Below, one piece after another: positions 1 to 64,000 of a DNA stretch of 64,000 nucleotides. The notes below the pieces were generated by a model. It had not been told where the DNA came from, made no database searches, and worked only from the letters and a program-made list of their open reading frames with translations. Position numbers and translations under genes: made by a program. Origin of the DNA: Beijerinckiaceae bacterium (GTDB taxonomy: Bacteria; Pseudomonadota; Alphaproteobacteria; Rhizobiales; Beijerinckiaceae); NCBI GenBank assembly GCA_027531565.1, contig JAPZSB010000008.1:212350-276349 (forward strand), given 5' to 3'. Numbering within the stretch: position 1 is the first letter of the stretch; each line of letters begins with the position of its first letter.

Positions 1-1
1 G

Positions 2-1069
2 CTGAAGATCGATGAGGAGCGCATTGCCTCGACCAAGACGCGCGAGATCCTGCAGATCGAGCAGAAGCGCGTTGTCGAACTGGCCGAGGAGGACCGCGCC
101 ATCACGCTCGCGGCCAAGAAGGCCCAGCGCACCGATGCCGACAAGGCGCTCCGTCAGGCCGAGATCGTGGCGAAGCAGGAGGTCGAGCGGACCGACGTCG
201 CCCGCGAGCAGGCCCTCGAAGCGGCCCGGCTGGAGCGCAAGCGCGTCATCGAGCAGCTGGAAATCGCCCGCGTGCAGGCGCTTCAGGAAGCGCAGATCGC
301 CTCGAACGAGGAAGTCGAGCGCGCCCGGATCGCCTCTGATCGCGGCCTCGACGAAGCGCGGGTCGGCCGCCAGCGCGACCTGCGCAAGCTCGAGATCGAG
401 CGCGAGCGCGATGTCGAGAATGCGGCGATGGAGAAGGCGATCACGCTTTACACCAAGTCGCTCGAGGAAAGCGCCGCCGCTGCCCAGGCCGAACTGGCCA
501 AGGCCAAGGCCGTCGAGGCGGCAGAGCTGGTCACCACCGTGCGCGAGCGCGAGACCGCGAAGCGCCGCCGCACCGTCGAGGTGATGATGGCCGAGAAGGC
601 CGCCGAGGAAACCCGGATTGCCGCCGAGGCCGACAAGGTCCGCCGCGCGGTCGAGGCCGAGGCCCAGCGCCTGCTCTACGAGGCCGAGAATGTTCTGACG
701 GATGGGGCCCGTTACGGCCTGTTCCGCCGCCGCCTGCTCGACCGGATCGAGGGCATCGTCCGCGAGAGCGTCAAGCCGATGGAGAAGATCGACGGTATCA
801 AGATCCTTCATGTCGATGGCCTTGGCAGTGCCGGTGCCGGTTCCGGCCGCACCCCGACCGACGAGGTGATCGAAAGCGCCCTGCGCTACCGCGTCCAGGC
901 GCCGCTGATCGACGAGGTGCTGAAGGAAATCGGGATCGAGGGCGGCAGTCTCGCCAAGATGGGCGGACTGATGCGCGAGGCCTCCGACATGCAGCGCGTC
1001 GCCAAGGATGCCCAGCCCGCCAAGCCCAGGGATGGTGGCGGCAAGGATGGCGGCGGTGAGAAAAAGTAA
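2..1069 (+). CDS. Flotillin-like (YqiK-type) membrane scaffold protein, 3' part
   Basis: Only the last 355 residues are present; the frame is open from the first bases, so the start lies upstream of the window. The visible part is an almost uninterrupted charged helix (repeated KxxVERxxV/EEER-like segments, about residues 1-225), as expected for the coiled-coil region of SPFH/flotillin proteins. A C-terminal domain and a Gly/Lys-rich tail (PRDGGGKDGGGEKK) follow. Flotillins organise membrane microdomains; the N-terminal SPFH domain and membrane anchor are outside the window, so the assignment rests on the helix pattern. The next gene starts 29 bases downstream on the same strand, so co-transcription is possible. 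Confidence 0.75.
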   Translation: MKIDEERIASTKTREILQIEQKRVVELAEEDRAITLAAKKAQRTDADKALRQAEIVAKQEVERTDVAREQALEAARLERKRVIEQLEIARVQALQEAQIASNEEVERARIASDRGLDEARVGRQRDLRKLEIERERDVENAAMEKAITLYTKSLEESAAAAQAELAKAKAVEAAELVTTVRERETAKRRRTVEVMMAEKAAEETRIAAEADKVRRAVEAEAQRLLYEAENVLTDGARYGLFRRRLLDRIEGIVRESVKPMEKIDGIKILHVDGLGSAGAGSGRTPTDEVIESALRYRVQAPLIDEVLKEIGIEGGSLAKMGGLMREASDMQRVAKDAQPAKPRDGGGKDGGGEKK

Positions 1070-1098
1070 TCTGGTTTCGTAAAGTGAGCAGGTGACCC

Positions 1099-1536
1099 AT
1101 GGCACGCGTCTACGCTTCCAGCGTGATCAATGCTCCGGCGGCCCGGGTCTGGGCCCGGGTGAGGGATTTCAATGGCTTGCCGAACTGGCATCCGGCCATT
1201 GCCGAGAGCCGGATCGAGAATGGCGAGCCGGCCGACAAGGTCGGCTGCATCCGGGCCTTCTCGCTCCGGAACGGTGATCGCCTCCGCGAGCAGCTGCTCG
1301 GCCTGTCGGATTACGACATGTTCTGCACCTACTCGATCCTCGACTCGCCCATGCCGCTGACCAATTACGTCGCGACCCTGCGGCTGACGCCAATCACCGA
1401 CCAGGACCGGACCTTCATCGAATGGTCGGCCGAGTTCGATTGCGCACCCGACAAGGAGGCCGATCTGGTCAACGGCATTGGCGGCAATGTCTTCCAGGGC
1501 GGGTTCGATGCGCTGAAGCGGGCTTTCGGAGGCTGA
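1099..1536 (+). CDS. SRPBCC-family (START-like) protein, copy 1
   Basis: 145 residues of the polyketide-cyclase/SRPBCC fold: N-terminal beta strand (VYASSVINAPAARVW), then RDFNGLPNWHPAI and the DKVGCIRAFSLRNGD hairpin. Such proteins have a deep hydrophobic pocket; CoxG-like relatives accompany molybdenum hydroxylases. It is a tandem paralogue of the next gene: both keep RDFN, HP, DKVGC, LREQLL and NYVA at matching positions. It is the first gene of the molybdenum hydroxylase cluster. A direct catalytic or ligand-binding role is inferred from context only. Confidence 0.8.
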   Translation: MARVYASSVINAPAARVWARVRDFNGLPNWHPAIAESRIENGEPADKVGCIRAFSLRNGDRLREQLLGLSDYDMFCTYSILDSPMPLTNYVATLRLTPITDQDRTFIEWSAEFDCAPDKEADLVNGIGGNVFQGGFDALKRAFGG

Positions 1537-1537
1537 C

Positions 1538-1990
1538 ATGCCGAAAGTGGTCCGCAGCACGATCATCGATGTCCCGGTGGACCGGCTCTGGTCGATCGTG
1601 CGCGATTTCAACGCCCATGACCAGTATCACCCGATCGTGGCGACCAGCCAGATCGAGCGGGGTCATCCGGTGGACAAGGTCGGCTGCGTGCGGCGCTTCA
1701 CCCTGCGCGACGGCAGCGAATTGCGCGAGCAGCTGCTCAGCCTCTCCGATCTCGAGATGAGCTACTCCTATTGCCTGCTCGATACGCCGATCCCGCTCTT
1801 CAACTATGTCGCGCATATCCGGCTGCTGCCGGTGACCGATGGCAACCGCAGCTTCTGGCACTGGGAGAGCCGCTTCACCACGCCTGCCGGCCGCGAGGAC
1901 GAATTCGCCCGGATCGTCGGCGAGGATGTCTATGTCGCGGGCATGGAAGCCGTCCGCCAGTTGCCCCAACTCCTCGAGACGGGAGCCTGA
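1538..1990 (+). CDS. SRPBCC-family (START-like) protein, copy 2
   Basis: 150 residues, same fold and length as the preceding gene, starting one base after its stop. It shares the pattern VRDFN...YHPI...DKVGC.R.F.LR.G..LREQLL.LSD, so the pair arose by duplication and then diverged. It ends one base before the FAD-subunit gene, which puts both copies firmly in the molybdenum hydroxylase operon. It may bind a substrate or a maturation intermediate, or help assembly at the membrane as proposed for CoxG. Sequence alone does not decide. Confidence 0.8.
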   Translation: MPKVVRSTIIDVPVDRLWSIVRDFNAHDQYHPIVATSQIERGHPVDKVGCVRRFTLRDGSELREQLLSLSDLEMSYSYCLLDTPIPLFNYVAHIRLLPVTDGNRSFWHWESRFTTPAGREDEFARIVGEDVYVAGMEAVRQLPQLLETGA

Positions 1991-1991
1991 C

Positions 1992-2813
1992 ATGCCCCTT
2001 GCGCTGCGCGTGGCCCAGAGCCTCTCCGAAGCCGCCGGCATCCTCGCCGCGGATTCCCGCACCACCCTTCTCTCGGGCGGAACGCTCGTCATGCGGGATG
2101 TCAACGAAGGCCGCCTGATCGAGGGCACGCTCCTGCGCGTCACCGACCCGGCCTGGCGGCAGATCCAGGTCTCCGGCACGCGTATCGAGCTCGGTGCCGG
2201 CGCGACCATGGCCGCCATCCTCGCCCATCGCGAACTCGCCTTCCTCCATCCGGCGGCCCGCGCGGTGGGCGGACCGGCCATCCGCAACATGGCAACGATC
2301 GGTGGCAATCTCTTCGCCGAAACGCCCTATGGCGATTTCGCCGTGGCGCTGCTGGCGCTCGATGCGCAGGTGATGGTGCTCGCCGGCTATGGCAGCCCGC
2401 GTGCGGTTCCGATCGAGGAATTCCTCGCCGGCCGGGCGCGCGGGGAAGCGCGCCTCGTCGCGTCGGTCCAGTTCAACCGCCCGGTTGCGCCGGGGGATTT
2501 CCGGTTCCTCAAGGTCAGCCGCGTCAAGCCGAAGGGCCTGTCGGTCCTGACAATCGCCACGCATCTGCCGGGCAGCACCAGTCGGATCGGCCAGGCACGC
2601 GTGGCCTATGGCGCGATGGCGCCGCTCCCGGTCCGGGCGCGCGGGGTCGAGCGCGCGCTCGAAGGCAAGGCGCTGGATGCAGGTGGCATCGCCGCCGCCC
2701 GCGCTGCTGCGCTCGAGGGGACGCAGCCCGCCACCGATGCCATCGCCAGCGACTGGTATCGCCGCGAGGTCCTGCCGGTCCATCTCGGCCGGTTGCTGGC
2801 CGGCCAGAGCTGA
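1992..2813 (+). CDS. Xanthine dehydrogenase-family FAD-binding subunit (CoxM-like)
   Basis: 273 residues. The FAD-binding motifs of the family are clear: LLSGGTLVM near residue 28 and the second flavin loop VGGPAIRNMATIGGN near residues 93-107, followed by the CO dehydrogenase flavoprotein C-terminal domain. The start at 1992 sits one base after the upstream stop; longer in-frame starts would overlap the SRPBCC gene. It passes electrons from the 2Fe-2S subunit to an acceptor in a three-component molybdenum hydroxylase. The N terminus is slightly shorter than usual. The 2Fe-2S subunit gene follows 10 bases later. Confidence 0.9.
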   Translation: MPLALRVAQSLSEAAGILAADSRTTLLSGGTLVMRDVNEGRLIEGTLLRVTDPAWRQIQVSGTRIELGAGATMAAILAHRELAFLHPAARAVGGPAIRNMATIGGNLFAETPYGDFAVALLALDAQVMVLAGYGSPRAVPIEEFLAGRARGEARLVASVQFNRPVAPGDFRFLKVSRVKPKGLSVLTIATHLPGSTSRIGQARVAYGAMAPLPVRARGVERALEGKALDAGGIAAARAAALEGTQPATDAIASDWYRREVLPVHLGRLLAGQS

Positions 2814-2823
2814 AGGAGAGGTC

Positions 2824-3309
2824 ATGGCCAAGGTTCCCGTCCAGTTCCGTCTCAACGGCTCCGACCGCGCCGCCTTTGCCGATCCGGCGGACAATCTCCT
2901 CACCGTGCTCCGGCGGGGCCTCAATGATTTCGGCCCGAAATATGGCTGCGGACAGGGCACCTGCGGCACCTGTTCCGTGCTGGTCGACGGCGAGCTTCGC
3001 CTTGCCTGCCTGACGCTCGCCGCCTCCTGCGAGGGCGCCAGCATCGAGACGGTGTCCGGCATGGCCGACGGGCCGAACCTGCACCCGCTGCAGCAGGCCT
3101 TCATGGAGCATTTCGCCGCGCAATGCGGCTTCTGCACCCCCGGCATGCTGACGGCGGCGAAGGCGCTTCTGGCCCGCAACCCCAATCCGAGCCGGGACGA
3201 GATCATCGACGGCATTGCCGGGAATATCTGCCGGTGCACCGGCTACGAGCCGATCATCGCGGCCATCGAATCCGTGGCGCGCGGCGCGGCGGCCGGGCAG
3301 CGGCGCTGA
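2824..3309 (+). CDS. Molybdenum hydroxylase 2Fe-2S subunit (CoxS-like)
   Basis: 161 residues with two [2Fe-2S] sites. The N-terminal ferredoxin-type site is YGCGQGTCGTC plus a later Cys in RLACLTLA. The C-terminal four-helix site is AQCGFCTPGM and NICRCTGYEP, the family hallmark. A ribosome site (aaggagagg, 2812-2820) precedes the ATG at 2824. The subunit carries electrons from the molybdenum centre to the FAD subunit. All eight expected cysteines are present, so it should be functional. Confidence 0.93.
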   Translation: MAKVPVQFRLNGSDRAAFADPADNLLTVLRRGLNDFGPKYGCGQGTCGTCSVLVDGELRLACLTLAASCEGASIETVSGMADGPNLHPLQQAFMEHFAAQCGFCTPGMLTAAKALLARNPNPSRDEIIDGIAGNICRCTGYEPIIAAIESVARGAAAGQRR

Positions 3310-3323
3310 GGGGAGGCGAGGGG

Positions 3324-5060
<1,737 letters not shown>

Positions 5061-5061
5061 A

Positions 5062-6096
5062 ATGGCCCGGTTCAGGGGACGCGGCATGGCGTCCGTCAAT
5101 TACCCGATCGGCATGAATCTCGGCGGTGATCCCAGCCAGGCGCTGATCCATTCCAACCCGGACGGGAAATTCACCGTCGCGCTCTCGGCGATCGATCTCG
5201 GCCAGGGCATGAAGCAGGTGACGCGGCAGGTCGCGGCGGAAACGCTCGGTGTGCCGATCGAGGATGTCTATGTCGACACCGCCGACAGCGATACCGGCCC
5301 GCATGACATGGGCTCCTTCGCCTCCCGCGGCACCCATCGCATGGGCAATGCCGTGATCGCCGCCGCGCGCGAGGCGAGGGGCGTGCTGCTCGAGGCGGCG
5401 GCGGAGGAACTCGAGGTCAATGCGGCCGATCTCGTCACCGACGGCAAGGGCAACATCCATGTGAAGGGCGCACCCTCGCGCTCCATCACCGTCCGCGCCA
5501 CCGCGCAGGCCGCGCAGTTCAAGCAGGGCAAGACGATTGCCGGCCGCGGCATTTTCCTCATCCCGCTCTCCTCGGTGGATCCCGAGACCGGCGAGATGAA
5601 CCCCAACACGGCCTTTGCCCATGCCTGCCTCGTGGCGGATGTCGAGGTGGATGACGAGACCGGCGAGGTCACGGTCCTCGGCATGAATTCGGCCTATGAG
5701 CTCGGCCGGGTCATCAACCCGAAAATGGTGGAGCAGCAACTCGTCGGCGGGGCCTGGATGGGCATCAGCCATGCGCTGTATGAAACGCCGGAACCCTATT
5801 ACCCCAATCCGGATCATGGCCCGCGCGATTTCAACGAATACCTGATGCCCGGCCCGGGCGACATCGCGCCCTACAGCATCGCCATCCTCGAACGGCCGGC
5901 GCCGGACGGGCCCTTCGGCGGGAAGGGCCCCGGCGAGATGTGCGCCAACCCGGTCCTGCCGGCCATCGCCAACGCGGTCTACAACGCCGTCGGCGTCCGG
6001 GTGAACGACCTGCCGATCACCCCGGAGAAGATCCTGCGCGGCATCCGGGCGAATGGTGGTGCGAAGCCGCAGGCGCGGCGCGGCGGAGCGCTCTGA
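5062..6096 (+). CDS. Molybdopterin-binding subunit, C-terminal half (split large subunit)
   Basis: 344 residues corresponding to the second molybdopterin-binding domain of xanthine dehydrogenase-family large subunits. Visible motifs are the cofactor-binding IDLGQGMKQV, the SFASRGTHRMGN loop, and GKGPGEMCANPVLPAIANAV, with the expected catalytic glutamate at residue 292. The ATG at 5062 is one base after the stop of the first half and in a different frame, so this is a gene boundary and not a single nonsense mutation. Both halves keep their active-site motifs, so a functional two-chain large subunit is likely. The MoxR gene follows 3 bases later. Confidence 0.87.
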   Translation: MARFRGRGMASVNYPIGMNLGGDPSQALIHSNPDGKFTVALSAIDLGQGMKQVTRQVAAETLGVPIEDVYVDTADSDTGPHDMGSFASRGTHRMGNAVIAAAREARGVLLEAAAEELEVNAADLVTDGKGNIHVKGAPSRSITVRATAQAAQFKQGKTIAGRGIFLIPLSSVDPETGEMNPNTAFAHACLVADVEVDDETGEVTVLGMNSAYELGRVINPKMVEQQLVGGAWMGISHALYETPEPYYPNPDHGPRDFNEYLMPGPGDIAPYSIAILERPAPDGPFGGKGPGEMCANPVLPAIANAVYNAVGVRVNDLPITPEKILRGIRANGGAKPQARRGGAL

Positions 6097-6099
6097 GCC

Positions 6100-6984
6100 A
6101 TGACGATCCGCGCGCTGCCCAACGGTCTGTCCAGCCCCGAGGCCCTGTCGGAGGCCCTGCGTGCGGCCTATTACCTCGCCGATGACGGCATCGCCACGGC
6201 GGCCTTCCTCTCGCTCGCGCTGGGCAAGCCCCTGCTGCTGGAAGGTGCGCCGGGCGTCGGCAAGACCGAGGCGGCGAAGGCGCTGGCCGGCATTCTCGGC
6301 CGGCAGCTGATCCGTCTGCAGTGTTTCGAGGGCATCGATGCGAGCGCGGCCCTCTACGAATGGAACTATCCGCGCCAGATGCTTGCCATTCGGCAGGCGC
6401 GGGAGGGCGAGAGTGCCGATCTCTACCGCGACGATTTCCTGATCGAGCGGCCGATGCTCTCGGCCCTCAGGCGGCCCGAATCCACGGTGCTTCTGATCGA
6501 CGAAATCGATCGGTCGGACCATGAATTCGAGGCGTTCCTGCTCGAATTCCTGTCCGATTTCTCGATCTCCATCCCCGAGCGCGGCACCTTGCGCGCGGCG
6601 GAGCGGCCGGTGGTGATCCTCACCTCGAACCGCACGCGGGACCTGCACGAGGCGCTCCGCCGACGCTGCATCTACCACTACATTGCGTATCCCGATCCGG
6701 CGCGCGAGGCGGCGATCATCATGCTGCGTTCCTCGGCGGTGGCCGAGCAGACCGCCCGTGCGGTGGTGCAGGCCGTTGGCCTGCTGCGGCAGGAACCGCT
6801 GACCAAACCACCGGGCGTGGCCGAGGCGGTCGATTGGGCCGAGGCTGCAACCGCCCTCGCACGGACCGGGGCGCCCTGGCCGGACGCGTTCCGCCGCTCG
6901 ATCGGCGCGGCGCTGAAGGACGAGGAGGACCTGGCCTTCCTGCGCCCGCGGCTCGATTCCCTGATCGCGGCGGTGGCGGCATGA
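6100..6984 (+). CDS. MoxR-family AAA+ ATPase (CoxD-like maturation factor)
   Basis: 294 residues. Walker A is GAPGVGKT (49-56), Walker B is LLIDEIDR, with sensor-type ILTSNRTRDLHEAL. The early CFEGIDASAALYEWNYPRQML segment is typical of the CoxD branch of MoxR ATPases, which work with a VWA partner to insert or sulfurate the metal centre of molybdenum hydroxylases. The next gene is that VWA partner and overlaps by four bases (ATGA). Function as an assembly chaperone is from family knowledge and context. Confidence 0.9.
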   Translation: MTIRALPNGLSSPEALSEALRAAYYLADDGIATAAFLSLALGKPLLLEGAPGVGKTEAAKALAGILGRQLIRLQCFEGIDASAALYEWNYPRQMLAIRQAREGESADLYRDDFLIERPMLSALRRPESTVLLIDEIDRSDHEFEAFLLEFLSDFSISIPERGTLRAAERPVVILTSNRTRDLHEALRRRCIYHYIAYPDPAREAAIIMLRSSAVAEQTARAVVQAVGLLRQEPLTKPPGVAEAVDWAEAATALARTGAPWPDAFRRSIGAALKDEEDLAFLRPRLDSLIAAVAA

Positions 6985-8123
6985 TTGACCCGCATCGCAA
7001 CCCGCTGCCGGCCGCGAGCCGCCCCTTCGTCGCCTTCCCGGCCTTGCTGCGCGAGCATGGCTTTGCTGTGGCACCGGACCAGACCCTGACCTTCCTCGAG
7101 GCGATCACCGTGCTGGGGCCGCGCTCGCTCGAGCAGGTCCGGCAGGCGGCATGGGCCACGCTGGCGCCGCAGCCGCACCAGCGCGAAACCTTCGACGCCC
7201 TGTTCGATTTCCATTTCCTCGGCGGCATGGCCGAACCGGGCGAGGCGGAGGACTGGCAGCCTGACGAGGAACTCAAGCTCCAGGAGGATGTGGGCAGCCG
7301 CGAGATCCTGATCGGCGAGAGCGTCAACGAAACCGGTCAGCAGGCGATCGAGGCCGAGGCGCTGGCCATCCGCGCCCTGCGCCCACCGGATGCCGCCGGC
7401 ACGCTGGCGCGTTTCGCCCGCGACCTGCCGGCCGCCCTGCCGCGCCGGCGCGGCTACCGTTACCGCCGGGCCCGTCGCGGCGCGTCGATCGATCTCGCCC
7501 GCAGCCTGCGCGCCGCGATCCGCACCGATGGCGACGTGGTCACGCTTGGCCGTCGCCGCCGGGCCACCCGGCCCCGGCCGATCCTGCTGATGATCGACGT
7601 GTCCGGCTCGATGAAGCAGCGCAGCGACGCCAATCTCGCACTGGCGCATGTGATCGTGCAGAGCGCACCCCGCGTCGAGGTGTTCACCTTCGGCACGCGG
7701 CTCACCCGCGTCACCCGCGCGCTGAAGCTGAAAAACCGCGAGCAGGCCCTCGCCACCGCTTCCGGCCTTGTGGCGGATTGGGATGGCGGCACCCGGATCG
7801 GCGATGCGCTGGCGGCCTTCCTCGCCGTGCCGCGCTTTGCGGGCTATGCCCGCGGCGCCGTGGTGGCCATCCTCTCGGACGGGCTCGAACGCGGCGATCC
7901 CGCCGCCATGATCGGCGCCGTCCGGCGCATGGCAGCCCGCGCCTTCCGCATCGACTGGTTCTCGCCGCTGGCAGCCGACCCTGATTACCGGCCGCAGACG
8001 GAAGCCCTGGCCGCGATCCGGCCGATGCTGGCCAGCCTCGCCAATGGCCACTCGACCGCGGCGATCTGCCGGCATCTGCTGGCCCTGGGGCAGGGTCCGG
8101 CCCGGCCGGGGAGGGCGGCATGA
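6981..8123 (+). CDS. VWA-domain protein (CoxE-like), MoxR partner
   Basis: 380 residues. A C-terminal von Willebrand A domain carries an intact MIDAS DVSGSMK starting at residue 206, with downstream FTFGTRLTRVT and ILSDGLERGD. The N-terminal half is an Arg-rich segment preceded by helices. The ATG at 6981 overlaps the MoxR stop; longer in-frame starts would run deep into that gene. MoxR/VWA pairs act together as metal-cofactor assembly machines, here for the adjacent molybdenum hydroxylase. It overlaps the next gene by four bases. Confidence 0.88.
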   Translation: MIDPHRNPLPAASRPFVAFPALLREHGFAVAPDQTLTFLEAITVLGPRSLEQVRQAAWATLAPQPHQRETFDALFDFHFLGGMAEPGEAEDWQPDEELKLQEDVGSREILIGESVNETGQQAIEAEALAIRALRPPDAAGTLARFARDLPAALPRRRGYRYRRARRGASIDLARSLRAAIRTDGDVVTLGRRRRATRPRPILLMIDVSGSMKQRSDANLALAHVIVQSAPRVEVFTFGTRLTRVTRALKLKNREQALATASGLVADWDGGTRIGDALAAFLAVPRFAGYARGAVVAILSDGLERGDPAAMIGAVRRMAARAFRIDWFSPLAADPDYRPQTEALAAIRPMLASLANGHSTAAICRHLLALGQGPARPGRAA

Positions 8124-8998
8124 TCGACGCGCATTTCCATATCTGGCGGCAGGCGGACCTGCCCTGGCTGGTCGGGCCGATGCAACCGCGCATCTTCGGT
8201 CCCTACGAGCCGATCCGCCGCGATTACCCGATCGCGGAATATCTCGCCGATGCGGCCGCCGGCGGCATCACCGGCGCTGTCTATGTGCAGGCGAACTGGG
8301 CGCCGGACCGGGCGCTGGACGAGGTGCGCTTCGTGGCGGAATCCGCCCGGCAGGCCGGCTTTCCGGTCGCCATCGTCGCCTATGCCGACATGCTGGCCGG
8401 GGATGTGCGGCCCCAGCTCGATGCGACGGCCCGTGAGCCCTCGGTGCGCGGCGTGCGCATGCAGCTCCACTGGCACGAGAACCCGCTCTACCGCTTCGCC
8501 TCCGGCCCCGATCTCGCCCGCGATCCGGTGCTCCGACGCAACGTCGCCGCGCTTGCCGCCTATGGCTGGAGCTTCGACCTGCAGGTCTTCGCCGGGCAGA
8601 TGGAGGGTGCGGCCGAACTGGCTGCTGCCTGCCCGGGCGTGACCTTCGTGCTCCAGCATGCCGGTATGCTGGAAGACCGCTCGGAATCGGGGATCGCGCA
8701 ATGGCGCGCCGGCATGGCCGCGCTGGCGGCGCAGCCGAATATCGTCAGCAAGCTCTCGGGCCTCGGCACGTTCCTGCGGAAGAATGACCCCGCCCATATC
8801 GCCTCCATCCTGCGTGAGACCGTCGCGCTGTTCGGGGCCGGGCGCTGCCTGTTCGGTTCGAATTTCCCGATCGAGAAGCTCTGGACGAGCTACGCCGATC
8901 TCATCGCCGCCTATCGCGCCGCCGCTGCATCGCTGCCGGAAGCCGATCAGGTGCAGATCTTCGCGGGCACGGCCCGCCGGACCTACAGACTGACATAA
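8120..8998 (+). CDS. Amidohydrolase-2 family hydrolase (COG3618-like)
   Basis: 292 residues of a TIM-barrel amidohydrolase: IDAHFHIWR at the N terminus (HxH metal ligands), LQWHxx-type strand RMQLHWHENP, VLQHAGMLED, and LFGSNFPIEKLW where the last metal-side motif of this branch falls. Members hydrolyse lactones, decarboxylate, or open rings. It shares four bases with the VWA gene, so it is translationally coupled to the maturation genes and probably acts on a product of the hydroxylase. No specific substrate can be assigned. Confidence 0.85.
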   Translation: MIDAHFHIWRQADLPWLVGPMQPRIFGPYEPIRRDYPIAEYLADAAAGGITGAVYVQANWAPDRALDEVRFVAESARQAGFPVAIVAYADMLAGDVRPQLDATAREPSVRGVRMQLHWHENPLYRFASGPDLARDPVLRRNVAALAAYGWSFDLQVFAGQMEGAAELAAACPGVTFVLQHAGMLEDRSESGIAQWRAGMAALAAQPNIVSKLSGLGTFLRKNDPAHIASILRETVALFGAGRCLFGSNFPIEKLWTSYADLIAAYRAAAASLPEADQVQIFAGTARRTYRLT

Positions 8999-9013
8999 CG
9001 AGGAGGAACCCCC

Positions 9014-9862
9014 ATGCCGCTGGAAATCAAGGTGCTCGACTATGGCGACATCGAACTGGAATCGAGCTTCCTCGTGCTGGGGCGCGGCTGCGGCCAGCGC
9101 AAGCGCGTCTACACCTATGGCTTCCTGATCCTCGGCGGGCCGTGGCCGGTCGTGGTCGATACCGGCTATCGCCACAACCAGATCATGGAAAGCCTCGGCA
9201 TGCGGGGCCTGCAATTCCACGAGAACATGATCGAGAACCAGCTCCTGAAGCACGGCGTGCGCATGGGCGATGTCCGATATGTCGCGCATACCCACCTGCA
9301 TATCGACCATGCCGGCAAGGACGAGCTGTTCCCGATGAACACCACGGTGATCATCAACCGGCGCGAGCTGGAATATTCGGTCTCCGGGCTGATGCACCCG
9401 CAATATCCCGCGCCGGACATCAAGCACCTGATCGACCGCCTCCATACCAAGCATGCGCTGCGGCTGGAGGATCTCGAGCTGAGCGGCATGATCGAGCTGT
9501 TCCCGGGCTGCTATCTCGAGGCCGCCGGCGCCCATACCGAGGGGTCGATGAATATCCATGTCGACACGGCAGAAGGCCGGGCGACGATCTGCGGCGACGT
9601 GATCTACGATTTCAACGACCAGATCGTCGATCCCTATCACGAGATCCACGCCGACGAGCCGCGCGTCACCGGCAATCACGGCACCTCGAAGCGGCAGGAA
9701 AAGGCGGCGATCAAGAAGCTGCTCAACACCTCGCGCTTCCTGCTGCCCGTGCATGACAAGCCCGCGAAGATCGAGGCCGGGCAGGTGGTCGGACGGCTGG
9801 ACATGGCCGTGCCGGGCCCGATGGTCCAGAGCGTGCCGAAGCGGAACTGGTTCCCGGTCTGA
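9014..9862 (+). CDS. Metallo-beta-lactamase-fold lactonase (N-acyl homoserine lactonase family)
   Basis: 282 residues. The HxHxDH zinc motif is HTHLHIDHAG, with AAGAHTEGS and ICGDVIYDFNDQ supplying later ligands and a C-terminal VHDKP His. A ribosome site (aggaggaa, 9000-9007) precedes the ATG. The fold matches AHL-lactonase-type proteins, but these are common inside catabolic clusters as lactone or ester hydrolases. Quorum quenching is not implied by the context here. Confidence 0.85.
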   Translation: MPLEIKVLDYGDIELESSFLVLGRGCGQRKRVYTYGFLILGGPWPVVVDTGYRHNQIMESLGMRGLQFHENMIENQLLKHGVRMGDVRYVAHTHLHIDHAGKDELFPMNTTVIINRRELEYSVSGLMHPQYPAPDIKHLIDRLHTKHALRLEDLELSGMIELFPGCYLEAAGAHTEGSMNIHVDTAEGRATICGDVIYDFNDQIVDPYHEIHADEPRVTGNHGTSKRQEKAAIKKLLNTSRFLLPVHDKPAKIEAGQVVGRLDMAVPGPMVQSVPKRNWFPV

Positions 9863-9904
9863 TCCCGGGAACGGCCGTATTCCTGATCCGGGGGAGGGAC
9901 GCCC

Positions 9905-11494
9905 ATGACCACGCATGTCGCGCTTGATCCGGCTTTCGCCGAGCTTGTCGATCTCTGGGCCCCCGTGCGCCAGATCGGCACCGGCTTCGAGTTTACCGAA
10001 GGGCCGGTCTGGCACCCGCGGGACCAGTATCTGCTGTTCTCGGACATGCCGGGCGATGTCCGCCGCCGCTGGGACCGGAGCGGCATCACCGAGGTGATGC
10101 GCCCGGCCAACAAGTGCAACGGCATGACCTATGATGCCGACCTGAACCTCATCGTCTGCGAACACGCCACCTCGATGCTCGTGCGGGAACGTCCGGATGG
10201 CCGCCGGGATGTGCTCGCCTCGCATTTCGACGGGCGCGAACTCAACAGCCCGAACGATGTCGTCGTGAAATCCGACGGGGCGATCTATTTCTCCGATCCC
10301 TGGTATGGCCGGATGCCGGTTTACGGCGTCGAACGGCCCCGCCAGCTCGGCTTCCAGGGCGTCTATCGCATTCCGCCCGGCGGCGGCGCGCCGCAATTGC
10401 TGGTCGAGCGCATGCTGTTCGACCAGCCGAACGGCCTCTGCTTCTGCCCGGACGAGAGCAAGCTCTACATCAACGACACGGTCCAGCATGTGATCCGCGT
10501 CTTCGAGGTCCAGCCGAACGGCATGCTCGCCAATGGCCGGGTCTTTGCCTCCGGCATCGTCTCGGCCAGCGAGCCCGGCGTTCCGGATGGCATGAAATGC
10601 GACCTGTTCGGCAATGTCTGGGTCTGCGGCCCCGGCGGCGTCTGGGTCTATGCGCCGGATGGCCGGCTGATCGGCAAGCTGCGCGTGCCGGAACTGGTCG
10701 GCAACCTCGCCTGGGGTGGGCCGGATTTCCGCACGCTTTTCCTCACCGCCACCCATTCGGTCTATGCGGTGGACACCAAGGTCGGCCCGCGGAGCGAGCC
10801 CTACATGCGCAACGTCCCGGCCCGGAGCGGCAGCGCCCCGCAGGCCGGCGCCAGCATCGCGCGGAACGGCACGAAAAAGGCCGCGCCGGGCTATGCGCTC
10901 GATCCCGGCCGCTGCGCGCTCATCATCCAGGACATGCAGAATGACGTGGTGATGGACGGTGGCGCCTTCGCGGCCTCCGGCTCGCCCGCCCATTGCCGCG
11001 AGCAGAACGCCATCGGCAATGCCGCCCGCCTCGCCGCTGCCGCGCGGGCAAAGGGCATCCCGGTGATCCATGTCTGGTTCGTGGTCGAGCCGGGCTGCCC
11101 GGGCGTGACGATGAACGCGCCGCTTTTCGAGGGGCTCGCCGATGCCCGCGCGCTGGTGCGTGGCACCTGGGGCGTCGCCCCGGTGCCGGGCCTCGAGGCG
11201 CAGCCGGGGGATCATGTCGTCGAGAAGCAGCGCATGAGCGCGTGGGAAGGCACCCGGCTCGAAACCGTGCTCAAGGCCCTGAAGCGTGATATCGTCGTGG
11301 TGACGGGCGCCTGGACCAACATGTCCATCGAACACACCTCGCGGACCGGCGCGGACAAGGGCTATTTCATGGTCGTGCCGGAGGATTGCTGCTCCACCAT
11401 GAATGCCGAGTGGCACACGGCCTCGGTGAATTACGCGCTGCAGAACGTGGCCGTCATTACCGATGCCGAGGCGCTGATCGCTGCCTGGAGCTGA
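9905..11494 (+). CDS. Fusion: SMP-30/gluconolactonase domain plus isochorismatase-like hydrolase domain
   Basis: 529 residues in one frame. Residues about 1-300 are a six-bladed SMP-30/gluconolactonase propeller (FTEGPVWHP, LNSPNDVVVKSDG, FDQPNGLCFCPDE, GVPDGMKCD). After a short linker, residues about 330-529 are an isochorismatase/cysteine-hydrolase domain with the catalytic Asp in LIIQDMQND and Lys in VEKQRMSAW. The expected catalytic Cys of the TNxC motif is Ser474 (WTNMSIEHT; codon tcc, 11324-11326). Isochorismatase proper also works without that Cys, so the domain may be hydrolytic by another route or non-catalytic. Confidence 0.87.
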   Translation: MTTHVALDPAFAELVDLWAPVRQIGTGFEFTEGPVWHPRDQYLLFSDMPGDVRRRWDRSGITEVMRPANKCNGMTYDADLNLIVCEHATSMLVRERPDGRRDVLASHFDGRELNSPNDVVVKSDGAIYFSDPWYGRMPVYGVERPRQLGFQGVYRIPPGGGAPQLLVERMLFDQPNGLCFCPDESKLYINDTVQHVIRVFEVQPNGMLANGRVFASGIVSASEPGVPDGMKCDLFGNVWVCGPGGVWVYAPDGRLIGKLRVPELVGNLAWGGPDFRTLFLTATHSVYAVDTKVGPRSEPYMRNVPARSGSAPQAGASIARNGTKKAAPGYALDPGRCALIIQDMQNDVVMDGGAFAASGSPAHCREQNAIGNAARLAAAARAKGIPVIHVWFVVEPGCPGVTMNAPLFEGLADARALVRGTWGVAPVPGLEAQPGDHVVEKQRMSAWEGTRLETVLKALKRDIVVVTGAWTNMSIEHTSRTGADKGYFMVVPEDCCSTMNAEWHTASVNYALQNVAVITDAEALIAAWS

Positions 11495-11564
11495 GCCCGG
11501 GCGGGATGGATTCCACCCCTGCCTTCGCCTAGACTTTGCCGGACAGCAAGGCGGAACGGGGGCC

Positions 11565-11915
11565 ATGGGCAAGGCAGGCGGCATTTCCATCCACGCGGTC
11601 GATGTCTCGACCGGAAAGGTCGCGGCGGGTCTGGCGGTGGAACTGCACCGGCTGGAACCGGCGCCGGCCCTCGTCGCAACCGGGACGATCGGCCCGAACG
11701 GCCTGCTCGACCATCCTTCTGCCGCGGGCGAGGGCATCACGGCAGGGCTCTACGAGGTCCGGTTCGATCTCGGTGGCTTCTTCGCGGCTTCAGGCCGGGA
11801 GGCGCCCTTCCTCGATCAGGTCCCGTTCCGCTTCCATGTCCGGCAGGTCGCCGAACACTATCACCTGCCGTTCAAGTTCACGCCCTTCGGGTTCTCGCTG
11901 TTCCGGGGGGCCTGA
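11565..11915 (+). CDS. Divergent transthyretin-like / 5-hydroxyisourate hydrolase-family protein
   Basis: 116 residues. The transthyretin-like fold of HIU hydrolase is recognisable: SIHAVDVSTGKVAAGL at the start (His10), RFHVRQVAEHYHLPF, and a C-terminal PFGFSLFRGA matching the family's YRGS tail. Two usual active-site features differ: the Arg of the TNxDGR loop is replaced (GPNGLL, 43-48) and the terminal Ser is Ala. It may act on a modified HIU-like substrate or have lost activity. It converges with the amidohydrolase gene, whose stop abuts its own. Confidence 0.78.
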   Translation: MGKAGGISIHAVDVSTGKVAAGLAVELHRLEPAPALVATGTIGPNGLLDHPSAAGEGITAGLYEVRFDLGGFFAASGREAPFLDQVPFRFHVRQVAEHYHLPFKFTPFGFSLFRGA

Positions 11916-13457
11916 TCAGCGCGCATTGTAATGCGTGTGCGGCGGGAGCGGTTCCTCCGGCAGCCAGCGATCATAGAACGCCTTCACATGCGGGAAGACC
12001 GCCTCGGCCAGCTGCTGCCGCGCGATCTCGCCGGGCGTGAGCGGCGCGGCGAGGCTCTCGCGGATCGCCTCGTGGATGGCGATGCGGTCGATCCGCAGGA
12101 ACCGGCCTTCGGCATAGATGACCTCGCCGCCGACCATGACCGACTCGACCGCTTCCGGTTTCGCGCGATGGACCAGCACATCGACGAGCGGGGTTCCGGC
12201 ATGCTGGTAGGGGCGGGTGATGCGCGCATGGTCCAGCACCACGAGATCAGCCTCCGATCCCGGTCGCAGCGAGCCGATCGCCGTGCCGAACGGCGTCGTC
12301 GCGGCGCCATGCTCGGTGGCCATCCGGAACACATCCGCTGCGGAAGGATGCGGCGCGTCGATGCCCGGCTCGCGATGGGCGCGCAGCACAAGCCGCATTT
12401 CCTGAAGCATGTCGCGGTCATCGTTGAGGCCGGCTTCGTCGATGCCAAGGCAGACCGGGATGCCCTTCGCAAGGAAGCGATTGACCGGCGCGATGCCGCT
12501 TTTGAGCCGGAAATTCGACGAGCAGTTATGGCAGATCCGCACGCCATGCGCCGCGCAGAGATCGATCTCGGCCTCGCTCATCCAGACGCCATGCCCGAGC
12601 GTCAGCCGGTCATGCACCAGCCCGAACCGCGCCAGATGCGCCAGCGCGGATCCGCCTGTCCGCCGCCGGGCATATTCCCGCTGATAGGGCGTCTCGAGCA
12701 GATGCATATGCATCGGCAGGCCATGGCGCGCGGAGAGTTCCGCCGCGAGCCCGAGCGCCGCGTCCGACAGCCAGTGAAGGTTCGCCGGAGCGATCTGCAG
12801 GCGGATGCGGCTCTCGCCGGCCAGCTCCGCGTGCAGGGCATCGAACACGGCGACCTGCTGATCCAGCGGCAGCGTGAAACGCTCGAAATAGGCGCGCAAG
12901 GCCGGGCGCAGCGCTTCCGGCACGCTCTCGGTGAAGAGCCGGTCATCGGCATAGACCAGCCGGTTCTGGTCGCGCAGGGCCATGGAATAGGAAGCCCGCA
13001 TCCCGATCTCGCGATAGGCGCCGATCACCTTCCGCGCCGCGCCGAGGACGGCCTGCGCCTCGCCCGGTGCGCGGGAATGCAGGTGCTGCACGGTGGTGAT
13101 CCCGCTGGCGATCATCTCGAAAGCGGAGAACAGCGTGTCGAGCCGGAGATCGACGTCGCGCAACGCGAGGCGGGAGGCGAACCACAATTCCAGCGGATGG
13201 TCGGGCGAGCCGAGCTGGAACGGCGTCAGCCCGACATGGTGATGCGCATTGATCAGCCCCGGCATGATGACCTTGCCGCTTCCGCCGATCTCCCGCGCGC
13301 CGGGATGTCGGGTCCGCATCACCGCCGCAGGTCCTATCGCCGCCACACGCCCGCTTTCGATGGCGATGGCGGCCTCTTCATGGATCTGCAGCGTGCCGTC
13401 CGGCGTGAAGCCCTCGATGATCCGGTCACCGATCGCGAGAATGGTTTCGGGCTTCAT
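11916..13457 (-). CDS. ATZ/TRZ-type amidohydrolase (guanine/oxoguanine deaminase-like)
   Basis: 513 residues from the ATG at 13457; an in-frame ATG at 13490 would overlap the upstream deacetylase gene. Metal ligands of subtype III amidohydrolases are visible: INAHHHVGLT, MHMHLLET, TLGHGVWMSE, and GIDEAGLNDDRDML, with the composite domain closing in LRPGSEADLVVLDH. Relatives deaminate or dechlorinate purines, triazines and similar N-heterocycles. It lies 20 bases after the deacetylase gene on the same strand, forming a two-gene unit divergent from the transporter operon. Confidence 0.88.
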   Translation of the reverse strand: MKPETILAIGDRIIEGFTPDGTLQIHEEAAIAIESGRVAAIGPAAVMRTRHPGAREIGGSGKVIMPGLINAHHHVGLTPFQLGSPDHPLELWFASRLALRDVDLRLDTLFSAFEMIASGITTVQHLHSRAPGEAQAVLGAARKVIGAYREIGMRASYSMALRDQNRLVYADDRLFTESVPEALRPALRAYFERFTLPLDQQVAVFDALHAELAGESRIRLQIAPANLHWLSDAALGLAAELSARHGLPMHMHLLETPYQREYARRRTGGSALAHLARFGLVHDRLTLGHGVWMSEAEIDLCAAHGVRICHNCSSNFRLKSGIAPVNRFLAKGIPVCLGIDEAGLNDDRDMLQEMRLVLRAHREPGIDAPHPSAADVFRMATEHGAATTPFGTAIGSLRPGSEADLVVLDHARITRPYQHAGTPLVDVLVHRAKPEAVESVMVGGEVIYAEGRFLRIDRIAIHEAIRESLAAPLTPGEIARQQLAEAVFPHVKAFYDRWLPEEPLPPHTHYNAR

Positions 13458-13477
13458 CGGTCGATCCTCGCGGGCTG

Positions 13478-14380
13478 TCATGGCGGGCATGCCGCAGCAA
13501 AGGCCCGGGCAATGGCATCGCGCCGGGCGACATAGACCCGGTCTCCCAAAGCGGCCAGCCGGGCCAGCACCTGTTCGAAAGCCGGGAAGCGTGCCGGCCG
13601 GCCGCAGATGCGGAGATGGTAGCCGATATTGAGCAGGCGCGGCCGGCCGTGATCGGCTTCGGCCAGCAGCACGTCGAGCGCATCCGAGACATAGTCCACC
13701 ATCTCGCCGGCCCTCACGAACCCGTTGGGATGGAAGAACTTCATGTCGTTCGTGTCCAGCGCATAGGGAAGCACCAGCAGGGGCGCTTCGCCCGCGCGGT
13801 CCCAGTAGGGCAGGTCATCGTCGAACGCATTCGAGGCATAGGCAAAGCCCCGTTCGCGCAGTAGGGCGCGCGTCCAGTCGCTCTCGGCGCCCCGGCAGAA
13901 GAACCCGGCCGGGCGGGTGCCGCAGGCCGCCTCGATCACCGCGATGGAGCGGTCGAGATCACGCGCCTCCTCGGCGCTGCTGGCATAGTCGGCATGGGGC
14001 CGCCAGCGCCAGCCATGCAGGGCCGGCTCATGGCCTCGGCGCACAACCTCCGCGGCGAGAGCCGGCGACTGCTCCACCGCCCTGCCGCAGAAGAAGAAGG
14101 TGGCTGGCAGGGCGTGCCGGTCCAGCGCGTCGAGCATCCGCCAGAGACCGGCCCGCATGCCATAGGCGAAAATCTGTTCCTGCCCGCGATCCCGCCGCCC
14201 GGGCTCGACCACGCTGATCACCTCGCCCATGCGTTCGCTGGCCGGATCGCCATAACCGACCTGCATTTCCGCGCCTTCCTCGAAATTGACCACGACGGAA
14301 ACCGCAAGCCGGGCGCCATTCGGCCAGCGGAGATCCGGCCATATTCCGCCATAGCCGGTCAGGTCATTCGGCATGCGCAA
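13478..14380 (-). CDS. Polysaccharide-deacetylase-fold protein, PuuE-like (divergent copy)
   Basis: 300 residues; an ATG six bases downstream (14374) is also possible. It shares its layout with the PuuE-type gene at 18550: VVVNFEEGAEMQ, FAYGMRAGLWRMLDAL, PALHGWRWRPH, AFDDDLPYWDR and YALDTNDMKFF. The PuuE allantoinase family has an NodB-type fold but hydrolyses a cyclic amide. This copy is more diverged from the canonical sequence (FFCRGAESDWT where the other has WYCRYGPSVNT), suggesting a related but different ring-opening substrate. Confidence 0.82.
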   Translation of the reverse strand: MRMPNDLTGYGGIWPDLRWPNGARLAVSVVVNFEEGAEMQVGYGDPASERMGEVISVVEPGRRDRGQEQIFAYGMRAGLWRMLDALDRHALPATFFFCGRAVEQSPALAAEVVRRGHEPALHGWRWRPHADYASSAEEARDLDRSIAVIEAACGTRPAGFFCRGAESDWTRALLRERGFAYASNAFDDDLPYWDRAGEAPLLVLPYALDTNDMKFFHPNGFVRAGEMVDYVSDALDVLLAEADHGRPRLLNIGYHLRICGRPARFPAFEQVLARLAALGDRVYVARRDAIARAFAAACPP

Positions 14381-14680
14381 GTCTCGGAAAGGTCTCGGGC
14401 AAGGACGACGGCATTGGCAGGGGGCCTCGTTGCTGGGGCTTGTGGCGGCGAGGCGAAGGTCTCGCCGGCCAGGTGAGCCGGATCAAGCAAGGGCAGTGCC
14501 GGTGCACGATCCGGCCACCTGCACACGATTGCCCATTTTTTAGACAGCTTCGAGCATTTTGTATAAAAAATTCAACAGATCGCCCAGCGATTGGGCGCTC
14601 GCGGCTCCGGATGGCCTCCTGCAGGGTGGCACGGGCGTTGCGTGGTCGTTGGCCAACATCGTGTCGTCCGGAACAATCGT
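14381..14680. other. Divergent intergenic region between deacetylase/amidohydrolase unit and ABC transporter operon
   Basis: About 300 bases with no convincing gene. The left two thirds are GC-rich and featureless; the last third has an AT-rich patch (14534-14580) that holds a sigma70-like promoter for the transporter operon. Confidence 0.6.
14540..14567 (+). promoter_or_regulatory. Predicted sigma70-type promoter of the ABC transporter operon
   Basis: TTAGAC (14540-14545), a 16-base spacer, then TATAAA (14562-14567) in an otherwise GC-rich intergenic stretch, upstream of the transporter ATPase. TTGTATAAAA at the -10 region resembles half of the TTGTATACAA-type operators used by some GntR regulators, which could make it a controlled promoter. 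Inference from base pattern only. Confidence 0.4.
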
Positions 14681-15796
14681 GTGCCCTCGCCAGACCCTCT
14701 CGCCCCGCCGGAAATCCAGAGCCAGCCGCTGACGCTGGATGCCATCTCGCACAGCTATGGCGATGCGCTGGCCGTCAACGAGGTCACGCTGGAAGTCCGG
14801 GCCGGCGAGCTGATTGCCTTGCTGGGCCCTTCCGGTTGCGGAAAATCCACCCTCCTGCGGATCGTGGCCGGCTTCATCAACCAGACTTCGGGCCGCGTGG
14901 TCATCGCCGACCGTGTGGTGGATTCCCTGCCGCCGAACCGGCGGGAAGTGGGCATCGTCTTCCAGTCCTACGCCCTGTTCCCGCATATGACCGTGGCGGA
15001 AAACATCGCCTACGGGCTCGAAGCGCGCGGCGAGAGCAAGGCGACCTGCCGCGAGCGGGTCAGCGAGATGCTGGCCACGGTGCGGATGGAGGGTTTCGCC
15101 GACCGCAAGCCCCGGCAGCTTTCCGGCGGCCAGCAGCAGCGCGTGGCGCTGGCGCGGGCGCTCGCCGTCCGGCCGCGGATCCTGCTTCTGGACGAACCCT
15201 TCGCCGCGCTCGACAAGAACCTGCGCCTCGACATGCAGATCGAGATCAAGCGCCTGCAGCGCCAGTTCGGGCTGACGGCCATTCTCGTCACGCATGATCA
15301 GGACGAGGCGATGTCGATCGCCGACCGGATCGCCGTGATGAGCAAGGGGCGGATCGAGCAGCTCGGCTCCCCGGTCGAGATCTACGACCAGCCGGAAACC
15401 CTGTTCGTGAACGATTTCATCGGCTCCTCGAACCGCTTTGCCGGCGTGATCGAAAGCGCGGGCGAGGGCGCCTATGGTGTTCGCCTTGCCAGCGGCGCGC
15501 TCTGGAATGTGGCCAGCCGCAAGGCCTTTGCCCCGGGTGACCGGGTTGTCGCCACGATCCGGCCCGAACAGCTCGTCCTGACCGATCAGGCCACCGACGG
15601 GAGCATTCCCGTCACGCTCAAGCTCAGCCTGCCGATCGGCGGCGAGCTGATCCATGACGTGGAAACCCGCTCCGGCGAGGCCTTCAAGGTCGCCGCCGGC
15701 CGCCGGCCGGGCGAGCCCGTCAGCCCGATGGCCGCCACCCATTGCGCCCTGGCCCCGCATGCCAGGCCCGTCCTCTTTCCCCAACCCGCCGCATGA
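14681..15796 (+). CDS. ABC transporter ATP-binding protein (PotA-like)
   Basis: 371 residues if translation starts at the GTG at 14681; the open frame extends to 14591 but has no better start. Walker A GPSGCGKST (49-57), Q-loop VFQSYALFPHMT, signature LSGGQQQRVALARAL (from about 147), Walker B ILLLDEPF and a C-terminal TOBE domain. It energises import with the two permeases and binding protein that follow. It belongs to the spermidine/putrescine-Fe-sulfate subclass; the real ligand is probably the compound degraded by the surrounding enzymes. Confidence 0.88.
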   Translation: MPSPDPLAPPEIQSQPLTLDAISHSYGDALAVNEVTLEVRAGELIALLGPSGCGKSTLLRIVAGFINQTSGRVVIADRVVDSLPPNRREVGIVFQSYALFPHMTVAENIAYGLEARGESKATCRERVSEMLATVRMEGFADRKPRQLSGGQQQRVALARALAVRPRILLLDEPFAALDKNLRLDMQIEIKRLQRQFGLTAILVTHDQDEAMSIADRIAVMSKGRIEQLGSPVEIYDQPETLFVNDFIGSSNRFAGVIESAGEGAYGVRLASGALWNVASRKAFAPGDRVVATIRPEQLVLTDQATDGSIPVTLKLSLPIGGELIHDVETRSGEAFKVAAGRRPGEPVSPMAATHCALAPHARPVLFPQPAA

Positions 15797-15828
15797 GGCG
15801 GCGCCTGACGTCACAAGGAGAAGCCGAC

Positions 15829-16857
15829 ATGACCGATCTGACCCGCCGTTCCGCGCTCAAGGGCGTCGCCGCGCTCGGCGCCGCCGCTGCGCTGCCGCTG
15901 CCCGCCCGCGCCTCGACCTCGCTCAACGCCGCGATCTATCCCGGCACCTGGGACGAGGCCTACCGCGCGATCGTCGCGCCGCAGCTCAAGGCCAAGCACG
16001 GCATCGACGTGGCCTTCGATACGCTCTGGGCTGTCGACCAGGTGACGAAAGTGCGTGCTGCCCGAGGCGTGCCGCCCTTCGATTGCTTCGTGCTCGATCC
16101 CGGCCCCTCCGCCGCGGCCCGCCAGGCAGGCCTGTTCGACCCGATCGATGCCTCCAAGCTCACCAATGCCTCGAAGCTTCCGGCCGGCATGATCGCCCCG
16201 GACGCGGTGACGGTGAACGTGCAGGTCGTCGGCATCTGCTACAACCCGAAGAAGGTGCCGAACCCGCCCAAGACCTGGGCGCAGCTTTTCGAGTCGCCCT
16301 ATGTCGAGCGCCTCGGCCTGACTGGTTTCCAGACGACCTTCGGCACGGTCTCGCTGGTCGAGATGGCCAAGGCCTTCGGGGGCTCGGCCACGGATATCGA
16401 GCCGATCTTCAGGAAGCTGAAGGAAGTCCTGCCGAAGGTTGCCGCCGTGTCGACCCCGGCGGCGCTGCCGGGCCTGTTCCAGCAGGGCCAGATCGATATC
16501 ATGTATACCAACACCAACAATGCCGCGACGCTGAAAGCCAAGGGTGTCGACATCGCCTTCCTCGCGCCGGAGAGCGGGGCCATCACCTTCTCCACGACCC
16601 TGCATATCGTGAAGGGTTCGGAGAACCGCGAAGCCGCGCACAAGTATATCGACACGGTGATCGCGGCCGATGCGCAGTCGAAGCTGCAGCTTTCGCCCTA
16701 CAACATGATCCCGGTCAACAAGGACGTGAAGCTCTCCGACAATCTCGACGTGAAGTCGCTCGACGAGGTGGCGAAGATGGTCACGCATGACTGGAACGTC
16801 ATCAACCCGCAGCGCGCGGCCTGGATCGAGCGCTTCAACAAGGAAATCACGAAGTAA
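15829..16857 (+). CDS. ABC transporter periplasmic substrate-binding protein (PotD-like), Tat-type signal
   Basis: 342 residues. The N terminus has a twin-arginine-type signal (TRRSALKG, then a hydrophobic Ala/Leu stretch ending ARA-S), so it is exported folded to the periplasm. The body is a type 2 binding protein of the spermidine/putrescine family (AAIYPGTWDEAYR, FDCFVLDPGPSA, GQIDIMYTNTNNA). A strong ribosome site (aaggag, 15815-15820) fixes the start at 15829; the longer frame upstream overlaps the ATPase gene. It delivers the unknown ligand to the two permeases. Confidence 0.88.
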   Translation: MTDLTRRSALKGVAALGAAAALPLPARASTSLNAAIYPGTWDEAYRAIVAPQLKAKHGIDVAFDTLWAVDQVTKVRAARGVPPFDCFVLDPGPSAAARQAGLFDPIDASKLTNASKLPAGMIAPDAVTVNVQVVGICYNPKKVPNPPKTWAQLFESPYVERLGLTGFQTTFGTVSLVEMAKAFGGSATDIEPIFRKLKEVLPKVAAVSTPAALPGLFQQGQIDIMYTNTNNAATLKAKGVDIAFLAPESGAITFSTTLHIVKGSENREAAHKYIDTVIAADAQSKLQLSPYNMIPVNKDVKLSDNLDVKSLDEVAKMVTHDWNVINPQRAAWIERFNKEITK

Positions 16858-16869
16858 GGCGGCGGGAAC

Positions 16870-17724
16870 ATGAGCGGGGCGGCAACAAGCGAAACGGCAG
16901 GAGTGGAGTGGCGCCTCGCGGCGCCGCTCGGCCTGACCTATCTCGCCTTCTTCGCCGCGCCGCTCCTCATCCTGCTGGTGATGTCCTTCTCGGTCGATGA
17001 CAATCTCGGCGGGTTCTCGCTGGCCGCCTGGGCCAAGTTCTGGGGTGATCCGTTCTATCGCGGCGTCGTCTGGGACACGTTGCGCCTCGGCCTCGTGACC
17101 GTGGCCATGACCACGCTCTTCGCCTACCCGATCGCGCTGCTCTTCATCGCGAGCGGGCCCGGCCTCCAGCGGCTGCTGCTCTTCATCGTGCTGCTGCCGC
17201 TGCTGACTTCGGTCGTGATCCGCACCTTCGCCTGGATCGCCATCCTCAGCCGGGAAGGGGTGCTCAATCAGGCGCTGCTGGCGCTCGGGCTGACGACGGC
17301 ACCGCTCAACCTGCTCCAGACGGAACTCGGCCTCGTCATCGCGCTGATGCAGATCGAGATGCCGCTGATGCTCCTGCCTCTCATCACGGTGATGCAGCAG
17401 ATCGATCCCAGCCTGTCCGATGCCTCCCGCGCGCTCGGGGGCTCGAAATGGCGGACCTTCCGCAAGGTCATCCTGCCGCTTTCGCTGCCGGGCTGGATCG
17501 CCGGCGCCACGCTCGTCTTCGCTTCGGCGACGACGGCCTTCATCTCGCAGACCGTCATCGGCGGCGCGCGGCTCGTCTACCTCCCGACGCTGATCTGGCA
17601 GCAGGCCATGGTGGTCTATAACTGGCCCTTCGCCGCCGTGGCCTCGGTCACGCTGCTCGTCGCCGTTCTGGCCGGCGTCAGCCTCTTTGCCATGCTCGGT
17701 CGCTTCGCGAGGACCACCGCATGA
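16870..17724 (+). CDS. ABC transporter permease (PotB-like)
   Basis: 284 residues, about six membrane helices, with the ATPase-docking EAA-type loop SDASRALGGSKWRTFRKVILP. It starts 12 bases after the binding-protein stop and overlaps the next permease by four bases. Together with that partner it forms the inner-membrane channel of the importer. Confidence 0.9.
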   Translation: MSGAATSETAGVEWRLAAPLGLTYLAFFAAPLLILLVMSFSVDDNLGGFSLAAWAKFWGDPFYRGVVWDTLRLGLVTVAMTTLFAYPIALLFIASGPGLQRLLLFIVLLPLLTSVVIRTFAWIAILSREGVLNQALLALGLTTAPLNLLQTELGLVIALMQIEMPLMLLPLITVMQQIDPSLSDASRALGGSKWRTFRKVILPLSLPGWIAGATLVFASATTAFISQTVIGGARLVYLPTLIWQQAMVVYNWPFAAVASVTLLVAVLAGVSLFAMLGRFARTTA

Positions 17725-18545
17725 CGCGCCAGCTCAACACGCCGATGGATCGCGGCTATTCGCTCGTCATGGGGACGCTGGCGGTGATCGGCCTCGGCAT
17801 CCTGATCGTGCCGGTCATCATCGTCCTGCTCAGCTCCTTCACCTCGTCGACGGTGCTGAAATTCCCGCCGCCCGGCTTCTCGCTGCGCTGGTACGAGGCG
17901 TTGCTCGATCCCGTCCGTTCGCGCCATGTCCATGTCGCGCTGTCGAACTCCCTCTGGGTGGCCCTCAGCGCCACGGCTTTGGCCGCAATCCTCGCGACGT
18001 TGGCCGCCCTTGCGCTCAACCGGGTGAGTCGCCCCTCGGCCCGGGCACTGGAGGCCGGGTTCCTTTCGCCGCTCATCCTGCCCGGCCTCGCCTTCGGCCT
18101 CGCGACGCTGATGTATTTCTCCATCCTCGGCTTCCGGCCATCGCTCAACCTGCTGATCGCCGGGCATATCGTGGTCATCGCGCCCTTCATCTTCCGGACC
18201 ACGCTGGCGAGCCTGACCCAGCTCGATCCGGCTTTGCATGAAAGCTCCGCCAGCCTGGGCGCCGGGCGCCTCTATACCTTCCGCCGCATCACCCTGCCGA
18301 TCATCGCGCCGGGCATCGCCGCCGGGGCTTTCCTCGCCTTTGTCGCCTCGATGGACAACGTGCCGGTCTCGCTCTTCCTCTCGAATGCCCGCACCAACAT
18401 GCTGCCGATCCGGATGTGGGGCATGATGGAGACGACGCTCGATGTCCGCGTCGCCGCCATGTCCGGCGCGCTGATCGTGGTCGTGCTGGTGCTGATGATC
18501 GTGATGGACCGGCTGACCAACCTGACCCGCCGCATGAGCATGTGA
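17721..18545 (+). CDS. ABC transporter permease (PotC-like)
   Basis: 274 residues, about six membrane helices, with the coupling loop ESSASLGAGRLYTFRRITLP. The start codon overlaps the stop of the first permease, a sign of translational coupling. The gene is followed four bases later by the PuuE-like gene, tying the importer to ring-opening enzymes. Confidence 0.9.
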   Translation: MTRQLNTPMDRGYSLVMGTLAVIGLGILIVPVIIVLLSSFTSSTVLKFPPPGFSLRWYEALLDPVRSRHVHVALSNSLWVALSATALAAILATLAALALNRVSRPSARALEAGFLSPLILPGLAFGLATLMYFSILGFRPSLNLLIAGHIVVIAPFIFRTTLASLTQLDPALHESSASLGAGRLYTFRRITLPIIAPGIAAGAFLAFVASMDNVPVSLFLSNARTNMLPIRMWGMMETTLDVRVAAMSGALIVVVLVLMIVMDRLTNLTRRMSM

Positions 18546-18549
18546 GACG

Positions 18550-19458
18550 ATGATGATCGATGACCGCGACCTGATCGGCTATGGCGCCAACCCGCCCGAC
18601 CCGCGCTGGCCGGGCGGGGCCCGCATCGCCATCAATTTCGTCATGAACTACGAGGAAGGCTCCGAGCCCTCCATCCAGGATGGCGAGGACTTCACCGAAA
18701 TCGGCCTGACCGAGGCGCATGGCCTCAACCAGGGCGTGCCGGGCCGCGACCTCGCGGGGGAGGGCATGTTCGCCTATGGCAGCCGCGTCGGCTTCTGGCG
18801 CCTGATGCGCCTCTTCCAGGAGCGTGGCCTCCCGATGACGATCTTCGGCTGCGCGCTGGCCATCGAGCGCAATCCGCAGGCTGCCGCGGCCATCCGCGCC
18901 TCCGGCTTCGATTGCTGCTGCCATGGCTGGCGCTGGATCAAGCATTTCCTGCTGAGCGAGGAGGAGGAGCGCGAGCATATCCGCCTGGCGGTCGAATCCC
19001 TCCGCAAGACGCTCGGCGAACGCCCGCTCGGCTGGTATTGCCGCTACGGGCCCAGCGTGAACACGCGCCGGCTCGTGGTGGAGGAGGGCGGCTTCCTCTA
19101 TGATTCCGACGCCTATGATGACGAGCTGCCCTACTGGAAGACGGTCTCGGGCAAGCCGCACCTTGTCGTGCCCTATTCGCTCGCCAATAATGACGGCAAG
19201 TTCTGCGGGGCTTTCGCCACCTCGAACGACTATTTCGAATGGCACAAGGATGCGTTCGACATGCTCTGGCGCGAGGGGAAGACCCAGCCGAAAATGATGT
19301 CCGTCGGCCTGCATATGCGGCTGATCGGCCATCCCGCCCGCGCGGCGGGGCTGGAGCGCTTCCTCGATTACGTGCAGGGGCATGAGGGCGTCTGGATCAC
19401 CCGCCGGCTGGACATTGCCCGCCACTGGGCCGCGACCCATCCCTTTCCCGGGCCGTGA
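18550..19458 (+). CDS. puuE: PuuE-like allantoinase (polysaccharide deacetylase fold)
   Basis: 302 residues (a second ATG lies three bases in). The sequence reads like the cofactor-independent allantoinase PuuE throughout: RDLIGYGANPPDPRWPGGARIA-type opening, FVMNYEEGSE, HGWRWIKHF, RPLGWYCRYGPSVNTRRLV, SDAYDDELPYWKT and DIARHWAATHPF. PuuE opens the hydantoin ring of allantoin to allantoate. With no uricase or OHCU decarboxylase nearby, it may serve a related cyclic amide. It follows the importer genes directly and precedes the NHL gene by three bases. Confidence 0.78.
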   Translation: MMIDDRDLIGYGANPPDPRWPGGARIAINFVMNYEEGSEPSIQDGEDFTEIGLTEAHGLNQGVPGRDLAGEGMFAYGSRVGFWRLMRLFQERGLPMTIFGCALAIERNPQAAAAIRASGFDCCCHGWRWIKHFLLSEEEEREHIRLAVESLRKTLGERPLGWYCRYGPSVNTRRLVVEEGGFLYDSDAYDDELPYWKTVSGKPHLVVPYSLANNDGKFCGAFATSNDYFEWHKDAFDMLWREGKTQPKMMSVGLHMRLIGHPARAAGLERFLDYVQGHEGVWITRRLDIARHWAATHPFPGP

Positions 19459-19461
19459 ACG

Positions 19462-20325
19462 ATGACGCGCGATACGCCTCCGCTCCACACGCTGACGGTC
19501 GCGCTCGGCGAGCGCCTCTTCACGGTCACGCGGCCCTTCGGCACGTGGCCCGCGAATAGCGGCAAGGTCTCCGATGTGACGGTCGGGCCCGATGGCCGGA
19601 TCTACGTCCTGCTGCGCCACGATCCGCTGGTCGATCCGGATGATCCGCGCGTGATCATCCTCGCGCCCGACGGCGCGTTCCTCGGCGCGTTCGGCGGCAG
19701 CGAGATCGCCGACAGCCATTGCCTCACCGCCCATCCGGACGGCCGGATTTTTGTCGTGGACCGCGACATGCACGAGATCGTCATCTTCTCGGCCGAGGGT
19801 ACCCGCCTCGGCGGGATCGGCACGCGCGGCGTCCCGCATGCGCCCTTCAATCACCCCACCGATATCGCCATCGGCCCGACGGGCGATCTCTACGTGTCCG
19901 ATGGCTATGCCGGCTGGCATGTCCATCGCTTCGCGCCGGATGGCCGCCATCTCTCGACATGGGGCAGCTTCGGCACGGGGCCGGGCGAGTTCGCCGAGCC
20001 GCACGCCCTCTGGTGCCTCCCGGACGGGCGCGTCGTGGTCGTCGACCGCTGCAATCACCGGCTGCAGGTTTTCGATGCCGAGGGCCGCTATCTGATCGAG
20101 TGGGGCGGGTTCCGCCGCCCGGTTGCAATCTGGGGCGATACAGGCGGGCGGCTTTACGTAACCGACGAGACGCCCAGTCTGACCTGCCTCGGGTCGGATG
20201 GACGCCGCATCGGCCGGGCTCGGCCCATGCTCAACGGCGCGCATGGCATCTATGGCCTGCCGGATGGATCGCTCCTGCTGGCCGAAGCCAATCCCAGCCG
20301 GATCACGCGGCTCTCGCCGGTTTGA
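19462..20325 (+). CDS. NHL-repeat beta-propeller protein (peptidyl-amidating-lyase-like)
   Basis: 287 residues built of repeated strands with the NHL pattern: VSDVTVGPDGRIYVL, HCLTAHPDGRIFVVDRD, HPTDIAIGPTGDLYVSDGY, HALWCLPDGRVVVVDRCNHRLQVF and GIYGLPDGSLLLAE. No signal peptide is seen, so it is probably cytoplasmic. Relatives include peptidyl-alpha-hydroxyglycine amidating lyase and many unassigned propellers found in catabolic operons. It is the last gene of the transporter operon. Confidence 0.8.
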   Translation: MTRDTPPLHTLTVALGERLFTVTRPFGTWPANSGKVSDVTVGPDGRIYVLLRHDPLVDPDDPRVIILAPDGAFLGAFGGSEIADSHCLTAHPDGRIFVVDRDMHEIVIFSAEGTRLGGIGTRGVPHAPFNHPTDIAIGPTGDLYVSDGYAGWHVHRFAPDGRHLSTWGSFGTGPGEFAEPHALWCLPDGRVVVVDRCNHRLQVFDAEGRYLIEWGGFRRPVAIWGDTGGRLYVTDETPSLTCLGSDGRRIGRARPMLNGAHGIYGLPDGSLLLAEANPSRITRLSPV

Positions 20326-20533
20326 TCCGCACGGGATGAGCGCGCCACTTTGGCAGGAGCTATGGAGGCCGGCTCAGTAAATATTTGACCGAACAGATAT
20401 TGCAGATGGCAAGCAATTAGCTGGTCATTTTTGTTATGACAAACATCAGGAATCGCGGCGATTTTCACGAATATTTAGCAACCTGGAGTAAGCATGGCAC
20501 AACCAGCCGTAACCAGATCAAAAGGGGGCCAGC

Positions 20534-21889
20534 ATGAAAGTGGCTTTGGCGACTGCCATGGACATGCAGGAACGGGATGTGCGTCTCCGTTTCCTGCGCA
20601 TCGATGCCAAGACAAGCGCGATGCTCCGCGAGCTTTGGCCCCATGTCGCCCGGGCGATGCCGGATATCCTCGAAGGGTTCTACCGCCACGTGACGAGCGA
20701 GCAGAAGCTCGCGGACATGATGGGGACGCAGGTCGAACGGCTCAAGAAAGTCCAGGGAAGCCATTGGGAACGCCTGTTCAATGGCAAGTTCGAGGCGGAT
20801 TACATCAATGGCGTCCGGACCATCGGTGCCGTCCATAACAAGATCGGCCTCGAGCCGCGCTGGTATATCGGCGGCTATGCCTATGTCCTCCAGCGGCTGA
20901 ACGATGTCGTCGTCTCGCAGTTCCGCTGGCGCCCGGCCAAGGTGCGGGCGGCGCTGGCTGCCATCAACAGCGCGGTCATGCTCGATATGGACATCGCCAT
21001 CTCGGTCTATCAGGAAGCCATGATCGAGGATCGTGCCAAGCGGCAGCGAACGGTGGACGGGCTGATCGCCTCGTTCGAGAAGGAAGTCACCATCGCCCTG
21101 AAGGGCCTCTCGACGGCGTCGGAAGAGCTCAACAACACCGCCTCCAACATGGCCCGCACCGCCGAGGAAACCACGCAGCAATCGGCCTCGGTGGCCGCGG
21201 CATCCGAACAGGCGATGATCAATGTTTCGTCCGTCGCGGCGGCTGCCGAGGAGATGACCTCCACGATCAGCGAGATCAGCAAGCAGGTCGAACAATCCGA
21301 CGGGATCGGCCGGAAGGCCGTGCAGGAAGCCGCAGCGACGATCAACGACATCAAGATGCTGGCTGACATGGCGACCGGCATCGACAATGTCGTCCAGATC
21401 ATCAATAACATCGCGGCGCAGACCAATCTCCTTGCCCTGAATGCGACGATCGAGGCCGCCCGCGCCGGTGAGGCCGGGCGCGGCTTCGCTGTCGTCGCCT
21501 CCGAGGTGAAGGCGCTGGCTGGCCAGACCGCCAAGGCGACCGAGGAGATCGCTGCCCAGATCCGCGCGATGCAGTCGGCCACGGTCGATTCCGTTTCGAA
21601 GATCGAGCAGATCGGCAAGACCATCAGCGAGATCTCGATGATCACGACCTCGATCGCGGTCGCCATGGAAGAGCAGAGCGCCACATCGCGCGATATCGCC
21701 CGCAATATCGAGGAAGCGGCGAAGGGAACCGGCGAGGTGTCGTCGAACATCACCGTCGTGAGCCAGGGCGCCAGCGTCACCGGCCAGGCGGCTTCCACGG
21801 TCCAGGCGGCTTCGTCCGACGTCGCCTCGCAGAGCGAGCGCCTCCAGAAGGATGTCGAGGAGTTCCTGGCGGGCATCCGCGCCGCCTGA
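20534..21889 (+). CDS. Globin-coupled sensor methyl-accepting chemotaxis protein (soluble)
   Basis: 451 residues. Residues about 12-180 form a sensor globin with the proximal haem His101 (IGAVHNKIG) and the following [12 protein letters not shown] helix. Residues about 190-451 are a chemotaxis signalling domain with the hairpin tip [22 protein letters not shown] split over a conserved segment. No membrane helix is present, so this is a cytoplasmic oxygen or redox sensor feeding CheA. A good ribosome site (aaaggggg, 20521-20527) precedes the ATG. The gene stands alone with its own AT-rich leader (about 20370-20500). Confidence 0.92.
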
Positions 21890-21892
21890 TCC

Positions 21893-21944
21893 CGCAGCCG
21901 GCAAGCCTGCCCCCGGATCACGCGGGGGTGGGGCCGGCAACAAA
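21893..21944 (+). terminator. Hairpin after the globin-coupled sensor gene
   Basis: A strong inverted repeat (cccccg ... cgggggt inside an outer GCCGGC/GCCGGC pair) begins just after the stop codon. There is no clear T run, so it could be a terminator or an mRNA-stabilising hairpin. Confidence 0.35.
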
Positions 21945-22000
21945 GCGGATTGTCCCGGCGCCCGGCATCGCCTATTCGCCGGGGAGTTCGGGAGCATGGC

Positions 22001-22537
22001 ATGGGACAGGCAAAGCAGAAGCGGCAGGCCGGGGCGCGGATCAGCTGGTGCCGGACCTGCACCTATTGCTGCGTGCTGCCGAAGATCATGGCGCTCGACA
22101 AGCCGATGTACCGGCGCTGCGGCCATATCCACGACCAGGGCTGCGGGATTTTCGGCCAGCCGGAGCGGCCCGCCGCCTGCCTCAGCTACAATTGCGCCTA
22201 TCTCTCCGCGCGGCTCACGGAAAGCCCTGACCGCAATCGCATCCCGCATCCCCTCGATGCCGGCGCCTATTTCCACCGCGACCCGGTGGAGAAGGCGGTG
22301 GTGCTGTTCGTCGATCCGGACCGGCCGGAACTCTGGAAAGGTTCCGCGATTCCCGACCTGATGCGGCATGTCCTGCGGGGCGGGGAGACGCTGGTGATCT
22401 TCGACCGCGGCTACCAGATGATCGTGCAGGCGCCGGAGCATCTCGACGCCATCCTTGCCCGGGATTTCGTGGCCTTCGCCATCGAGCAGGGCCGCAAGCC
22501 CGACTTTCCCGAATTCGCGGAATGGCCCGGGCGCTAG
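22001..22537 (+). CDS. YkgJ-type cysteine-cluster protein
   Basis: 178 residues. The N terminus has CRTCTYCC (Cys17, 20, 23, 24), then CGHIHDQGCGIFG and RPAACLSYNC, the spacing of the YkgJ/zinc-iron-chelating cluster family. The C-terminal half is an ordinary alpha/beta segment with no known motif. The ATG at 22001 was chosen because it directly precedes the Cys block; the frame upstream is out of character. Metal binding is likely, cellular role unknown. Confidence 0.75.
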   Translation: MGQAKQKRQAGARISWCRTCTYCCVLPKIMALDKPMYRRCGHIHDQGCGIFGQPERPAACLSYNCAYLSARLTESPDRNRIPHPLDAGAYFHRDPVEKAVVLFVDPDRPELWKGSAIPDLMRHVLRGGETLVIFDRGYQMIVQAPEHLDAILARDFVAFAIEQGRKPDFPEFAEWPGR

Positions 22538-22873
22538 CGGCGGAAGGCGGGATGGATCTGAAGAAAATGGCTCCTCGGGATGTCGGGCCACATTTGCGTA
22601 AAGCCGTTGGCTTAGCCCGATTTTGCGGGATGCGGTTGCTCACGCAATTCTGTAGCGAATTTCGGCGCTTCCCCACGCGGGTGTCGGCGTAAAGCGGTAT
22701 TAAGAGGGCCTGTTTATCCTTTTGCGCTCCGACATCATCTGACGGAGAGTTTTGGTCTCAGGTCACCCGGCGAAGCGATGAAGCGAACAATCGCCGGGCA
22801 GGTCGCAGCAGGATGAGCCGAGAAAATGGAACGCCGTCGCGAGGCGTCCCACTCTCTTCGGGTTTGATTGTGC
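22538..22873. other. Intergenic stretch holding the left copy of the long direct repeat
   Basis: 336 bases without a convincing gene. It contains repeat copy R1 (22568-22724) and then about 150 bases in which nothing is recognised. Confidence 0.6.
22568..22724. repeat. Long direct repeat R1 (left copy)
   Basis: Matches R2 at 26213-26370 in the same orientation. The first 22 bases (starting TGGCTCCTCGGG) are identical, as is the 16-base block tagcgaatttcggcgc at the same offset (+85), and both end near ccttttg (+150/+151). The first 10 bases also match the 3' end of tRNA-Asn at 26884-26893. Confidence 0.8.
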
Positions 22874-23443
22874 TCAGCCGGTATACGGCAGCGAGGAATG
22901 GTGCACGACGATGCGAAGCCTGCCGGCATCGTCCTTCACAAACTTCCAGGTCTTGTCGACCGTGGTCACTTTGCCGTCCTTGCCGGTAATCATCACGTTG
23001 CCCATCGTCGTGGCGGAATCGCCGGCGATGAAGATCGCGCTGTTTGTGGCCTCGCACTTGGTCCAGCCCTTCAGCGCAAAGCCGGTATCCTTCGGGAACG
23101 CCTGGTCGCCACCCACGAAATAGGCAAGCGCGCCGGCGCGAGTCGTGCGGAAGGTCTGCGGCGCGACGGTCAGCGTCGGCTTGAACAGCACTGCGCCCAT
23201 CTGGTAGCCGTAAGCGGCGTCAATCACTTTCTCGGCAAGAGCCTTCGCAGCAGGCTGACCCTGCATCTCTCCAGTCCGGCTGATGTTCACGAGTGCCTCA
23301 CACCACGCCTTCTGGGCACCGAGCACCTCGGCTTCAGTGATCGACTGGTTCACGACAGTCGGCGCGCCTTGCGCCAGAGCGGCACCGGCAGGCAGAGCAA
23401 TGGCGAGAAGCGCGGCAGAGATGATCGATGAACGGTGTTGCAT
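22874..23443 (-). CDS. Secreted NTF2-like protein (often mis-named phosphoribosyl-AMP cyclohydrolase)
   Basis: 189 residues from the ATG at 23443, chosen over 23470 because of the ribosome site ggaaggaa about 10 bases upstream. The signal peptide ends in AGAALAQG. The mature part, SITEAEVLGAQKAWCEALVNI through VDKTWKFVKDDAGRLRIVVHHSSLP, resembles small periplasmic NTF2/SnoaL-like proteins; there is no sign of HisI active-site motifs. It is divergent from the two-component genes, which could control it or use it as a sensor partner. Confidence 0.75.
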   Translation of the reverse strand: MQHRSSIISAALLAIALPAGAALAQGAPTVVNQSITEAEVLGAQKAWCEALVNISRTGEMQGQPAAKALAEKVIDAAYGYQMGAVLFKPTLTVAPQTFRTTRAGALAYFVGGDQAFPKDTGFALKGWTKCEATNSAIFIAGDSATTMGNVMITGKDGKVTTVDKTWKFVKDDAGRLRIVVHHSSLPYTG

Positions 23444-23560
23444 GGAGTTCGGTTCCTTCCCGGTTTTCACAGCGAGGCAAACTTGCCTTCGCCGAACGAT
23501 CCCGTTCTAACAATGTGAGCTGACGTCGGCTTGACAGGTGGATGAGCGCAGCCTGACGCC

Positions 23561-23578
23561 AAGATGAAAACAAGATGA
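23561..23578. promoter_or_regulatory. Candidate OmpR-type response-regulator binding site
   Basis: Two copies of AAGATGA (23561-23567 and 23572-23578) lie exactly 11 bases apart, the usual half-site spacing for OmpR/PhoB-family regulators. The site sits between the divergent NTF2-like gene and the histidine kinase gene and overlaps the kinase start codon. Confidence 0.4.
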
Positions 23579-25209
23579 CAGAAACCCCGGCCATGCAGCG
23601 ATCAAGTGCCTTCCGGCGTCGGATCACGCTGGCGCTTGCGGCTCTGGCCACCATCGCGGCCTTGCAGGGCAGCTTCGCCGTCTGGGCTGTCGGGCTTGCC
23701 CAGCATCATGTGCTGAGGGGGCGCGTGGCGGCCGATATCAAGCAAGGCTTCACCGCGCTGTGGTTCGACAAGCAGCAATTGCGGAACTGGATGGCCCAGC
23801 GGCAATTCGGCGCCTCCGCGAACGACGGCCTGCGCGATGCCCTGCTCCAGCGTATGCGTGACACCCTCGGGCAGCTGAATGTCCTCGCCGAACAGGCCGC
23901 CTTGCTGGATGACGGGCCAGCCGCCCGCCAGCGGCAAGCCCAAAGGCGCGAGGCTCTCGCGGTGCTTGGTGGCAGTCTTGACCAGCTGGCGCGTGGGCTG
24001 GCGAGCCTCAATCAGCCCGCGCCGGGCCTGGATACGAGTTCGGCATGGCGCATCGCCAATGACCTTTTCGACAATGCCGACGGGCGCGACTTGCGCGCGC
24101 TGCTCTCGGAGAGTTTGGCCCGCGAGGATGTCTCCTTGCTCGAGAAGCGGGCGGAGACAGATGAAACACTCACCTGGCTTCGTCAGCTCTGGGTCGGAAC
24201 AACTGCGGCGCTCGTTCTTGCGGCACTGGCGCTGGCGATCGGCTTCGCACAGGCCCTACGCACGCCGCTGCTTGCCCTCGCCGAGGGCGCGGCGGCCTTG
24301 CGCGAAGGTCGCCTAGCGCATCGGATCAAGCTCGATGCCTCGAATGAGTTCGGAGAGGTTGCGCGCAGCATGAATGTGATGGCCGAGGAACTGACCGCCC
24401 ATCGCGCCCGCGAGGCCGAGGCCCGGCAGGCGCTGGAAGTGCAGGTGGCTCGCCGCACGGCTGAGCTGACCGCGGCGCTCACCTTCCGTAAAGAAGCGGA
24501 GGCGCGCCGGCGCCAGCTTTTTGCTGACGTCAGCCATGAATTGCGTACGCCCACCACGGCAATTCGTGGCGAGGCGCAGGTTGCCTTGCGCGGTGGCGAG
24601 AAGCCGACGGAGGAGTATCGCCAATCCCTGCGGCGCATCGAGGATGCCACAAGGCAGCTTGGCGCCACGATCGACGACCTGCTGACCATGGCACGCAGCG
24701 ATATCGATTCGCTGTCGCTCCGCCACAAGCCAGTCGATCTCGGGCGCGTGCTGGATGAAGCGTTCTCGCTCGGAACGGCCATGGCGCAGTCCCGCGGTGT
24801 CCGCCTTGAGGCGGAGCCTTGGCCGGCCGGGCTGTCGATGCTGGGCGATGAGGATCGCCTGCGCCAGATGCTGCTCGCGCTGATCGACAACGGTATCCGT
24901 TATTCGAATCCGGGAGGAATAGTGCAGCTTGCCGCGCGGCAACCGGAGAGGCAGCCGAACACGGTCGAACTTTCCATTCGCGATCAGGGCATCGGCATCG
25001 CGCCCGATGCCTTGCCGGATGTTTTCGAACGCGGATTCCGGGCGCCGAACGCGCGGGTTCACGCGGTCGATGGCAGCGGGCTCGGCCTGCCCATTGCTCT
25101 GATGCTGGCGCGCGGACACGGTGGAGACATCCGGCTGTCCAGCATTCCGGGGGAAGGGACCGTCGCCATCGTAACGCTGCCGCTCGCGTCGGTGGGGGAG
25201 GCGTCATGA
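23575..25209 (+). CDS. Membrane sensor histidine kinase (HAMP-HisKA-HATPase)
   Basis: 544 residues. TM1 is about 17-40, then a helical periplasmic domain of about 160 residues, TM2 about 203-226, and HAMP to about 280. HisKA has the phospho-acceptor His321 in DVSHELRTP, and the ATPase domain has ALIDNGIRYSN, RDQGIGIAPDA and GSGLGLPIAL. Phosphotransfer is to the regulator encoded next, whose ATG overlaps the kinase stop. The periplasmic signal is unknown. Confidence 0.92.
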   Translation: MTETPAMQRSSAFRRRITLALAALATIAALQGSFAVWAVGLAQHHVLRGRVAADIKQGFTALWFDKQQLRNWMAQRQFGASANDGLRDALLQRMRDTLGQLNVLAEQAALLDDGPAARQRQAQRREALAVLGGSLDQLARGLASLNQPAPGLDTSSAWRIANDLFDNADGRDLRALLSESLAREDVSLLEKRAETDETLTWLRQLWVGTTAALVLAALALAIGFAQALRTPLLALAEGAAALREGRLAHRIKLDASNEFGEVARSMNVMAEELTAHRAREAEARQALEVQVARRTAELTAALTFRKEAEARRRQLFADVSHELRTPTTAIRGEAQVALRGGEKPTEEYRQSLRRIEDATRQLGATIDDLLTMARSDIDSLSLRHKPVDLGRVLDEAFSLGTAMAQSRGVRLEAEPWPAGLSMLGDEDRLRQMLLALIDNGIRYSNPGGIVQLAARQPERQPNTVELSIRDQGIGIAPDALPDVFERGFRAPNARVHAVDGSGLGLPIALMLARGHGGDIRLSSIPGEGTVAIVTLPLASVGEAS

Positions 25210-25925
25210 ACATTCTGCTGATCGAGGATGACCGGCGGATCGCCGACTTCTTGCAACGCGGCCTGCGCGCCGAAGGCATGCGGGTGCATGTCGCTCGCGA
25301 GGGGCACGAGGGCATCGCGCTGGCTCGGGAGGCCTGGGAGGAAGTGCGTGCCGGCGGCAATTCGACCACGATTATTCTCGACCTCATGCTGCCGGATATG
25401 ACTGGTCTCGATGTCTGCCAGACACTGCGCGCTCAGCACATCCAACTGCCGGTGCTGATGCTCACCGCCCTCTCCACCGTGGAGGATCGCGTGGCCGGAT
25501 TGCGTCTTGGCGCAGACGACTATCTATGCAAGCCCTTCGATTTCGACGAACTTCTTGCCCGGCTCGAAGCGTTGGCCCGTCGAGGTCGGGAGTTCCGGGA
25601 TCAGGCAGCCAAGGTGCTCAAGGTCGCCGATCTTGAGTTGGACCGCTCGGCGATGAAGGCCGCTCGCGCGGGCCGTCCGATCGGGTTGACGGCCAAAGAG
25701 CTTGCGCTGCTCGAATTGCTGATGAGTGCTCCGGGCAAGCTCTTCAGCCGGGAGCGGATTCTCTCCAATGTCTGGGGCATGAACGAGGACCCGTTGACCA
25801 ACGTCGTGGACGTGTACATCGCGCGATTGCGGGCCAAGGTCGATGATGGGCATGCGATCCGCCTGATCCACACCATGCGCGGTCTTGGATATCGGCTGGA
25901 AGTCGATGCATCGATTGCCGACTGA
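25206..25925 (+). CDS. OmpR/PhoB-family response regulator
   Basis: 239 residues. The receiver has the acidic pair in IEDD, phospho-acceptor Asp59 (IILDLMLPD) and Lys109 (CKPFD). The C-terminal winged helix includes LTAKELALLELLMSAPGKLFSRERIL and VVDVYIARLRAKVD. It is translationally coupled to the kinase (ATGA overlap). Likely targets include its own operon and the divergent secreted-protein gene, based on the 11-base-spaced repeat between them. Confidence 0.93.
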   Translation: MNILLIEDDRRIADFLQRGLRAEGMRVHVAREGHEGIALAREAWEEVRAGGNSTTIILDLMLPDMTGLDVCQTLRAQHIQLPVLMLTALSTVEDRVAGLRLGADDYLCKPFDFDELLARLEALARRGREFRDQAAKVLKVADLELDRSAMKAARAGRPIGLTAKELALLELLMSAPGKLFSRERILSNVWGMNEDPLTNVVDVYIARLRAKVDDGHAIRLIHTMRGLGYRLEVDASIAD

Positions 25926-26590
25926 TCGGTGTCTATCTTGCAGGACACGGACCGCATGTGTCGCGACGTTTACATCAGAACCGAGAAATGGCAGGTCTCT
26001 TCAAGAACCTGGATCGGCTGTCGGCCCTGTTCGCCCATTTGTTCGGGGCGCGAGGGCTTTGCGCCCTGGATCAGGGAGGGAGGACCGGCTGTGACGGGTT
26101 GTCCGGGATGCGGTTGCGACCATCAAAAGGTTCGGCTGGCGGAGCGTTTTCGGCGCAGCAATCACCTGAACGGAGAATTCAGGCGCGACCGATGGCAGTG
26201 GTGAAAGAAGTGTGGCTCCTCGGGATGTCGGGCCGCATTGCTGGAAAATCAATGGGTGAAGTCGACTCAGCGGGATGAGATCGCTCACTGAAATCCATAG
26301 CGAATTTCGGCGCGTCCCCACCGGGCTATCCAGTTAAATCCGTTTTAAGCGGCGTTTGCTTACCCTTTTGGCCGGCATGTTTGCCGGGAACTGCTCAGGA
26401 CGATCGGTCCCGTGGACGAAACTTAACCGGCGGCAACACCCCCGACCCAGATGTCGGATAAATGGCGAGAAAATGGGTCAAATCTCTCTGGCAAGTTATG
26501 AACGAGCAAGATCAGTTCTTGGCGAAAATCAGCAGCATGCCAAAAACACTGATATCTCTGAATTTTAATCGAAGGGAATAATGGATAACT
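25926..26590. other. Long non-coding stretch between response regulator and small membrane ORF
   Basis: About 665 bases. It holds no convincing gene in 25926-26212, repeat copy R2 (26213-26370), then sequence that becomes sharply AT-rich from about 26490. A 27-codon reading frame at 26498-26581 ends with TAATG over a 16-codon frame; neither resembles a known protein. Confidence 0.55.
26213..26370. repeat. Long direct repeat R2 (right copy)
   Basis: Second copy of R1 (22568-22724), same orientation, with ungapped correspondence over roughly the first 100 bases and a single-base length difference overall. The pair brackets the secreted protein and two-component system. The 5' edge again reads TGGCTCCTCG, the tRNA-Asn 3'-end sequence found at 26884. 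Confidence 0.8.
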
Positions 26591-26785
26591 ATGCAGGATT
26601 TGATTGGTATAATAATCACCTTATTTGGTAGCAGGTATGTTAGGTACACAGCAGCCGCAATAATCATAATTGCAACGATAATTCTGGATAGATTTTCTTC
26701 TTCAATTTCATGGATTGTGTCGGTGCTTATTGCGTTCTGGCTTATTATTTCAGAAAGAATAGAGCGCGACTTCGATAAATCGTAA
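26591..26785 (+). CDS. Small AT-rich-islet membrane protein, unknown function
   Basis: 64 residues with two predicted membrane helices (LIGIIITLFG... and AAAIIIIATIIL / WIVSVLIAFWLII) and a charged tail RIERDFDKS. No family recognised. A purine-rich aaggga lies about 12-14 bases upstream. The AT-rich base and codon use is unlike every neighbouring gene and points to transfer from a low-GC source. The opposite strand also has a 100-residue open frame, but its composition is less protein-like. Confidence 0.45.
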   Translation: MQDLIGIIITLFGSRYVRYTAAAIIIIATIILDRFSSSISWIVSVLIAFWLIISERIERDFDKS

Positions 26786-26883
26786 CACCATTCATTTTTA
26801 TATTTTGATGGCACGGCAAATGTGCGGCCGAATTCTGCGCCGTGGCGACGCAGAGCAAAACATGCCGGCAGTCAGGAAAAGTT

Positions 26884-26959
26884 TGGCTCCTCGAGCTGGA
26901 CTCGAACCAGCGACCATTCGATTAACAGTCGAACGCTCTACCAACTGAGCTATCGAGGA
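26884..26959 (-). tRNA. tRNA-Asn (GTT)
   Basis: Reading the minus strand gives a full cloverleaf with acceptor TCCTCGA/TCGAGGA, D-arm AGCTCAGTTGGTAGAGC, anticodon loop CTGTTAA (anticodon GTT), T-arm GGTTCGAGTCC and an encoded CCA (26884-26886). Confidence 0.97.
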
Positions 26960-27138
26960 ATGAGGCGTGCCGTTTAGCAAAATCCGCACGGAACGCAAAC
27001 CTGTTTTCGCGCCGGCCCCCTAAAATTTTCTGAACGCCGTCCCGGTCCGGCGAACAGGGCGCAAATTTCATCGCAACGCAGGCCCAGCCGCTTGCTTCGG
27101 GCGGCCAACTAGGGTTATAGCCGCTCCTCTTCCCGCGA

Positions 27139-27212
27139 GGCCTCGTGGCGGAGTGGTTACGCAGAGGACTGCAAATCCTTGTACGGGGGTTCGATTCCCT
27201 CCGAGGCCTCCA
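27139..27212 (+). tRNA. tRNA-Cys (GCA)
   Basis: Acceptor GGCCTCG/CGAGGCC, anticodon loop CTGCAAA (anticodon GCA), T-arm GGGTTCGATTCCC and encoded CCA (27210-27212). Confidence 0.97.
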
Positions 27213-27413
27213 ATTTCTCCCCTTTCGTTGATTCGACCGGCACAGCCCGTCGGGTTTCCCCGTGACAGAGCCAGTCCGGTGCCGGCAGCCCTTGTCGCTG
27301 CAATCCGGCCATGGCGTTACGGCAGGCTCGAGATGGCTTGCTTTCGCTCCGCGTCTCGCGCAAAAGCGCGGGAGTGGTGCCGCACGGCGGCGATGGATTC
27401 CCGGGGGGCTGAA

Positions 27414-28088
27414 ATGGACGAGATGCGCAACGCCCGTCGTGTCATGGTGGATAACCAGATCCGGACCTTCGACGTCACGGATCCGGCCGTGCTTCTGGCC
27501 TTCGAGACCGTCCCGCGTGATCTGTTTGTCGCGCCCGCCGATCGCCGGATCGCCTATTCGGATCGGCCGCTGCAGGTCGGGACGGGTCCGGCCGACCGGC
27601 CGCTGCTGCCGCCGCTCATTCTCGCGCGCATGCTCCAGGCCTTCGAGGCCCGTCCGGGCGAGACGGCGCTCGATGTCCTCGGCGGAACCGGCTATGCCGC
27701 CGCCCTGATGGCCGCGATGGGGCTCGAGGTGACGCTTCTCGAAGCCGAAACCGGGCATCTTGAAATGGCCGGCAAGGCCTTTGCCGCCGCGGGCGCCGCC
27801 GTGACACGGGCGCCGGCCATGCCCGGCCTGACAGCGACGTCGGGTGTCGCCCTGCCGGCGGGCCGCTTCGATTGCATCCTCGTCAGCGGCGCGACCGAGA
27901 TCGAACCCACCGGGTTTTTCCCGCTTCTTGCCGAAGGCGGCCGCCTCGTGGTCATCCTGCGCGAAAACGGCGCGTCCCGGGCCATGCTCTATGTCAAGTC
28001 CGGTGAAACGATCGGCCGACGCCGGATCTTCGATGTCCAGGCGGCAATCCTGCCGGGATTTGACCGGAAGCCGGCTTTCGAATTCTGA
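27414..28088 (+). CDS. Protein-L-isoaspartate O-methyltransferase-family protein
   Basis: 224 residues from the ATG at 27414, preceded by gggggg (27403-27408); longer frames run back into tRNA-Cys and are rejected. The N-terminal NARRVMVDNQIRTFDVTDPAVL and VPRDLFVAP motifs, and the SAM-binding LDVLGGTGYAAALMAAMG with LLEAE, match the alphaproteobacterial PIMT branch that sits upstream of tolC. That branch often has a weakened GxGSG loop, as here (GGTGY), so repair of isoaspartyl residues is plausible but not certain. Confidence 0.82.
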   Translation: MDEMRNARRVMVDNQIRTFDVTDPAVLLAFETVPRDLFVAPADRRIAYSDRPLQVGTGPADRPLLPPLILARMLQAFEARPGETALDVLGGTGYAAALMAAMGLEVTLLEAETGHLEMAGKAFAAAGAAVTRAPAMPGLTATSGVALPAGRFDCILVSGATEIEPTGFFPLLAEGGRLVVILRENGASRAMLYVKSGETIGRRRIFDVQAAILPGFDRKPAFEF

Positions 28089-28384
28089 GGAAAGCCTCGC
28101 TCGGTGGTTGGTCTGTTCCTGACGAATCCTGTCAATTAGTCAGCGGTGTTACCTTTTCGTCTCACCTGCACGCTTTTCTGTTTTCCGCCCCGGGCCACGG
28201 GTTAACCCGAGGTTTACATCCGCCCGGGTGACGCTAGTAATCGAGCGGGTGGCTGGAATGCGGAGTCGCAAACGATGCAATTTCGTGTCTTCGTCAACTC
28301 GATGGCCCGATTGGGCTCTACCCGGTCGGCAGGTGCAGTCCTGTCTGGTTCCGGGCATGCGGTCAGAATCTGGGTAGCTTGAGC

Positions 28385-29767
28385 ATGAATAGTCAGGTGT
28401 TTCGAAGCGTTGCGACGATGGCCCTTGTGGCCGGCAGCCTGGTCGTGGCCGCTCCGCTCCGCGCGCAGGATCTGAACGCCGCCCTCGCGCATGCCTACAT
28501 GGCCAACCCCGATCTCAACGCCCAGCGGGCCAATACCCGCAGCGTTGACGAGGGCGTGCCGACAGCGAAATCGGGTAACCGCCCGCGCATCACGCTGCAG
28601 GGCGATGCGGGCTATACCAGCATCGATGCGAAATCGGGCGGGAACCGTTCGCAGACCGAGTTGATGCCGCGCAGCGTCACGCTGTCCGCGACGCAGACGA
28701 TCTATAACGGCAACCGCACGTCCAATTCGATCCGCCAGGCGGAATCGAGCATTTTCGCCTCGCGCGAGACCTTGCGGAACACCGAGCAGAACACGCTTCT
28801 CGATGGCGTGACGGCCTACATGAACGTTGTCCGCGACCAGGCGATCCTGCAGCTCCGCCAGAACAACGTGAATGTCCTCATCGAACAGGTCCGGCAGACC
28901 AAGGATCGCTTCAATGTCGGCGAGGTGACCCGCACGGACGTCGCCCAGGCGGAAGCCCGGCTCGCCGGCGCCCGGTCCGATCTCGCGCTTTCGCAATCGA
29001 ACCTGCGCGGCTCGGTGGCCCGGTTCAAGCAGATCATCGGTCTGGAGCCCAAGAAACTCGGCACGGTGAAGCCGGTCGCGGCTGCCCGGCTCCCGAAGAG
29101 CCAGGGCGAGGCGGTCAACCGGGCGATCAAGGATCATCCGGCGATTTCGGCTGCCCTGCACGGTGTCGATGCGCAGTCCCTGCAGGTGAAGATCGTCGAG
29201 GGCGAGCTGTATCCCACCATCTCGCTCACGGGTTCGCTGGCCCGCCGGTATGACACGAACACGCAGGGCGACAACCGCAATGTCGGCTCGGTGCTCGGCA
29301 CGGTCTCGATTCCGATCTATGACGGTGGCTCCGCCTATTCCCGGACCCGCGCCGCCAAGGAGACCCTCGGCGAACGGCGTCTGCAGGTTGATTCGGCCCG
29401 TGACCGGGTCATCCAGGCCGTGGTCGCGTCCTGGGCGCTGATGGAGGCCACCGGCTTCCAGATCGAAGGGGCGAATGCGCAGGTCGCCGCGGCGGAAATC
29501 GCGCTGAACGGCGTGCGCGAGGAAGCCCGCGTCGGCCAGCGCACCACGCTGGACGTGCTGAACGCCCAGCAGGAACTGCTGAATGCACGCGTTTCGCAGG
29601 TCACGGCCCAGCGGGACCGCGTCGTGGCCTCCTATGCCCTGCTTTCCGCAACCGGGCAGCTCTCGGCACGGTCGCTCGGCCTGAAGGTCGCGACCTATGA
29701 CCCGAAGGTCCATTTCGAGCAGGTCAAGGACAGCTGGCTCGGCCTCCGCACGCCCAGCGGCGAGTGA
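28385..29767 (+). CDS. tolC: TolC-family outer-membrane efflux/secretion channel
   Basis: 460 residues from the ATG at 28385 (a TTG two codons earlier is in frame). Signal peptide SVATMALVAGSLVVAAPLRAQ, then the two-fold repeated OEP domains with long helices (for example RQTKDRFNVGEVTRTDVAQAEARLAGAR and GVREEARVGQRTTLDVLNAQQELLNAR). The protein forms a periplasm-spanning trimeric exit duct for drug efflux and type I secretion. Its position before popZ and valS is common in this order. Confidence 0.92.
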   Translation: MNSQVFRSVATMALVAGSLVVAAPLRAQDLNAALAHAYMANPDLNAQRANTRSVDEGVPTAKSGNRPRITLQGDAGYTSIDAKSGGNRSQTELMPRSVTLSATQTIYNGNRTSNSIRQAESSIFASRETLRNTEQNTLLDGVTAYMNVVRDQAILQLRQNNVNVLIEQVRQTKDRFNVGEVTRTDVAQAEARLAGARSDLALSQSNLRGSVARFKQIIGLEPKKLGTVKPVAAARLPKSQGEAVNRAIKDHPAISAALHGVDAQSLQVKIVEGELYPTISLTGSLARRYDTNTQGDNRNVGSVLGTVSIPIYDGGSAYSRTRAAKETLGERRLQVDSARDRVIQAVVASWALMEATGFQIEGANAQVAAAEIALNGVREEARVGQRTTLDVLNAQQELLNARVSQVTAQRDRVVASYALLSATGQLSARSLGLKVATYDPKVHFEQVKDSWLGLRTPSGE

Positions 29768-29952
29768 TGTTCCGCCGGCCGGAAGGCCGGTGGCCGGGTT
29801 GTCCCCATCCAAGCGCAACTGCCTGACAACGCTGGCTTGATCGCAAGGCTGGCGCTGCCATACTCACGCTTGTCCGGTGTGATTCTGGAGGGCATGGTGC
29901 CCTTGCGGCTCGGCCCGGATTGCCTTGTATCGCCAACGATGGAGCGTCTGTC

Positions 29953-30534
29953 ATGTCCTCGAAATCCGCTTCCCTGCCGGAGAACCGGGACGAAAACGAG
30001 CCGTCGATGGAGGAGATCCTCGCGTCCATCCGCAAGATCATCGCGGATGACAGCCTCGGCATGAAGAAGGACGAGCCGGTCCAGAAAAAGCCGGTCGCCA
30101 AGAAGGAGCAGCCGGCCCCGCCGCCGGAGCCCGCGCCGGTGGTCGAGGAAGAGCCCGAAGTGCTCGATCTCGCCGAGGTGGCCACCGTCGCGAGCGCGCC
30201 GCAGGTCGTCGAAGTCGAGCCGGAGCCGGAGGTCGAGGCGATGCCGGAAGTGATGTTCGAACCTGCACCCGTCATGCCGGAGCCGCCGCGCGCGCCGATG
30301 AACACGGTCGCGGCTCTCGAGGACCGGATCGTCTCGGACAATACCGGCATGCTCGTCGGCCAGGCCTTCCAGACCCTCGCCCGCCACACCGCGATGCCGG
30401 CCATCGGCCGTTCGATCGAGGATGTCGTGGTCGAGATCCTGCGTCCGATGCTGCGGGACTGGATGGACCAGCACCTGCCGGGCATCGTGGAGAAGATGGT
30501 CAAGGCCGAGATCGAGCGCGTCGCCCGCGGCTGA
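29953..30534 (+). CDS. popZ: Pole-organizing protein PopZ (DUF2497)
   Basis: 193 residues. The N-terminal helix EPSMEEILASIRKIIADD is the PopZ interaction motif. Residues about 38-120 are a Pro/Glu-rich disordered spacer, and the C-terminal VEILRPMLRDWMDQHLPGIVEKMVKAEIERVAR is the self-assembly region. PopZ forms a polar matrix that anchors ParB-parS and recruits cell-cycle proteins. A terminator hairpin follows before valS. Confidence 0.93.
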   Translation: MSSKSASLPENRDENEPSMEEILASIRKIIADDSLGMKKDEPVQKKPVAKKEQPAPPPEPAPVVEEEPEVLDLAEVATVASAPQVVEVEPEPEVEAMPEVMFEPAPVMPEPPRAPMNTVAALEDRIVSDNTGMLVGQAFQTLARHTAMPAIGRSIEDVVVEILRPMLRDWMDQHLPGIVEKMVKAEIERVARG

Positions 30535-30610
30535 CGGGCAGGGCGGCCCCGGCCGCCTGCACGCGGGAGCTTGAACCCGCTGCGCCATCGAATTACAGGA
30601 AGCGATCACA

Positions 30611-30635
30611 AGGGCGCGGACCGGCGCCCTTTTTC
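30611..30635 (+). terminator. Rho-independent terminator between popZ and valS
   Basis: AGGGCGC (30611-30617), short loop, GCGCCCT (30624-30630), then a T run to about 30634. It lies 76 bases after the popZ stop and 46 bases before the valS start, so valS probably has its own promoter or receives only read-through. Confidence 0.75.
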
Positions 30636-30680
30636 AATGGCCAGCCCGCGCCGGGCTGCGGCCTCAGCCGGTGATGGACG

Positions 30681-33497
30681 ATGGAAAAGACGTTTGACCC
30701 GAAGCAGATCGAGGCGCGCATCGCCCGCGCGTGGGATCAGTCCGATGCTTTCCAGGCAAAGGCCTCCGGTCGGGCGAATGCCGAGCCCTTCACCATCGTC
30801 ATTCCGCCGCCGAATGTCACCGGCTCGCTGCATATGGGCCATGCGCTCAACAATACCTTGCAGGATGTTCTCTGCCGCTACTGGCGCATGAAGGGCCGCG
30901 ATGTGCTCTGGCAGCCCGGCACCGACCATGCCGGCATTGCGACGCAGATGGTGGTGGAGCGCAAGCTGGCTTCCGAGGGCAAGCCGGATCGCCGGACGCT
31001 GGGCCGCGAGGCCTTCCTGCAGGAGGTCTGGGACTGGAAGGCGCAATCCGGCGGCACGATCATCAACCAGCTCAAGCGCCTCGGTGCCTCGTGTGACTGG
31101 TCGCGCGAGCGCTTCACCATGGATGAGGGCCTGTCGCGGGCGGTACTCGCCTTTTTCGTCCGCCTGCACGAGAAGGGCCTGCTGTACAAGGACAAGCGCC
31201 TCGTCAACTGGGATCCCAAGCTCCTGACCGCGATCTCCGATCTCGAGGTCGAGCAGAAGGAAGTGAAGGGCAGCTTTGCCTGGAAGCGGGGCGAGACCGA
31301 CAAGGAAGGCAATCCGAAGGGCTTCGATGCGGCCGCCCTCGGCAAGATTCTCGACCGCGAGCCGGGCGGGCATCTCTACTATCTCGATTACGCCATCGAG
31401 GGCATGGCGTTCGACCCGGCCGACCCGGCCACCTTCATCACCGTGGCGACGACGCGCCCCGAAACGATGCTCGGCGATACCGCCATTGCGGTGCATCCGG
31501 AGAACGAGCGTCTGAAGCATCTGATCGGGCGCCATGCCATCCTGCCGCTGGTCGGCCGGCGCATCCCGATCATCGCGGATGACTATGCCGATCCGGAAAA
31601 GGGCACGGGCGCGGTGAAGATCACCCCGGCGCATGATTTCAACGATTTCGATGTCGGCAAGCGCCATGGCCTCGCCATGGTCAACATGCTCGACAAGGAA
31701 GGCCGGATCGACCTCTCCGATCCCGCCTTCGCCACCGGCCTCTCGCCGGAAGCGCAGGCTCTGGCCGGCCGCCCGCGCTTCGAGGCGCGCAAGTCGATCG
31801 TGGCTTTCCTCGAGGCGGCGGGCGTGCTGCGGCAGGTCGAGCCGCATGCCCAGCAGGTCCCGCACGGGGATCGGTCCGGCGTGCCGATCGAGCCGTTCCT
31901 CACCGAGCAATGGTATGTCGATGTGAAGCCGCTGGCCGCCAGGGCGATGGAATGGGTGCGCTCCGGCGCGATCACCATCCTCCCGGCGAACAAGGAGGCG
32001 GATTTCTTCCGCTGGATGGAAAATATCGAGCCCTGGTGCGTCTCGCGCCAGCTCTGGTGGGGTCACCAGATTCCGGCCTGGTACGGGCCCGATGGCAGCT
32101 ATGTTGTGGCCGAAAGTGAAGCGGAGGCCCGCCGCCAGGCCGAGGCGAAATGGGGCGCCGGTGTCACGCTCACCCGCGATCCCGATGTGCTCGACACGTG
32201 GTTCTCCTCGGCGCTGTGGCCGTTCTCGACGCTGGGCTGGCCGGATTCGACAGCGGAATTGGAGAAATATTACCCGACCTCCGTGCTCGTCACCGGCGCC
32301 GACATCCTGTTCTTCTGGGTTGCCCGGATGATGATGGCCTCCGCTGCGCTCGAGCATGAGGGCAAGCCGCTCGATGTGCCGTTCCGGACCGTCTATCTTC
32401 ACGGCCTCGTGCGGGACGAGAAGGGCCGGAAAATGTCCAAGAGCGTCGGCAATGTGCTCGATCCGCTCGAGGTGATCGAGGCGATGGGCGCCGACGCCCT
32501 GCGCTTCACCATTGCCAGCTTCGCGGCGCAGGGGCGTGACCCCAAGCTGGGCCTGAAGACCGCCGAGGGCTATCGCAACTTCTGCACGAAGCTCTGGAAT
32601 GCCTCGCGCCTTGCCGAGATGTATGCCTGCCGCCGCGCGCCGGGCTTCGACCCGGCCGCCGTGAACGGCGCGCTCAATATCTGGGCGATCGGGGAGGCCG
32701 ACAGGGCGCTGGCCGGCATCGTCGCCGGCATCGAGGGCTATCGCTTCAACGAGGCGGCGCTCGCCGCCTACAAGTTCACCTGGAACACCTTCTGCGACTG
32801 GTATCTCGAACTGGCCAAGCCGGTCCTCCAGGGCGAGGATGGGCCGCTCAAGGCCGAGACGCAGGCCACAACCGCCTTCCTGCTCGACCGCATCGTGATG
32901 ATGCTGCACCCGTTCATGCCCTTCATCACCGAGGAATTGTGGCAGGTCTTCGGGGAATGGGCCGGCCAGAAGCCCGGTTTGCTCTGCGTCGAGGCGTGGC
33001 CGGAGCCGGTCGGCCGGGATTCCTCGGCGGCGGAGGCCGAGATCGGCTTCGTGGTCGATCTCATCACGGAGATCCGCTCCGCCCGGGCTGAAATGAATGT
33101 CCCCGTGGCGACATTGGCTCCGCTGGTCTTTGTCGGGCTCGATGCTGCCGCACAGGAGCGCGTCGGGCGCGCAACGGATGTGCTCAAGCGCCTCGCCCGC
33201 GTGTCGGAGGTGCAGTTCGCCCCGGCCGCACCGGGCCAGAGCGTCCAGCTCGTCGTGCGCGGCCTCGTCGCCTGCCTGCCGCTGGCGGGCATCATCGACT
33301 TTGCCGCCGAGCGCAAGCGCCTGACGACCGAGCGCGACAAGCTGGTCAAGGATGTCGAGGGCACGATGCGCAAGCTGACCAACCCGGATTTCCTTGCCCG
33401 CGCACCGGAAGAGGTGGTCGAGGAGAACCGCGAGCGCGTCGCCGAGGCCGAAGCGCGGATGGCCAAGATCGGCGAGGCGCTCGCCCGGCTGGGGTGA
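30681..33497 (+). CDS. valS: Valyl-tRNA synthetase
   Basis: 938 residues, full length for the bacterial enzyme. Class I motifs are HMGH (51-54, within NVTGSLHMGH) and KMSKS (584 on), with an editing domain between them (TTRPETMLGD, GTGAVKITPAHDFNDFDVG) and the C-terminal coiled-coil arm (ERKRLTTERDKLVKDVEGTMRKL). It charges tRNA-Val in the cytoplasm. Confidence 0.97.
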   Translation: MEKTFDPKQIEARIARAWDQSDAFQAKASGRANAEPFTIVIPPPNVTGSLHMGHALNNTLQDVLCRYWRMKGRDVLWQPGTDHAGIATQMVVERKLASEGKPDRRTLGREAFLQEVWDWKAQSGGTIINQLKRLGASCDWSRERFTMDEGLSRAVLAFFVRLHEKGLLYKDKRLVNWDPKLLTAISDLEVEQKEVKGSFAWKRGETDKEGNPKGFDAAALGKILDREPGGHLYYLDYAIEGMAFDPADPATFITVATTRPETMLGDTAIAVHPENERLKHLIGRHAILPLVGRRIPIIADDYADPEKGTGAVKITPAHDFNDFDVGKRHGLAMVNMLDKEGRIDLSDPAFATGLSPEAQALAGRPRFEARKSIVAFLEAAGVLRQVEPHAQQVPHGDRSGVPIEPFLTEQWYVDVKPLAARAMEWVRSGAITILPANKEADFFRWMENIEPWCVSRQLWWGHQIPAWYGPDGSYVVAESEAEARRQAEAKWGAGVTLTRDPDVLDTWFSSALWPFSTLGWPDSTAELEKYYPTSVLVTGADILFFWVARMMMASAALEHEGKPLDVPFRTVYLHGLVRDEKGRKMSKSVGNVLDPLEVIEAMGADALRFTIASFAAQGRDPKLGLKTAEGYRNFCTKLWNASRLAEMYACRRAPGFDPAAVNGALNIWAIGEADRALAGIVAGIEGYRFNEAALAAYKFTWNTFCDWYLELAKPVLQGEDGPLKAETQATTAFLLDRIVMMLHPFMPFITEELWQVFGEWAGQKPGLLCVEAWPEPVGRDSSAAEAEIGFVVDLITEIRSARAEMNVPVATLAPLVFVGLDAAAQERVGRATDVLKRLARVSEVQFAPAAPGQSVQLVVRGLVACLPLAGIIDFAAERKRLTTERDKLVKDVEGTMRKLTNPDFLARAPEEVVEENRERVAEAEARMAKIGEALARLG

Positions 33498-33552
33498 TGC
33501 AACCGACGGTTAGGTTTTGCTGCTAGGCTGCGCCTTCCGCGAGGAATGCGCC

Positions 33553-35148
33553 ATGCCGAACGACTCCGAACCCGCCGGTTTGCTGACATTGGATCGTCGC
33601 CGGGTGCTCGCCGGCCTTGGCGCAGGCTTCTGCCTTCCTGCCCCCTTTGTCCGTGCCGCGCCGGTCGGGGGCGCTGCATTCCGGGAGGATCCGTTTGCGC
33701 TCGGTGTCGCGTCCGGTGATCCGGACCGGAGCGGTTTCGTCATCTGGACCCGGCTGGCGCCGAAGCCGCTCGAACCGGGCGGCGGTATGCCCGGCAAGCC
33801 GGTCGAACTGTCCTGGATCGTCACCTCGGATCCGGAGGCCCGGATCATCCTCCGGCAGGGGCAGGCCGTTGCCCGGCCTGAAATGGCCCATGCTGTCCAT
33901 GTCGAGGTCGACGGCCTCCAGCCCGGGCGCGAGTATTTCTACCGTTTCGAGAGCGGCGGCCTCCGCTCGCCGGTCGGTCGGGCCCGTACCCTTCCGGAAC
34001 CGGGGCAGGAAGGCACGATCCGCTTCGTCTCCGCAGGCTGCCAGCGCTACGAGGACGGCTTCTTCACCGCGTGGCGGCATATTGCCGCCCGCAACCCCGA
34101 TTTCATCGTTCATTATGGCGATTACATCTATGAATACAAAGCATTGCGAAGGGGGGCGGACCGCCGCGTGCCCGTGGTCCGCGAAATGCCCGACCTGCCG
34201 GGCAAATGCCTCACCCTGGCCGATTACCGCCATCGCTATGCCCTCTACAAGCTCGACGCGGACCTGCAGGCTGCCCATCGCGCCGCGCCGTTCCTCGCGA
34301 GTTTCGACGATCACGAGGTCGAGAATAACTGGGCTGGCTACACGAGCGAGAACGAAGGCGTCTCGCGGGCCGCCTTCGCCCAGCGCCGGTCAGCCGCCTT
34401 CAAGGCCTGGTACGAGCACATGCCGGTGCGGCCGGCCCAACGGCCTAAAGGTCCGGATATCCTCGCCAATCGCCGCCTTCGCTTCGGCGATCTGCTGCAG
34501 GTCGATATCCTCGACACCCGGCAATACCGCGATCCGCAACCCTGTGGCGATGGCTGGAAAACCTGCCCCGAAGCGAAGGAAGCGCGGCGCACCATGCTCG
34601 GCCGCCAGCAGGAAGCCTGGCTCGAGGCCGGCTGGCGTGGGCCTCCGGCGCGGTGGAACCTGCTGGCGCAGCAGGTGCCGATGATGCGCTTCGACCGCGA
34701 TCCCGACCCGGCTCTGGTCGAGACGCATATGGACAAATGGGACGGGGCGGAAGCCGCCCGCCAGCGGCTGTTCGATGCAGCCGGTGCGGCCCGGCTCGGC
34801 AATCTCGTCGTCCTGTCCGGCGATGTGCACCATAACCGGGCCGCCGAGCTGCGCCGGGATTTCGATGATCCTGCCTCGGCCAATCTCGGCGTGGAATTCG
34901 TGGCCACCTCGATCAGTTCGGCCGGGGATGGCGAGGACCGGCCGGCCACGACGCCGAAGCTGCTGGCCGCCAACCCGCATCTGAAATTCTTCAACAGCCA
35001 GCGCGGCTATGTGCTGCATGAGGTCGATGCCCACCGCTGGCAGGCGGACTACCGCGTGCTCGACAGCGTGTCCCGTCCGGACCGGCCGGACATGCTGCGC
35101 CAGCGTTGCGTGGTCGAGGCTGGCAAGCCGGCCTTGCACATGGCCTGA
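33553..35148 (+). CDS. PhoD-type alkaline phosphatase/phosphodiesterase, exported
   Basis: 531 residues. A Tat-type leader (LDRRRVLAGLGAGFCLPAPFVRA) is followed by the PhoD N-terminal domain (DPFALGVASGDPDRSGFVIWTRL) and the metallophosphatase core: VSAGCQR, HYGDYIYEY, FDDHEVENNW and LSGDVHHN. PhoD enzymes use Fe and Ca to release phosphate from mono- and diesters outside the cytoplasm. A ribosome site (gcgagga) lies just upstream of 33553. No Pho box could be assigned with confidence. Confidence 0.92.
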   Translation: MPNDSEPAGLLTLDRRRVLAGLGAGFCLPAPFVRAAPVGGAAFREDPFALGVASGDPDRSGFVIWTRLAPKPLEPGGGMPGKPVELSWIVTSDPEARIILRQGQAVARPEMAHAVHVEVDGLQPGREYFYRFESGGLRSPVGRARTLPEPGQEGTIRFVSAGCQRYEDGFFTAWRHIAARNPDFIVHYGDYIYEYKALRRGADRRVPVVREMPDLPGKCLTLADYRHRYALYKLDADLQAAHRAAPFLASFDDHEVENNWAGYTSENEGVSRAAFAQRRSAAFKAWYEHMPVRPAQRPKGPDILANRRLRFGDLLQVDILDTRQYRDPQPCGDGWKTCPEAKEARRTMLGRQQEAWLEAGWRGPPARWNLLAQQVPMMRFDRDPDPALVETHMDKWDGAEAARQRLFDAAGAARLGNLVVLSGDVHHNRAAELRRDFDDPASANLGVEFVATSISSAGDGEDRPATTPKLLAANPHLKFFNSQRGYVLHEVDAHRWQADYRVLDSVSRPDRPDMLRQRCVVEAGKPALHMA

Positions 35149-35419
35149 GCGCATCATTGTGTCTGTTTCGCAACAACGCGGAATGATTCCGGATCGGCCA
35201 GGAGCCATGCCTCGAAGCGCCGCTTTTGCGCCACAAAGAGGCGTGTAGCGTCAGGCTGCTAACGCTTTCGAAAATGGGTGTTTTCCCAAGGCTGGGCAGA
35301 CGGGTCTCCCGTCAACCATGTCGGGAACTCATCCGGCCGGGCGGATTGTCGATCGGAGCCTCCCATGGCATCCGGGACAGGCCCGGATCGGGAGCCCCGG
35401 AATCGCACAGGGTCGGATC

Positions 35420-37150
35420 ATGGATCATCGCGTATTCGACAAGTCGAGATTACCCAGCCGCCACGTGACGGAAGGGCCGGAGCGCGCGCCGCACCGCTCG
35501 TATTACTACGCGATGGGCCTGACCCGGAACCAGATGCGCCAGCCCTTCGTGGGCGTGGCCTCCTGCTGGAATGAAGCGGCGCCCTGCAACATCGCGCTGA
35601 TGCGGCAGGCGCAGGCGGTCAAGAAGGGCGTGGCCAGTGCCGGCGGCACCCCGCGAGAATTCTGCACGATCACGGTGACCGATGGCATCGCGATGGGCCA
35701 TCAGGGTATGAAATCCTCGCTGGTCAGCCGCGATGTCATTGCCGATTCCGTCGAGCTGACGATGCGCGGCCATTGCTATGACGCGCTGGTCGGCCTCGCC
35801 GGCTGCGACAAGTCGCTCCCCGGCATGATGATGGCGATGGTGCGCCTCAACGTGCCGTCGATCTTCATCTATGGCGGCTCGATCCTGCCGGGTTCCTTCA
35901 AGGGCAAGCCCGTGACCGTGCAGGATGTGTTCGAGGCCGTCGGCAAGCATTCCGTCGGCGCCATGTCGGACGAGGATCTCGAGACGCTTGAATCCGTGGC
36001 CTGCCCCTCGGCCGGGGCCTGCGGCGCGCAGTTCACCGCCAATACGATGGCGACGGTCTCCGAGGCCATCGGCCTCGCCTTGCCCTATTCGGCCGGCGCC
36101 CCGGCGCCCTACGAGATCCGTGACCAGTTCTGCATGACCGCCGGCGAGATGGTGATGGAGCTGATCGCCCGCAACATCCGCCCGCGCGATATCGTGACGC
36201 GCAAGGCGCTCGAAAATGCCGCCACCGTCGTTGCGGCCTCGGGCGGCTCCACCAACGCCGCGCTGCATCTCCCGGCCATCGCGCATGAGATCGGCATCAA
36301 GTTCGACCTGTTCGATGTTGCCGAAATTTTCAGGAAAACGCCGTATATCGCCGATCTGAAGCCCGGTGGCCGCTATGTCGCGAAGGACATGTTCGAGGTT
36401 GGTGGCATCCCGCTGATGATGAAGACCCTGCTCGATCATGGCTTCCTGCACGGCGATTGCCTGACCGTGACGGGCCGCACCATGGCCGAGAATCTCGCCT
36501 CCGTGAAATGGAATGACGAGCAGGATGTCGTCCGCCCGGCCAATGATCCGATCACCGTCACCGGCGGTGTTGTTGGCCTGTCCGGCAATCTCGCGCCCGA
36601 TGGCGCGATCGTGAAGATCGCCGGCATGGCACCGGATCGCCTCCGCTTCACCGGCCCGGCCCGCTGCTTCGACAGCGAGGAAGCCTGTTTCGAGGCCGTC
36701 AAGAAGCGCGAATATCGCGAGGGCGAGGTGCTCGTCATCCGCTATGAGGGGCCGAAAGGCGGCCCCGGCATGCGCGAGATGCTGGCGACCACCGCCGCCC
36801 TCTATGGCCAGGGCATGGGCGACAAGGTGGCGCTGATCACCGATGGCCGGTTCTCCGGCGCCACGCGCGGGTTCTGCATCGGCCATGTCGGCCCGGAAGC
36901 CGCGGTCGGCGGGCCGATCGCCCTCATCGAGGATGGTGACATCATCGAAATCGACGCGGTCACGGGGGTGCTGCAAACTCGCCTTACCGATGCCCAACTT
37001 GAAGCGCGTCGTAGGAACTGGAAGCCGCGAGAGACCGACTACGCCTCTGGCGCCTTATGGAAATATGCCCAAACGGTCGGGTCCGCGCGCGATGGCGCGG
37101 TGACCCATCCGGGCGGCGTTGCCGAGAAGCACTGCTATGCAGATCTGTGA
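35420..37150 (+). CDS. ilvD: Dihydroxy-acid dehydratase IlvD
   Basis: 576 residues. The Fe-S and active-site motifs are ASCWNEAAPCN, GCDKSLPGMMMAM, and CPSAGACGAQFTANTM, with the C-terminal TDGRFSGATRGFCIGHVGPEA. It dehydrates dihydroxy acids in valine, leucine and isoleucine synthesis. The frame is open to 35318, but the ATG at 35420 gives the conserved N terminus. The 271-base region upstream holds nothing clearly recognisable. Confidence 0.95.
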   Translation: MDHRVFDKSRLPSRHVTEGPERAPHRSYYYAMGLTRNQMRQPFVGVASCWNEAAPCNIALMRQAQAVKKGVASAGGTPREFCTITVTDGIAMGHQGMKSSLVSRDVIADSVELTMRGHCYDALVGLAGCDKSLPGMMMAMVRLNVPSIFIYGGSILPGSFKGKPVTVQDVFEAVGKHSVGAMSDEDLETLESVACPSAGACGAQFTANTMATVSEAIGLALPYSAGAPAPYEIRDQFCMTAGEMVMELIARNIRPRDIVTRKALENAATVVAASGGSTNAALHLPAIAHEIGIKFDLFDVAEIFRKTPYIADLKPGGRYVAKDMFEVGGIPLMMKTLLDHGFLHGDCLTVTGRTMAENLASVKWNDEQDVVRPANDPITVTGGVVGLSGNLAPDGAIVKIAGMAPDRLRFTGPARCFDSEEACFEAVKKREYREGEVLVIRYEGPKGGPGMREMLATTAALYGQGMGDKVALITDGRFSGATRGFCIGHVGPEAAVGGPIALIEDGDIIEIDAVTGVLQTRLTDAQLEARRRNWKPRETDYASGALWKYAQTVGSARDGAVTHPGGVAEKHCYADL

Positions 37151-38009
37151 GCACATTCCGAGCCGGGGCACCGGCCTCGCCCCGGTAGGCGCCCGCTGGT
37201 CGGGCAGCGTGCTGGGCGCGTTGATGGCGATGACCATGGCCATCCCCGCGGCCTGGGCCTTCGATGTCAAGGAAGCCCCGCCGGCTCCCGCCGAGAAGGG
37301 CACCCTGTTCAAGTCGGTGGGCGAGTCGCTGCGGGCCGGTCTGCGCGCCCTGTCCAGCGGCGATCCCGGTTCTGCGGTCGAGCCGCTGACCTTTGCCGCC
37401 CGCGAGGGCAATGTCGCCGCCCAGTGGAAGCTCGGCCAGATGTATCGCGAGGGCGAGGGCGTCCGGCGGGATGATTACAAGGCCTACCAGAATTTCTCGC
37501 AGATCGTGAACCTTCGGGCGGACGAGAGCCCGGATTCACCGCATGCGCGCATGGTGGCGCAGGCTTTCGTGGCCCTCGGCAGCTATCACCTCACCGGCAT
37601 CCCGAATACCCGTGTGCGCCGGGATCCCGGCCGCGCGACGGAAATGTTCCATTACGCAGCCTCGTATTACAACGATGCCGACGCCCAGTATCATCTCGGC
37701 CGCGTGCTGGCGGACGGGCTCAACGGCACGAAGGATCTCCAGCAGGCCGCGCGCTGGTTCTACCTCGCCGCGGAGCAGGGCCATGCCTTTGCGCAGGCCC
37801 GGTTCGGGCAGATGCTGTTCAATGGCGACGGCGTGCCCCGGCAGGCGCCGCGGGGCCTGATGTGGATGCAGCTCGCCCGCGAGCAGGTCGATCCGAACCG
37901 CGACCCCTGGGTGGTCGAGCTGAACGAACGCGCGCGGGAAATCGCCACCGAGGACGAGCGCAAGCTGTCGGAAGCCTTCCTCCGCAAGCGGGGCAAGGGC
38001 GTCCGCTGA
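37137..38009 (+). CDS. exoR: ExoR-like periplasmic Sel1-repeat regulator
   Basis: 290 residues; the ATG at 37137 overlaps the ilvD stop by 14 bases. A signal peptide (VLGALMAMTMAIPAAWA-F) is followed by Sel1/TPR-like repeats: AAQWKLGQMYREGEGV, AFVALGSYHLTGIPN, EMFHYAASYYNDADAQYHLGR, and ARFGQMLFNGDGVPRQAPRGLMWMQLA. The whole run reads like rhizobial ExoR, which holds the ExoS sensor off in the periplasm and so controls exopolysaccharide and motility. ExoS/ChvI are not in this window. Confidence 0.82.
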   Translation: MQICEHIPSRGTGLAPVGARWSGSVLGALMAMTMAIPAAWAFDVKEAPPAPAEKGTLFKSVGESLRAGLRALSSGDPGSAVEPLTFAAREGNVAAQWKLGQMYREGEGVRRDDYKAYQNFSQIVNLRADESPDSPHARMVAQAFVALGSYHLTGIPNTRVRRDPGRATEMFHYAASYYNDADAQYHLGRVLADGLNGTKDLQQAARWFYLAAEQGHAFAQARFGQMLFNGDGVPRQAPRGLMWMQLAREQVDPNRDPWVVELNERAREIATEDERKLSEAFLRKRGKGVR

Positions 38010-38069
38010 CAGCCCGGGTGGATTTGCCCGCCGATCTCGGATAGGTCTTTCCCGGTAGGGGAGATGACC

Positions 38070-38852
38070 ATGTTGTCCATCATGCCTGTGCTCCATCGCA
38101 TCCGGCCCTGCCTCGCCGCGCTCGGAGCGTTTGCCATGCTGGCTGCAGGCCCGCTGGCCGCCCAGCCGGCACAGATCATCGGTGCGGCGGAAATTGTCGA
38201 GAACCGCGTTTCCGGGGAGGTGGCAGGCATCCGCCGTCAGCTGGCACCGGAAGCCGAGATCTACCGCAACGAGATGATCCGGACCGAGGCCGCCTCGAGC
38301 ACACGCCTCCGCTTTTCCGACCGCTCGGACCTCCGGCTTGGCCCTTCGGCCCAGATCCGGCTGGATTCCGCGATCTATACCGGGCAGGCCGGCACCGCCG
38401 TCACGCTCACCCGGGGCGCGCTGCGCTTTGTCTCCGGCAGCGGGCCGGTTGGCTCCTACCAGATCCGCACGCCGGTCGCGACGATCGGGCTCAGGGGCAC
38501 CACGGTCGATGTCGTGCTCCGGCAGGGGCGGGCCTTCGTCACTCTGGTCGAGGGGGCGGCGCAGGTCTGCATCGGCAACCGCTGCAGCCAGCTGACCAAC
38601 CGCTGCGATTATGTTGAAGCCGGCGCCGGGCAGGTCCGCCCGGCCCAGCGGCTTACTCCGAACATTCCCACCTTCAACACCGCCTGCCGGGGTGCGGCCT
38701 GCGGCGGTGGGGGCTGCACGGCCAGCGCGGCGGGCACGCCGGGAACACCCGGCCCGGCCGCGCCGTCGCCCGGCGGCTACGACCCCGCGGGCGGCTCGGC
38801 CAGTGGTTCGGGCGGGTCCGGCGCATCAGGCGGTGGCGGCAAGGGCCGGTAG
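38070..38852 (+). CDS. Exported FecR-domain protein, copy 1
   Basis: 260 residues from the ATG at 38070, which sits at proper distance from gtaggggag; an in-frame ATG six bases upstream is too close. Signal peptide ends AGPLAAQPA. The FecR-like beta domain includes EIYRNEMIRTEAASSTRLRFSDRSDLRLGPSA and SYQIRTPVATIGLRGTTVDV. The C-terminal 60 residues are Gly/Ser/Pro-rich. It is a tandem paralogue of the next gene. Role unknown; the FecR domain alone does not mean iron regulation. Confidence 0.82.
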   Translation: MLSIMPVLHRIRPCLAALGAFAMLAAGPLAAQPAQIIGAAEIVENRVSGEVAGIRRQLAPEAEIYRNEMIRTEAASSTRLRFSDRSDLRLGPSAQIRLDSAIYTGQAGTAVTLTRGALRFVSGSGPVGSYQIRTPVATIGLRGTTVDVVLRQGRAFVTLVEGAAQVCIGNRCSQLTNRCDYVEAGAGQVRPAQRLTPNIPTFNTACRGAACGGGGCTASAAGTPGTPGPAAPSPGGYDPAGGSASGSGGSGASGGGGKGR

Positions 38853-38932
38853 CAGGGAACGCACGGTCCTGTGCTCTTTCGCACGGCAGAGCGCGGATTC
38901 TGCGCTAGGGTGACAGAAACGGAGTTCCTGCC

Positions 38933-39904
38933 ATGGTCCTGGTCCAGCCCTGCCTGCCCTTCACGCCTGACCGGCCCCGCTCCGGGCGGATGGCCCGCGC
39001 CCCGCTCGCGGCGTTCCTGATCCTGCTCCCCGCTATCCAGTCGCTTCCGGCCCTTGCCAATGAGGTGATCGGCAAGGCCGAGACCATCGAGAACCGCGTG
39101 CTGGGCCAGCAGGGCGAAGCCCCGCGCCCGCTCTCGGTTCCCGATCCGGTGCATCGCAACGAGCGCGTGACCACCGAGGACAAGGCGCAGGCCCGCCTGC
39201 GCTTCAAGGACGAAACCGACCTGCGCCTTGGCCCGAAAGCCAGCATCAAGCTCGATGCCTTCGTCTATTCCGGCGAGAAGAATGCCGCGATGGAACTCTC
39301 CACCGGCGCGATGCGGTTCGTCTCGGGCAACGGCCCGAAAGGCAGCTACATCATCCGCACGCCGGTGGCGACGGTGGGTCTGCGCGGCACCACGGTGGAA
39401 GTCACCGTCATCAACAACCGGACCTATGTCTCGCTGCATGAGGGCGCAGCGCAGGTCTGCACGCGCTCTGGCCGCTGCATGGACCTGACGCAGGCCTGCA
39501 CCTATGTCTCGGTCGATGGACGGGGCGTCACCCTGCCGCAGCGCCTGTCCTCGCGCCTGCCGGTCTATTCGGCACAATGCACCGGCGATTTCTGCGTCGT
39601 CGACCGCTGCACGCCGCAGATCAAGGGGCAGGGCGGGGCGGTTCCCCCGGCCGCCCGGCCGCCGCGCGCCACGCCGCCGAAGGCCCCGCCGCCGCGCCCG
39701 CAGCGACCCCGCCGCGTGGTGATCGAGGAGGAAGAGATCATCGACGAGCCGATCTACCGCCGCCCGTCCTATCCGGCCCTGGTCCCGGTCATTCCCGGCC
39801 TGATCATCGGGCCCGGTTTCGGGCGGCCGAGCTTCCCCGGCTCCGGTGGCCGCTATCCGGGCCGGATCCCGCAGGGTCCGAAGGGGCGGGGGTTCCCGCA
39901 ATGA
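38933..39904 (+). CDS. Exported FecR-domain protein, copy 2
   Basis: 323 residues with a signal peptide (LAAFLILLPAIQSLPALA-N). The FecR core matches copy 1 at EIV/ETIENRV, RLRFKDETDLRLGPKA, GAMRFVSGNGPKGSYIIRTPVAT and GLRGTTVEV, so the two genes are a tandem duplication. The tail differs: a Pro/Arg-rich stretch, an acidic EEEEIIDEP, then a Gly/Pro-rich end. Both copies keep paired cysteines in the C-terminal half of the domain. Confidence 0.82.
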   Translation: MVLVQPCLPFTPDRPRSGRMARAPLAAFLILLPAIQSLPALANEVIGKAETIENRVLGQQGEAPRPLSVPDPVHRNERVTTEDKAQARLRFKDETDLRLGPKASIKLDAFVYSGEKNAAMELSTGAMRFVSGNGPKGSYIIRTPVATVGLRGTTVEVTVINNRTYVSLHEGAAQVCTRSGRCMDLTQACTYVSVDGRGVTLPQRLSSRLPVYSAQCTGDFCVVDRCTPQIKGQGGAVPPAARPPRATPPKAPPPRPQRPRRVVIEEEEIIDEPIYRRPSYPALVPVIPGLIIGPGFGRPSFPGSGGRYPGRIPQGPKGRGFPQ

Positions 39905-39920
39905 CCGGGGAGGGCCCGGC

Positions 39921-40697
39921 TCAGGAGAGCCGCGCCCAGACCGGCACATGGTCCGAGGGCTTGTCCTCGGCCCGGAGGTCCTTGTCGATCCCGACCTCGA
40001 CCAGCCCGTCTGCCGCACGGGGCGAGAGCAGCAGATGGTCGATCCGGATGCCGTTGTTCCGCTGCCACGCCCCGGCCTGGTAATCCCAGAACGTGTAGAG
40101 GCCGGAAGCATCGGTGGTGGCGCGCAGCGCCTCGGTGAAACCGAGATTCAGCAGCCGGCGCAGGGCGGCCCGGCTTTCGGGCAGGAACAGGGCATCCTGC
40201 GCCCAGGCGGCGGGCTCCCGCGCATCGCGCCCATCGGGAATGATATTGTAGTCGCCGGCAATGACGAGCTTTTCCTCCAGCGCCAGCAATGTCCGGGCAT
40301 GGTGGGTCAGCGCATCCATGAAGGCGAGCTTGTAGTCATATTTCGGTCCGGGCGCCGGGTTGCCGTTCGGGAAATACACGCCGCAGATGCGCAGGGCCTC
40401 GCCGGGCACCGAGACCACCGCCTCGATATAGCGCGCCTGCTCGTCATCGAAGCCGGGCAGGCCGCGATTCTCCACCTCGACCGGATGTCTCGACAGGATG
40501 GCCACGCCGTTGAAGGTCTTCTGGCCATGCGTCTCGACATTGTAGCCGAGCGCCTCGATCTCGGCCCGCGGGAAGGCCTCGTCGAGGCATTTCAGCTCCT
40601 GCAGGCAGATGATGTCCGGCTGGCGGGCCTGAAGCCAGCGCAGCAGATGCGCTTCACGCTGCCGCACCGAATTGACGTTGTAGGTCGCGATGATCAT
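39921..40697 (-). CDS. xth: Exodeoxyribonuclease III / AP endonuclease
   Basis: 258 residues of the Mg-dependent EEP nuclease fold: MIIATYNVNSVRQRE, ICLQELK (metal Glu), NGVAILSRHP, VIAGDYNIIP and the catalytic RIDHLLLSP and PSDHVPVWARL. It cuts at abasic sites during base-excision repair. It converges with the FecR gene, leaving a 16-base gap. Confidence 0.95.
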   Translation of the reverse strand: MIIATYNVNSVRQREAHLLRWLQARQPDIICLQELKCLDEAFPRAEIEALGYNVETHGQKTFNGVAILSRHPVEVENRGLPGFDDEQARYIEAVVSVPGEALRICGVYFPNGNPAPGPKYDYKLAFMDALTHHARTLLALEEKLVIAGDYNIIPDGRDAREPAAWAQDALFLPESRAALRRLLNLGFTEALRATTDASGLYTFWDYQAGAWQRNNGIRIDHLLLSPRAADGLVEVGIDKDLRAEDKPSDHVPVWARLS

Positions 40698-40765
40698 GTC
40701 GGTCGTTGTAGCGCGAATCGCCCGCGCGGGGACAGCCGATTCCCGCCGCCCACAGGAGTTCTCGG

Positions 40766-41479
40766 ATGCAGCCGGAATCCCGCTTCCTGATGGCCTATTG
40801 CGAGCGCCTCGGCTCGCCCGCCTTCTGGGCCGAGCCTCTGAATGCGCTCACCAATGCCGCCTTCGTGCTGGCAGCCGGCATGGCTTTCTGGCTCTGGCGG
40901 CAGCGCCACCCGCGTGATGTGGCGGCCCTCGTGATGATCCTGCTGATGGTGGCGATCGGGATCGGCAGCTTCCTGTTCCACACCATCCCCAACCGGCGGA
41001 CGGTGCTGATGGATGTCCTGCCCATCCAGGGGTTCATCCTGCTCTATCTCGGCCTCGCCATCCGCCGTTTCCTCGGCGCGCCGCTCTGGCTGGCCCTCTC
41101 CGGGCCGGCTGTCTTCTTCGTGGCGTCGGCGGGGCTGGTGAACCTTGCCGGCGCGAATGCCCTGCGCGGCGGCATCGGCTATGTGCCGGCCCTGCTGGCG
41201 CTTTACGGTTTCGGCCTTGCCGTTGCCGCGCGCAGCCGTCAGGTGGAGCCGGCCCGCGCCGGCCTGACGGGCGATGCCGCCCGGCCGATCGCCCGCGCCC
41301 TGCTGCTGGCCGGCGGCCTCTTCACCCTGTCGCTCGCCCTGCGCACGTTGGACCAGCCGCTCTGCAGCGTCTGGCCCCGGGGGCTCCATTTCCTGTGGCA
41401 CCTGCTCAACGCGACGGTGCTGGGCCTGCTCGCCCTCGCGGCGATCCGCGCCGCGCCGGGCCGGCTCATTCCTCGTTGA
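40766..41479 (+). CDS. Ceramidase-like (CREST superfamily) integral membrane hydrolase
   Basis: 237 residues, about seven membrane helices. The CREST signature positions are present: YCER...FWAEPLNALTNAAF at the start, SFLFHT (Ser and His), DVLPIQG (Asp), and HFLWHLLNA (two His). These residues bind the metal in alkaline ceramidases and related amide hydrolases. The substrate in bacteria is unknown. Ribosome site aggag at 40754. Confidence 0.75.
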   Translation: MQPESRFLMAYCERLGSPAFWAEPLNALTNAAFVLAAGMAFWLWRQRHPRDVAALVMILLMVAIGIGSFLFHTIPNRRTVLMDVLPIQGFILLYLGLAIRRFLGAPLWLALSGPAVFFVASAGLVNLAGANALRGGIGYVPALLALYGFGLAVAARSRQVEPARAGLTGDAARPIARALLLAGGLFTLSLALRTLDQPLCSVWPRGLHFLWHLLNATVLGLLALAAIRAAPGRLIPR

Positions 41480-41765
41480 TGAGCTGGATCCGCCACATCC
41501 CGTAATGATGGTCCTGGCTCCAGTAGCCTTCGAGATAATCGCTGCCGGGGAACCGGTGCAGCGTCGCCCGACCACCGACCTCGACACAGCGCAGCTCGAA
41601 ATGGCCCGGCGCCAGCGCCTTGCCGAAATAGCGCTCCTGCCCGTGCTCGCCCGGATATTCGACCGTGATCTCGTCCCGCTCGAGCCGCACGGCCCCGGTC
41701 ACATTCCGGCTGGGGCGGCCGGTATTGTAGAAGAACTCCACCGCGCTCTTGGCAAACACACTCAT
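41466..41765 (-). CDS. Small conserved protein, unknown function
   Basis: 99 residues from the ATG at 41765, preceded by gaggagga on the minus strand. SVFAKSAVEFFYNTGRPSRNVTGAVRLE through GYWSQDHHYGMWRIQLINE is a compact beta-rich sequence with no signal peptide. No named family is recognised. Its 3' end overlaps that of the ceramidase-like gene by 14 bases on the opposite strand. Confidence 0.65.
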   Translation of the reverse strand: MSVFAKSAVEFFYNTGRPSRNVTGAVRLERDEITVEYPGEHGQERYFGKALAPGHFELRCVEVGGRATLHRFPGSDYLEGYWSQDHHYGMWRIQLINEE

Positions 41766-41887
41766 GCTGGTCTCCTCCTCGGCCCGTTCGGGGCCTGATG
41801 GGGAGAGCATGGCGGGTTTCGCACGCCCGCGCCATGATCGGGATCAAAGGGGGGGGGGCGCAGGGCAAGGGCAATCCGTTACTCCGC

Positions 41888-41922
41888 CGTCATGCCGCCC
41901 TTGCGGCGGGCATCCATGACTT
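41888..41922 (+). repeat. REP-like palindromic repeat, copy A
   Basis: CGTCATG, a hairpin CCGCCC-TTG-CGGCGGG, then catccatgactt. It lies 10 bases beyond the stop of the GIY-YIG gene. It belongs to the same family as copies B and C, with a different stem sequence that still pairs. Confidence 0.75.
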
Positions 41923-41931
41923 CGGGCTTGG

Positions 41932-42219
41932 CTAGTTGTTCAGATCCTCATAGAGATCGGCCCATTCCGGATTGTCTGCGACGATCAGCCTGACCTTCCA
42001 CGCACGAGGCCAACGCTTGATGGACGTTTCTCTCTGGATAGCCTCGGCAATGTCGTCATGGAACTCGAACCAGACAAGGCGGTTCAGCCCATAACGCCGG
42101 GTAAAGCCACTGCCATCGCCATTTCGGTGCTCGTGAGCCCTTCTGCCAATGTCATTCGTCACCCCGCAATACAGGGTGCCATTGGGCCGATTGGTCATGA
42201 TGTAGACATAACCGGGCAT
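41932..42219 (-). CDS. Small GIY-YIG nuclease-family protein
   Basis: 95 residues, essentially one GIY-YIG domain: GYVYIMTN (GIY strand), LYCGVTND (YIG strand), RRAHEHRNGD with the catalytic Arg and the His/Tyr helix, then ETSIKRWPRAWKVRLI and DNPEWADLYEDL. These single-domain proteins are not UvrC; function is unproven. It is bracketed by REP-like palindromes, one at its 3' side and an inverted pair about 100 bases from its 5' side. Confidence 0.88.
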   Translation of the reverse strand: MPGYVYIMTNRPNGTLYCGVTNDIGRRAHEHRNGDGSGFTRRYGLNRLVWFEFHDDIAEAIQRETSIKRWPRAWKVRLIVADNPEWADLYEDLNN

Positions 42220-42321
42220 GCAGCTCTCGCGCCGAAGATGGAGCTGAACGTGCCGGAGTCTCGGCTTTCATGTAAGCAATGAGCGGTTGCTGAAGTGACG
42301 CACGGTTGCGCTCCTCACCTT

Positions 42322-42357
42322 CGTCATGCCCGCCCTTGGGGCGGGCATCCACGACTT
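42322..42357 (+). repeat. REP-like palindromic repeat, copy B
   Basis: CGTCATG, hairpin CCCGCCC-TTG-GGGCGGG, catccacgactt. Forms the left arm of an inverted pair with copy C; 15 bases separate them. Confidence 0.82.
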
Positions 42358-42372
42358 TGCACGAGAGAGCGG

Positions 42373-42408
42373 AAGTCGTGGATGGCCGGGCCAAGCCCGG
42401 CCATGACG
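42373..42408 (-). repeat. REP-like palindromic repeat, copy C (inverted)
   Basis: Read on the minus strand: CGTCATG, hairpin GCCGGGC-TTG-GCCCGGC, catccacgactt. Flanks are identical to copy B while the stem has changed on both sides so that pairing is kept. Confidence 0.82.
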
Positions 42409-42434
42409 GAAGGAGAGCACAGCAACGCCAACGG

Positions 42435-42458
42435 AAAAGCCCGGCCGGAGCCGGGCTT
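42435..42458 (-). terminator. Rho-independent terminator of nrdJ
   Basis: On the minus strand: aagcccggc-tccg-gccgggctttt, about 33 bases after the nrdJ stop, with a short T tail. Confidence 0.75.
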
Positions 42459-42491
42459 CCTGTTCTATTGTTCAGACAAACGAACCGTGGA

Positions 42492-45400
42492 TCACGAACA
42501 GCCGGTCGTCGAACCGCATGTATCACATTTCAGACAGGTGCCGTTCCGCACCAACGTGAAGTTCATGCATTCCGGGCAGGCCTCGCCGACATAGCCCTTC
42601 ATCTTGGCGATGGAGCGCTTGGTGGCGATGTCGTCGGCCGCAGCAGCGCTGGCCGGCCGGGCCGCCGGGGCGACGAAGCCGAGGCTCTCGATGGCTTCCG
42701 CGATCGAGGTATCGGCCTTCAGCGCCGTCGCGCCCGCCATGGCATAGACCGTGGTGGTGCTGGTGGCCGTGGCCGCCATCGCCCCGCCGCCGGCACCGCC
42801 CTCGACCACGCCGAGATAGTTGGTGGCGCGGCCCCGGACGAGGCCCTTCGAAACCACCCGCGCCGCCGGCGTCGAGCCCGAGGGCAGGCCCTCGGCATCG
42901 TCGCCCCGGCCCAGGGTCGTGGCGCCGAGATCATCCGGCGTCACATGGGCAAGGTCTTCGCGGCCGAGATAGGAAATGGCCAGCTCGCGGAACACGTAAT
43001 CGAGGATCGACGTGGCCGACTTGATGGCATCATTGCCCTGCACGAAGCCCGCCGGCTCGAACCGGGTGAAGGTGAAGGCATCGACATATTCCTCGAGCGG
43101 CACGCCATATTGCAGGCCGAGCGAGATGGCGATGGCGAAGTTGTTCATCATGGCCCGGAAGGCGGCGCCTTCCTTGTGCATGTCGATGAAGATCTCGCCG
43201 AGGCGGCCATCCTCGTATTCGCCGGTGCGCAGATAGACCTTGTGCCCGCCGACAATCGCCTTCTGGGTATAGCCCTTGCGGCGGCCCGGCAGCTTCTCGC
43301 GCTCGCGCACCTTCTCGATCCGCTCGATCACGCGCTCGACGATCTTCTCCGAGATCTGGGCGACGCGGGCGGCCGTCGGCTGGGCGACCAGCGCTTCCAC
43401 CGCCTCGTCGGCCTCCTCGGCCTCGTCCTCGATCAGCGCGGCATTGAGCGGCTGGCTGAGCTTGGAGCCATCGCGGTAGAGTGCATTGGCCTTCAGCGCC
43501 AGGCGCCAGGAGAGCAGGTAGGCGCTCTTGCAATCCTCGACGGTCGCCTCGTTCGGCATGTTGATCGTCTTCGAGATCGCGCCCGAGATGAAGGGCTGCG
43601 CCGCCGCCATCATGGTGATGTGGCTTTCCACCGAGAGATAGCGCTTGCCGAGCCGGCCGCAGGGATTGGCGCAGTCGAAGACCGCGTAATGCTCCTGCTT
43701 GAGATGCGGCGCGCCTTCCAGCGTCATCGCCCCGCAGACATGGACATTCGCGGCCTCGATCTCCTTCTTCGAGAAGCCGAGGAAGGGCAGCAGCTCGAAG
43801 CTCATGTCATTGAGCTGCTCGTCGCTCACGCCCATCGCCTTCATCGCCTCGTCGCCGAAGGTCCAGCGGTTGAAGGCGAACTTGATGTCGAAGGCGGAAG
43901 GAAGGCCCTTCTCGAGCTTCTCGAGCATCTCGTCGGTGAAGCCCCTGGCCCGGAGCGTGGTGTGGTTGATGCCCGGCGCCTGCCGGAGCGAACCATGGCC
44001 GACCGCATAGGCCTCGATCTCGCCGATCTGCGCCTCGCTGTAGCCGAGCGTGCGCAGGGCCGCCGGCACCGCGCGGTTGATGATCTTGAAATAGCCGCCA
44101 CCGGCCAGCTTCTTGAACTTCACCAGCGCGAAATCCGGCTCGATGCCCGTCGTGTCGCAATCCATGACGAGGCCGATCGTGCCGGTCGGTGCGATCACGG
44201 TGACCTGGGCATTGCGGTAGCCATGCTTCTCGCCAAGGGCGAGGGCGCCGTTCCACGAGGCGACGGCATGCGTCACCAGCGCCGGGATCGGGCAATTCGC
44301 ATGGTCGAGCGGCACCGGATTGACCGACAGCGCCTCGTAGCCATTCGCCTCGCCGCGCGCCGCGCGGGCATGGTTGCGGATGACGCGGAGCATGTGCGCG
44401 GCGTTCTTCTTGTAGCCGGGGAAGGGGCCCAGCTCCGAGGCGATCTCCGCCGAGGTGCGGTAGCTCATCCCGGTCATCAGCGCGGTCAGCGCGCCGCAGA
44501 GCGCCCGGCCGGCATCCGAATCATAGGGCAGGCCCATCGTCATCAGCAGGCCGCCGATATTGGCATAGCCGAGGCCGAGCGTGCGGAACTCGTAGGAGAG
44601 TTCGGCGATTTCCTTTGACGGGAACTGCGCCATCAGCACCGAGATCTCGAGCACCAGCGTCCAGATCCGGATCGTGTGCTCATAGGCGCGGATATCGAAT
44701 TCGCGGGCTTCCGCATCGTAATACTGGAGCAGGTTCATCGACGCGAGATTGCAGGCGGTATCGTCGAGGAACATGTATTCCGAGCACGGATTCGAGGCAT
44801 TGATCCGCCCGGAGGCCGGGCAGGTATGCCAGTCATTCATGGTCGTGTTGAAATGCAGGCCCGGATCGGCCGAGGCCCAGGCCGCATAGCCGATCTTCTC
44901 CCACAGGTCGCGGGCCTTCAGCGTCTTGGCAACCTTGCCATCGATGCGGCGGATCAGGTTCCACTCGCCATCGGCCTCGACCGCGCGGAGGAAGTCATCG
45001 GTCAGCGAGACGGAATTGTTCGAGTTCTGGCCGGCAACGGTCAGATAGGCCTCGGAATCCCAGTCGGTATCATAGATGTCGAATTCGAGATCCTTGTAGC
45101 CCTGCCGGGCGAACTGGATCACGCGCTTGATGTAATTGTCCGGCACCATCACGCGACGCGCGGCCTTGATCTCGCGCTTCAGGGCCGGGTTCTTCTCCGG
45201 GTCGAAGCAGGAATCGCCATCCCCCTCGCAATTGAGGCAGGCGCGCATGATCGCCTTCATCGCCTTGGCATTGATCTTCGAGCCGGTGACGAGCGCGGCG
45301 ACCTTCTGCTCTTCCTTCACCTTCCAGTCGATATAGGCCTCGATATCCGGATGGTCGGCATTGACGACGACCATCTTCGCGGCGCGGCGGGTCGTGCCGC

Positions 45401-46211
45401 CGGACTTGATGGCGCCGGCCGCGCGGTCACCGATCTTCAGGAAGCTCATCAGCCCGGAGGAACGGCCACCGCCGGACAGCTTCTCGCCTTCGCCGCGCAG
45501 GGCGGAGAAGTTCGAGCCGGTGCCCGAGCCATATTTGAACAGGCGCGCCTCGCGCACCCAGAGATCCATGATCCCGCCTTCGTTGACGAGATCGTCCTGC
45601 ACGCCCTGGATGAAGCAGGCATGCGGCTGCGGGTGTTCGTACGAGGATTTCGAGCGCGTCAGCTTGCCCGTCTTGTAGTCGACATAGAAATGGCCCTGGC
45701 CCGGTCCGTCGATACCGTAGGCCCAGTGCAGGCCGGTATTGAACCATTGCGGCGAGTTCGGCGCGACACGCTGCGTCGCCAGCATGAAGCACAGTTCGTC
45801 ATAGAAGGCCTGCGCATCGTCTTCGGAGGTGAAGTAGCCGCCCTTCCAGCCCCAGTAGGTCCAGCAGCCGGCGAGGCGGTTGAAGACCTGCTTGGCCGAG
45901 GTTTCCGAGCCATAGCGCTCCTTCTCGGGCAGCTTGGCCAGCGCGGCCTCGTCCGGCACCGAGCGCCAGAGGAACGAGGGGACATCGTTCTCCTCGACGC
46001 GCTTCAGCACCGCCGGGACGCCGGCCTTGCGGAAATACTTCTGGGCCAGCACGTCGGCCGCCACCTGGCTCCAGCTGTCCGGAACCTCCAGCTTCTCGAG
46101 CCGAAACACCACCGAGCCGTCGGGATTCTTGATCTCCGACCGGGTCTCGTGGAAAGCCAGGCCCGCATAGGGTGTCTGGCCTGCCTGGGTGTAAAGCCGT
46201 TCGAACTTCAT
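42492..46211 (-). CDS. nrdJ: Adenosylcobalamin-dependent (class II) ribonucleotide reductase
   Basis: 1239 residues, the long single-chain form common in this order. Substrate and active-site regions include [50 protein letters not shown] and [23 protein letters not shown]. The C terminus has a zinc-ribbon-like end ([19 protein letters not shown]). It makes deoxyribonucleotides using B12, independent of oxygen. Regulation is probably by NrdR through the tandem boxes upstream; no cobalamin riboswitch was recognised in the leader. Confidence 0.96.
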
Positions 46212-46466
46212 GTGTCGTCCCCTTTTGGGTGCCTCGGCACCGCTGATCTTGCTCTTGCGAAGCGCCCGAACCGCAAGGGAGAGGCGACTCGTCGTCGAGC
46301 CGTGAAACTCACGGCCCCTGCCTGCTCCGTCTGACGTGCCAGAACCCCCGACCCCTGTTCGCGGAAGAGATGTTGGGTGGCCCGGAAAACCGACCCCCCG
46401 GCCGCATCCCGAACCCCGTTTTTCTGACGCCGGACCATGCCGGCGGCCTCTGTCGCGAAGATCCCC

Positions 46467-46496
46467 AAGCTAGGACAGCCGCTTCGAGGCCGTCAA
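46467..46496 (-). promoter_or_regulatory. Predicted nrdJ promoter
   Basis: On the minus strand: TTGACG (46496-46491), an 18-base spacer, TAGCTT (46472-46467). The -35 hexamer overlaps the edge of NrdR box 1. It would give a 5' leader of roughly 250 bases. Confidence 0.45.
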
Positions 46497-46507
46497 TATC
46501 TAGTTGG
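46492..46507 (-). promoter_or_regulatory. NrdR-like box 1 upstream of nrdJ
   Basis: On the minus strand the core reads aactAGATATTGac, close to the NrdR consensus (acaCTATATATTGtgt). A second box lies exactly 32 bases away, the usual three-helical-turn spacing for NrdR. Confidence 0.55.
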
Positions 46508-46521
46508 GTATCCACATGATG

Positions 46522-46537
46522 GTCGCAACATCTGGTG
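46522..46537 (-). promoter_or_regulatory. NrdR-like box 2 upstream of nrdJ
   Basis: Minus strand core caccAGATGTTGcg, aligned with box 1 at a 32-base offset (AGAT to AGAT). Confidence 0.5.
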
Positions 46538-46940
46538 ACTAACTTGTGAATCGTGGGGACAATTCGCCGATTCTCCGCAACGATATGATGAGTCAGGATT
46601 TTTCTTGGCGGGTGACTCGGGGGCCTCCCGATCGGGCAAAAAATCAAGCGGAATCTTCGGCGAATTTCGCCGCATCCGGCGCTTCAGCCGGCAACGATTC
46701 CGGGGGGTGATTCCCGATTCCGGCCTGCCGGGCAGATACCAGATCTGGGGGCTCCGACGGCGGGAGGCACAAGCGTCCGGCTGGCTCGGTGCCCTGAAAA
46801 CACGCGGGAATCCCGGCCTTCGTCCTTGGAATCGCTGGACCTTGGCCGGTAAATTTGCGAGAAGCTCCCGCAGTGCCGCTGGTTGGCGCGGGCGGACGAA
46901 TCACCCGAGGCCTGCCAGCGATTCGCCAAACCGGAAGACC

Positions 46941-47348
46941 ATGATGAAGACCCTTCTCCTGCAGATTTTCACCTGGTGGAATGGCCAGACCCTCGGCACC
47001 CGCTTCTGGACATGGCGCAAGGGCGAGAAGGTCGGAACCGACCAGTTCGGCAATACCTATTACCGGACGCGCGGCGGTGCGAAGGATCCCGCGCTCGGCC
47101 ATGAGCGCCGCTGGGTGATCTACAATGGCGAGGCGGATGCCTCGATGATCCCGCCGGGCTGGCATGGCTGGATCCATCACCGAGTCGCGCTGCCCCCGAC
47201 GCAGGAGGAGTACGCGATGCGGGAATGGGAATTGCCGCATCAGGGCAATCCGACCGGAACAGCCGGGGCCTATCGCCCCGCCGGCTCGATCCTCGCCCAG
47301 GGACAACCCGCCGGCACGCGTGGCGAATACGAACCCTGGCGCCCGTAA
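46941..47348 (+). CDS. NADH:ubiquinone oxidoreductase accessory subunit, NDUFA12-like
   Basis: 135 residues (a second ATG is three bases in). LLQIFTWWNGQTLGTRFWTW, GEKVGTDQFGNTYYR, RRWVIYNGEADASMIPPGWHGWIHH and NPTGTAGAYRP match the complex I B17.2/NDUFA12 family, which in alphaproteobacteria is encoded away from the nuo operon. It caps the peripheral arm of complex I. It precedes the DUF2155 gene, a conserved pairing. Confidence 0.92.
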   Translation: MMKTLLLQIFTWWNGQTLGTRFWTWRKGEKVGTDQFGNTYYRTRGGAKDPALGHERRWVIYNGEADASMIPPGWHGWIHHRVALPPTQEEYAMREWELPHQGNPTGTAGAYRPAGSILAQGQPAGTRGEYEPWRP

Positions 47349-47442
47349 CGCCTTTTTTCGTCCGGATTTCAGTGATAGGGCAAGCGTCGATCGGGCAAGC
47401 ACCGCTGCCGCCCCGGCGCGGGAAGGGATTCGAAGGAACACC

Positions 47443-47478
47443 ATGATCCGGCATTTTCGCATGATCCGGCATTTTCGG
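47443..47478 (+). repeat. 18-base tandem duplication at a start codon
   Basis: Two head-to-tail units (47443-47460 and 47461-47478), each starting atgatccggcattttcg and differing only at the last base, so the start codon and the next five codons are doubled. Confidence 0.9.
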
Positions 47479-48126
47479 GTGCTTCCGCTTGTCGGCCTGG
47501 GCCTTGCAGGCCTCATGGCGGCTCCGGCGCTGGCCGACAAGATCAAGAATCCGACCGCGGTCTTCGCCGGCCTCGACAAGATCACCGGGCGGATCATCGC
47601 CTTCGAGGCGGCCGTCGACGAAACGGTGCAGTTCGGCTCGCTGCAGCTGACGCCGCGCATCTGCTATTCCCGGCCGGATTACGAGAACCCGCAGACCACG
47701 ACCTTCCTCGAGGTCGAGGAAGTCAGCACCGACAACCAGTTCAAGAAGATCTTCGCCGGCTGGATGTTCGCCGCCAGCCCCGGCCTCAATGCCATCGAGC
47801 ATCCCGTCTATGATGTCTGGCTGACCGAATGCAAGGGCGGGACCGAGATCATCAAGACCCCGCCTGAAGCCGACGAGGTCGAGGAAACGCCGCCGCCGCT
47901 CGCGGCCGATCGCAAGCAGCCGCCGAAGCCGGTCTCGCCGATCCAGCGTGGCCCGGGCCAGGCCGCCACCAATGCGCCCTTGCGCCTTCCGGACAGCACC
48001 GGCCTCGGCGCGCCGGTTCCGCCGGCTGCCCTTGCACCGCGCGCCCAGCCGCAGCAGCGCTTCTTCCCGACCAATACCGGGCCGGCCCGCGGTGGCGCAG
48101 CCTATGACCCCGGCCCGCGGAACTGA
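47443..48126 (+). CDS. DUF2155 exported protein
   Basis: 227 residues from 47443; an equivalent ATG at 47461 gives 221. An exact 17-base tandem duplication of the first codons makes the N terminus read MIRHFRMIRHFR and leaves the real start ambiguous. A signal peptide (VLPLVGLGLAGLMAAPALA) is followed by DUF2155: AVFAGLDKITGRIIAFEAAVDETVQFGSLQLTPRICY and FAGWMFAASPGLNAIEHPVYDVWLTEC, ending in a Pro-rich tail. Role unknown, probably envelope-related. Confidence 0.88.
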   Translation: MIRHFRMIRHFRVLPLVGLGLAGLMAAPALADKIKNPTAVFAGLDKITGRIIAFEAAVDETVQFGSLQLTPRICYSRPDYENPQTTTFLEVEEVSTDNQFKKIFAGWMFAASPGLNAIEHPVYDVWLTECKGGTEIIKTPPEADEVEETPPPLAADRKQPPKPVSPIQRGPGQAATNAPLRLPDSTGLGAPVPPAALAPRAQPQQRFFPTNTGPARGGAAYDPGPRN

Positions 48127-48136
48127 GTTCTGTTCG

Positions 48137-48835
48137 TCAGGGCTGGCGCGCGGCTGAGGAAAGCTGCGCCGGCCCGAGCGCGGCGAGGACCGTGCCAATC
48201 TCGCCGGGCCCTTCCTGCGGCCAGACATGGAAATCACCCTGCCGGTCGAGCGCTGCATCGAGCAGGCCGCGATAGGCCTTCCTCGGAATTTCCATCGCAC
48301 CGAATTGCTGGAGATGGCTCGTCACGAACTGGGTGTCGAGCAGCGTGAAACCGCCTGCCCGCAGCCGGGCCACGAGATGGACCAGCGCGATCTTCGAGCA
48401 ATCCCGCGCGCGGTGAAACATGCTCTCGCCGAAAAAGGCCGAGCCGAGCGCGATTCCATACAGCCCGCCGACCAGCGCCTCGCCGTCATACACTTCCACC
48501 GTGTGGCAGAAGCCCTGCTCGAACAGCGCGCCGTAGAGCCGCCGGATCGGCCGGTTGATCCAGGTCGCACCTTCTTCCTGCCGGGGCGCCGCACAGGCCT
48601 CGATCACGGCCGCGAAATCACGGTCCACCACCACGCGATACCGCTCCTGACGGACGAGCCGCAACAGGCGGGAACCGACATGGAACCTGTCCAGCGGCAG
48701 GATTCCGCGCTTCTGCGGCTCGACCCAGTGCAGCCCGGGATCGTCGGCGCTTTCCGCCATGGGGAAGATGCCGGCCGCATAGGCGCGCAGAAGGATATCC
48801 GGGGTGATCGGGAGATCCTGATCGGAATCCTTCAT
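48137..48835 (-). CDS. aat: Leucyl/phenylalanyl-tRNA-protein transferase
   Basis: 232 residues from the ATG at 48835; the open frame reaches 48967, which would overlap accC. Typical motifs: [56 protein letters not shown] and [15 protein letters not shown]. It adds Leu or Phe to N-terminal Lys/Arg in the N-end rule pathway feeding ClpAP. It is the last gene of the accB-accC transcription unit. Confidence 0.94.
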
Positions 48836-48899
48836 CGCTACGGCCCGTTTCGTGCAAGGGACTGGCGTTTTCCGCGCCGCCCGGGCGGCGCGCGTGGCG

Positions 48900-50258
48900 T
48901 CAGGCGATCTCGCCCATGCCGCCATCCCGCAGGAACTTCTCCAGCCAATGGATGTCATAGAGTCCATTCTGGATGTCCTGGTTCCGGACCAGCGTCCGGA
49001 ACAGCGGCAAAGTCGTCTCGATCCCGTCGACGACGAACTCGTCGAGGGCGCGGCGGAGACGCATCAGGCACTCATTCCGCGTCCGGCCGTGGACGATCAG
49101 CTTGGCCACGAGCGAATCGTAATGCGGCGGAATCCGGTAGCCCTGATAGACGGCGGAATCGACCCGCACGCCGAGGCCACCGGGCGGATGGAAATAGGTG
49201 ACCATGCCAGGCGACGGCCGGAACGTGGCCGGGTGCTCGGCATTGACGCGGCATTCGATCGCGTGGCCCGACACCTTGATGTCGCTCTGGCTGACCGAGA
49301 GCGGCGAGCCCGCGGCAACCTTGATCTGCTCGTTCACGAGGTCGATCCCGGTGATCATCTCCGTCACCGGATGCTCCACCTGGATGCGCGTGTTCATCTC
49401 GATGAAATAGAACTCGCCATTCTCGTAGAGGAACTCGATCGTCCCCGCGCCAAGATAGCCCAGCTCCGACATGGCCTTCGCCACGATGCCGCCGATCTTC
49501 TCGCGCTGCTCGGCATTGAGGGCAGGCGAGGGGCCTTCCTCCCACACCTTCTGGTGGCGGCGCTGGAGGGAACAATCGCGCTCCGCGAGGTGGATTGCCC
49601 CGCCCTTGCCATCGCCGAGCACCTGGATCTCGATATGCCGCGGCTTCTCGAGATATTTCTCGATATAGACGGCATCGTCGCCGAAGGCGGCCTTGGCTTC
49701 GGTCCGGGCCGCGGCCAGAGCGTAGGAAAGGTCCTCCTCGGTCCGCGCCACCTTCATGCCGCGGCCGCCGCCACCGGCTGCCGCCTTGATGATCACGGGG
49801 AAGCCGATCCTGGCGGCAACCCGCTTGGCCTCGTCATCCTCGGTGATCCCGCCATCCGAGCCCGGCACCACGGGAATGCCGAGGCGGACGGCGGTCTTCT
49901 TGGCCTCGATCTTGTCGCCCATCGTGCGGATATGCTGCGATTTCGGGCCGATGAAGCCGATCTTGTGCTGCTCCAGCACTTCGGCGAACCGGGCATTCTC
50001 CGACAGGAACCCGTAGCCGGGATGCACGGCATCCGCGCCCGTGATCTCGCAGGCGGCAATCAGCGAGGGAATGTTGAGGTAGGAATCGCGCGGCGAGGGC
50101 GGGCCGATACATACGCTTTCATCGGCGAGCTTCACATGCATCGCATCCGCATCGGCCGTCGAATGGACCGCGACCGTGGCGATCCCGAGTTCCTTGCAGG
50201 CGCGGAGGATGCGAAGCGCGATCTCGCCGCGATTGGCGATGAGGACCTTGTCGAACAT
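48900..50258 (-). CDS. accC: Biotin carboxylase subunit of acetyl-CoA carboxylase
   Basis: 452 residues, full length. [21 protein letters not shown] at the start, ATP-grasp loop [40 protein letters not shown] and [10 protein letters not shown]. It carboxylates biotin on AccB as the first half of malonyl-CoA synthesis. It starts one base after the accB stop, forming accBC. Confidence 0.97.
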
Positions 50259-50259
50259 G

Positions 50260-50754
50260 TTACTCGATCACCACCAGCGGTTCGCCATACTCGACCGGCT
50301 GGCCATCCTCGACGAGGATATGCGTCACGGTGCCGGCCCGCGGCGCGACGATCTCGTTGAACGTCTTCATGGCCTCGACGAGCAGCAGCTTCTCGCCCTG
50401 CTTCACCTGGCTGCCCACCTCGATGAAGGCGGTGGCGCCCGGCGAGGGGCGGCGATAGGCGGTGCCGACCATCGGCGAGCGCACGGCACCCGGATGGGCG
50501 CCGAGATCCGCCGGCTTGTCGGTGGTGGCCGGGGCGAGCGGGGCCGCAGCCACAGGCGCCGGCGCGGCGGCCGGAGCAGGGGCGGCAATCGTCTGCATGA
50601 CAGGGGCCACGGTAACCTGCCGGGCCACGCGAATCCGCAGATCGCCTTTCTCCACCTCGATCTCGGTCAGGTCGGTTTCCGAGATCAGAAGGGCGATCTG
50701 GCGCACCAGATCGGGATCGATGGTCAGGTCTTTGGCCATGGATGGGGCTTTCAT
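50260..50754 (-). CDS. accB: Biotin carboxyl carrier protein
   Basis: 164 residues from the ATG at 50754 (an ATG at 50739 is also possible). N-terminal helix [28 protein letters not shown], an Ala/Pro linker (about 50-85), and the biotinyl domain with [10 protein letters not shown]; the biotin Lys is residue 130. It is paired with accC one base away. Confidence 0.95.
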
Positions 50755-50774
50755 GAGTTCGTCGTCTCGCTGTG

Positions 50775-51215
50775 TCAGACCGTGGGCGGCATATCGAGCA
50801 ATGCGCGGAGGGCGAGCACATAGCTGTTCGCGCCGAAGCCTGCAATCACCCCGATGGCAACCGGTGCGATGTAGGAATGGTGCCGGAACTCCTCCCGCGC
50901 ATGCACGTTGGAGAGATGCACCTCGATCGCCCGGACCTTGGCCGCCTTGATCGCGTCGCGGACAGCCACCGACGTGTGGGTATAGGCCCCGGCATTCAGG
51001 ATGACATCGGCCGCCACCTCGCCCGCCTCGTGGATATGCGTGACGAGGCCGCCCTCGAAATTCGTCTGCCGGAACACGAGCTGGATATGCTCGCGCTGGG
51101 CGATGGACTGGAGCGATGCCTCGATATCCTCGAGGGTCTTCGAGCCATAGATACCCGGCTCGCGCTTGCCGAGGAGGTTGAGATTGGGTCCGTTCAGGAC
51201 GTGAATCTGACGCAT
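50775..51215 (-). CDS. aroQ: Type II 3-dehydroquinate dehydratase
   Basis: 146 residues from the ATG at 51215. [20 protein letters not shown] with the active-site Tyr, [24 protein letters not shown] and [17 protein letters not shown] are the type II signature. It catalyses the third step of the shikimate pathway. It sits 20 bases upstream of accB on the same strand, the usual order in this group. Confidence 0.96.
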
Positions 51216-51329
51216 GCTTCTGCCTGCCCGCCACATTTTGCGTTACGCAAGGGCGCTCTCTCTAGCCCAAAAGATCGCAAAACGGAAACGTCCTCTGTTG
51301 AGAAGTCCGGGCAGGCCGCGATCTGGCGC

Positions 51330-52121
51330 TCAGCACTCCGCCTTCTTGCACTGGCGCCAGGCCTGCACGCGCTTGATCAGTTCGTCATAACCGCGCGCGC
51401 CGATGATCAGCTCCTCGGCCACGACATAGCTCGGCGTGCCGTTGATGCCGAGGGCATCCGCCAGCCCGCGCGATTCCTCGAGCGCCAGCGGAATGGCCGG
51501 GGAGGCCATGGCCGTCTCGAGCTTTTTCAGGTCGGCACCGAGATCCTTGGCCACGGCAAGCGCCTGTTCGCGGCCCACGCTGCCGCGTGTATTCAGGAGG
51601 TTGGCATGGAATTTCCAGAGCTTGTCCTTGTCGAACTGCTGGCGGAGCGCCAGGGCGACGACGGCCGCGTCGCGCGACCCTGGCGAGAGGATCGGGAATT
51701 CCTTGATCACGACACGCACATTCTTGTCAGTGTCGAGGATCTTCTGGATGTCGGCGAGGCCGCGCTTGCAGAAGCCGCAATTGAAATCGAAGAACTCGAC
51801 GATGGTCACATCACCGTTCGGATTGCCGACAACCGTATGATGTTCCGACACATAGAGCGGGCTCTGCGGATCGGCGGTAAGGCGCCGGATCGCTTTCTGC
51901 TCTTCTTCCTTCTGCCGCCGCTCCAGCTCGACCATCGCTTCCTGGATCACCTCGGGATGCTTGAGGAGATATTCCTTCACGATGGATTCGATGGCGCCCC
52001 GGTCAACGGGCGGCGCGGCCGGCGGCGTGCCCTGCGCGAAGCTCGTGCCCGGGCTGGCCATCAGCAGCAGGCCGGCGGCCGCGAGCATCCGGGTGCGGGC
52101 GGAAAGGGGGAGGCGGCGCAT
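51330..52121 (-). CDS. DsbA-family periplasmic thiol oxidoreductase
   Basis: 263 residues. Signal peptide MLAAAGLLLMASPGTSFAQ, a helical N-terminal extension rich in Glu/Gln (VKEYLLKHPEVIQEAMVELERRQKEEEQ), then a thioredoxin fold with active-site FNCGFCKRG and cis-Pro loop GINGTPSYVV. This is the DsbA/Com1-like branch with an extended N terminus, as in ScsC-type isomerases. It follows the M48 protease gene on the same strand. Confidence 0.9.
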   Translation of the reverse strand: MRRLPLSARTRMLAAAGLLLMASPGTSFAQGTPPAAPPVDRGAIESIVKEYLLKHPEVIQEAMVELERRQKEEEQKAIRRLTADPQSPLYVSEHHTVVGNPNGDVTIVEFFDFNCGFCKRGLADIQKILDTDKNVRVVIKEFPILSPGSRDAAVVALALRQQFDKDKLWKFHANLLNTRGSVGREQALAVAKDLGADLKKLETAMASPAIPLALEESRGLADALGINGTPSYVVAEELIIGARGYDELIKRVQAWRQCKKAEC

Positions 52122-52153
52122 GGTTGTTCCTTCTGGGCTTGTGAAGCAGGGTG

Positions 52154-53569
52154 TCAGTTGGTCTTTTCGGGCTTTGCCTCGGCAATGTCCCGGGCGGCCA
52201 GATAGGCGGCGGAATTCGGCGGCAGCAGCGGCATGGCGCGCCGCGCGAAACGCTGCGCATCCTGGAACTGCCCCTCGATCAGGGCGCCGCGCGCGGCGGC
52301 TAGGGCGGCATTGCCCTCGTCCCCCTTGCGGCTGTAGGCCTGCGCGAGATAGCGGAACCCTTCGAAATTGTCAGGGTCCCGGCTGGTGGCATTGGTGAGT
52401 TCCTTGATCGCCTCGGCGATCGATTGCGGCGTGTCGCTTGCCACGAGCGCATGGCCGAGCATGGTGCGGATGAGCGGCTGGCCCGGCGCCAGCGACACCG
52501 CCCGCCGCAGCGGCGCCACGGCCTGGCTTGCGCGGCCGGCCTCGAGCAGGGCCTGGCCCTTCAGCTCCCAGAAATACGGGTTGCCCGGCTGCTCGGCGAT
52601 CAAGGCGTCGATCGCCTTCAGCGCCGCATCCGGACGGCCGAACCGGTAATCGATGATGGCCCGGGCATAGCGCGCCGGCAGCGAGGTGTTGTGGCCGGGA
52701 TAGCGCCGCGCAACCTCGGCCGCATTGCCGGTGAACGCGTAGAGCTTGGCCCGGATCATCTCGTGCTTCGCGAGCCTGGCCGGTGGATCCTTCTCGTTGA
52801 AGAACGGCGATTTCACCGCCGCCTCGCGCAGCGAGGCCACGCGATCCTGCGGAAGCGGGTGGCTCTGCGTGTATCTGTCGAGCCGCGTCGAGGAAAACAG
52901 CATGTCGTTCGACATGCGCTCGAACGTCTCGAGCATGCCCTTCGGCGATTGCCGCGTCTTCTCCAGGAACGTGAGTGCGGCGCGGTCCGCCGCCTGTTCC
53001 TCGCCGCGCTGGTAGGCCAGCAGCGAACGGCGCGCCATTTCCGGCCCGGTCAGCAGCGCGCCCATCGCCCCGGTCGGATTGCTGCCGACCTGCCGCGACT
53101 GCGCCGCCCCGATCAGCGCAGCCCCGCCGAGCAGGGTGCCGATAATGGCGATGGCCTGCGCCTTTTCCAGCTCGTTCCGGAGCCGGGCGAGATGGCCGCC
53201 GGAGATATGGCCGGCCTCATGGGCCAGCACGCCGATGATCTGGTTCGGCGTCTGCGAATCCATGATCGCGCCGATATTGACAAAAACCCGCTTCCCGTCG
53301 GCCACGAAGGCGTTGAAGCTGCGGTCATTGACCAGCACGACGCGGATGAAGCCTTTCCGCAGGCCCGCCGCCCCGAGGATCGGGTCGAGATATTCGCGCA
53401 TGACCTGCTCGATCTCGGCATCGCGGATAAAGCTGATCCGGCGCTGCTGCGCCTCGACCGGCACGAGCGAGGCAACCGCGAGGGCGCCCGCCAGAACAAG
53501 CGAGAGCGCCTTCCGGGCCCAGGGCCGGAACCGGATTTCAGGATGTGAGGGCAGCGCGTCCACCACCAT
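52154..53569 (-). CDS. M48-family periplasmic metalloprotease with TPR domain (BepA-like)
   Basis: 471 residues from the ATG at 53569; the open frame runs far upstream, but over other genes. Signal peptide to about residue 40, zinc motif HEAGH (117-121, followed by ISGGH), the third ligand in GEEQAADRAAL, then C-terminal TPR repeats (about 270-460). BepA-type proteins assemble or degrade outer-membrane proteins. The gene is 32 bases upstream of the DsbA-like gene. Confidence 0.92.
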   Translation of the reverse strand: MVVDALPSHPEIRFRPWARKALSLVLAGALAVASLVPVEAQQRRISFIRDAEIEQVMREYLDPILGAAGLRKGFIRVVLVNDRSFNAFVADGKRVFVNIGAIMDSQTPNQIIGVLAHEAGHISGGHLARLRNELEKAQAIAIIGTLLGGAALIGAAQSRQVGSNPTGAMGALLTGPEMARRSLLAYQRGEEQAADRAALTFLEKTRQSPKGMLETFERMSNDMLFSSTRLDRYTQSHPLPQDRVASLREAAVKSPFFNEKDPPARLAKHEMIRAKLYAFTGNAAEVARRYPGHNTSLPARYARAIIDYRFGRPDAALKAIDALIAEQPGNPYFWELKGQALLEAGRASQAVAPLRRAVSLAPGQPLIRTMLGHALVASDTPQSIAEAIKELTNATSRDPDNFEGFRYLAQAYSRKGDEGNAALAAARGALIEGQFQDAQRFARRAMPLLPPNSAAYLAARDIAEAKPEKTN

Positions 53570-53764
53570 GACGTCTCCGCAGATTGAACCGGCATAGGCT
53601 ATAGGGAGCAATGCGGTCAATTCTGGGCAGCCCGGGTCGCGCTGTTGTGATGGACGGCGAGAGCCTGTCCGGCCGCCGGCGGGACGATTGACGGGGCGCA
53701 AGGAACGTTGACTTGGCCGAAGGAACGGCGGAGAAGGCGCGGCGCCCGAGCCCGAGGAGCCCCG

Positions 53765-54937
53765 ATGCCGAGCCCGACCCTTTCCCGCCGCTCGCAGATT
53801 GCCGCGTTCATCGCCATGGATGTCCTGCGCGAGGCGCGGGATCTCGGCCGCGAAGCCGCCCGGACCGGCAGGCCCGGAATCATCCATCTCGAAGTGGGCG
53901 AGCCCGGCGCGCCATCGCCACGCTCCGTGCGCGAGGCGGCCATGCGGGCGCTCGAGGCTGGTCGCATCGCCTATACCGAGGCGCTTGGAATGCCCGCCCT
54001 GCGGGAGGCCATCGCCGCGCATTACCGCCGGCGTTACGGGATTTCGGTTCCCGCCACGCGGATCGCGGTCACGACCGGCTCGTCCGGCGGCTTCATCCTC
54101 GCGTTTCTCGCCATGCTCGATCAGGGTGGCCGCATCGGCATTCCCTCGCCGGGCTATCCCGCCTATCGCAACATCCTGCAGGCTCTGGGCATCGAGGCGG
54201 TCGAGATCCCGACCGGGCCGGAAACCGGCTTCGTCCTTTCGGCTGCAGCGATCCGCGCCGCGCATGCCCGCACGCCGCTTGATGCCGTGCTGGTCATGAG
54301 CCCCGCCAACCCGACCGGCGTTCTGACGCCGGCTCCCGAACTGGCGGCGATTGCGACAACCTGCGAGGAACTCGGCCTCTGGCTGGTTTCCGACGAGATC
54401 TATCACGGCCTCACCTACGAGGGCGACGAGGCCACCGCCCTCGCCAGTTCGGGCGAGGCGATCATCGTCAACTCCTTCTCGAAGTATTTCTGCATGACCG
54501 GCTGGCGGATCGGCTGGCTCGTCGTGCCCGAGCGGATGGTCCGGACGCTGGAATGCCTCGCGCAGAACCTTGCCATTTCCGTGCCCTATCTCAGCCAGGT
54601 CGCCGCGATTGCGGCTTTCGAGGCCGAGGAGGAGCTGGAGGCGATCAAGGCCGGCTATGCCCGCAACCGCGCGGTGCTGATGGAGGCGCTGCCGGCACTC
54701 GGCCTGAAGCCGCTGCCGATGGACGGCGCCTTCTACGCCTATTGCGATATCGGCCGTTTCTCGAATGATTCCATGGCCTTTTCGAAGAAGGCCTTGCACG
54801 GGGCCGGCCTCGCCATCACGCCGGGCCTCGATTTCGACCGCAGCGAGGGCCATCGCTTCATCCGCCTCTCCTATGCCGGCAGCGAGTCGGATATCCTTGA
54901 AGGCGTGGCGCGCCTGAAGAACTGGCTGGGGCCCTGA
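53765..54937 (+). CDS. PLP-dependent class I/II aminotransferase
   Basis: 390 residues from the ATG at 53765; an in-frame ATG at 53708 lies in Arg-rich sequence. LEVGEPGAPSP, TTGSSGGFILAF, MSPANPTGVL, VSDEIYHGLTYEGD and the PLP Lys240 (VNSFSKYFCMTGWRIGW), then RLSYAG. Substrate is not fixed by the sequence; close relatives include aspartate and aromatic aminotransferases. A small membrane-protein gene begins one base after its stop. Confidence 0.92.
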   Translation: MPSPTLSRRSQIAAFIAMDVLREARDLGREAARTGRPGIIHLEVGEPGAPSPRSVREAAMRALEAGRIAYTEALGMPALREAIAAHYRRRYGISVPATRIAVTTGSSGGFILAFLAMLDQGGRIGIPSPGYPAYRNILQALGIEAVEIPTGPETGFVLSAAAIRAAHARTPLDAVLVMSPANPTGVLTPAPELAAIATTCEELGLWLVSDEIYHGLTYEGDEATALASSGEAIIVNSFSKYFCMTGWRIGWLVVPERMVRTLECLAQNLAISVPYLSQVAAIAAFEAEEELEAIKAGYARNRAVLMEALPALGLKPLPMDGAFYAYCDIGRFSNDSMAFSKKALHGAGLAITPGLDFDRSEGHRFIRLSYAGSESDILEGVARLKNWLGP

Positions 54938-54938
54938 C

Positions 54939-55157
54939 ATGCCCATCTCCACCACGATCATGCTGGCCATCCTGATCGCGATGCGGGTGCTCTGCTTCGC
55001 CATCGCCGCCCTGTTCGTGCTGCTGGCCGTGCGCAGCCTGTTTGATGCCGAAGTTGCGATCCGCTGGTGGCAGGCCCTGCTCGGGGCAGGGATTTTCATC
55101 GTGACCGGCCTCGCGGCGGGCCAGCTGCGCAAGGCGCTCGCCCGCCATACGCGGTGA
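54939..55157 (+). CDS. Small two-helix membrane protein
   Basis: 72 residues with two hydrophobic helices (IMLAILIAMRVLCFAIAALFVLL and ALLGAGIFIVTGLAAG) and a basic tail. No family recognised. The start is one base after the aminotransferase stop, indicating co-translation. Confidence 0.65.
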   Translation: MPISTTIMLAILIAMRVLCFAIAALFVLLAVRSLFDAEVAIRWWQALLGAGIFIVTGLAAGQLRKALARHTR

Positions 55158-55234
55158 ACCGAGTGCCTTAACGCTTGACGCTGGCCGCGACCCTCGCGAA
55201 AAGCGAATCCTCCTTCGATCGTGAAAGCCGCACC

Positions 55235-56719
55235 ATGTCGCTCGATATCCGTTCCGCCCCGTCGAAATACTGGATCAAGGGGGCCAAGGCCGATTGGGAA
55301 ATCATCATCGGCATGGAGATCCATGCCCAGGTCAATTCGAAGGCCAAGCTCTTCTCCGGCGCCTCGACCGCCTTCGGTGGCGAGCCCAATGCCCATGTGA
55401 GCTTCGTCGATGCGGCCATGCCGGGCATGCTGCCGGTCATCAACCGCGAATGCGTGGCGCAGGCCGTCCGGACCGGCCTCGGGCTGAAGGCGCAGATCAA
55501 CCGCCGGTCGCGGTTCGACCGGAAGAACTATTTCTACCCGGACCTGCCGCAGGGCTACCAGATCAGCCAGTTCGCCGAGCCGATCGTCGGCGAGGGCGAG
55601 GTGGTCGTCGACGTGCCGGGCGAGGCCGAGCCGATCACCGTGCGGATCGAGCGGCTGCATCTCGAACAGGATGCCGGCAAGTCGATCCATGACCAGGACC
55701 CGAACAATTCCTTCGTCGATCTCAACCGCGCCGGCGTCGCGCTGATGGAGATCGTCTCCAAGCCGGACCTGCGTTCGGCCGAGGAGGCGCAGGCCTATGT
55801 CACCAAGCTGCGCCAGATCCTGCGCTATCTCGGCACCTGCGATGGCGACATGGAAAAGGGCAATCTCCGCGCCGATGTGAACGTTTCCGTCCGGCGCCCG
55901 GGCGAGCCCTTCGGCACGCGCTGCGAGATCAAGAACGTCAATTCCATCCGCTTCATCGGCCAGGCCATCGAGGTCGAGGCCCGCCGCCAGATCGCGATTC
56001 TCGAGGATGGCGGCTCGATCGATCAGGAGACCCGCCTCTACGATCCGGGCAACCGCGAGACGCGCTCGATGCGCTCGAAGGAAGAGGCGCATGATTACCG
56101 CTATTTTCCCGATCCGGACCTGCTCCCGCTGGTGCTGGAGGAAGAGTTTGTCACGGGGCTGAAGGCCGGCCTGCCCGAACTGCCCGATGACAAGAAGGCC
56201 CGGTTCATGAGCCAGTACGGCCTGACGGCCTATGATGCCTCGGTGCTGGTGATGGAGCGCGAAAGCGCTGATTTCTTCGAAGCCGTGGCCAAGGGCCGCG
56301 ACGGCAAGATCGCCGCGAACTGGGTCATCAACGAGCTGTTCGGCCGCCTGAACAAGGAAGGTCTCGGCGTCACGGAAAGCCCGGTCAGCGCCGGCCAGCT
56401 CGGGGGCATCATCGACCTGATCGGCGCCGGAACGATTTCCGGCAAGATCGCGAAGGACCTGTTCGAGATCGTCTGGACCGAGGGCGGAGACCCTGCCGCC
56501 ATCGTCGAGGCGCGTGGCATGAAGCAGGTGACCGATACCGGCGCGATTGAGAAGGTGGTGGACGAGATCATCGCCGCCAACCCGGACAAGGTCGAGCAGG
56601 CCAAGGCCAAGCCGACCCTGCTGGGCTGGTTCGTCGGACAGGTGATGAAATCCTCCGGCGGCAAGGCCAACCCGGCTGCGGTCAACGAGCTGCTCAAGTC
56701 GAAACTGGGGATCGAGTGA
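55235..56719 (+). CDS. gatB: Aspartyl/glutamyl-tRNA amidotransferase subunit B
   Basis: 494 residues from the ATG at 55235. [89 protein letters not shown] and the C-terminal YqeY-like tail. With GatA and GatC it amidates mischarged Glu-tRNA-Gln or Asp-tRNA-Asn. gatA/gatC are not in the window. Confidence 0.97.
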
Positions 56720-57738
56720 CCGCCCCCGTCATCCGGCCCGTCCGGCAGGCGGATCTCCCTGCGGTCCGGGACGTGCTGGTCCGGACCTGGCACGCCACCT
56801 ATGACGAGGCGCTCGGCGCGGCGAAAGTCGCCGAGATGACCGCGCGCTGGCATTCGCCGGAGGCGCTTCTCCGCCAGTTCGAGGAGGCCGCCGGCCAACC
56901 GGACCACCGCATCTTCCTGGTTGCGGAGCAGGACAGGCAAGTCATCGCCACGGCCTCGGCGCATCTCGGGCCCGAAGGCAGGGTCGAGATCAGCCGTATC
57001 TATATCCTGCCCGACTTCCAGCGGGGCGGGCTTGGCCGGCGGCTTTTGCATTCACTGCTCGGCGCATTTCCTGCCGCCCGCCGCGCCCGGCTGGAGGTCG
57101 AGCCGCGCAATGCGCGGGCGCTTGCGTTCTACCGCCGGCACGGCTTCCAGCCCGTGTCGTCCGGCCTCGCCTGCGGCGGCGATGCCGAGGCGGGCATTGC
57201 CCATCTCGTGCTTGAGGCGGCCCTGCCGCTCTGGACGCTGCGCCCGGCGCGTGACGAGGATGCGCAGGACCTGTTCGGACTGCTCGCGCTCTGCTTTGCC
57301 GAATATCCCGGCTGCTATGTCGACCCGCATGAAGACCTGCCCGATCTCGTCCGGCCCGGACATTGGCTCGAACGGACACGGCCCGGGCCCGATGGCCGCT
57401 CCGTTCCGCTGGGCGGGGCCTTCCTCGTGCTGGAAGATGCGCGCGGACGTATCTGCGCCTCCATCGCCTATGATCTGCCTGAGCCCGGAACCGCAGAACT
57501 GCACCGGCTCTATGTCCGGCCGGATTGCCGGCGGCAGGGAATTGCGGCGCGGCTTGTGCTCCATGTCGAGGCCTTGGCCCGTTCGGATGAGGCGCGCCGG
57601 ATGATCCTCTGGTCGGATACCCGTTTCACCTCGGCCCATGGCCTCTATGGCCGGATGGGCTATGAGGCCAGCGGTGCGACCCGCGATCTGGGTGACATTT
57701 CGCGGACATCGGAGTATCATTTTATCAAGATGCTTTGA
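56716..57738 (+). CDS. Double-domain GNAT acetyltransferase
   Basis: 340 residues with a GTG start overlapping the gatB stop. Two GNAT domains in tandem: the first with [24 protein letters not shown] and [11 protein letters not shown], the second with [23 protein letters not shown] and [12 protein letters not shown]. Both keep the acetyl-CoA loop (Q/RRxGxA/G). Substrate unknown. Confidence 0.87.
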
Positions 57739-57902
57739 GGAAACGGGTGCCTGCCTCGATCTCACCCCGGTCCGTTCAGCTTCCGGACAGGTGCGAAAGC
57801 GCACTGTCGCATCCGAGCGGCATGGATATGGGTATATCGACGAAGCCGATTGGCAGGAAGGGGCGGTGCCCCGCCGGTTTCGACCAACAGCGGAGAATGA
57901 CC

Positions 57903-58211
57903 ATGATCAACGCGATTTCTTTGAAGAAGACCTCGGCTCTCGCCGCCGCAGCGCTCGCGCTGACCTTCGCGGCCCTGCCGGTGCAGGAAGCCGAAGCCCG
58001 TCGCGGCCGCAATGCCGCTCTCGCCGCCGGCCTCATTGGCGGCGCCCTGATCGGCGGTGCGCTGCTGGCCCCGCGCGCCTATGGCGCACCGGTCTATCAC
58101 GCCCCCGGCCCGGTCTATGTCGAAGAGCCGGTCTGCTACCGCGTCCGCGAGCGCGTCTGGGACGATTACCGCGGCCGCTGGGTGCGTGTGACGCGCCGCG
58201 TCTGCGAATAA
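57903..58211 (+). CDS. Small exported Ala/Gly-rich protein
   Basis: 102 residues from the ATG at 57903, at good distance from agcggag; the ATG at 57897 is too close. Signal peptide TSALAAAALALTFAALPVQEAEA, a Gly/Ala-rich hydrophobic patch (NAALAAGLIGGALIGGALLAP), then a Tyr/Arg-rich end with two Cys (VCYRVRERVWDDYRGRWVRVTRRVC). Similar short proteins are widespread in the order without known function. Confidence 0.72.
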   Translation: MINAISLKKTSALAAAALALTFAALPVQEAEARRGRNAALAAGLIGGALIGGALLAPRAYGAPVYHAPGPVYVEEPVCYRVRERVWDDYRGRWVRVTRRVCE

Positions 58212-58244
58212 GCGCCTGACAAAGGCACCCTGAACAGGTTCAGA

Positions 58245-58270
58245 CCCCGCCCCGAAAGGGCGGGGTTTTT
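58245..58270 (+). terminator. Rho-independent terminator
   Basis: ccccgccc-cgaa-agggcgggg followed by ttttt, about 34 bases after the stop of the small exported protein and just before the convergent DedA gene. Confidence 0.88.
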
Positions 58271-58274
58271 CATT

Positions 58275-58829
58275 TCAGGTGAATTTGAGGAAACCGGAAA
58301 AGAAGCCCCGGAACCATTCCGACGAGACCACCAGATGCCCCGGCGCGAAAAACGTGAGGATCCACCCGAGGGCGCCGAGCAGGTTGGCCACCATGAAGGG
58401 CAGGGGCCGCATGCGCGAGATTCCCGCCACGATCGGGATCAGAACGCGCAGCGGACCGCTGAAATGGCCGATCATCACGCCCCAGACGCCCCATTTGCGC
58501 GAGAAGGCGATCGTCTTGGATACCGTCTCCGTGTAGGTGCGGAACGGCCAGAAGGTCAGGATCCGGTCACCCGTCGATGCACTGACGAGATACATGATCG
58601 AGAAGCCGAGCGAGGCCCCGAGCCAGCCGGCAAGCAGCGAGGGCATCAGCGGCACCCCCGCTGCCGCAAGGATTCCCCCGATCGCGAAGAGCAGGAAGGT
58701 CGAGGGAATGAAGACCGAGACAATCACGATGGTCTCGCCCATCGCCATCAGGAAGATGGCGAGCGGTGCCATGGACTGGTTGGCCTGGACGAACTCGAGG
58801 ATCCGGGACGTTTCGATCTCAATGGCCAT
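58275..58829 (-). CDS. DedA-family membrane protein
   Basis: 184 residues. The SNARE-associated/DedA domain is seen in GETIVIVSVFIPSTFLLFAIGGILA, GDRILTFWPFRTY and SRKWGVWGVMIGHFSGPLRVLIPIVAGISRM (conserved GxxxPxxR region). DedA proteins are lipid-carrier flippase-like or affect proton motive force. Confidence 0.88.
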   Translation of the reverse strand: MAIEIETSRILEFVQANQSMAPLAIFLMAMGETIVIVSVFIPSTFLLFAIGGILAAAGVPLMPSLLAGWLGASLGFSIMYLVSASTGDRILTFWPFRTYTETVSKTIAFSRKWGVWGVMIGHFSGPLRVLIPIVAGISRMRPLPFMVANLLGALGWILTFFAPGHLVVSSEWFRGFFSGFLKFT

Positions 58830-58959
58830 GGGAACCGGGGTTCGAGAGGCGGGCGGGCAGCGTGTGTTAGCGGGAGCGCAGGGCCCCGTCTAGCGGCTCT
58901 GCCAAGTTATGGGTAATCGAGGCGCAAGAACGAGGGCCGGAAGGCGGAACAGGGGCAAC

Positions 58960-59433
58960 ATGGTGCACGCAGCGTTGATTGTGGAGAGGGCCAGTGTCGA
59001 CGATCTGCCGGCCATGGTCAGGATCCTCGCGGAGGATGAGGTCGGCGGAAAAGGCGATGCCTGGACGCCGGAATTCGAGCCGGCCTACCGGAAGGCCTTC
59101 GAGGAGATCCTTGCCAATCCGGATCACCGCCTGATCGTTGCGCGCGGCGAGGGCGCCGTGCTTGGCTTCGTGCATCTCTACTTCCTGCGGGGCCTGCCCT
59201 CGCATGGCCGGCTCAAGGTGGTGCTGAACTCGGTCTTCGTGGCGGCTGCTGCCCGCGGGAAGGGAGTCGGCGCGCGGATGGTCTCTGCCGCCGAGGCCAT
59301 GGCCCGCGAGGGCGGTGCGACGGAAGCAACCCTGACGTCGAACAAGAAGCGCGTCGATGCCCACCGCTTCTATCGCACGCTCGGCTACGAGCAGCGCCAT
59401 GAAGGGTTCGGCAAGGTCCTCGCCGGTCAGTGA
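58960..59433 (+). CDS. GNAT-family N-acetyltransferase
   Basis: 157 residues from the ATG at 58960. A single GNAT domain with VVLNSVFVAAAARGKGVGARMVSAAE (acetyl-CoA loop) and DAHRFYRTLGYEQRHEGF. Substrate unknown. Its 3' end overlaps the next, convergent gene by seven bases. Confidence 0.87.
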   Translation: MVHAALIVERASVDDLPAMVRILAEDEVGGKGDAWTPEFEPAYRKAFEEILANPDHRLIVARGEGAVLGFVHLYFLRGLPSHGRLKVVLNSVFVAAAARGKGVGARMVSAAEAMAREGGATEATLTSNKKRVDAHRFYRTLGYEQRHEGFGKVLAGQ

Positions 59434-59732
59434 CCGCGCGCCTTCTGCCGCTCCCGGCAGTCCCGGCTGAAGCCGCGCCAGTCCTGCGCGCCCTGCCGCC
59501 CGGAGGCTTTGAGGGCACGCCATTCCTGGCCGCAGAGGCGGATCCGGGCGGCACTTTCCCGCTGCTTCTCGCTCGCCTGGCGTGGTGGCCTCCGGAAGGG
59601 GCCGGCAGGGTCGGGGCTGTCTTCGGTCCGCAGCGGATGCCGTCCCGGCGTCTGGGCCGGCAGGCCGGATGAAGCGGAGAACAGGACAAGCAGGATCAGG
59701 GCGCCGGAGGCTGCCCGGAAATGTCGATGCAT
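59427..59732 (-). CDS. Small exported PsiF-like-repeat protein
   Basis: 101 residues from the ATG at 59732 (59753 possible). Signal peptide ALILLVLFSASSGLPAQ; the end reads RIRLCGQEWRALKASGRQGAQDWRGFSRDCRER, the Cys-framed repeat common in small secreted PsiF-like proteins of this order. Function unknown. Confidence 0.6.
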   Translation of the reverse strand: MHRHFRAASGALILLVLFSASSGLPAQTPGRHPLRTEDSPDPAGPFRRPPRQASEKQRESAARIRLCGQEWRALKASGRQGAQDWRGFSRDCRERQKARGH

Positions 59733-59920
59733 TGGCAAGACCTGAAATATCATCGAAAGAACAGACTCATGCTGCGCCGCTTTGTCTGGCGGGTAAAGCA
59801 AGCGGACGTTGCATTCCCGGCCCTGTCACGTTTTTGTGCCCGGCCTCCCCGGCGCGCCCCCTTGTTGGTGCGCGGCGCATCACGATATGACAGGGCACAT
59901 TCCGAAAGCTGGAGCGCTTC

Positions 59921-60622
59921 ATGAAGCCGATCGATCTTCACTACTGGCCGACCCCGAACGGCTGGAAGATTTCCATTGCCCTCGAGGAAATGGGCCTTCC
60001 CTACGAGGTCCACCTCGTCGACATCACCAAGGGCGAACAGTTCCAGCCCGATTTCCTGAAGATCGCGCCGAACAACAAGATGCCGGCGATCGTCGACTAT
60101 GACACGGTCGGCGGCGAGCCGATCTCGCTTTTCGAAAGCGGCGCGATCCTCCAGTATCTCGGCCGCAAGACCGGCCAGCTCTATCCTGTCAACGAACGCA
60201 AGCGCGTCGAGGTTGACCAGTGGCTGTTCTGGCAGATGGGTGGATTCGGCCCGATGCTCGGCCAGACCCATCATTTCCGCATCTATGCGCCCGAGAAGAT
60301 CGAATACGCCATCAACCGCTACACCAACGAGACCAAGCGGCTCTATGGCGTGCTCGACAAGCGCCTCAAGGACCGCGAATGGGTGGCGGGCGAGTATTCG
60401 ATCGCCGATATCGCCATCGGCCCCTGGGCCAAGCTCTGGGAGCGCCAGGGCCAGGATATTGCCGAGTTTCCGCATGTGAAGCGCTGGCTCGATGCCTTCC
60501 TCGCCCGGCCGGCCGTTCAGCGTGGCCTTGCGGTCGGATCGGAGAAGCGGGATCCGTCCTCGCAGAACATGAAGGATCCCAAGGTCCAGGAGATCCTGTT
60601 CGGAAACAAGCCGAAATCCTGA
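59921..60622 (+). CDS. Glutathione S-transferase (YfcG/YghU-like)
   Basis: 233 residues with ggag at 59911. Thioredoxin domain IDLHYWPTPNGWKISIALEEMGLPYE with the TPNG active-site segment, NNKMPAIVD cis-Pro and LFESGAILQYL, then the helical domain with EYSIADIAIGPWAKLW. Nu-class relatives act as disulfide-bond reductases. Confidence 0.9.
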   Translation: MKPIDLHYWPTPNGWKISIALEEMGLPYEVHLVDITKGEQFQPDFLKIAPNNKMPAIVDYDTVGGEPISLFESGAILQYLGRKTGQLYPVNERKRVEVDQWLFWQMGGFGPMLGQTHHFRIYAPEKIEYAINRYTNETKRLYGVLDKRLKDREWVAGEYSIADIAIGPWAKLWERQGQDIAEFPHVKRWLDAFLARPAVQRGLAVGSEKRDPSSQNMKDPKVQEILFGNKPKS

Positions 60623-60625
60623 TCG

Positions 60626-61048
60626 ATGCGGTTTGCGGCCCTCGTCTTGCTGCTCTGGGCATCCGAGGCAAGGGCCGCATCCATCGAGATCACGCGGGCC
60701 TGTTTCGGCGATTTCTGCCTGGAATCGCGGGAGGCCTTCCTGGCGGTAGCCTCCGATCCGGCCCGCCATCACTACCGGATCCGCTTCTCGCGGACACAGT
60801 CCATGCTGTATGTCCAGACCGGGCCGGAGCCGAAATTCCCGCATTGCGAGCCGCTCTGTGACGTGACCGAACGCGAGGGCGAGCCGCGCAGCCTCCAGCC
60901 ACGCACCGGCCGTCTGGTCGGGCGGCTGGTCGGCCCGGTTGCCGGCTGTGCCGGCAGGCCTGATCGCTTCGTCCACCTCTATGTCTATGATGCCGCGGCC
61001 AGCCCGGACTGGCTGACGGTCGTGCCAAACTGCCCCGGCGTCAGGTGA
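60626..61048 (+). CDS. Small exported protein, unknown function
   Basis: 140 residues. Signal peptide LVLLLWASEARA-ASIE and four or more Cys in the mature part (ACFGDFC, HCEPLC, GCAG, NCPG), suggesting disulfides in the periplasm. No family recognised. It starts three bases after the GST gene and its end overlaps the helicase gene on the other strand by eight bases. Confidence 0.65.
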   Translation: MRFAALVLLLWASEARAASIEITRACFGDFCLESREAFLAVASDPARHHYRIRFSRTQSMLYVQTGPEPKFPHCEPLCDVTEREGEPRSLQPRTGRLVGRLVGPVAGCAGRPDRFVHLYVYDAAASPDWLTVVPNCPGVR

Positions 61049-62141
61049 CGACCGTCAGCGCCTTCGCCGCGCGGGTGATGGCGGTGTAGAGCCACCGCGT
61101 GCGGTGCTCGCGGAAGGCGAAGCTCTCGTCGAACAGCACCACGCGGTCCCATTGCGAACCCTGCGCCTTGTGCACCGTCAGGGCATAACCGTAGTCGAAT
61201 TCCTCGACATGCCGCCGGATCTCCCACGGGATCTCCTCGCCGATCCCCTCGAAGAAGCCACGCGGCACCACCACCTTCACGGTCGGGCCGTTCCCGTCAT
61301 CCGGGGCGACACGCATATGGACGAACTCGCCCACGCGCTCCCCGACCAGCTTGACCGTCCAGGTCGAGCCGTTGAGCAGGCCCTTCTGGCGGTTGTTGCG
61401 GAGGCAGACGAGCTTCTCGTCCTTCTCCGGCAGCGCATCCACCCGACCGAGCAAGGTCCGGATCCGGGCATTGTACTTCCGCCGGGTCTCGTTCCGGCCC
61501 ACCAGCACCTGGTCGGCTGCGAGGATCTGCGGCGCGTCGATCTGCTCGCGGCGGATGACCCGGCTGTCGCCGTACTCGCCGGTCGGCAGCCTCTCGCCGT
61601 TCCGGGCGAGCATCGACAGATGGATGATCGGATCGCCGGCGGCCTGCCGGTGCACCTCCGTCAGCATCACATCCGGCTCGGATTCGGTGAAGAAACCACC
61701 GCCCTTCACCGGGGGCAGCTGTGCGGGGTCGCCGAGGACCAGAACGGGCACGCCAAAGGACAGCAGGTCTGTACCCAGCTCCGCGTCGACCATCGAGCAT
61801 TCATCGACGATGACCAGCTCGGCCTTCTTGACGTCGGATTGCCGGTTGAGGACGAAGGTCGGCTCCTCGGTCTCGCTGTCTTTCGAGCGATAGATGAGCG
61901 AATGCAGCGTCTGGGCATCGCCGCAGCCCCGGTCCCGCATCACCGCGGCGGCCTTGCCGGTGAAGGCGGCGAACAGCACATCACCGTCAATCCCCTCGGC
62001 GATATGCCGCGCGAGGGTTGTCTTGCCCGTGCCTGCATAGCCGAACAGGCGGAAGACCGGCTCGCCGCGCCGCCGGCGGGCCGCCTTGTGCCAATCGGAA
62101 ATCGCGACGAGAGCGCGATCCTGCTGCGGGCTGAACTCCAT
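61041..62141 (-). CDS. RecD/Pif1-like superfamily 1 DNA helicase
   Basis: 366 residues from the ATG at 62141, which gives the natural MEFSPQQDRALVAI start; longer frames are unlikely. Walker A FGYAGTGKTTLA (33-44), TGKAAAVMR, Walker B VIVDECSM, GDPAQLPPV, and C-terminal YALTVHKAQGSQWDRVVL and YTAITRA (motif VI). A compact stand-alone helicase, probably involved in repair or used by a phage-like ancestor. Confidence 0.9.
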   Translation of the reverse strand: MEFSPQQDRALVAISDWHKAARRRRGEPVFRLFGYAGTGKTTLARHIAEGIDGDVLFAAFTGKAAAVMRDRGCGDAQTLHSLIYRSKDSETEEPTFVLNRQSDVKKAELVIVDECSMVDAELGTDLLSFGVPVLVLGDPAQLPPVKGGGFFTESEPDVMLTEVHRQAAGDPIIHLSMLARNGERLPTGEYGDSRVIRREQIDAPQILAADQVLVGRNETRRKYNARIRTLLGRVDALPEKDEKLVCLRNNRQKGLLNGSTWTVKLVGERVGEFVHMRVAPDDGNGPTVKVVVPRGFFEGIGEEIPWEIRRHVEEFDYGYALTVHKAQGSQWDRVVLFDESFAFREHRTRWLYTAITRAAKALTVVT

Positions 62142-62193
62142 CCCGCCTCTATAGCGGTTCAGCCCGATTCGGGAACGGGTTTCCGCCGGTGGC

Positions 62194-62583
62194 TCAGTCC
62201 ACGCGGACCCAGTTGACGCTGCGGCAGACCAGGCCCGCAAGCGCGCAACCCTCGGTGACCATCTGCTTGCCGTTGACCATCACCTTGCCGGAATAGCTCT
62301 TGCCGTCTTCCGGGTTGAAGGCCTTGCCGGTCCAGCGGTTATCGCCATTCGGCTTCATGTCGAAGAACACGCGCTGGCCCACTTTCGCGGCGCCGGTCGT
62401 GTCCTTGAGCCAGATGATCGAACCGCAGGAGGCATCACCGCATTTCGAGAAGCGGACCCGGCTCGCATTCGTATCCGTGCGCTGCCAGGTGCCCTGGATC
62501 TCGTTGGCAAGGGCAGGAGCCGTCATCAGCCCGAGGCCCGAGGTCATGGCAGCAGCCAGCAGCATTGCATGAGTGTTTCGCAT
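62194..62583 (-). CDS. DUF2147 exported protein
   Basis: 129 residues with ggaggat upstream. Signal peptide MLLAAAMTSGLGLMTAPALA; the domain EIQGTWQRTDTNASRVRFSKCGDASCGSIIWLKD and WTGKAFNPEDGKSYSGKVMVNG is typical of DUF2147, a small beta-rich periplasmic family. Role unknown. Confidence 0.88.
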   Translation of the reverse strand: MRNTHAMLLAAAMTSGLGLMTAPALANEIQGTWQRTDTNASRVRFSKCGDASCGSIIWLKDTTGAAKVGQRVFFDMKPNGDNRWTGKAFNPEDGKSYSGKVMVNGKQMVTEGCALAGLVCRSVNWVRVD

Positions 62584-62963
62584 CGTCAGATCCTCCCGGT
62601 TGAGTTTTGTTCTTATGCAATCAGTTCACATATAAACTAAAACACGTCAAGAGGGTGGGGACAGGCGTGGCCCGCAGCATCCTCGGGCTGCGTTTCGGCG
62701 ACATGGTTGAGGGAAGCTTCCGGAAAGGAGTCTTGCCGGAAGCTGAATCATTGAATCCAAAAGGAAATTCAGAATTTGACCCTTAGCGGAGCGTGAATGG
62801 CGGACAGGCGGGTGATTCCGGCAACCTGTTGTTAGTCCTGTCGATTCAGGGGTTCTTTGAAAGTTTGCTTCAAATTTGACGCATCGAAGGCAACGACATG
62901 GCTTCAGGCCAGCAGATCCTTCGGTCAGGGTAGTCGTCAACAGAAGTGACACAGGGGGCTGAA
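62584..62963. other. Intergenic region between DUF2147 and Sel1-like genes
   Basis: 380 bases, partly AT-rich (62600-62650 and 62740-62790). No gene or clear motif recognised beyond likely divergent promoters. Confidence 0.5.
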
Positions 62964-63212
62964 ATGGGTATGGCGCAGCAGATCAACGCATCTGGCGAAC
63001 CGGAACTGAACTTTTTCGAAATGGGCGTGAACTATGCCTGCGGCCGGACCGGCATCTGCGATCTGGTCGAGGCCCATAAATGGTTCAACATCGCGGCCTT
63101 GCGCGGCGATCGCGAAGCCGCCCGACGCCGCCAGGAAATCGCCGCCGAACTCAGCGCCGCCGAAATCGCCGCCGCGCAGCGCCGCGCCCGGGAATGGCTG
63201 TCCATCCACTGA
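62964..63212 (+). CDS. Short Sel1-like repeat protein
   Basis: 82 residues; the ATG at 62964 is preceded by aggggg (62953-62958), and an in-frame GTG lies at 62946. The core FFEMGVNYACGRTGICDLVEAHKWFNIAALRGDREAARRRQEIAAELS is a single Sel1-type helix pair, followed by AEIAAAQRRAREWL. Single-repeat proteins like this are frequent in the order; function unknown. Confidence 0.78.
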   Translation: MGMAQQINASGEPELNFFEMGVNYACGRTGICDLVEAHKWFNIAALRGDREAARRRQEIAAELSAAEIAAAQRRAREWLSIH

Positions 63213-63351
63213 CGGCAAGGGGCCCGAATGCGGCAGCAGGGCGCTGTGGGGGCGCCCTCTCTGCTGTGTGGGCGTTCCCTTCGCCTCGGATTGCGGCTTG
63301 AACTCCGGCCCGCCCTCGGGCATAGAGCGTCCTCGCTGCTTCGGCAGCGCC

Positions 63352-63443
63352 GGAGACGTGGCCGAGAGGCTGAAGGCACTCGTTTGCTAAATGAGCATAC
63401 CTCGAAAGGGGTATCGAGGGTTCGAATCCCTCCGTCTCCGCCA
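63352..63443 (+). tRNA. tRNA-Ser (GCT)
   Basis: 92 bases with a long variable arm: acceptor GGAGACG/CGTCTCC, anticodon loop TTGCTAA (anticodon GCT), T-arm GGGTTCGAATCCC, encoded CCA (63441-63443). Confidence 0.96.
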
Positions 63444-63641
63444 CCCACCCCCTCAAAAAGTCTCCGTTCCCTGATCCGCCGCGCAAGTCGCGGGAATGAC
63501 GCGGCTTTCCGGCACGATTCCGTTTTCATGCTGTCCATGCGCCGGGCGTAAGCCGGTGTTTTCGGTGCGGCCTGGAGGCCCGTCTCTGCTTTCCGGAGAG
63601 GACGGTCGGTTTGCCTCGGATTTCGCGGAAACAGGGAATTA

Positions 63642-64000
63642 GGCACTGTCAGAGGAAAAATCCGGTTGCCGCTGACGGGAAGGGCGGCTAGCGGGACCGG
63701 ATGAGCAACGCCCGCATTTTCCGCTACTTCAAGACCTCGCCCGAGATCATCCGCCTGGCGGTGATGATGTATGTCCGCTATCCGCTGTCGCTACGGAACG
63801 TCGAGGACCTGCTGCACGAGCGGGGGGATCGACATTGCCCATGAGACGGTGCGGTTCTGGTGGAACCGGTTCGGCACCATCTTCGCCGCGGAGATCCGGC
63901 GCAGCCGCGTCCAGGCGATGCGGAATTTCCGGCATCGACGCTGGCACATCGACGAGGTTTTCGTGAAGATCAATGGGGTGAAGCACTATCTCTGGCGCGC
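63642..64000 (+). mobile_element. IS6-family insertion sequence, 5' part
   Basis: The left end appears to be ggcactgtc (63642 on), which resembles IS6-type terminal repeats. A transposase gene of the IS6/IS26 type follows from 63701 and runs off the window, so the right end is not seen. It lies about 200 bases after tRNA-Ser. Confidence 0.7.
63701..64000 (+). pseudogene. IS6-family transposase, frameshifted and truncated by window end
   Basis: Reading from the ATG at 63701: FRYFKTSPEIIRLAVMMYVRYPLSLRNVEDLLHERG, the IS6 N-terminal helix-turn-helix. The frame then hits TGA at 63842-63844. One base less in the six-G run at 63822-63827 restores GIDIAHETVRFWWNRFG and the first DDE aspartate in HIDEVFVKING. 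So it is a broken gene, a sequencing slip, or needs +1 slippage. Confidence 0.8.

What the first reader, a model, noticed from the sequence alone, without database searches (positions are those of the whole stretch)
1099..20325. Unassigned N-heterocycle catabolic cluster combining a molybdenum hydroxylase, HIU-hydrolase-like and PuuE-like enzymes with its own importer
Seen: a complete Mo hydroxylase with MoxR/VWA maturation genes, a deaminase-type amidohydrolase, two PuuE-like proteins, a transthyretin-like protein, an isochorismatase-like fusion, a lactonase-like protein and a PotABCD-type importer, nearly all overlapping or within a few bases. Known: such enzymes act on purines, hydantoins and other N-heterocycles. 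Inference: a dedicated import and degradation pathway. Uricase and OHCU decarboxylase are missing and the HIU-hydrolase-like active site is altered, so the substrate is probably not plain urate; methylated or otherwise modified purines or pyrimidine-like rings are candidates.
Basis: partly seen in the sequence, partly recalled or inferred. Interest (0 to 1): 0.75.

Follow-up and report, generated by a model that had tools for sequence, protein, structure and literature searches.

The report
Composite ureide and molybdenum-hydroxylase catabolic island
This bacterial genome carries, side by side, two separately conserved gene modules: one that probably imports and opens hydantoin- or allantoin-like nitrogen rings, and one built around a molybdenum hydroxylase whose substrate is unknown.

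Summary
The genes are real and tightly packed, but they look like two modules, not one pathway. M1 (1-11494) is the 3' part of a longer operon: a Liv-type importer, Fe-ADH, AraC, LivF~UPF0261 fusion, PEP_hydrolase and flotillin lie upstream. Its 11 genes from SRPBCC1 to SMP30~isochorismatase recur in order in 16 of 20 fetched loci; its Mo subunit is split, like nicotinate dehydrogenase. M2 (11565-20325) holds deaminase-like AH1, two PuuE-like proteins, PotADBC, an NHL propeller and a divergent transthyretin-like protein. AH1 relatives have PuuE-type genes nearby in 12 of 14 loci versus 4 of 31 controls, and hydantoin-racemase-type genes in 9 of 14 versus 2 of 31. The transthyretin-like protein belongs to a separate clade without the HIU-hydrolase Arg, and the genome has urate genes elsewhere, so plain urate is unlikely. 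NHL keeps residues resembling peptidyl-hydroxyglycine lyase (roles recalled), suggesting a glyoxylate-releasing step.

The parts
1..1069 (+). 3' part of a flotillin gene, member of M1; its 5' part lies upstream of the window
   Evidence: Flot domain in 167-1066, Band_7 in the upstream part, frame open across the border; flotillin C-terminus just before SRPBCC1 in 8 fetched loci and annotated so in Yoonia
1099..1536 (+). SRPBCC1 (Polyketide_cyc2)
   Evidence: Pfam; syntenic in M1 loci
1538..1990 (+). SRPBCC2 (Polyketide_cyc2)
1992..2813 (+). Mo hydroxylase FAD subunit
   Evidence: FAD_binding_5, CO_deh_flav_C
2824..3309 (+). Mo hydroxylase 2Fe-2S subunit
   Evidence: Fer2, Fer2_2
3324..5060 (+). 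MoN: first half of the split Mo-binding subunit, with a proline-rich tail
   Evidence: Ald_Xan_dh_C, MoCoBD_1; best solved relative 3hrd_A
5062..6096 (+). MoC: second half of the split Mo-binding subunit; Tyr14 and Glu292 invariant in 23 rows
   Evidence: MoCoBD_2; best solved relative 3hrd_B
6100..6984 (+). MoxR-type AAA ATPase, probable maturation factor (role inferred)
6981..8123 (+). CoxE-type VWA protein, probable maturation factor (role inferred)
   Evidence: VWA_CoxE
8120..8998 (+). AH2: amidohydrolase_2, lactonase-like
9014..9862 (+). MBL-fold lactonase-like hydrolase, HxHxDH motif invariant in 24 rows
9905..11494 (+). SMP-30 lactonase-like domain fused to an isochorismatase-like domain with TNMS in place of a Cys nucleophile
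11565..11915 (+). divergent transthyretin/HIUase-like protein lacking the DGRxD Arg, ending LFRGA instead of YRGS
11916..13457 (-). AH1: TRZ/ATZ-family amidohydrolase, probable hydrolytic deaminase (reaction inferred)
13478..14374 (-). PuuE1: PuuE-like ring hydrolase (reaction inferred)
   Evidence: TIGR03212 260.7 bits, below cut-off 424.6
14375..14677 (.). 303-bp divergent intergenic region, probable promoter region of both M2 units (inferred)
14678..15796 (+). PotA-type ATPase; start codon not fixed (the coordinate used is not a start codon call)
15829..16857 (+). PotD-type substrate-binding protein with a weak TAT-signal match
16870..17724 (+). PotB-type permease
17721..18545 (+). PotC-type permease
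18550..19458 (+). PuuE2: PuuE-like, closer to true allantoinase than PuuE1
   Evidence: TIGR03212 392.9 bits, below cut-off 424.6; 52% to the genome's C12 PuuE
19462..20325 (+). NHL propeller with invariant R52, H86, Y149, H181, H261, resembling peptidyl-hydroxyglycine lyase
   Evidence: role of the residues recalled

Best explanation
The region is a composite island. M2 (11565-20325) is a cyclic-ureide catabolic module: PotADBC imports a small hydantoin- or allantoin-like ring or its amino/imino (guanidine-derived) precursor; AH1 hydrolyses an exocyclic amino or imino group to an oxo group; PuuE1, PuuE2 and possibly the divergent TTR protein open the ring; the NHL protein acts as a PAL-type lyase that releases glyoxylate from an N-CH(OH)-COO- intermediate, in effect a ureidoglycolate-lyase analogue. 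An amidohydrolase, hydantoin-racemase-type, amidase and PuuE-type set on contig C9 may supply missing steps. M1 (flotillin to SMP30~isochorismatase) is a different, widely conserved operon that hydroxylates an unknown compound with a split, nicotinate-dehydrogenase-like Mo enzyme and processes the product with several lactonase-like hydrolases; its importer is the upstream Liv-type transporter. Shown: gene content, module boundaries, conservation, linkage, residue losses. Inferred: every reaction and substrate.
For: M1: 11 genes in the same order in 16 of 20 fetched loci; 3 are cut by a contig or fetch edge and 1 (L157) has only the last two genes, three query segments. In ten upstream regions the AraC cluster was found in 10, the flotillin/PEP_hydrolase and ABC-ATPase clusters in 9, LivK in 7 and Fe-ADH in 6 (my simple gene caller misses genes and some regions are cut, so these are lower bounds). 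M2: AH1 relatives at 55% or more have a PuuE-type gene within 6 kb in 12 of 14 loci (10 of 12 without L058 and L059) versus 4 of 31 controls, a hydantoin-racemase-type gene in 9 of 14 versus 2 of 31, and SIS/PfkB/BtpA genes in 7/6/5 of 14 versus 0 of 31 (query families confirmed by Pfam). PuuE1 and NHL co-occur in 10 genomes (14 with each, of 297; Fisher p 1.1e-11 without the own genome, not corrected for kinship). In G019, PuuE1 is divergent from PotADBC-PuuE2-NHL as here, without AH1. C9 set. 25 of 25 divergent TTR rows (23 distinct loci) lack the Arg, 14 of 14 canonical rows keep it, clade support 1.000. R52, H86, Y149, H181 and H261 are kept in 11 of 11 NHL rows (10 distinct); 3fvz (PAL) is among the solved relatives.
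Against: No tool shows a substrate. Against the hydantoin reading: the dihydropyrimidinase/hydantoinase-like query was found beside 0 of 14 close AH1 loci versus 4 of 31 controls, the amidase query 0 of 14 versus 0 of 31, and any racemase/hydantoinase/PuuE gene stood by 15 of 35 loci at 42-55% AH1 identity versus 8 of 31 controls, a small difference. Racemase, SIS, PfkB and BtpA genes are not among the window's M2 genes. NHL matches TRIM and other non-enzyme propellers with better scores than PAL. PuuE1 and PuuE2 both fall under the allantoinase cut-off. Against two modules: whole-genome co-occurrence of M1 with TTR-clade, PuuE1 and AH1 genes is above chance (p 0.0006, 0.00033 and 0.0062 without the own genome, uncorrected).
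Confidence: 0.55

Rival explanations
1. One pathway: the Mo hydroxylase oxidises an imported N-heterocycle, AH1 deaminates it, and TTR, PuuE and isochorismatase enzymes open and dismantle the ring.
For: Adjacency in the window, L058 and L059; AH1 directly convergent with M1 in G070 too; above-chance co-occurrence of M1 with PuuE1, AH1 and TTR-clade genes in 297 genomes (uncorrected for kinship); TTR follows the M1 operon by 70 bp.
Against: No AH1 in 19 of 20 M1 loci; MoC within 6 kb of AH1 in 2 of 14 close loci (L058, L059), 1 of 35 at 42-55% and 4 of 31 controls; M1 has its own importer genes; M1 of G070 and the window are so close (76-96% per protein) that the shared AH1 adjacency may be one inherited event.
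Confidence: 0.25
2. Methylxanthine or methylurate pathway like caffeine C-8 oxidation (Cdh plus TmuH-like plus trimethylallantoinase-like enzymes).
For: Same classes of enzymes as the CBB1 caffeine cluster described in PMC4408171 (passages): Mo dehydrogenase, HIUH-like, allantoinase-like; divergent TTR lies near a second OHCU decarboxylase in six of 18 genomes.
Against: No TmuM-like monooxygenase or TmuD-like decarboxylase among the 20 genes scanned; the Mo enzyme's best solved relative is nicotinate dehydrogenase.
Confidence: 0.1
3. M1 degrades a pyridine carboxylate or another aromatic or lactone-forming ring (about M1 only, so compatible with the best explanation for M2).
For: Split Mo subunits and best hits to nicotinate dehydrogenase; Liv importer and Fe-ADH; SDR and fumarylacetoacetate-hydrolase-family genes follow it in Yoonia.
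Against: No ring dioxygenase, 6-hydroxynicotinate reductase or enamidase among the M1 proteins scanned; the isochorismatase domain lacks the Cys of maleamate-type amidases (triad recalled).
Confidence: 0.3

Closest known systems
Nicotinate dehydrogenase of Eubacterium barkeri (3hrd; organism recalled)
   Same: Large Mo subunit split in two; best solved match for both MoN (211.8 bits) and MoC (165.1 bits)
   Different: MoxR/VWA, flotillin and lactonase-like genes in the operon, proline-rich MoN tail; selenium ligand and substrate not tested
Canonical urate pathway (PuuD, UraH, UraD, PuuE)
   Same: Same superfamilies TTR and PuuE
   Different: Arg lost in TTR, no urate-oxidising or UraD gene here; the genome carries those on C12 and C13
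Caffeine C-8 oxidation cluster of Pseudomonas sp. CBB1 (PMC4408171, passages)
   Same: Mo dehydrogenase, HIUH-like and allantoinase-like genes in one cluster
   Different: TmuM and TmuD equivalents missing; PotADBC, AH1, NHL and lactonase-like genes extra
Hydantoin utilisation clusters (racemase, hydantoinase, carbamoylase; recalled)
   Same: AH1 relatives sit with Asp/Glu/hydantoin-racemase-family and PuuE-type genes
   Different: Hydantoinase-like genes are not enriched beside close AH1 relatives (0 of 14); in this genome a racemase and a hydantoinase-like gene are on C9
Peptidyl-alpha-hydroxyglycine lyase (PAL domain of PAM, 3fvz)
   Same: NHL propeller; R, three H and Y kept at motifs that I recall as PAL's
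   Different: Bacterial, stand-alone, next to PuuE2; activity untested

Membership tests
5-hydroxyisourate hydrolase (UraH/PucM) | Transthyretin family match; equivalog cut-off | tested here: inconclusive
   PF00576 81.8 bits, over its cut-off; TIGR02962 74.0 bits, below its cut-off 87.45
5-hydroxyisourate hydrolase (UraH/PucM) | Catalytic Arg in DGRxD (role recalled) | tested here: not met
   NGLLD in the window; lost in 25 of 25 clade rows (23 distinct loci), kept in 14 of 14 canonical rows
5-hydroxyisourate hydrolase (UraH/PucM) | C-terminal YRGS | tested here: not met
   LFRGA in the window; Phe for Tyr in 25 of 25 rows; the last residue is visible in 9 rows and is Ala or Val, never Ser
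5-hydroxyisourate hydrolase (UraH/PucM) | Two catalytic His (role recalled) | tested here: met
   H10 and H100 kept
Allantoinase PuuE (TIGR03212) | Score over the curated cut-off 424.6 | tested here: not met
   PuuE1 260.7, PuuE2 392.9
Nicotinate dehydrogenase | Split Mo subunit with NDH as nearest solved relative | tested here: met
Nicotinate dehydrogenase | Acts on nicotinate; selenium ligand | not testable with these tools
   needs protein
Cys-dependent isochorismatase-family amidases (CSHase, RutB, maleamidase) | Asp-Lys-Cys triad (recalled) | tested here: not met
   Asp18 and Lys116 invariant, Ser in place of Cys in 25 of 25 rows
Caffeine C-8 oxidation cluster | TmuM-like monooxygenase and TmuD-like decarboxylase present | tested here: not met
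   No such family among the 20 proteins scanned
PAL-type alpha-hydroxyglycine lyase | Zn-binding His x3, catalytic Arg and Tyr (recalled) | tested here: inconclusive
   R52, H86, Y149, H181, H261 in 11 of 11 rows, 10 distinct; equivalence rests on recalled motifs, no structure compared
Named TRZ/ATZ deaminase subfamilies (for AH1) | Over a curated cut-off | tested here: not met
   best PRK09045 191.8 versus 540; below the cut-off for each of the 25 families shown of 36

The most novel reading that the evidence does not exclude
Two new enzymes of ureide breakdown lie here: an NHL propeller that works as a ureidoglycolate-lyase analogue of PAL type beside a new PuuE-type ring hydrolase, and an Arg-less transthyretin clade that hydrolyses a ring other than 5-hydroxyisourate, together degrading guanidine-derived hydantoins (for example oxidised guanine or glycated arginine products). 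M1 is a third, unassigned molybdenum-hydroxylase system shared across bacterial orders.
Probability: 0.2. Interest if true: 0.75.

Novelty: new variant of a known kind. Interest (0 to 1): 0.5.

Why it matters
Two gene sets that recur in many genomes (M1 by full-length fusion match in 38 of 297 order genomes; divergent TTR over 100 bits in 19 of 297) are known here only by superfamily, and TTR-clade members on Azospirillum and Defluviimonas plasmids are annotated as plain 'hydroxyisourate hydrolase'. If the clade has another substrate, those annotations are wrong and a class of cyclic-ureide catabolism becomes testable with a handful of purified proteins. A PAL-like NHL lyase would link an animal peptide-hormone enzyme fold to bacterial nitrogen recycling.

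Tried and rejected
Purine-specific residues in the Mo enzyme: the Glu and Arg that resemble xanthine dehydrogenase's (recalled) seem, by eye in printed alignments, to be kept also in nicotinate dehydrogenase and 4-hydroxybenzoyl-CoA reductase, so they say nothing about the substrate. Empty-site test in two same-genus genomes (G082, G287): of the two flanking genes tried, one had no match and the other only a 38% match in G287, so no insertion site was defined. Plasmid search for PuuE1 found nothing at E 1e-60. Literature: ten searches listed no paper that I could recognise, from titles and abstract starts, as describing M1, M2 or the Arg-less TTR clade; the library is open-access only. PMC4408171 and PMC5028733 were seen only as found passages; the other papers only as search listings. 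No structure was predicted: I judged it would not tell the substrate. The Fisher tests ignore kinship of genomes; the gene lists for them were typed into the script from the tables, with cut-offs chosen by eye; G246's NHL match is partial and G038's fusion is in two pieces.

Full report
Check of the observation. ORFs and Pfam matches confirm the genes named. Neighbours on one strand are -4 to 70 bp apart; TTR and AH1 are convergent with no gap, PuuE1 and PotA divergent with 303 bp between. The order from SRPBCC2 to NHL is kept at 89-90% DNA identity in Rhabdaerophilum sp. SD176 and a pond MAG, which suggests, without proof, that the window comes from that genus or near it. Two same-genus genomes (G082, G287) had no match within the limits set for the M1 fusion, AH1, PuuE1 or NHL.

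Module M1. In 20 loci fetched around relatives of the SMP30~isochorismatase fusion, 16 carry all eleven genes from SRPBCC1 to the fusion in the same order; L150, L152 and L160 are cut by an edge, and L157 has only MBL and the fusion. The fusion matches over nearly its full length at 59% or more in 38 of 297 order genomes, the own genome included, and in two pieces in G038. Upstream of the window the same contig has LivK, Fe-ADH, AraC, LivH, LivM, LivG, a LivF~UPF0261 fusion, PEP_hydrolase and a flotillin whose frame runs open into the window. In ten upstream regions of other genomes the AraC cluster was found in 10, flotillin/PEP_hydrolase and ABC-ATPase clusters in 9, LivK in 7 and Fe-ADH in 6; my gene caller misses genes and edges cut some regions, so these are lower bounds. 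Yoonia's plasmid copy is annotated with flotillin, SRPBCC, FAD, Mo subunits, MoxR, VWA, amidohydrolase, lactonase and isochorismatase in that order. More distant Mo subunits occur in Nonomuraea and the archaeon Salinigranum, 63% and 60% for MoC. The importer of M1 is therefore most simply the Liv-type one, not PotADBC (inference).

The Mo enzyme is split in two ORFs, and 3hrd_A and 3hrd_B, the two Mo subunits of nicotinate dehydrogenase, are the best solved matches of the two halves. The isochorismatase domain has TNMS(I/V)E in 25 of 25 rows, with Asp18 and Lys116 kept; from what I recall of this family, the missing Cys argues against an ordinary amidase. AH2, MBL and SMP30 domains resemble lactonases, the first two far below the curated cut-offs. 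M1 thus gives little sign of nitrogen-ring chemistry.

Module M2. AH1 scores best against TRZ/ATZ hydrolases and deaminases, below the cut-off of each of the 25 families shown of 36. One scan of genome contigs kept the best 80 of 496 confirmed relatives. Fourteen have AH1 at 55% or more; within 6 kb, 12 have a PuuE-type gene, 9 a hydantoin-racemase-type gene, 7 SIS, 6 PfkB and 5 BtpA genes, against 4, 2, 0, 0 and 0 of 31 loci with AH1-like genes under 35% (the query proteins match those Pfam families). Two of the 14 are L058 and L059 and some contigs are short. Against the hydantoin reading, the hydantoinase-like query was found by 0 of 14 close loci and 4 of 31 controls, and any racemase, hydantoinase or PuuE gene by 15 of 35 loci at 42-55% versus 8 of 31 controls. 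In those 35 the deaminase often stands beside an NMT1-type importer (permease in 23, binding protein in 20). In G019, PuuE1 is divergent from PotADBC-PuuE2-NHL without AH1, with a weak racemase match beside PuuE1. The own genome has on C9 a PotDABC set, a third PuuE-like gene, an amidase, an Asp/Glu/hydantoin-racemase-family gene and an amidohydrolase that resembles hydantoinases only by similarity to another such query. A Bosea MAG (L064) joins racemase, PuuE and Pot genes to the M2 genes.

The TTR protein. Of 297 genomes 195 have a TTR-family match; 19, the own included, have one over 100 bits to the window's, and all 19 hold at least two TTR matches, against 13 of the other 176 by my count of the table. 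Of the rows aligned, 25 of 25 clade rows (23 distinct loci) lack the Arg of DGRxD and have Phe for the Tyr of YRGS, while 14 of 14 canonical rows keep DGR and YRGS; clade support is 1.000. In six of 18 genomes searched, a second, lower-scoring OHCU decarboxylase lies within about 5 kb of the clade TTR. The window's genome has only one, on C12.

The NHL protein. R52, H86, Y149, H181 and H261 stand in 11 of 11 rows, 10 of them distinct. Their agreement with the PAL residues rests on motifs I recall; 3fvz appears among the solved relatives but below TRIM-type propellers. PAL cleaves N-CH(OH)-COO- bonds, the chemistry of ureidoglycolate lyase (recalled), and NHL follows PuuE2 by 3 bp, hence the proposal.

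Are M1 and M2 one pathway? For: adjacency here and AH1 beside M1 in G070; co-occurrence, the own genome left out, of M1 with PuuE1 (7 shared genomes, p 0.00033), the TTR clade (8, p 0.0006) and AH1 (4, p 0.0062), uncorrected for kinship. Against: no AH1 in 19 of 20 M1 loci, no MoC within 6 kb in 12 of 14 close AH1 loci, M1-NHL p 0.07, and separate importer genes. I give one pathway 0.25.

Novelty. Ten literature searches in the held open-access library listed nothing that I could recognise as either module or the TTR clade (calls in Tried and rejected). The kinds of enzyme are known; the combinations and the TTR clade look undescribed there.

Noticed in passing
G000:C4 upstream of the window (L035:8157-19501): Liv-type importer with LivF fused to UPF0261 (Tm-1-like), PEP_hydrolase and flotillin as recurring partners of a Mo hydroxylase.
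   Followed up: partly
G000:C9 (L205:5723-14000): PotDABC, a third PuuE-like gene, amidase, hydantoin-racemase-family and hydantoinase-like amidohydrolase genes in one cluster.
   Followed up: partly
L040, L046, L047, L049, L050, L053: Arg-less TTR gene near a second OHCU decarboxylase and Tct-type transporter genes.
   Followed up: partly
L036-L039, L041-L045, L048, L051: Arg-less TTR gene with another PotADBC-type importer, often with an MFS transporter and an amidase.
   Followed up: partly
L073-L105: AH1-type deaminase beside NMT1-type ABC importers in Methylobacterium, cyanobacteria, Burkholderiaceae and others.
   Followed up: no
window 20534-21889: Protoglobin-MCP fusion directly downstream of the island, a possible oxygen-sensing chemotaxis receptor.
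   Followed up: partly
L069, L208, L207: SIS, PfkB and BtpA genes next to PuuE1 and AH1, hinting at a sugar-linked substrate in those relatives.
   Followed up: no
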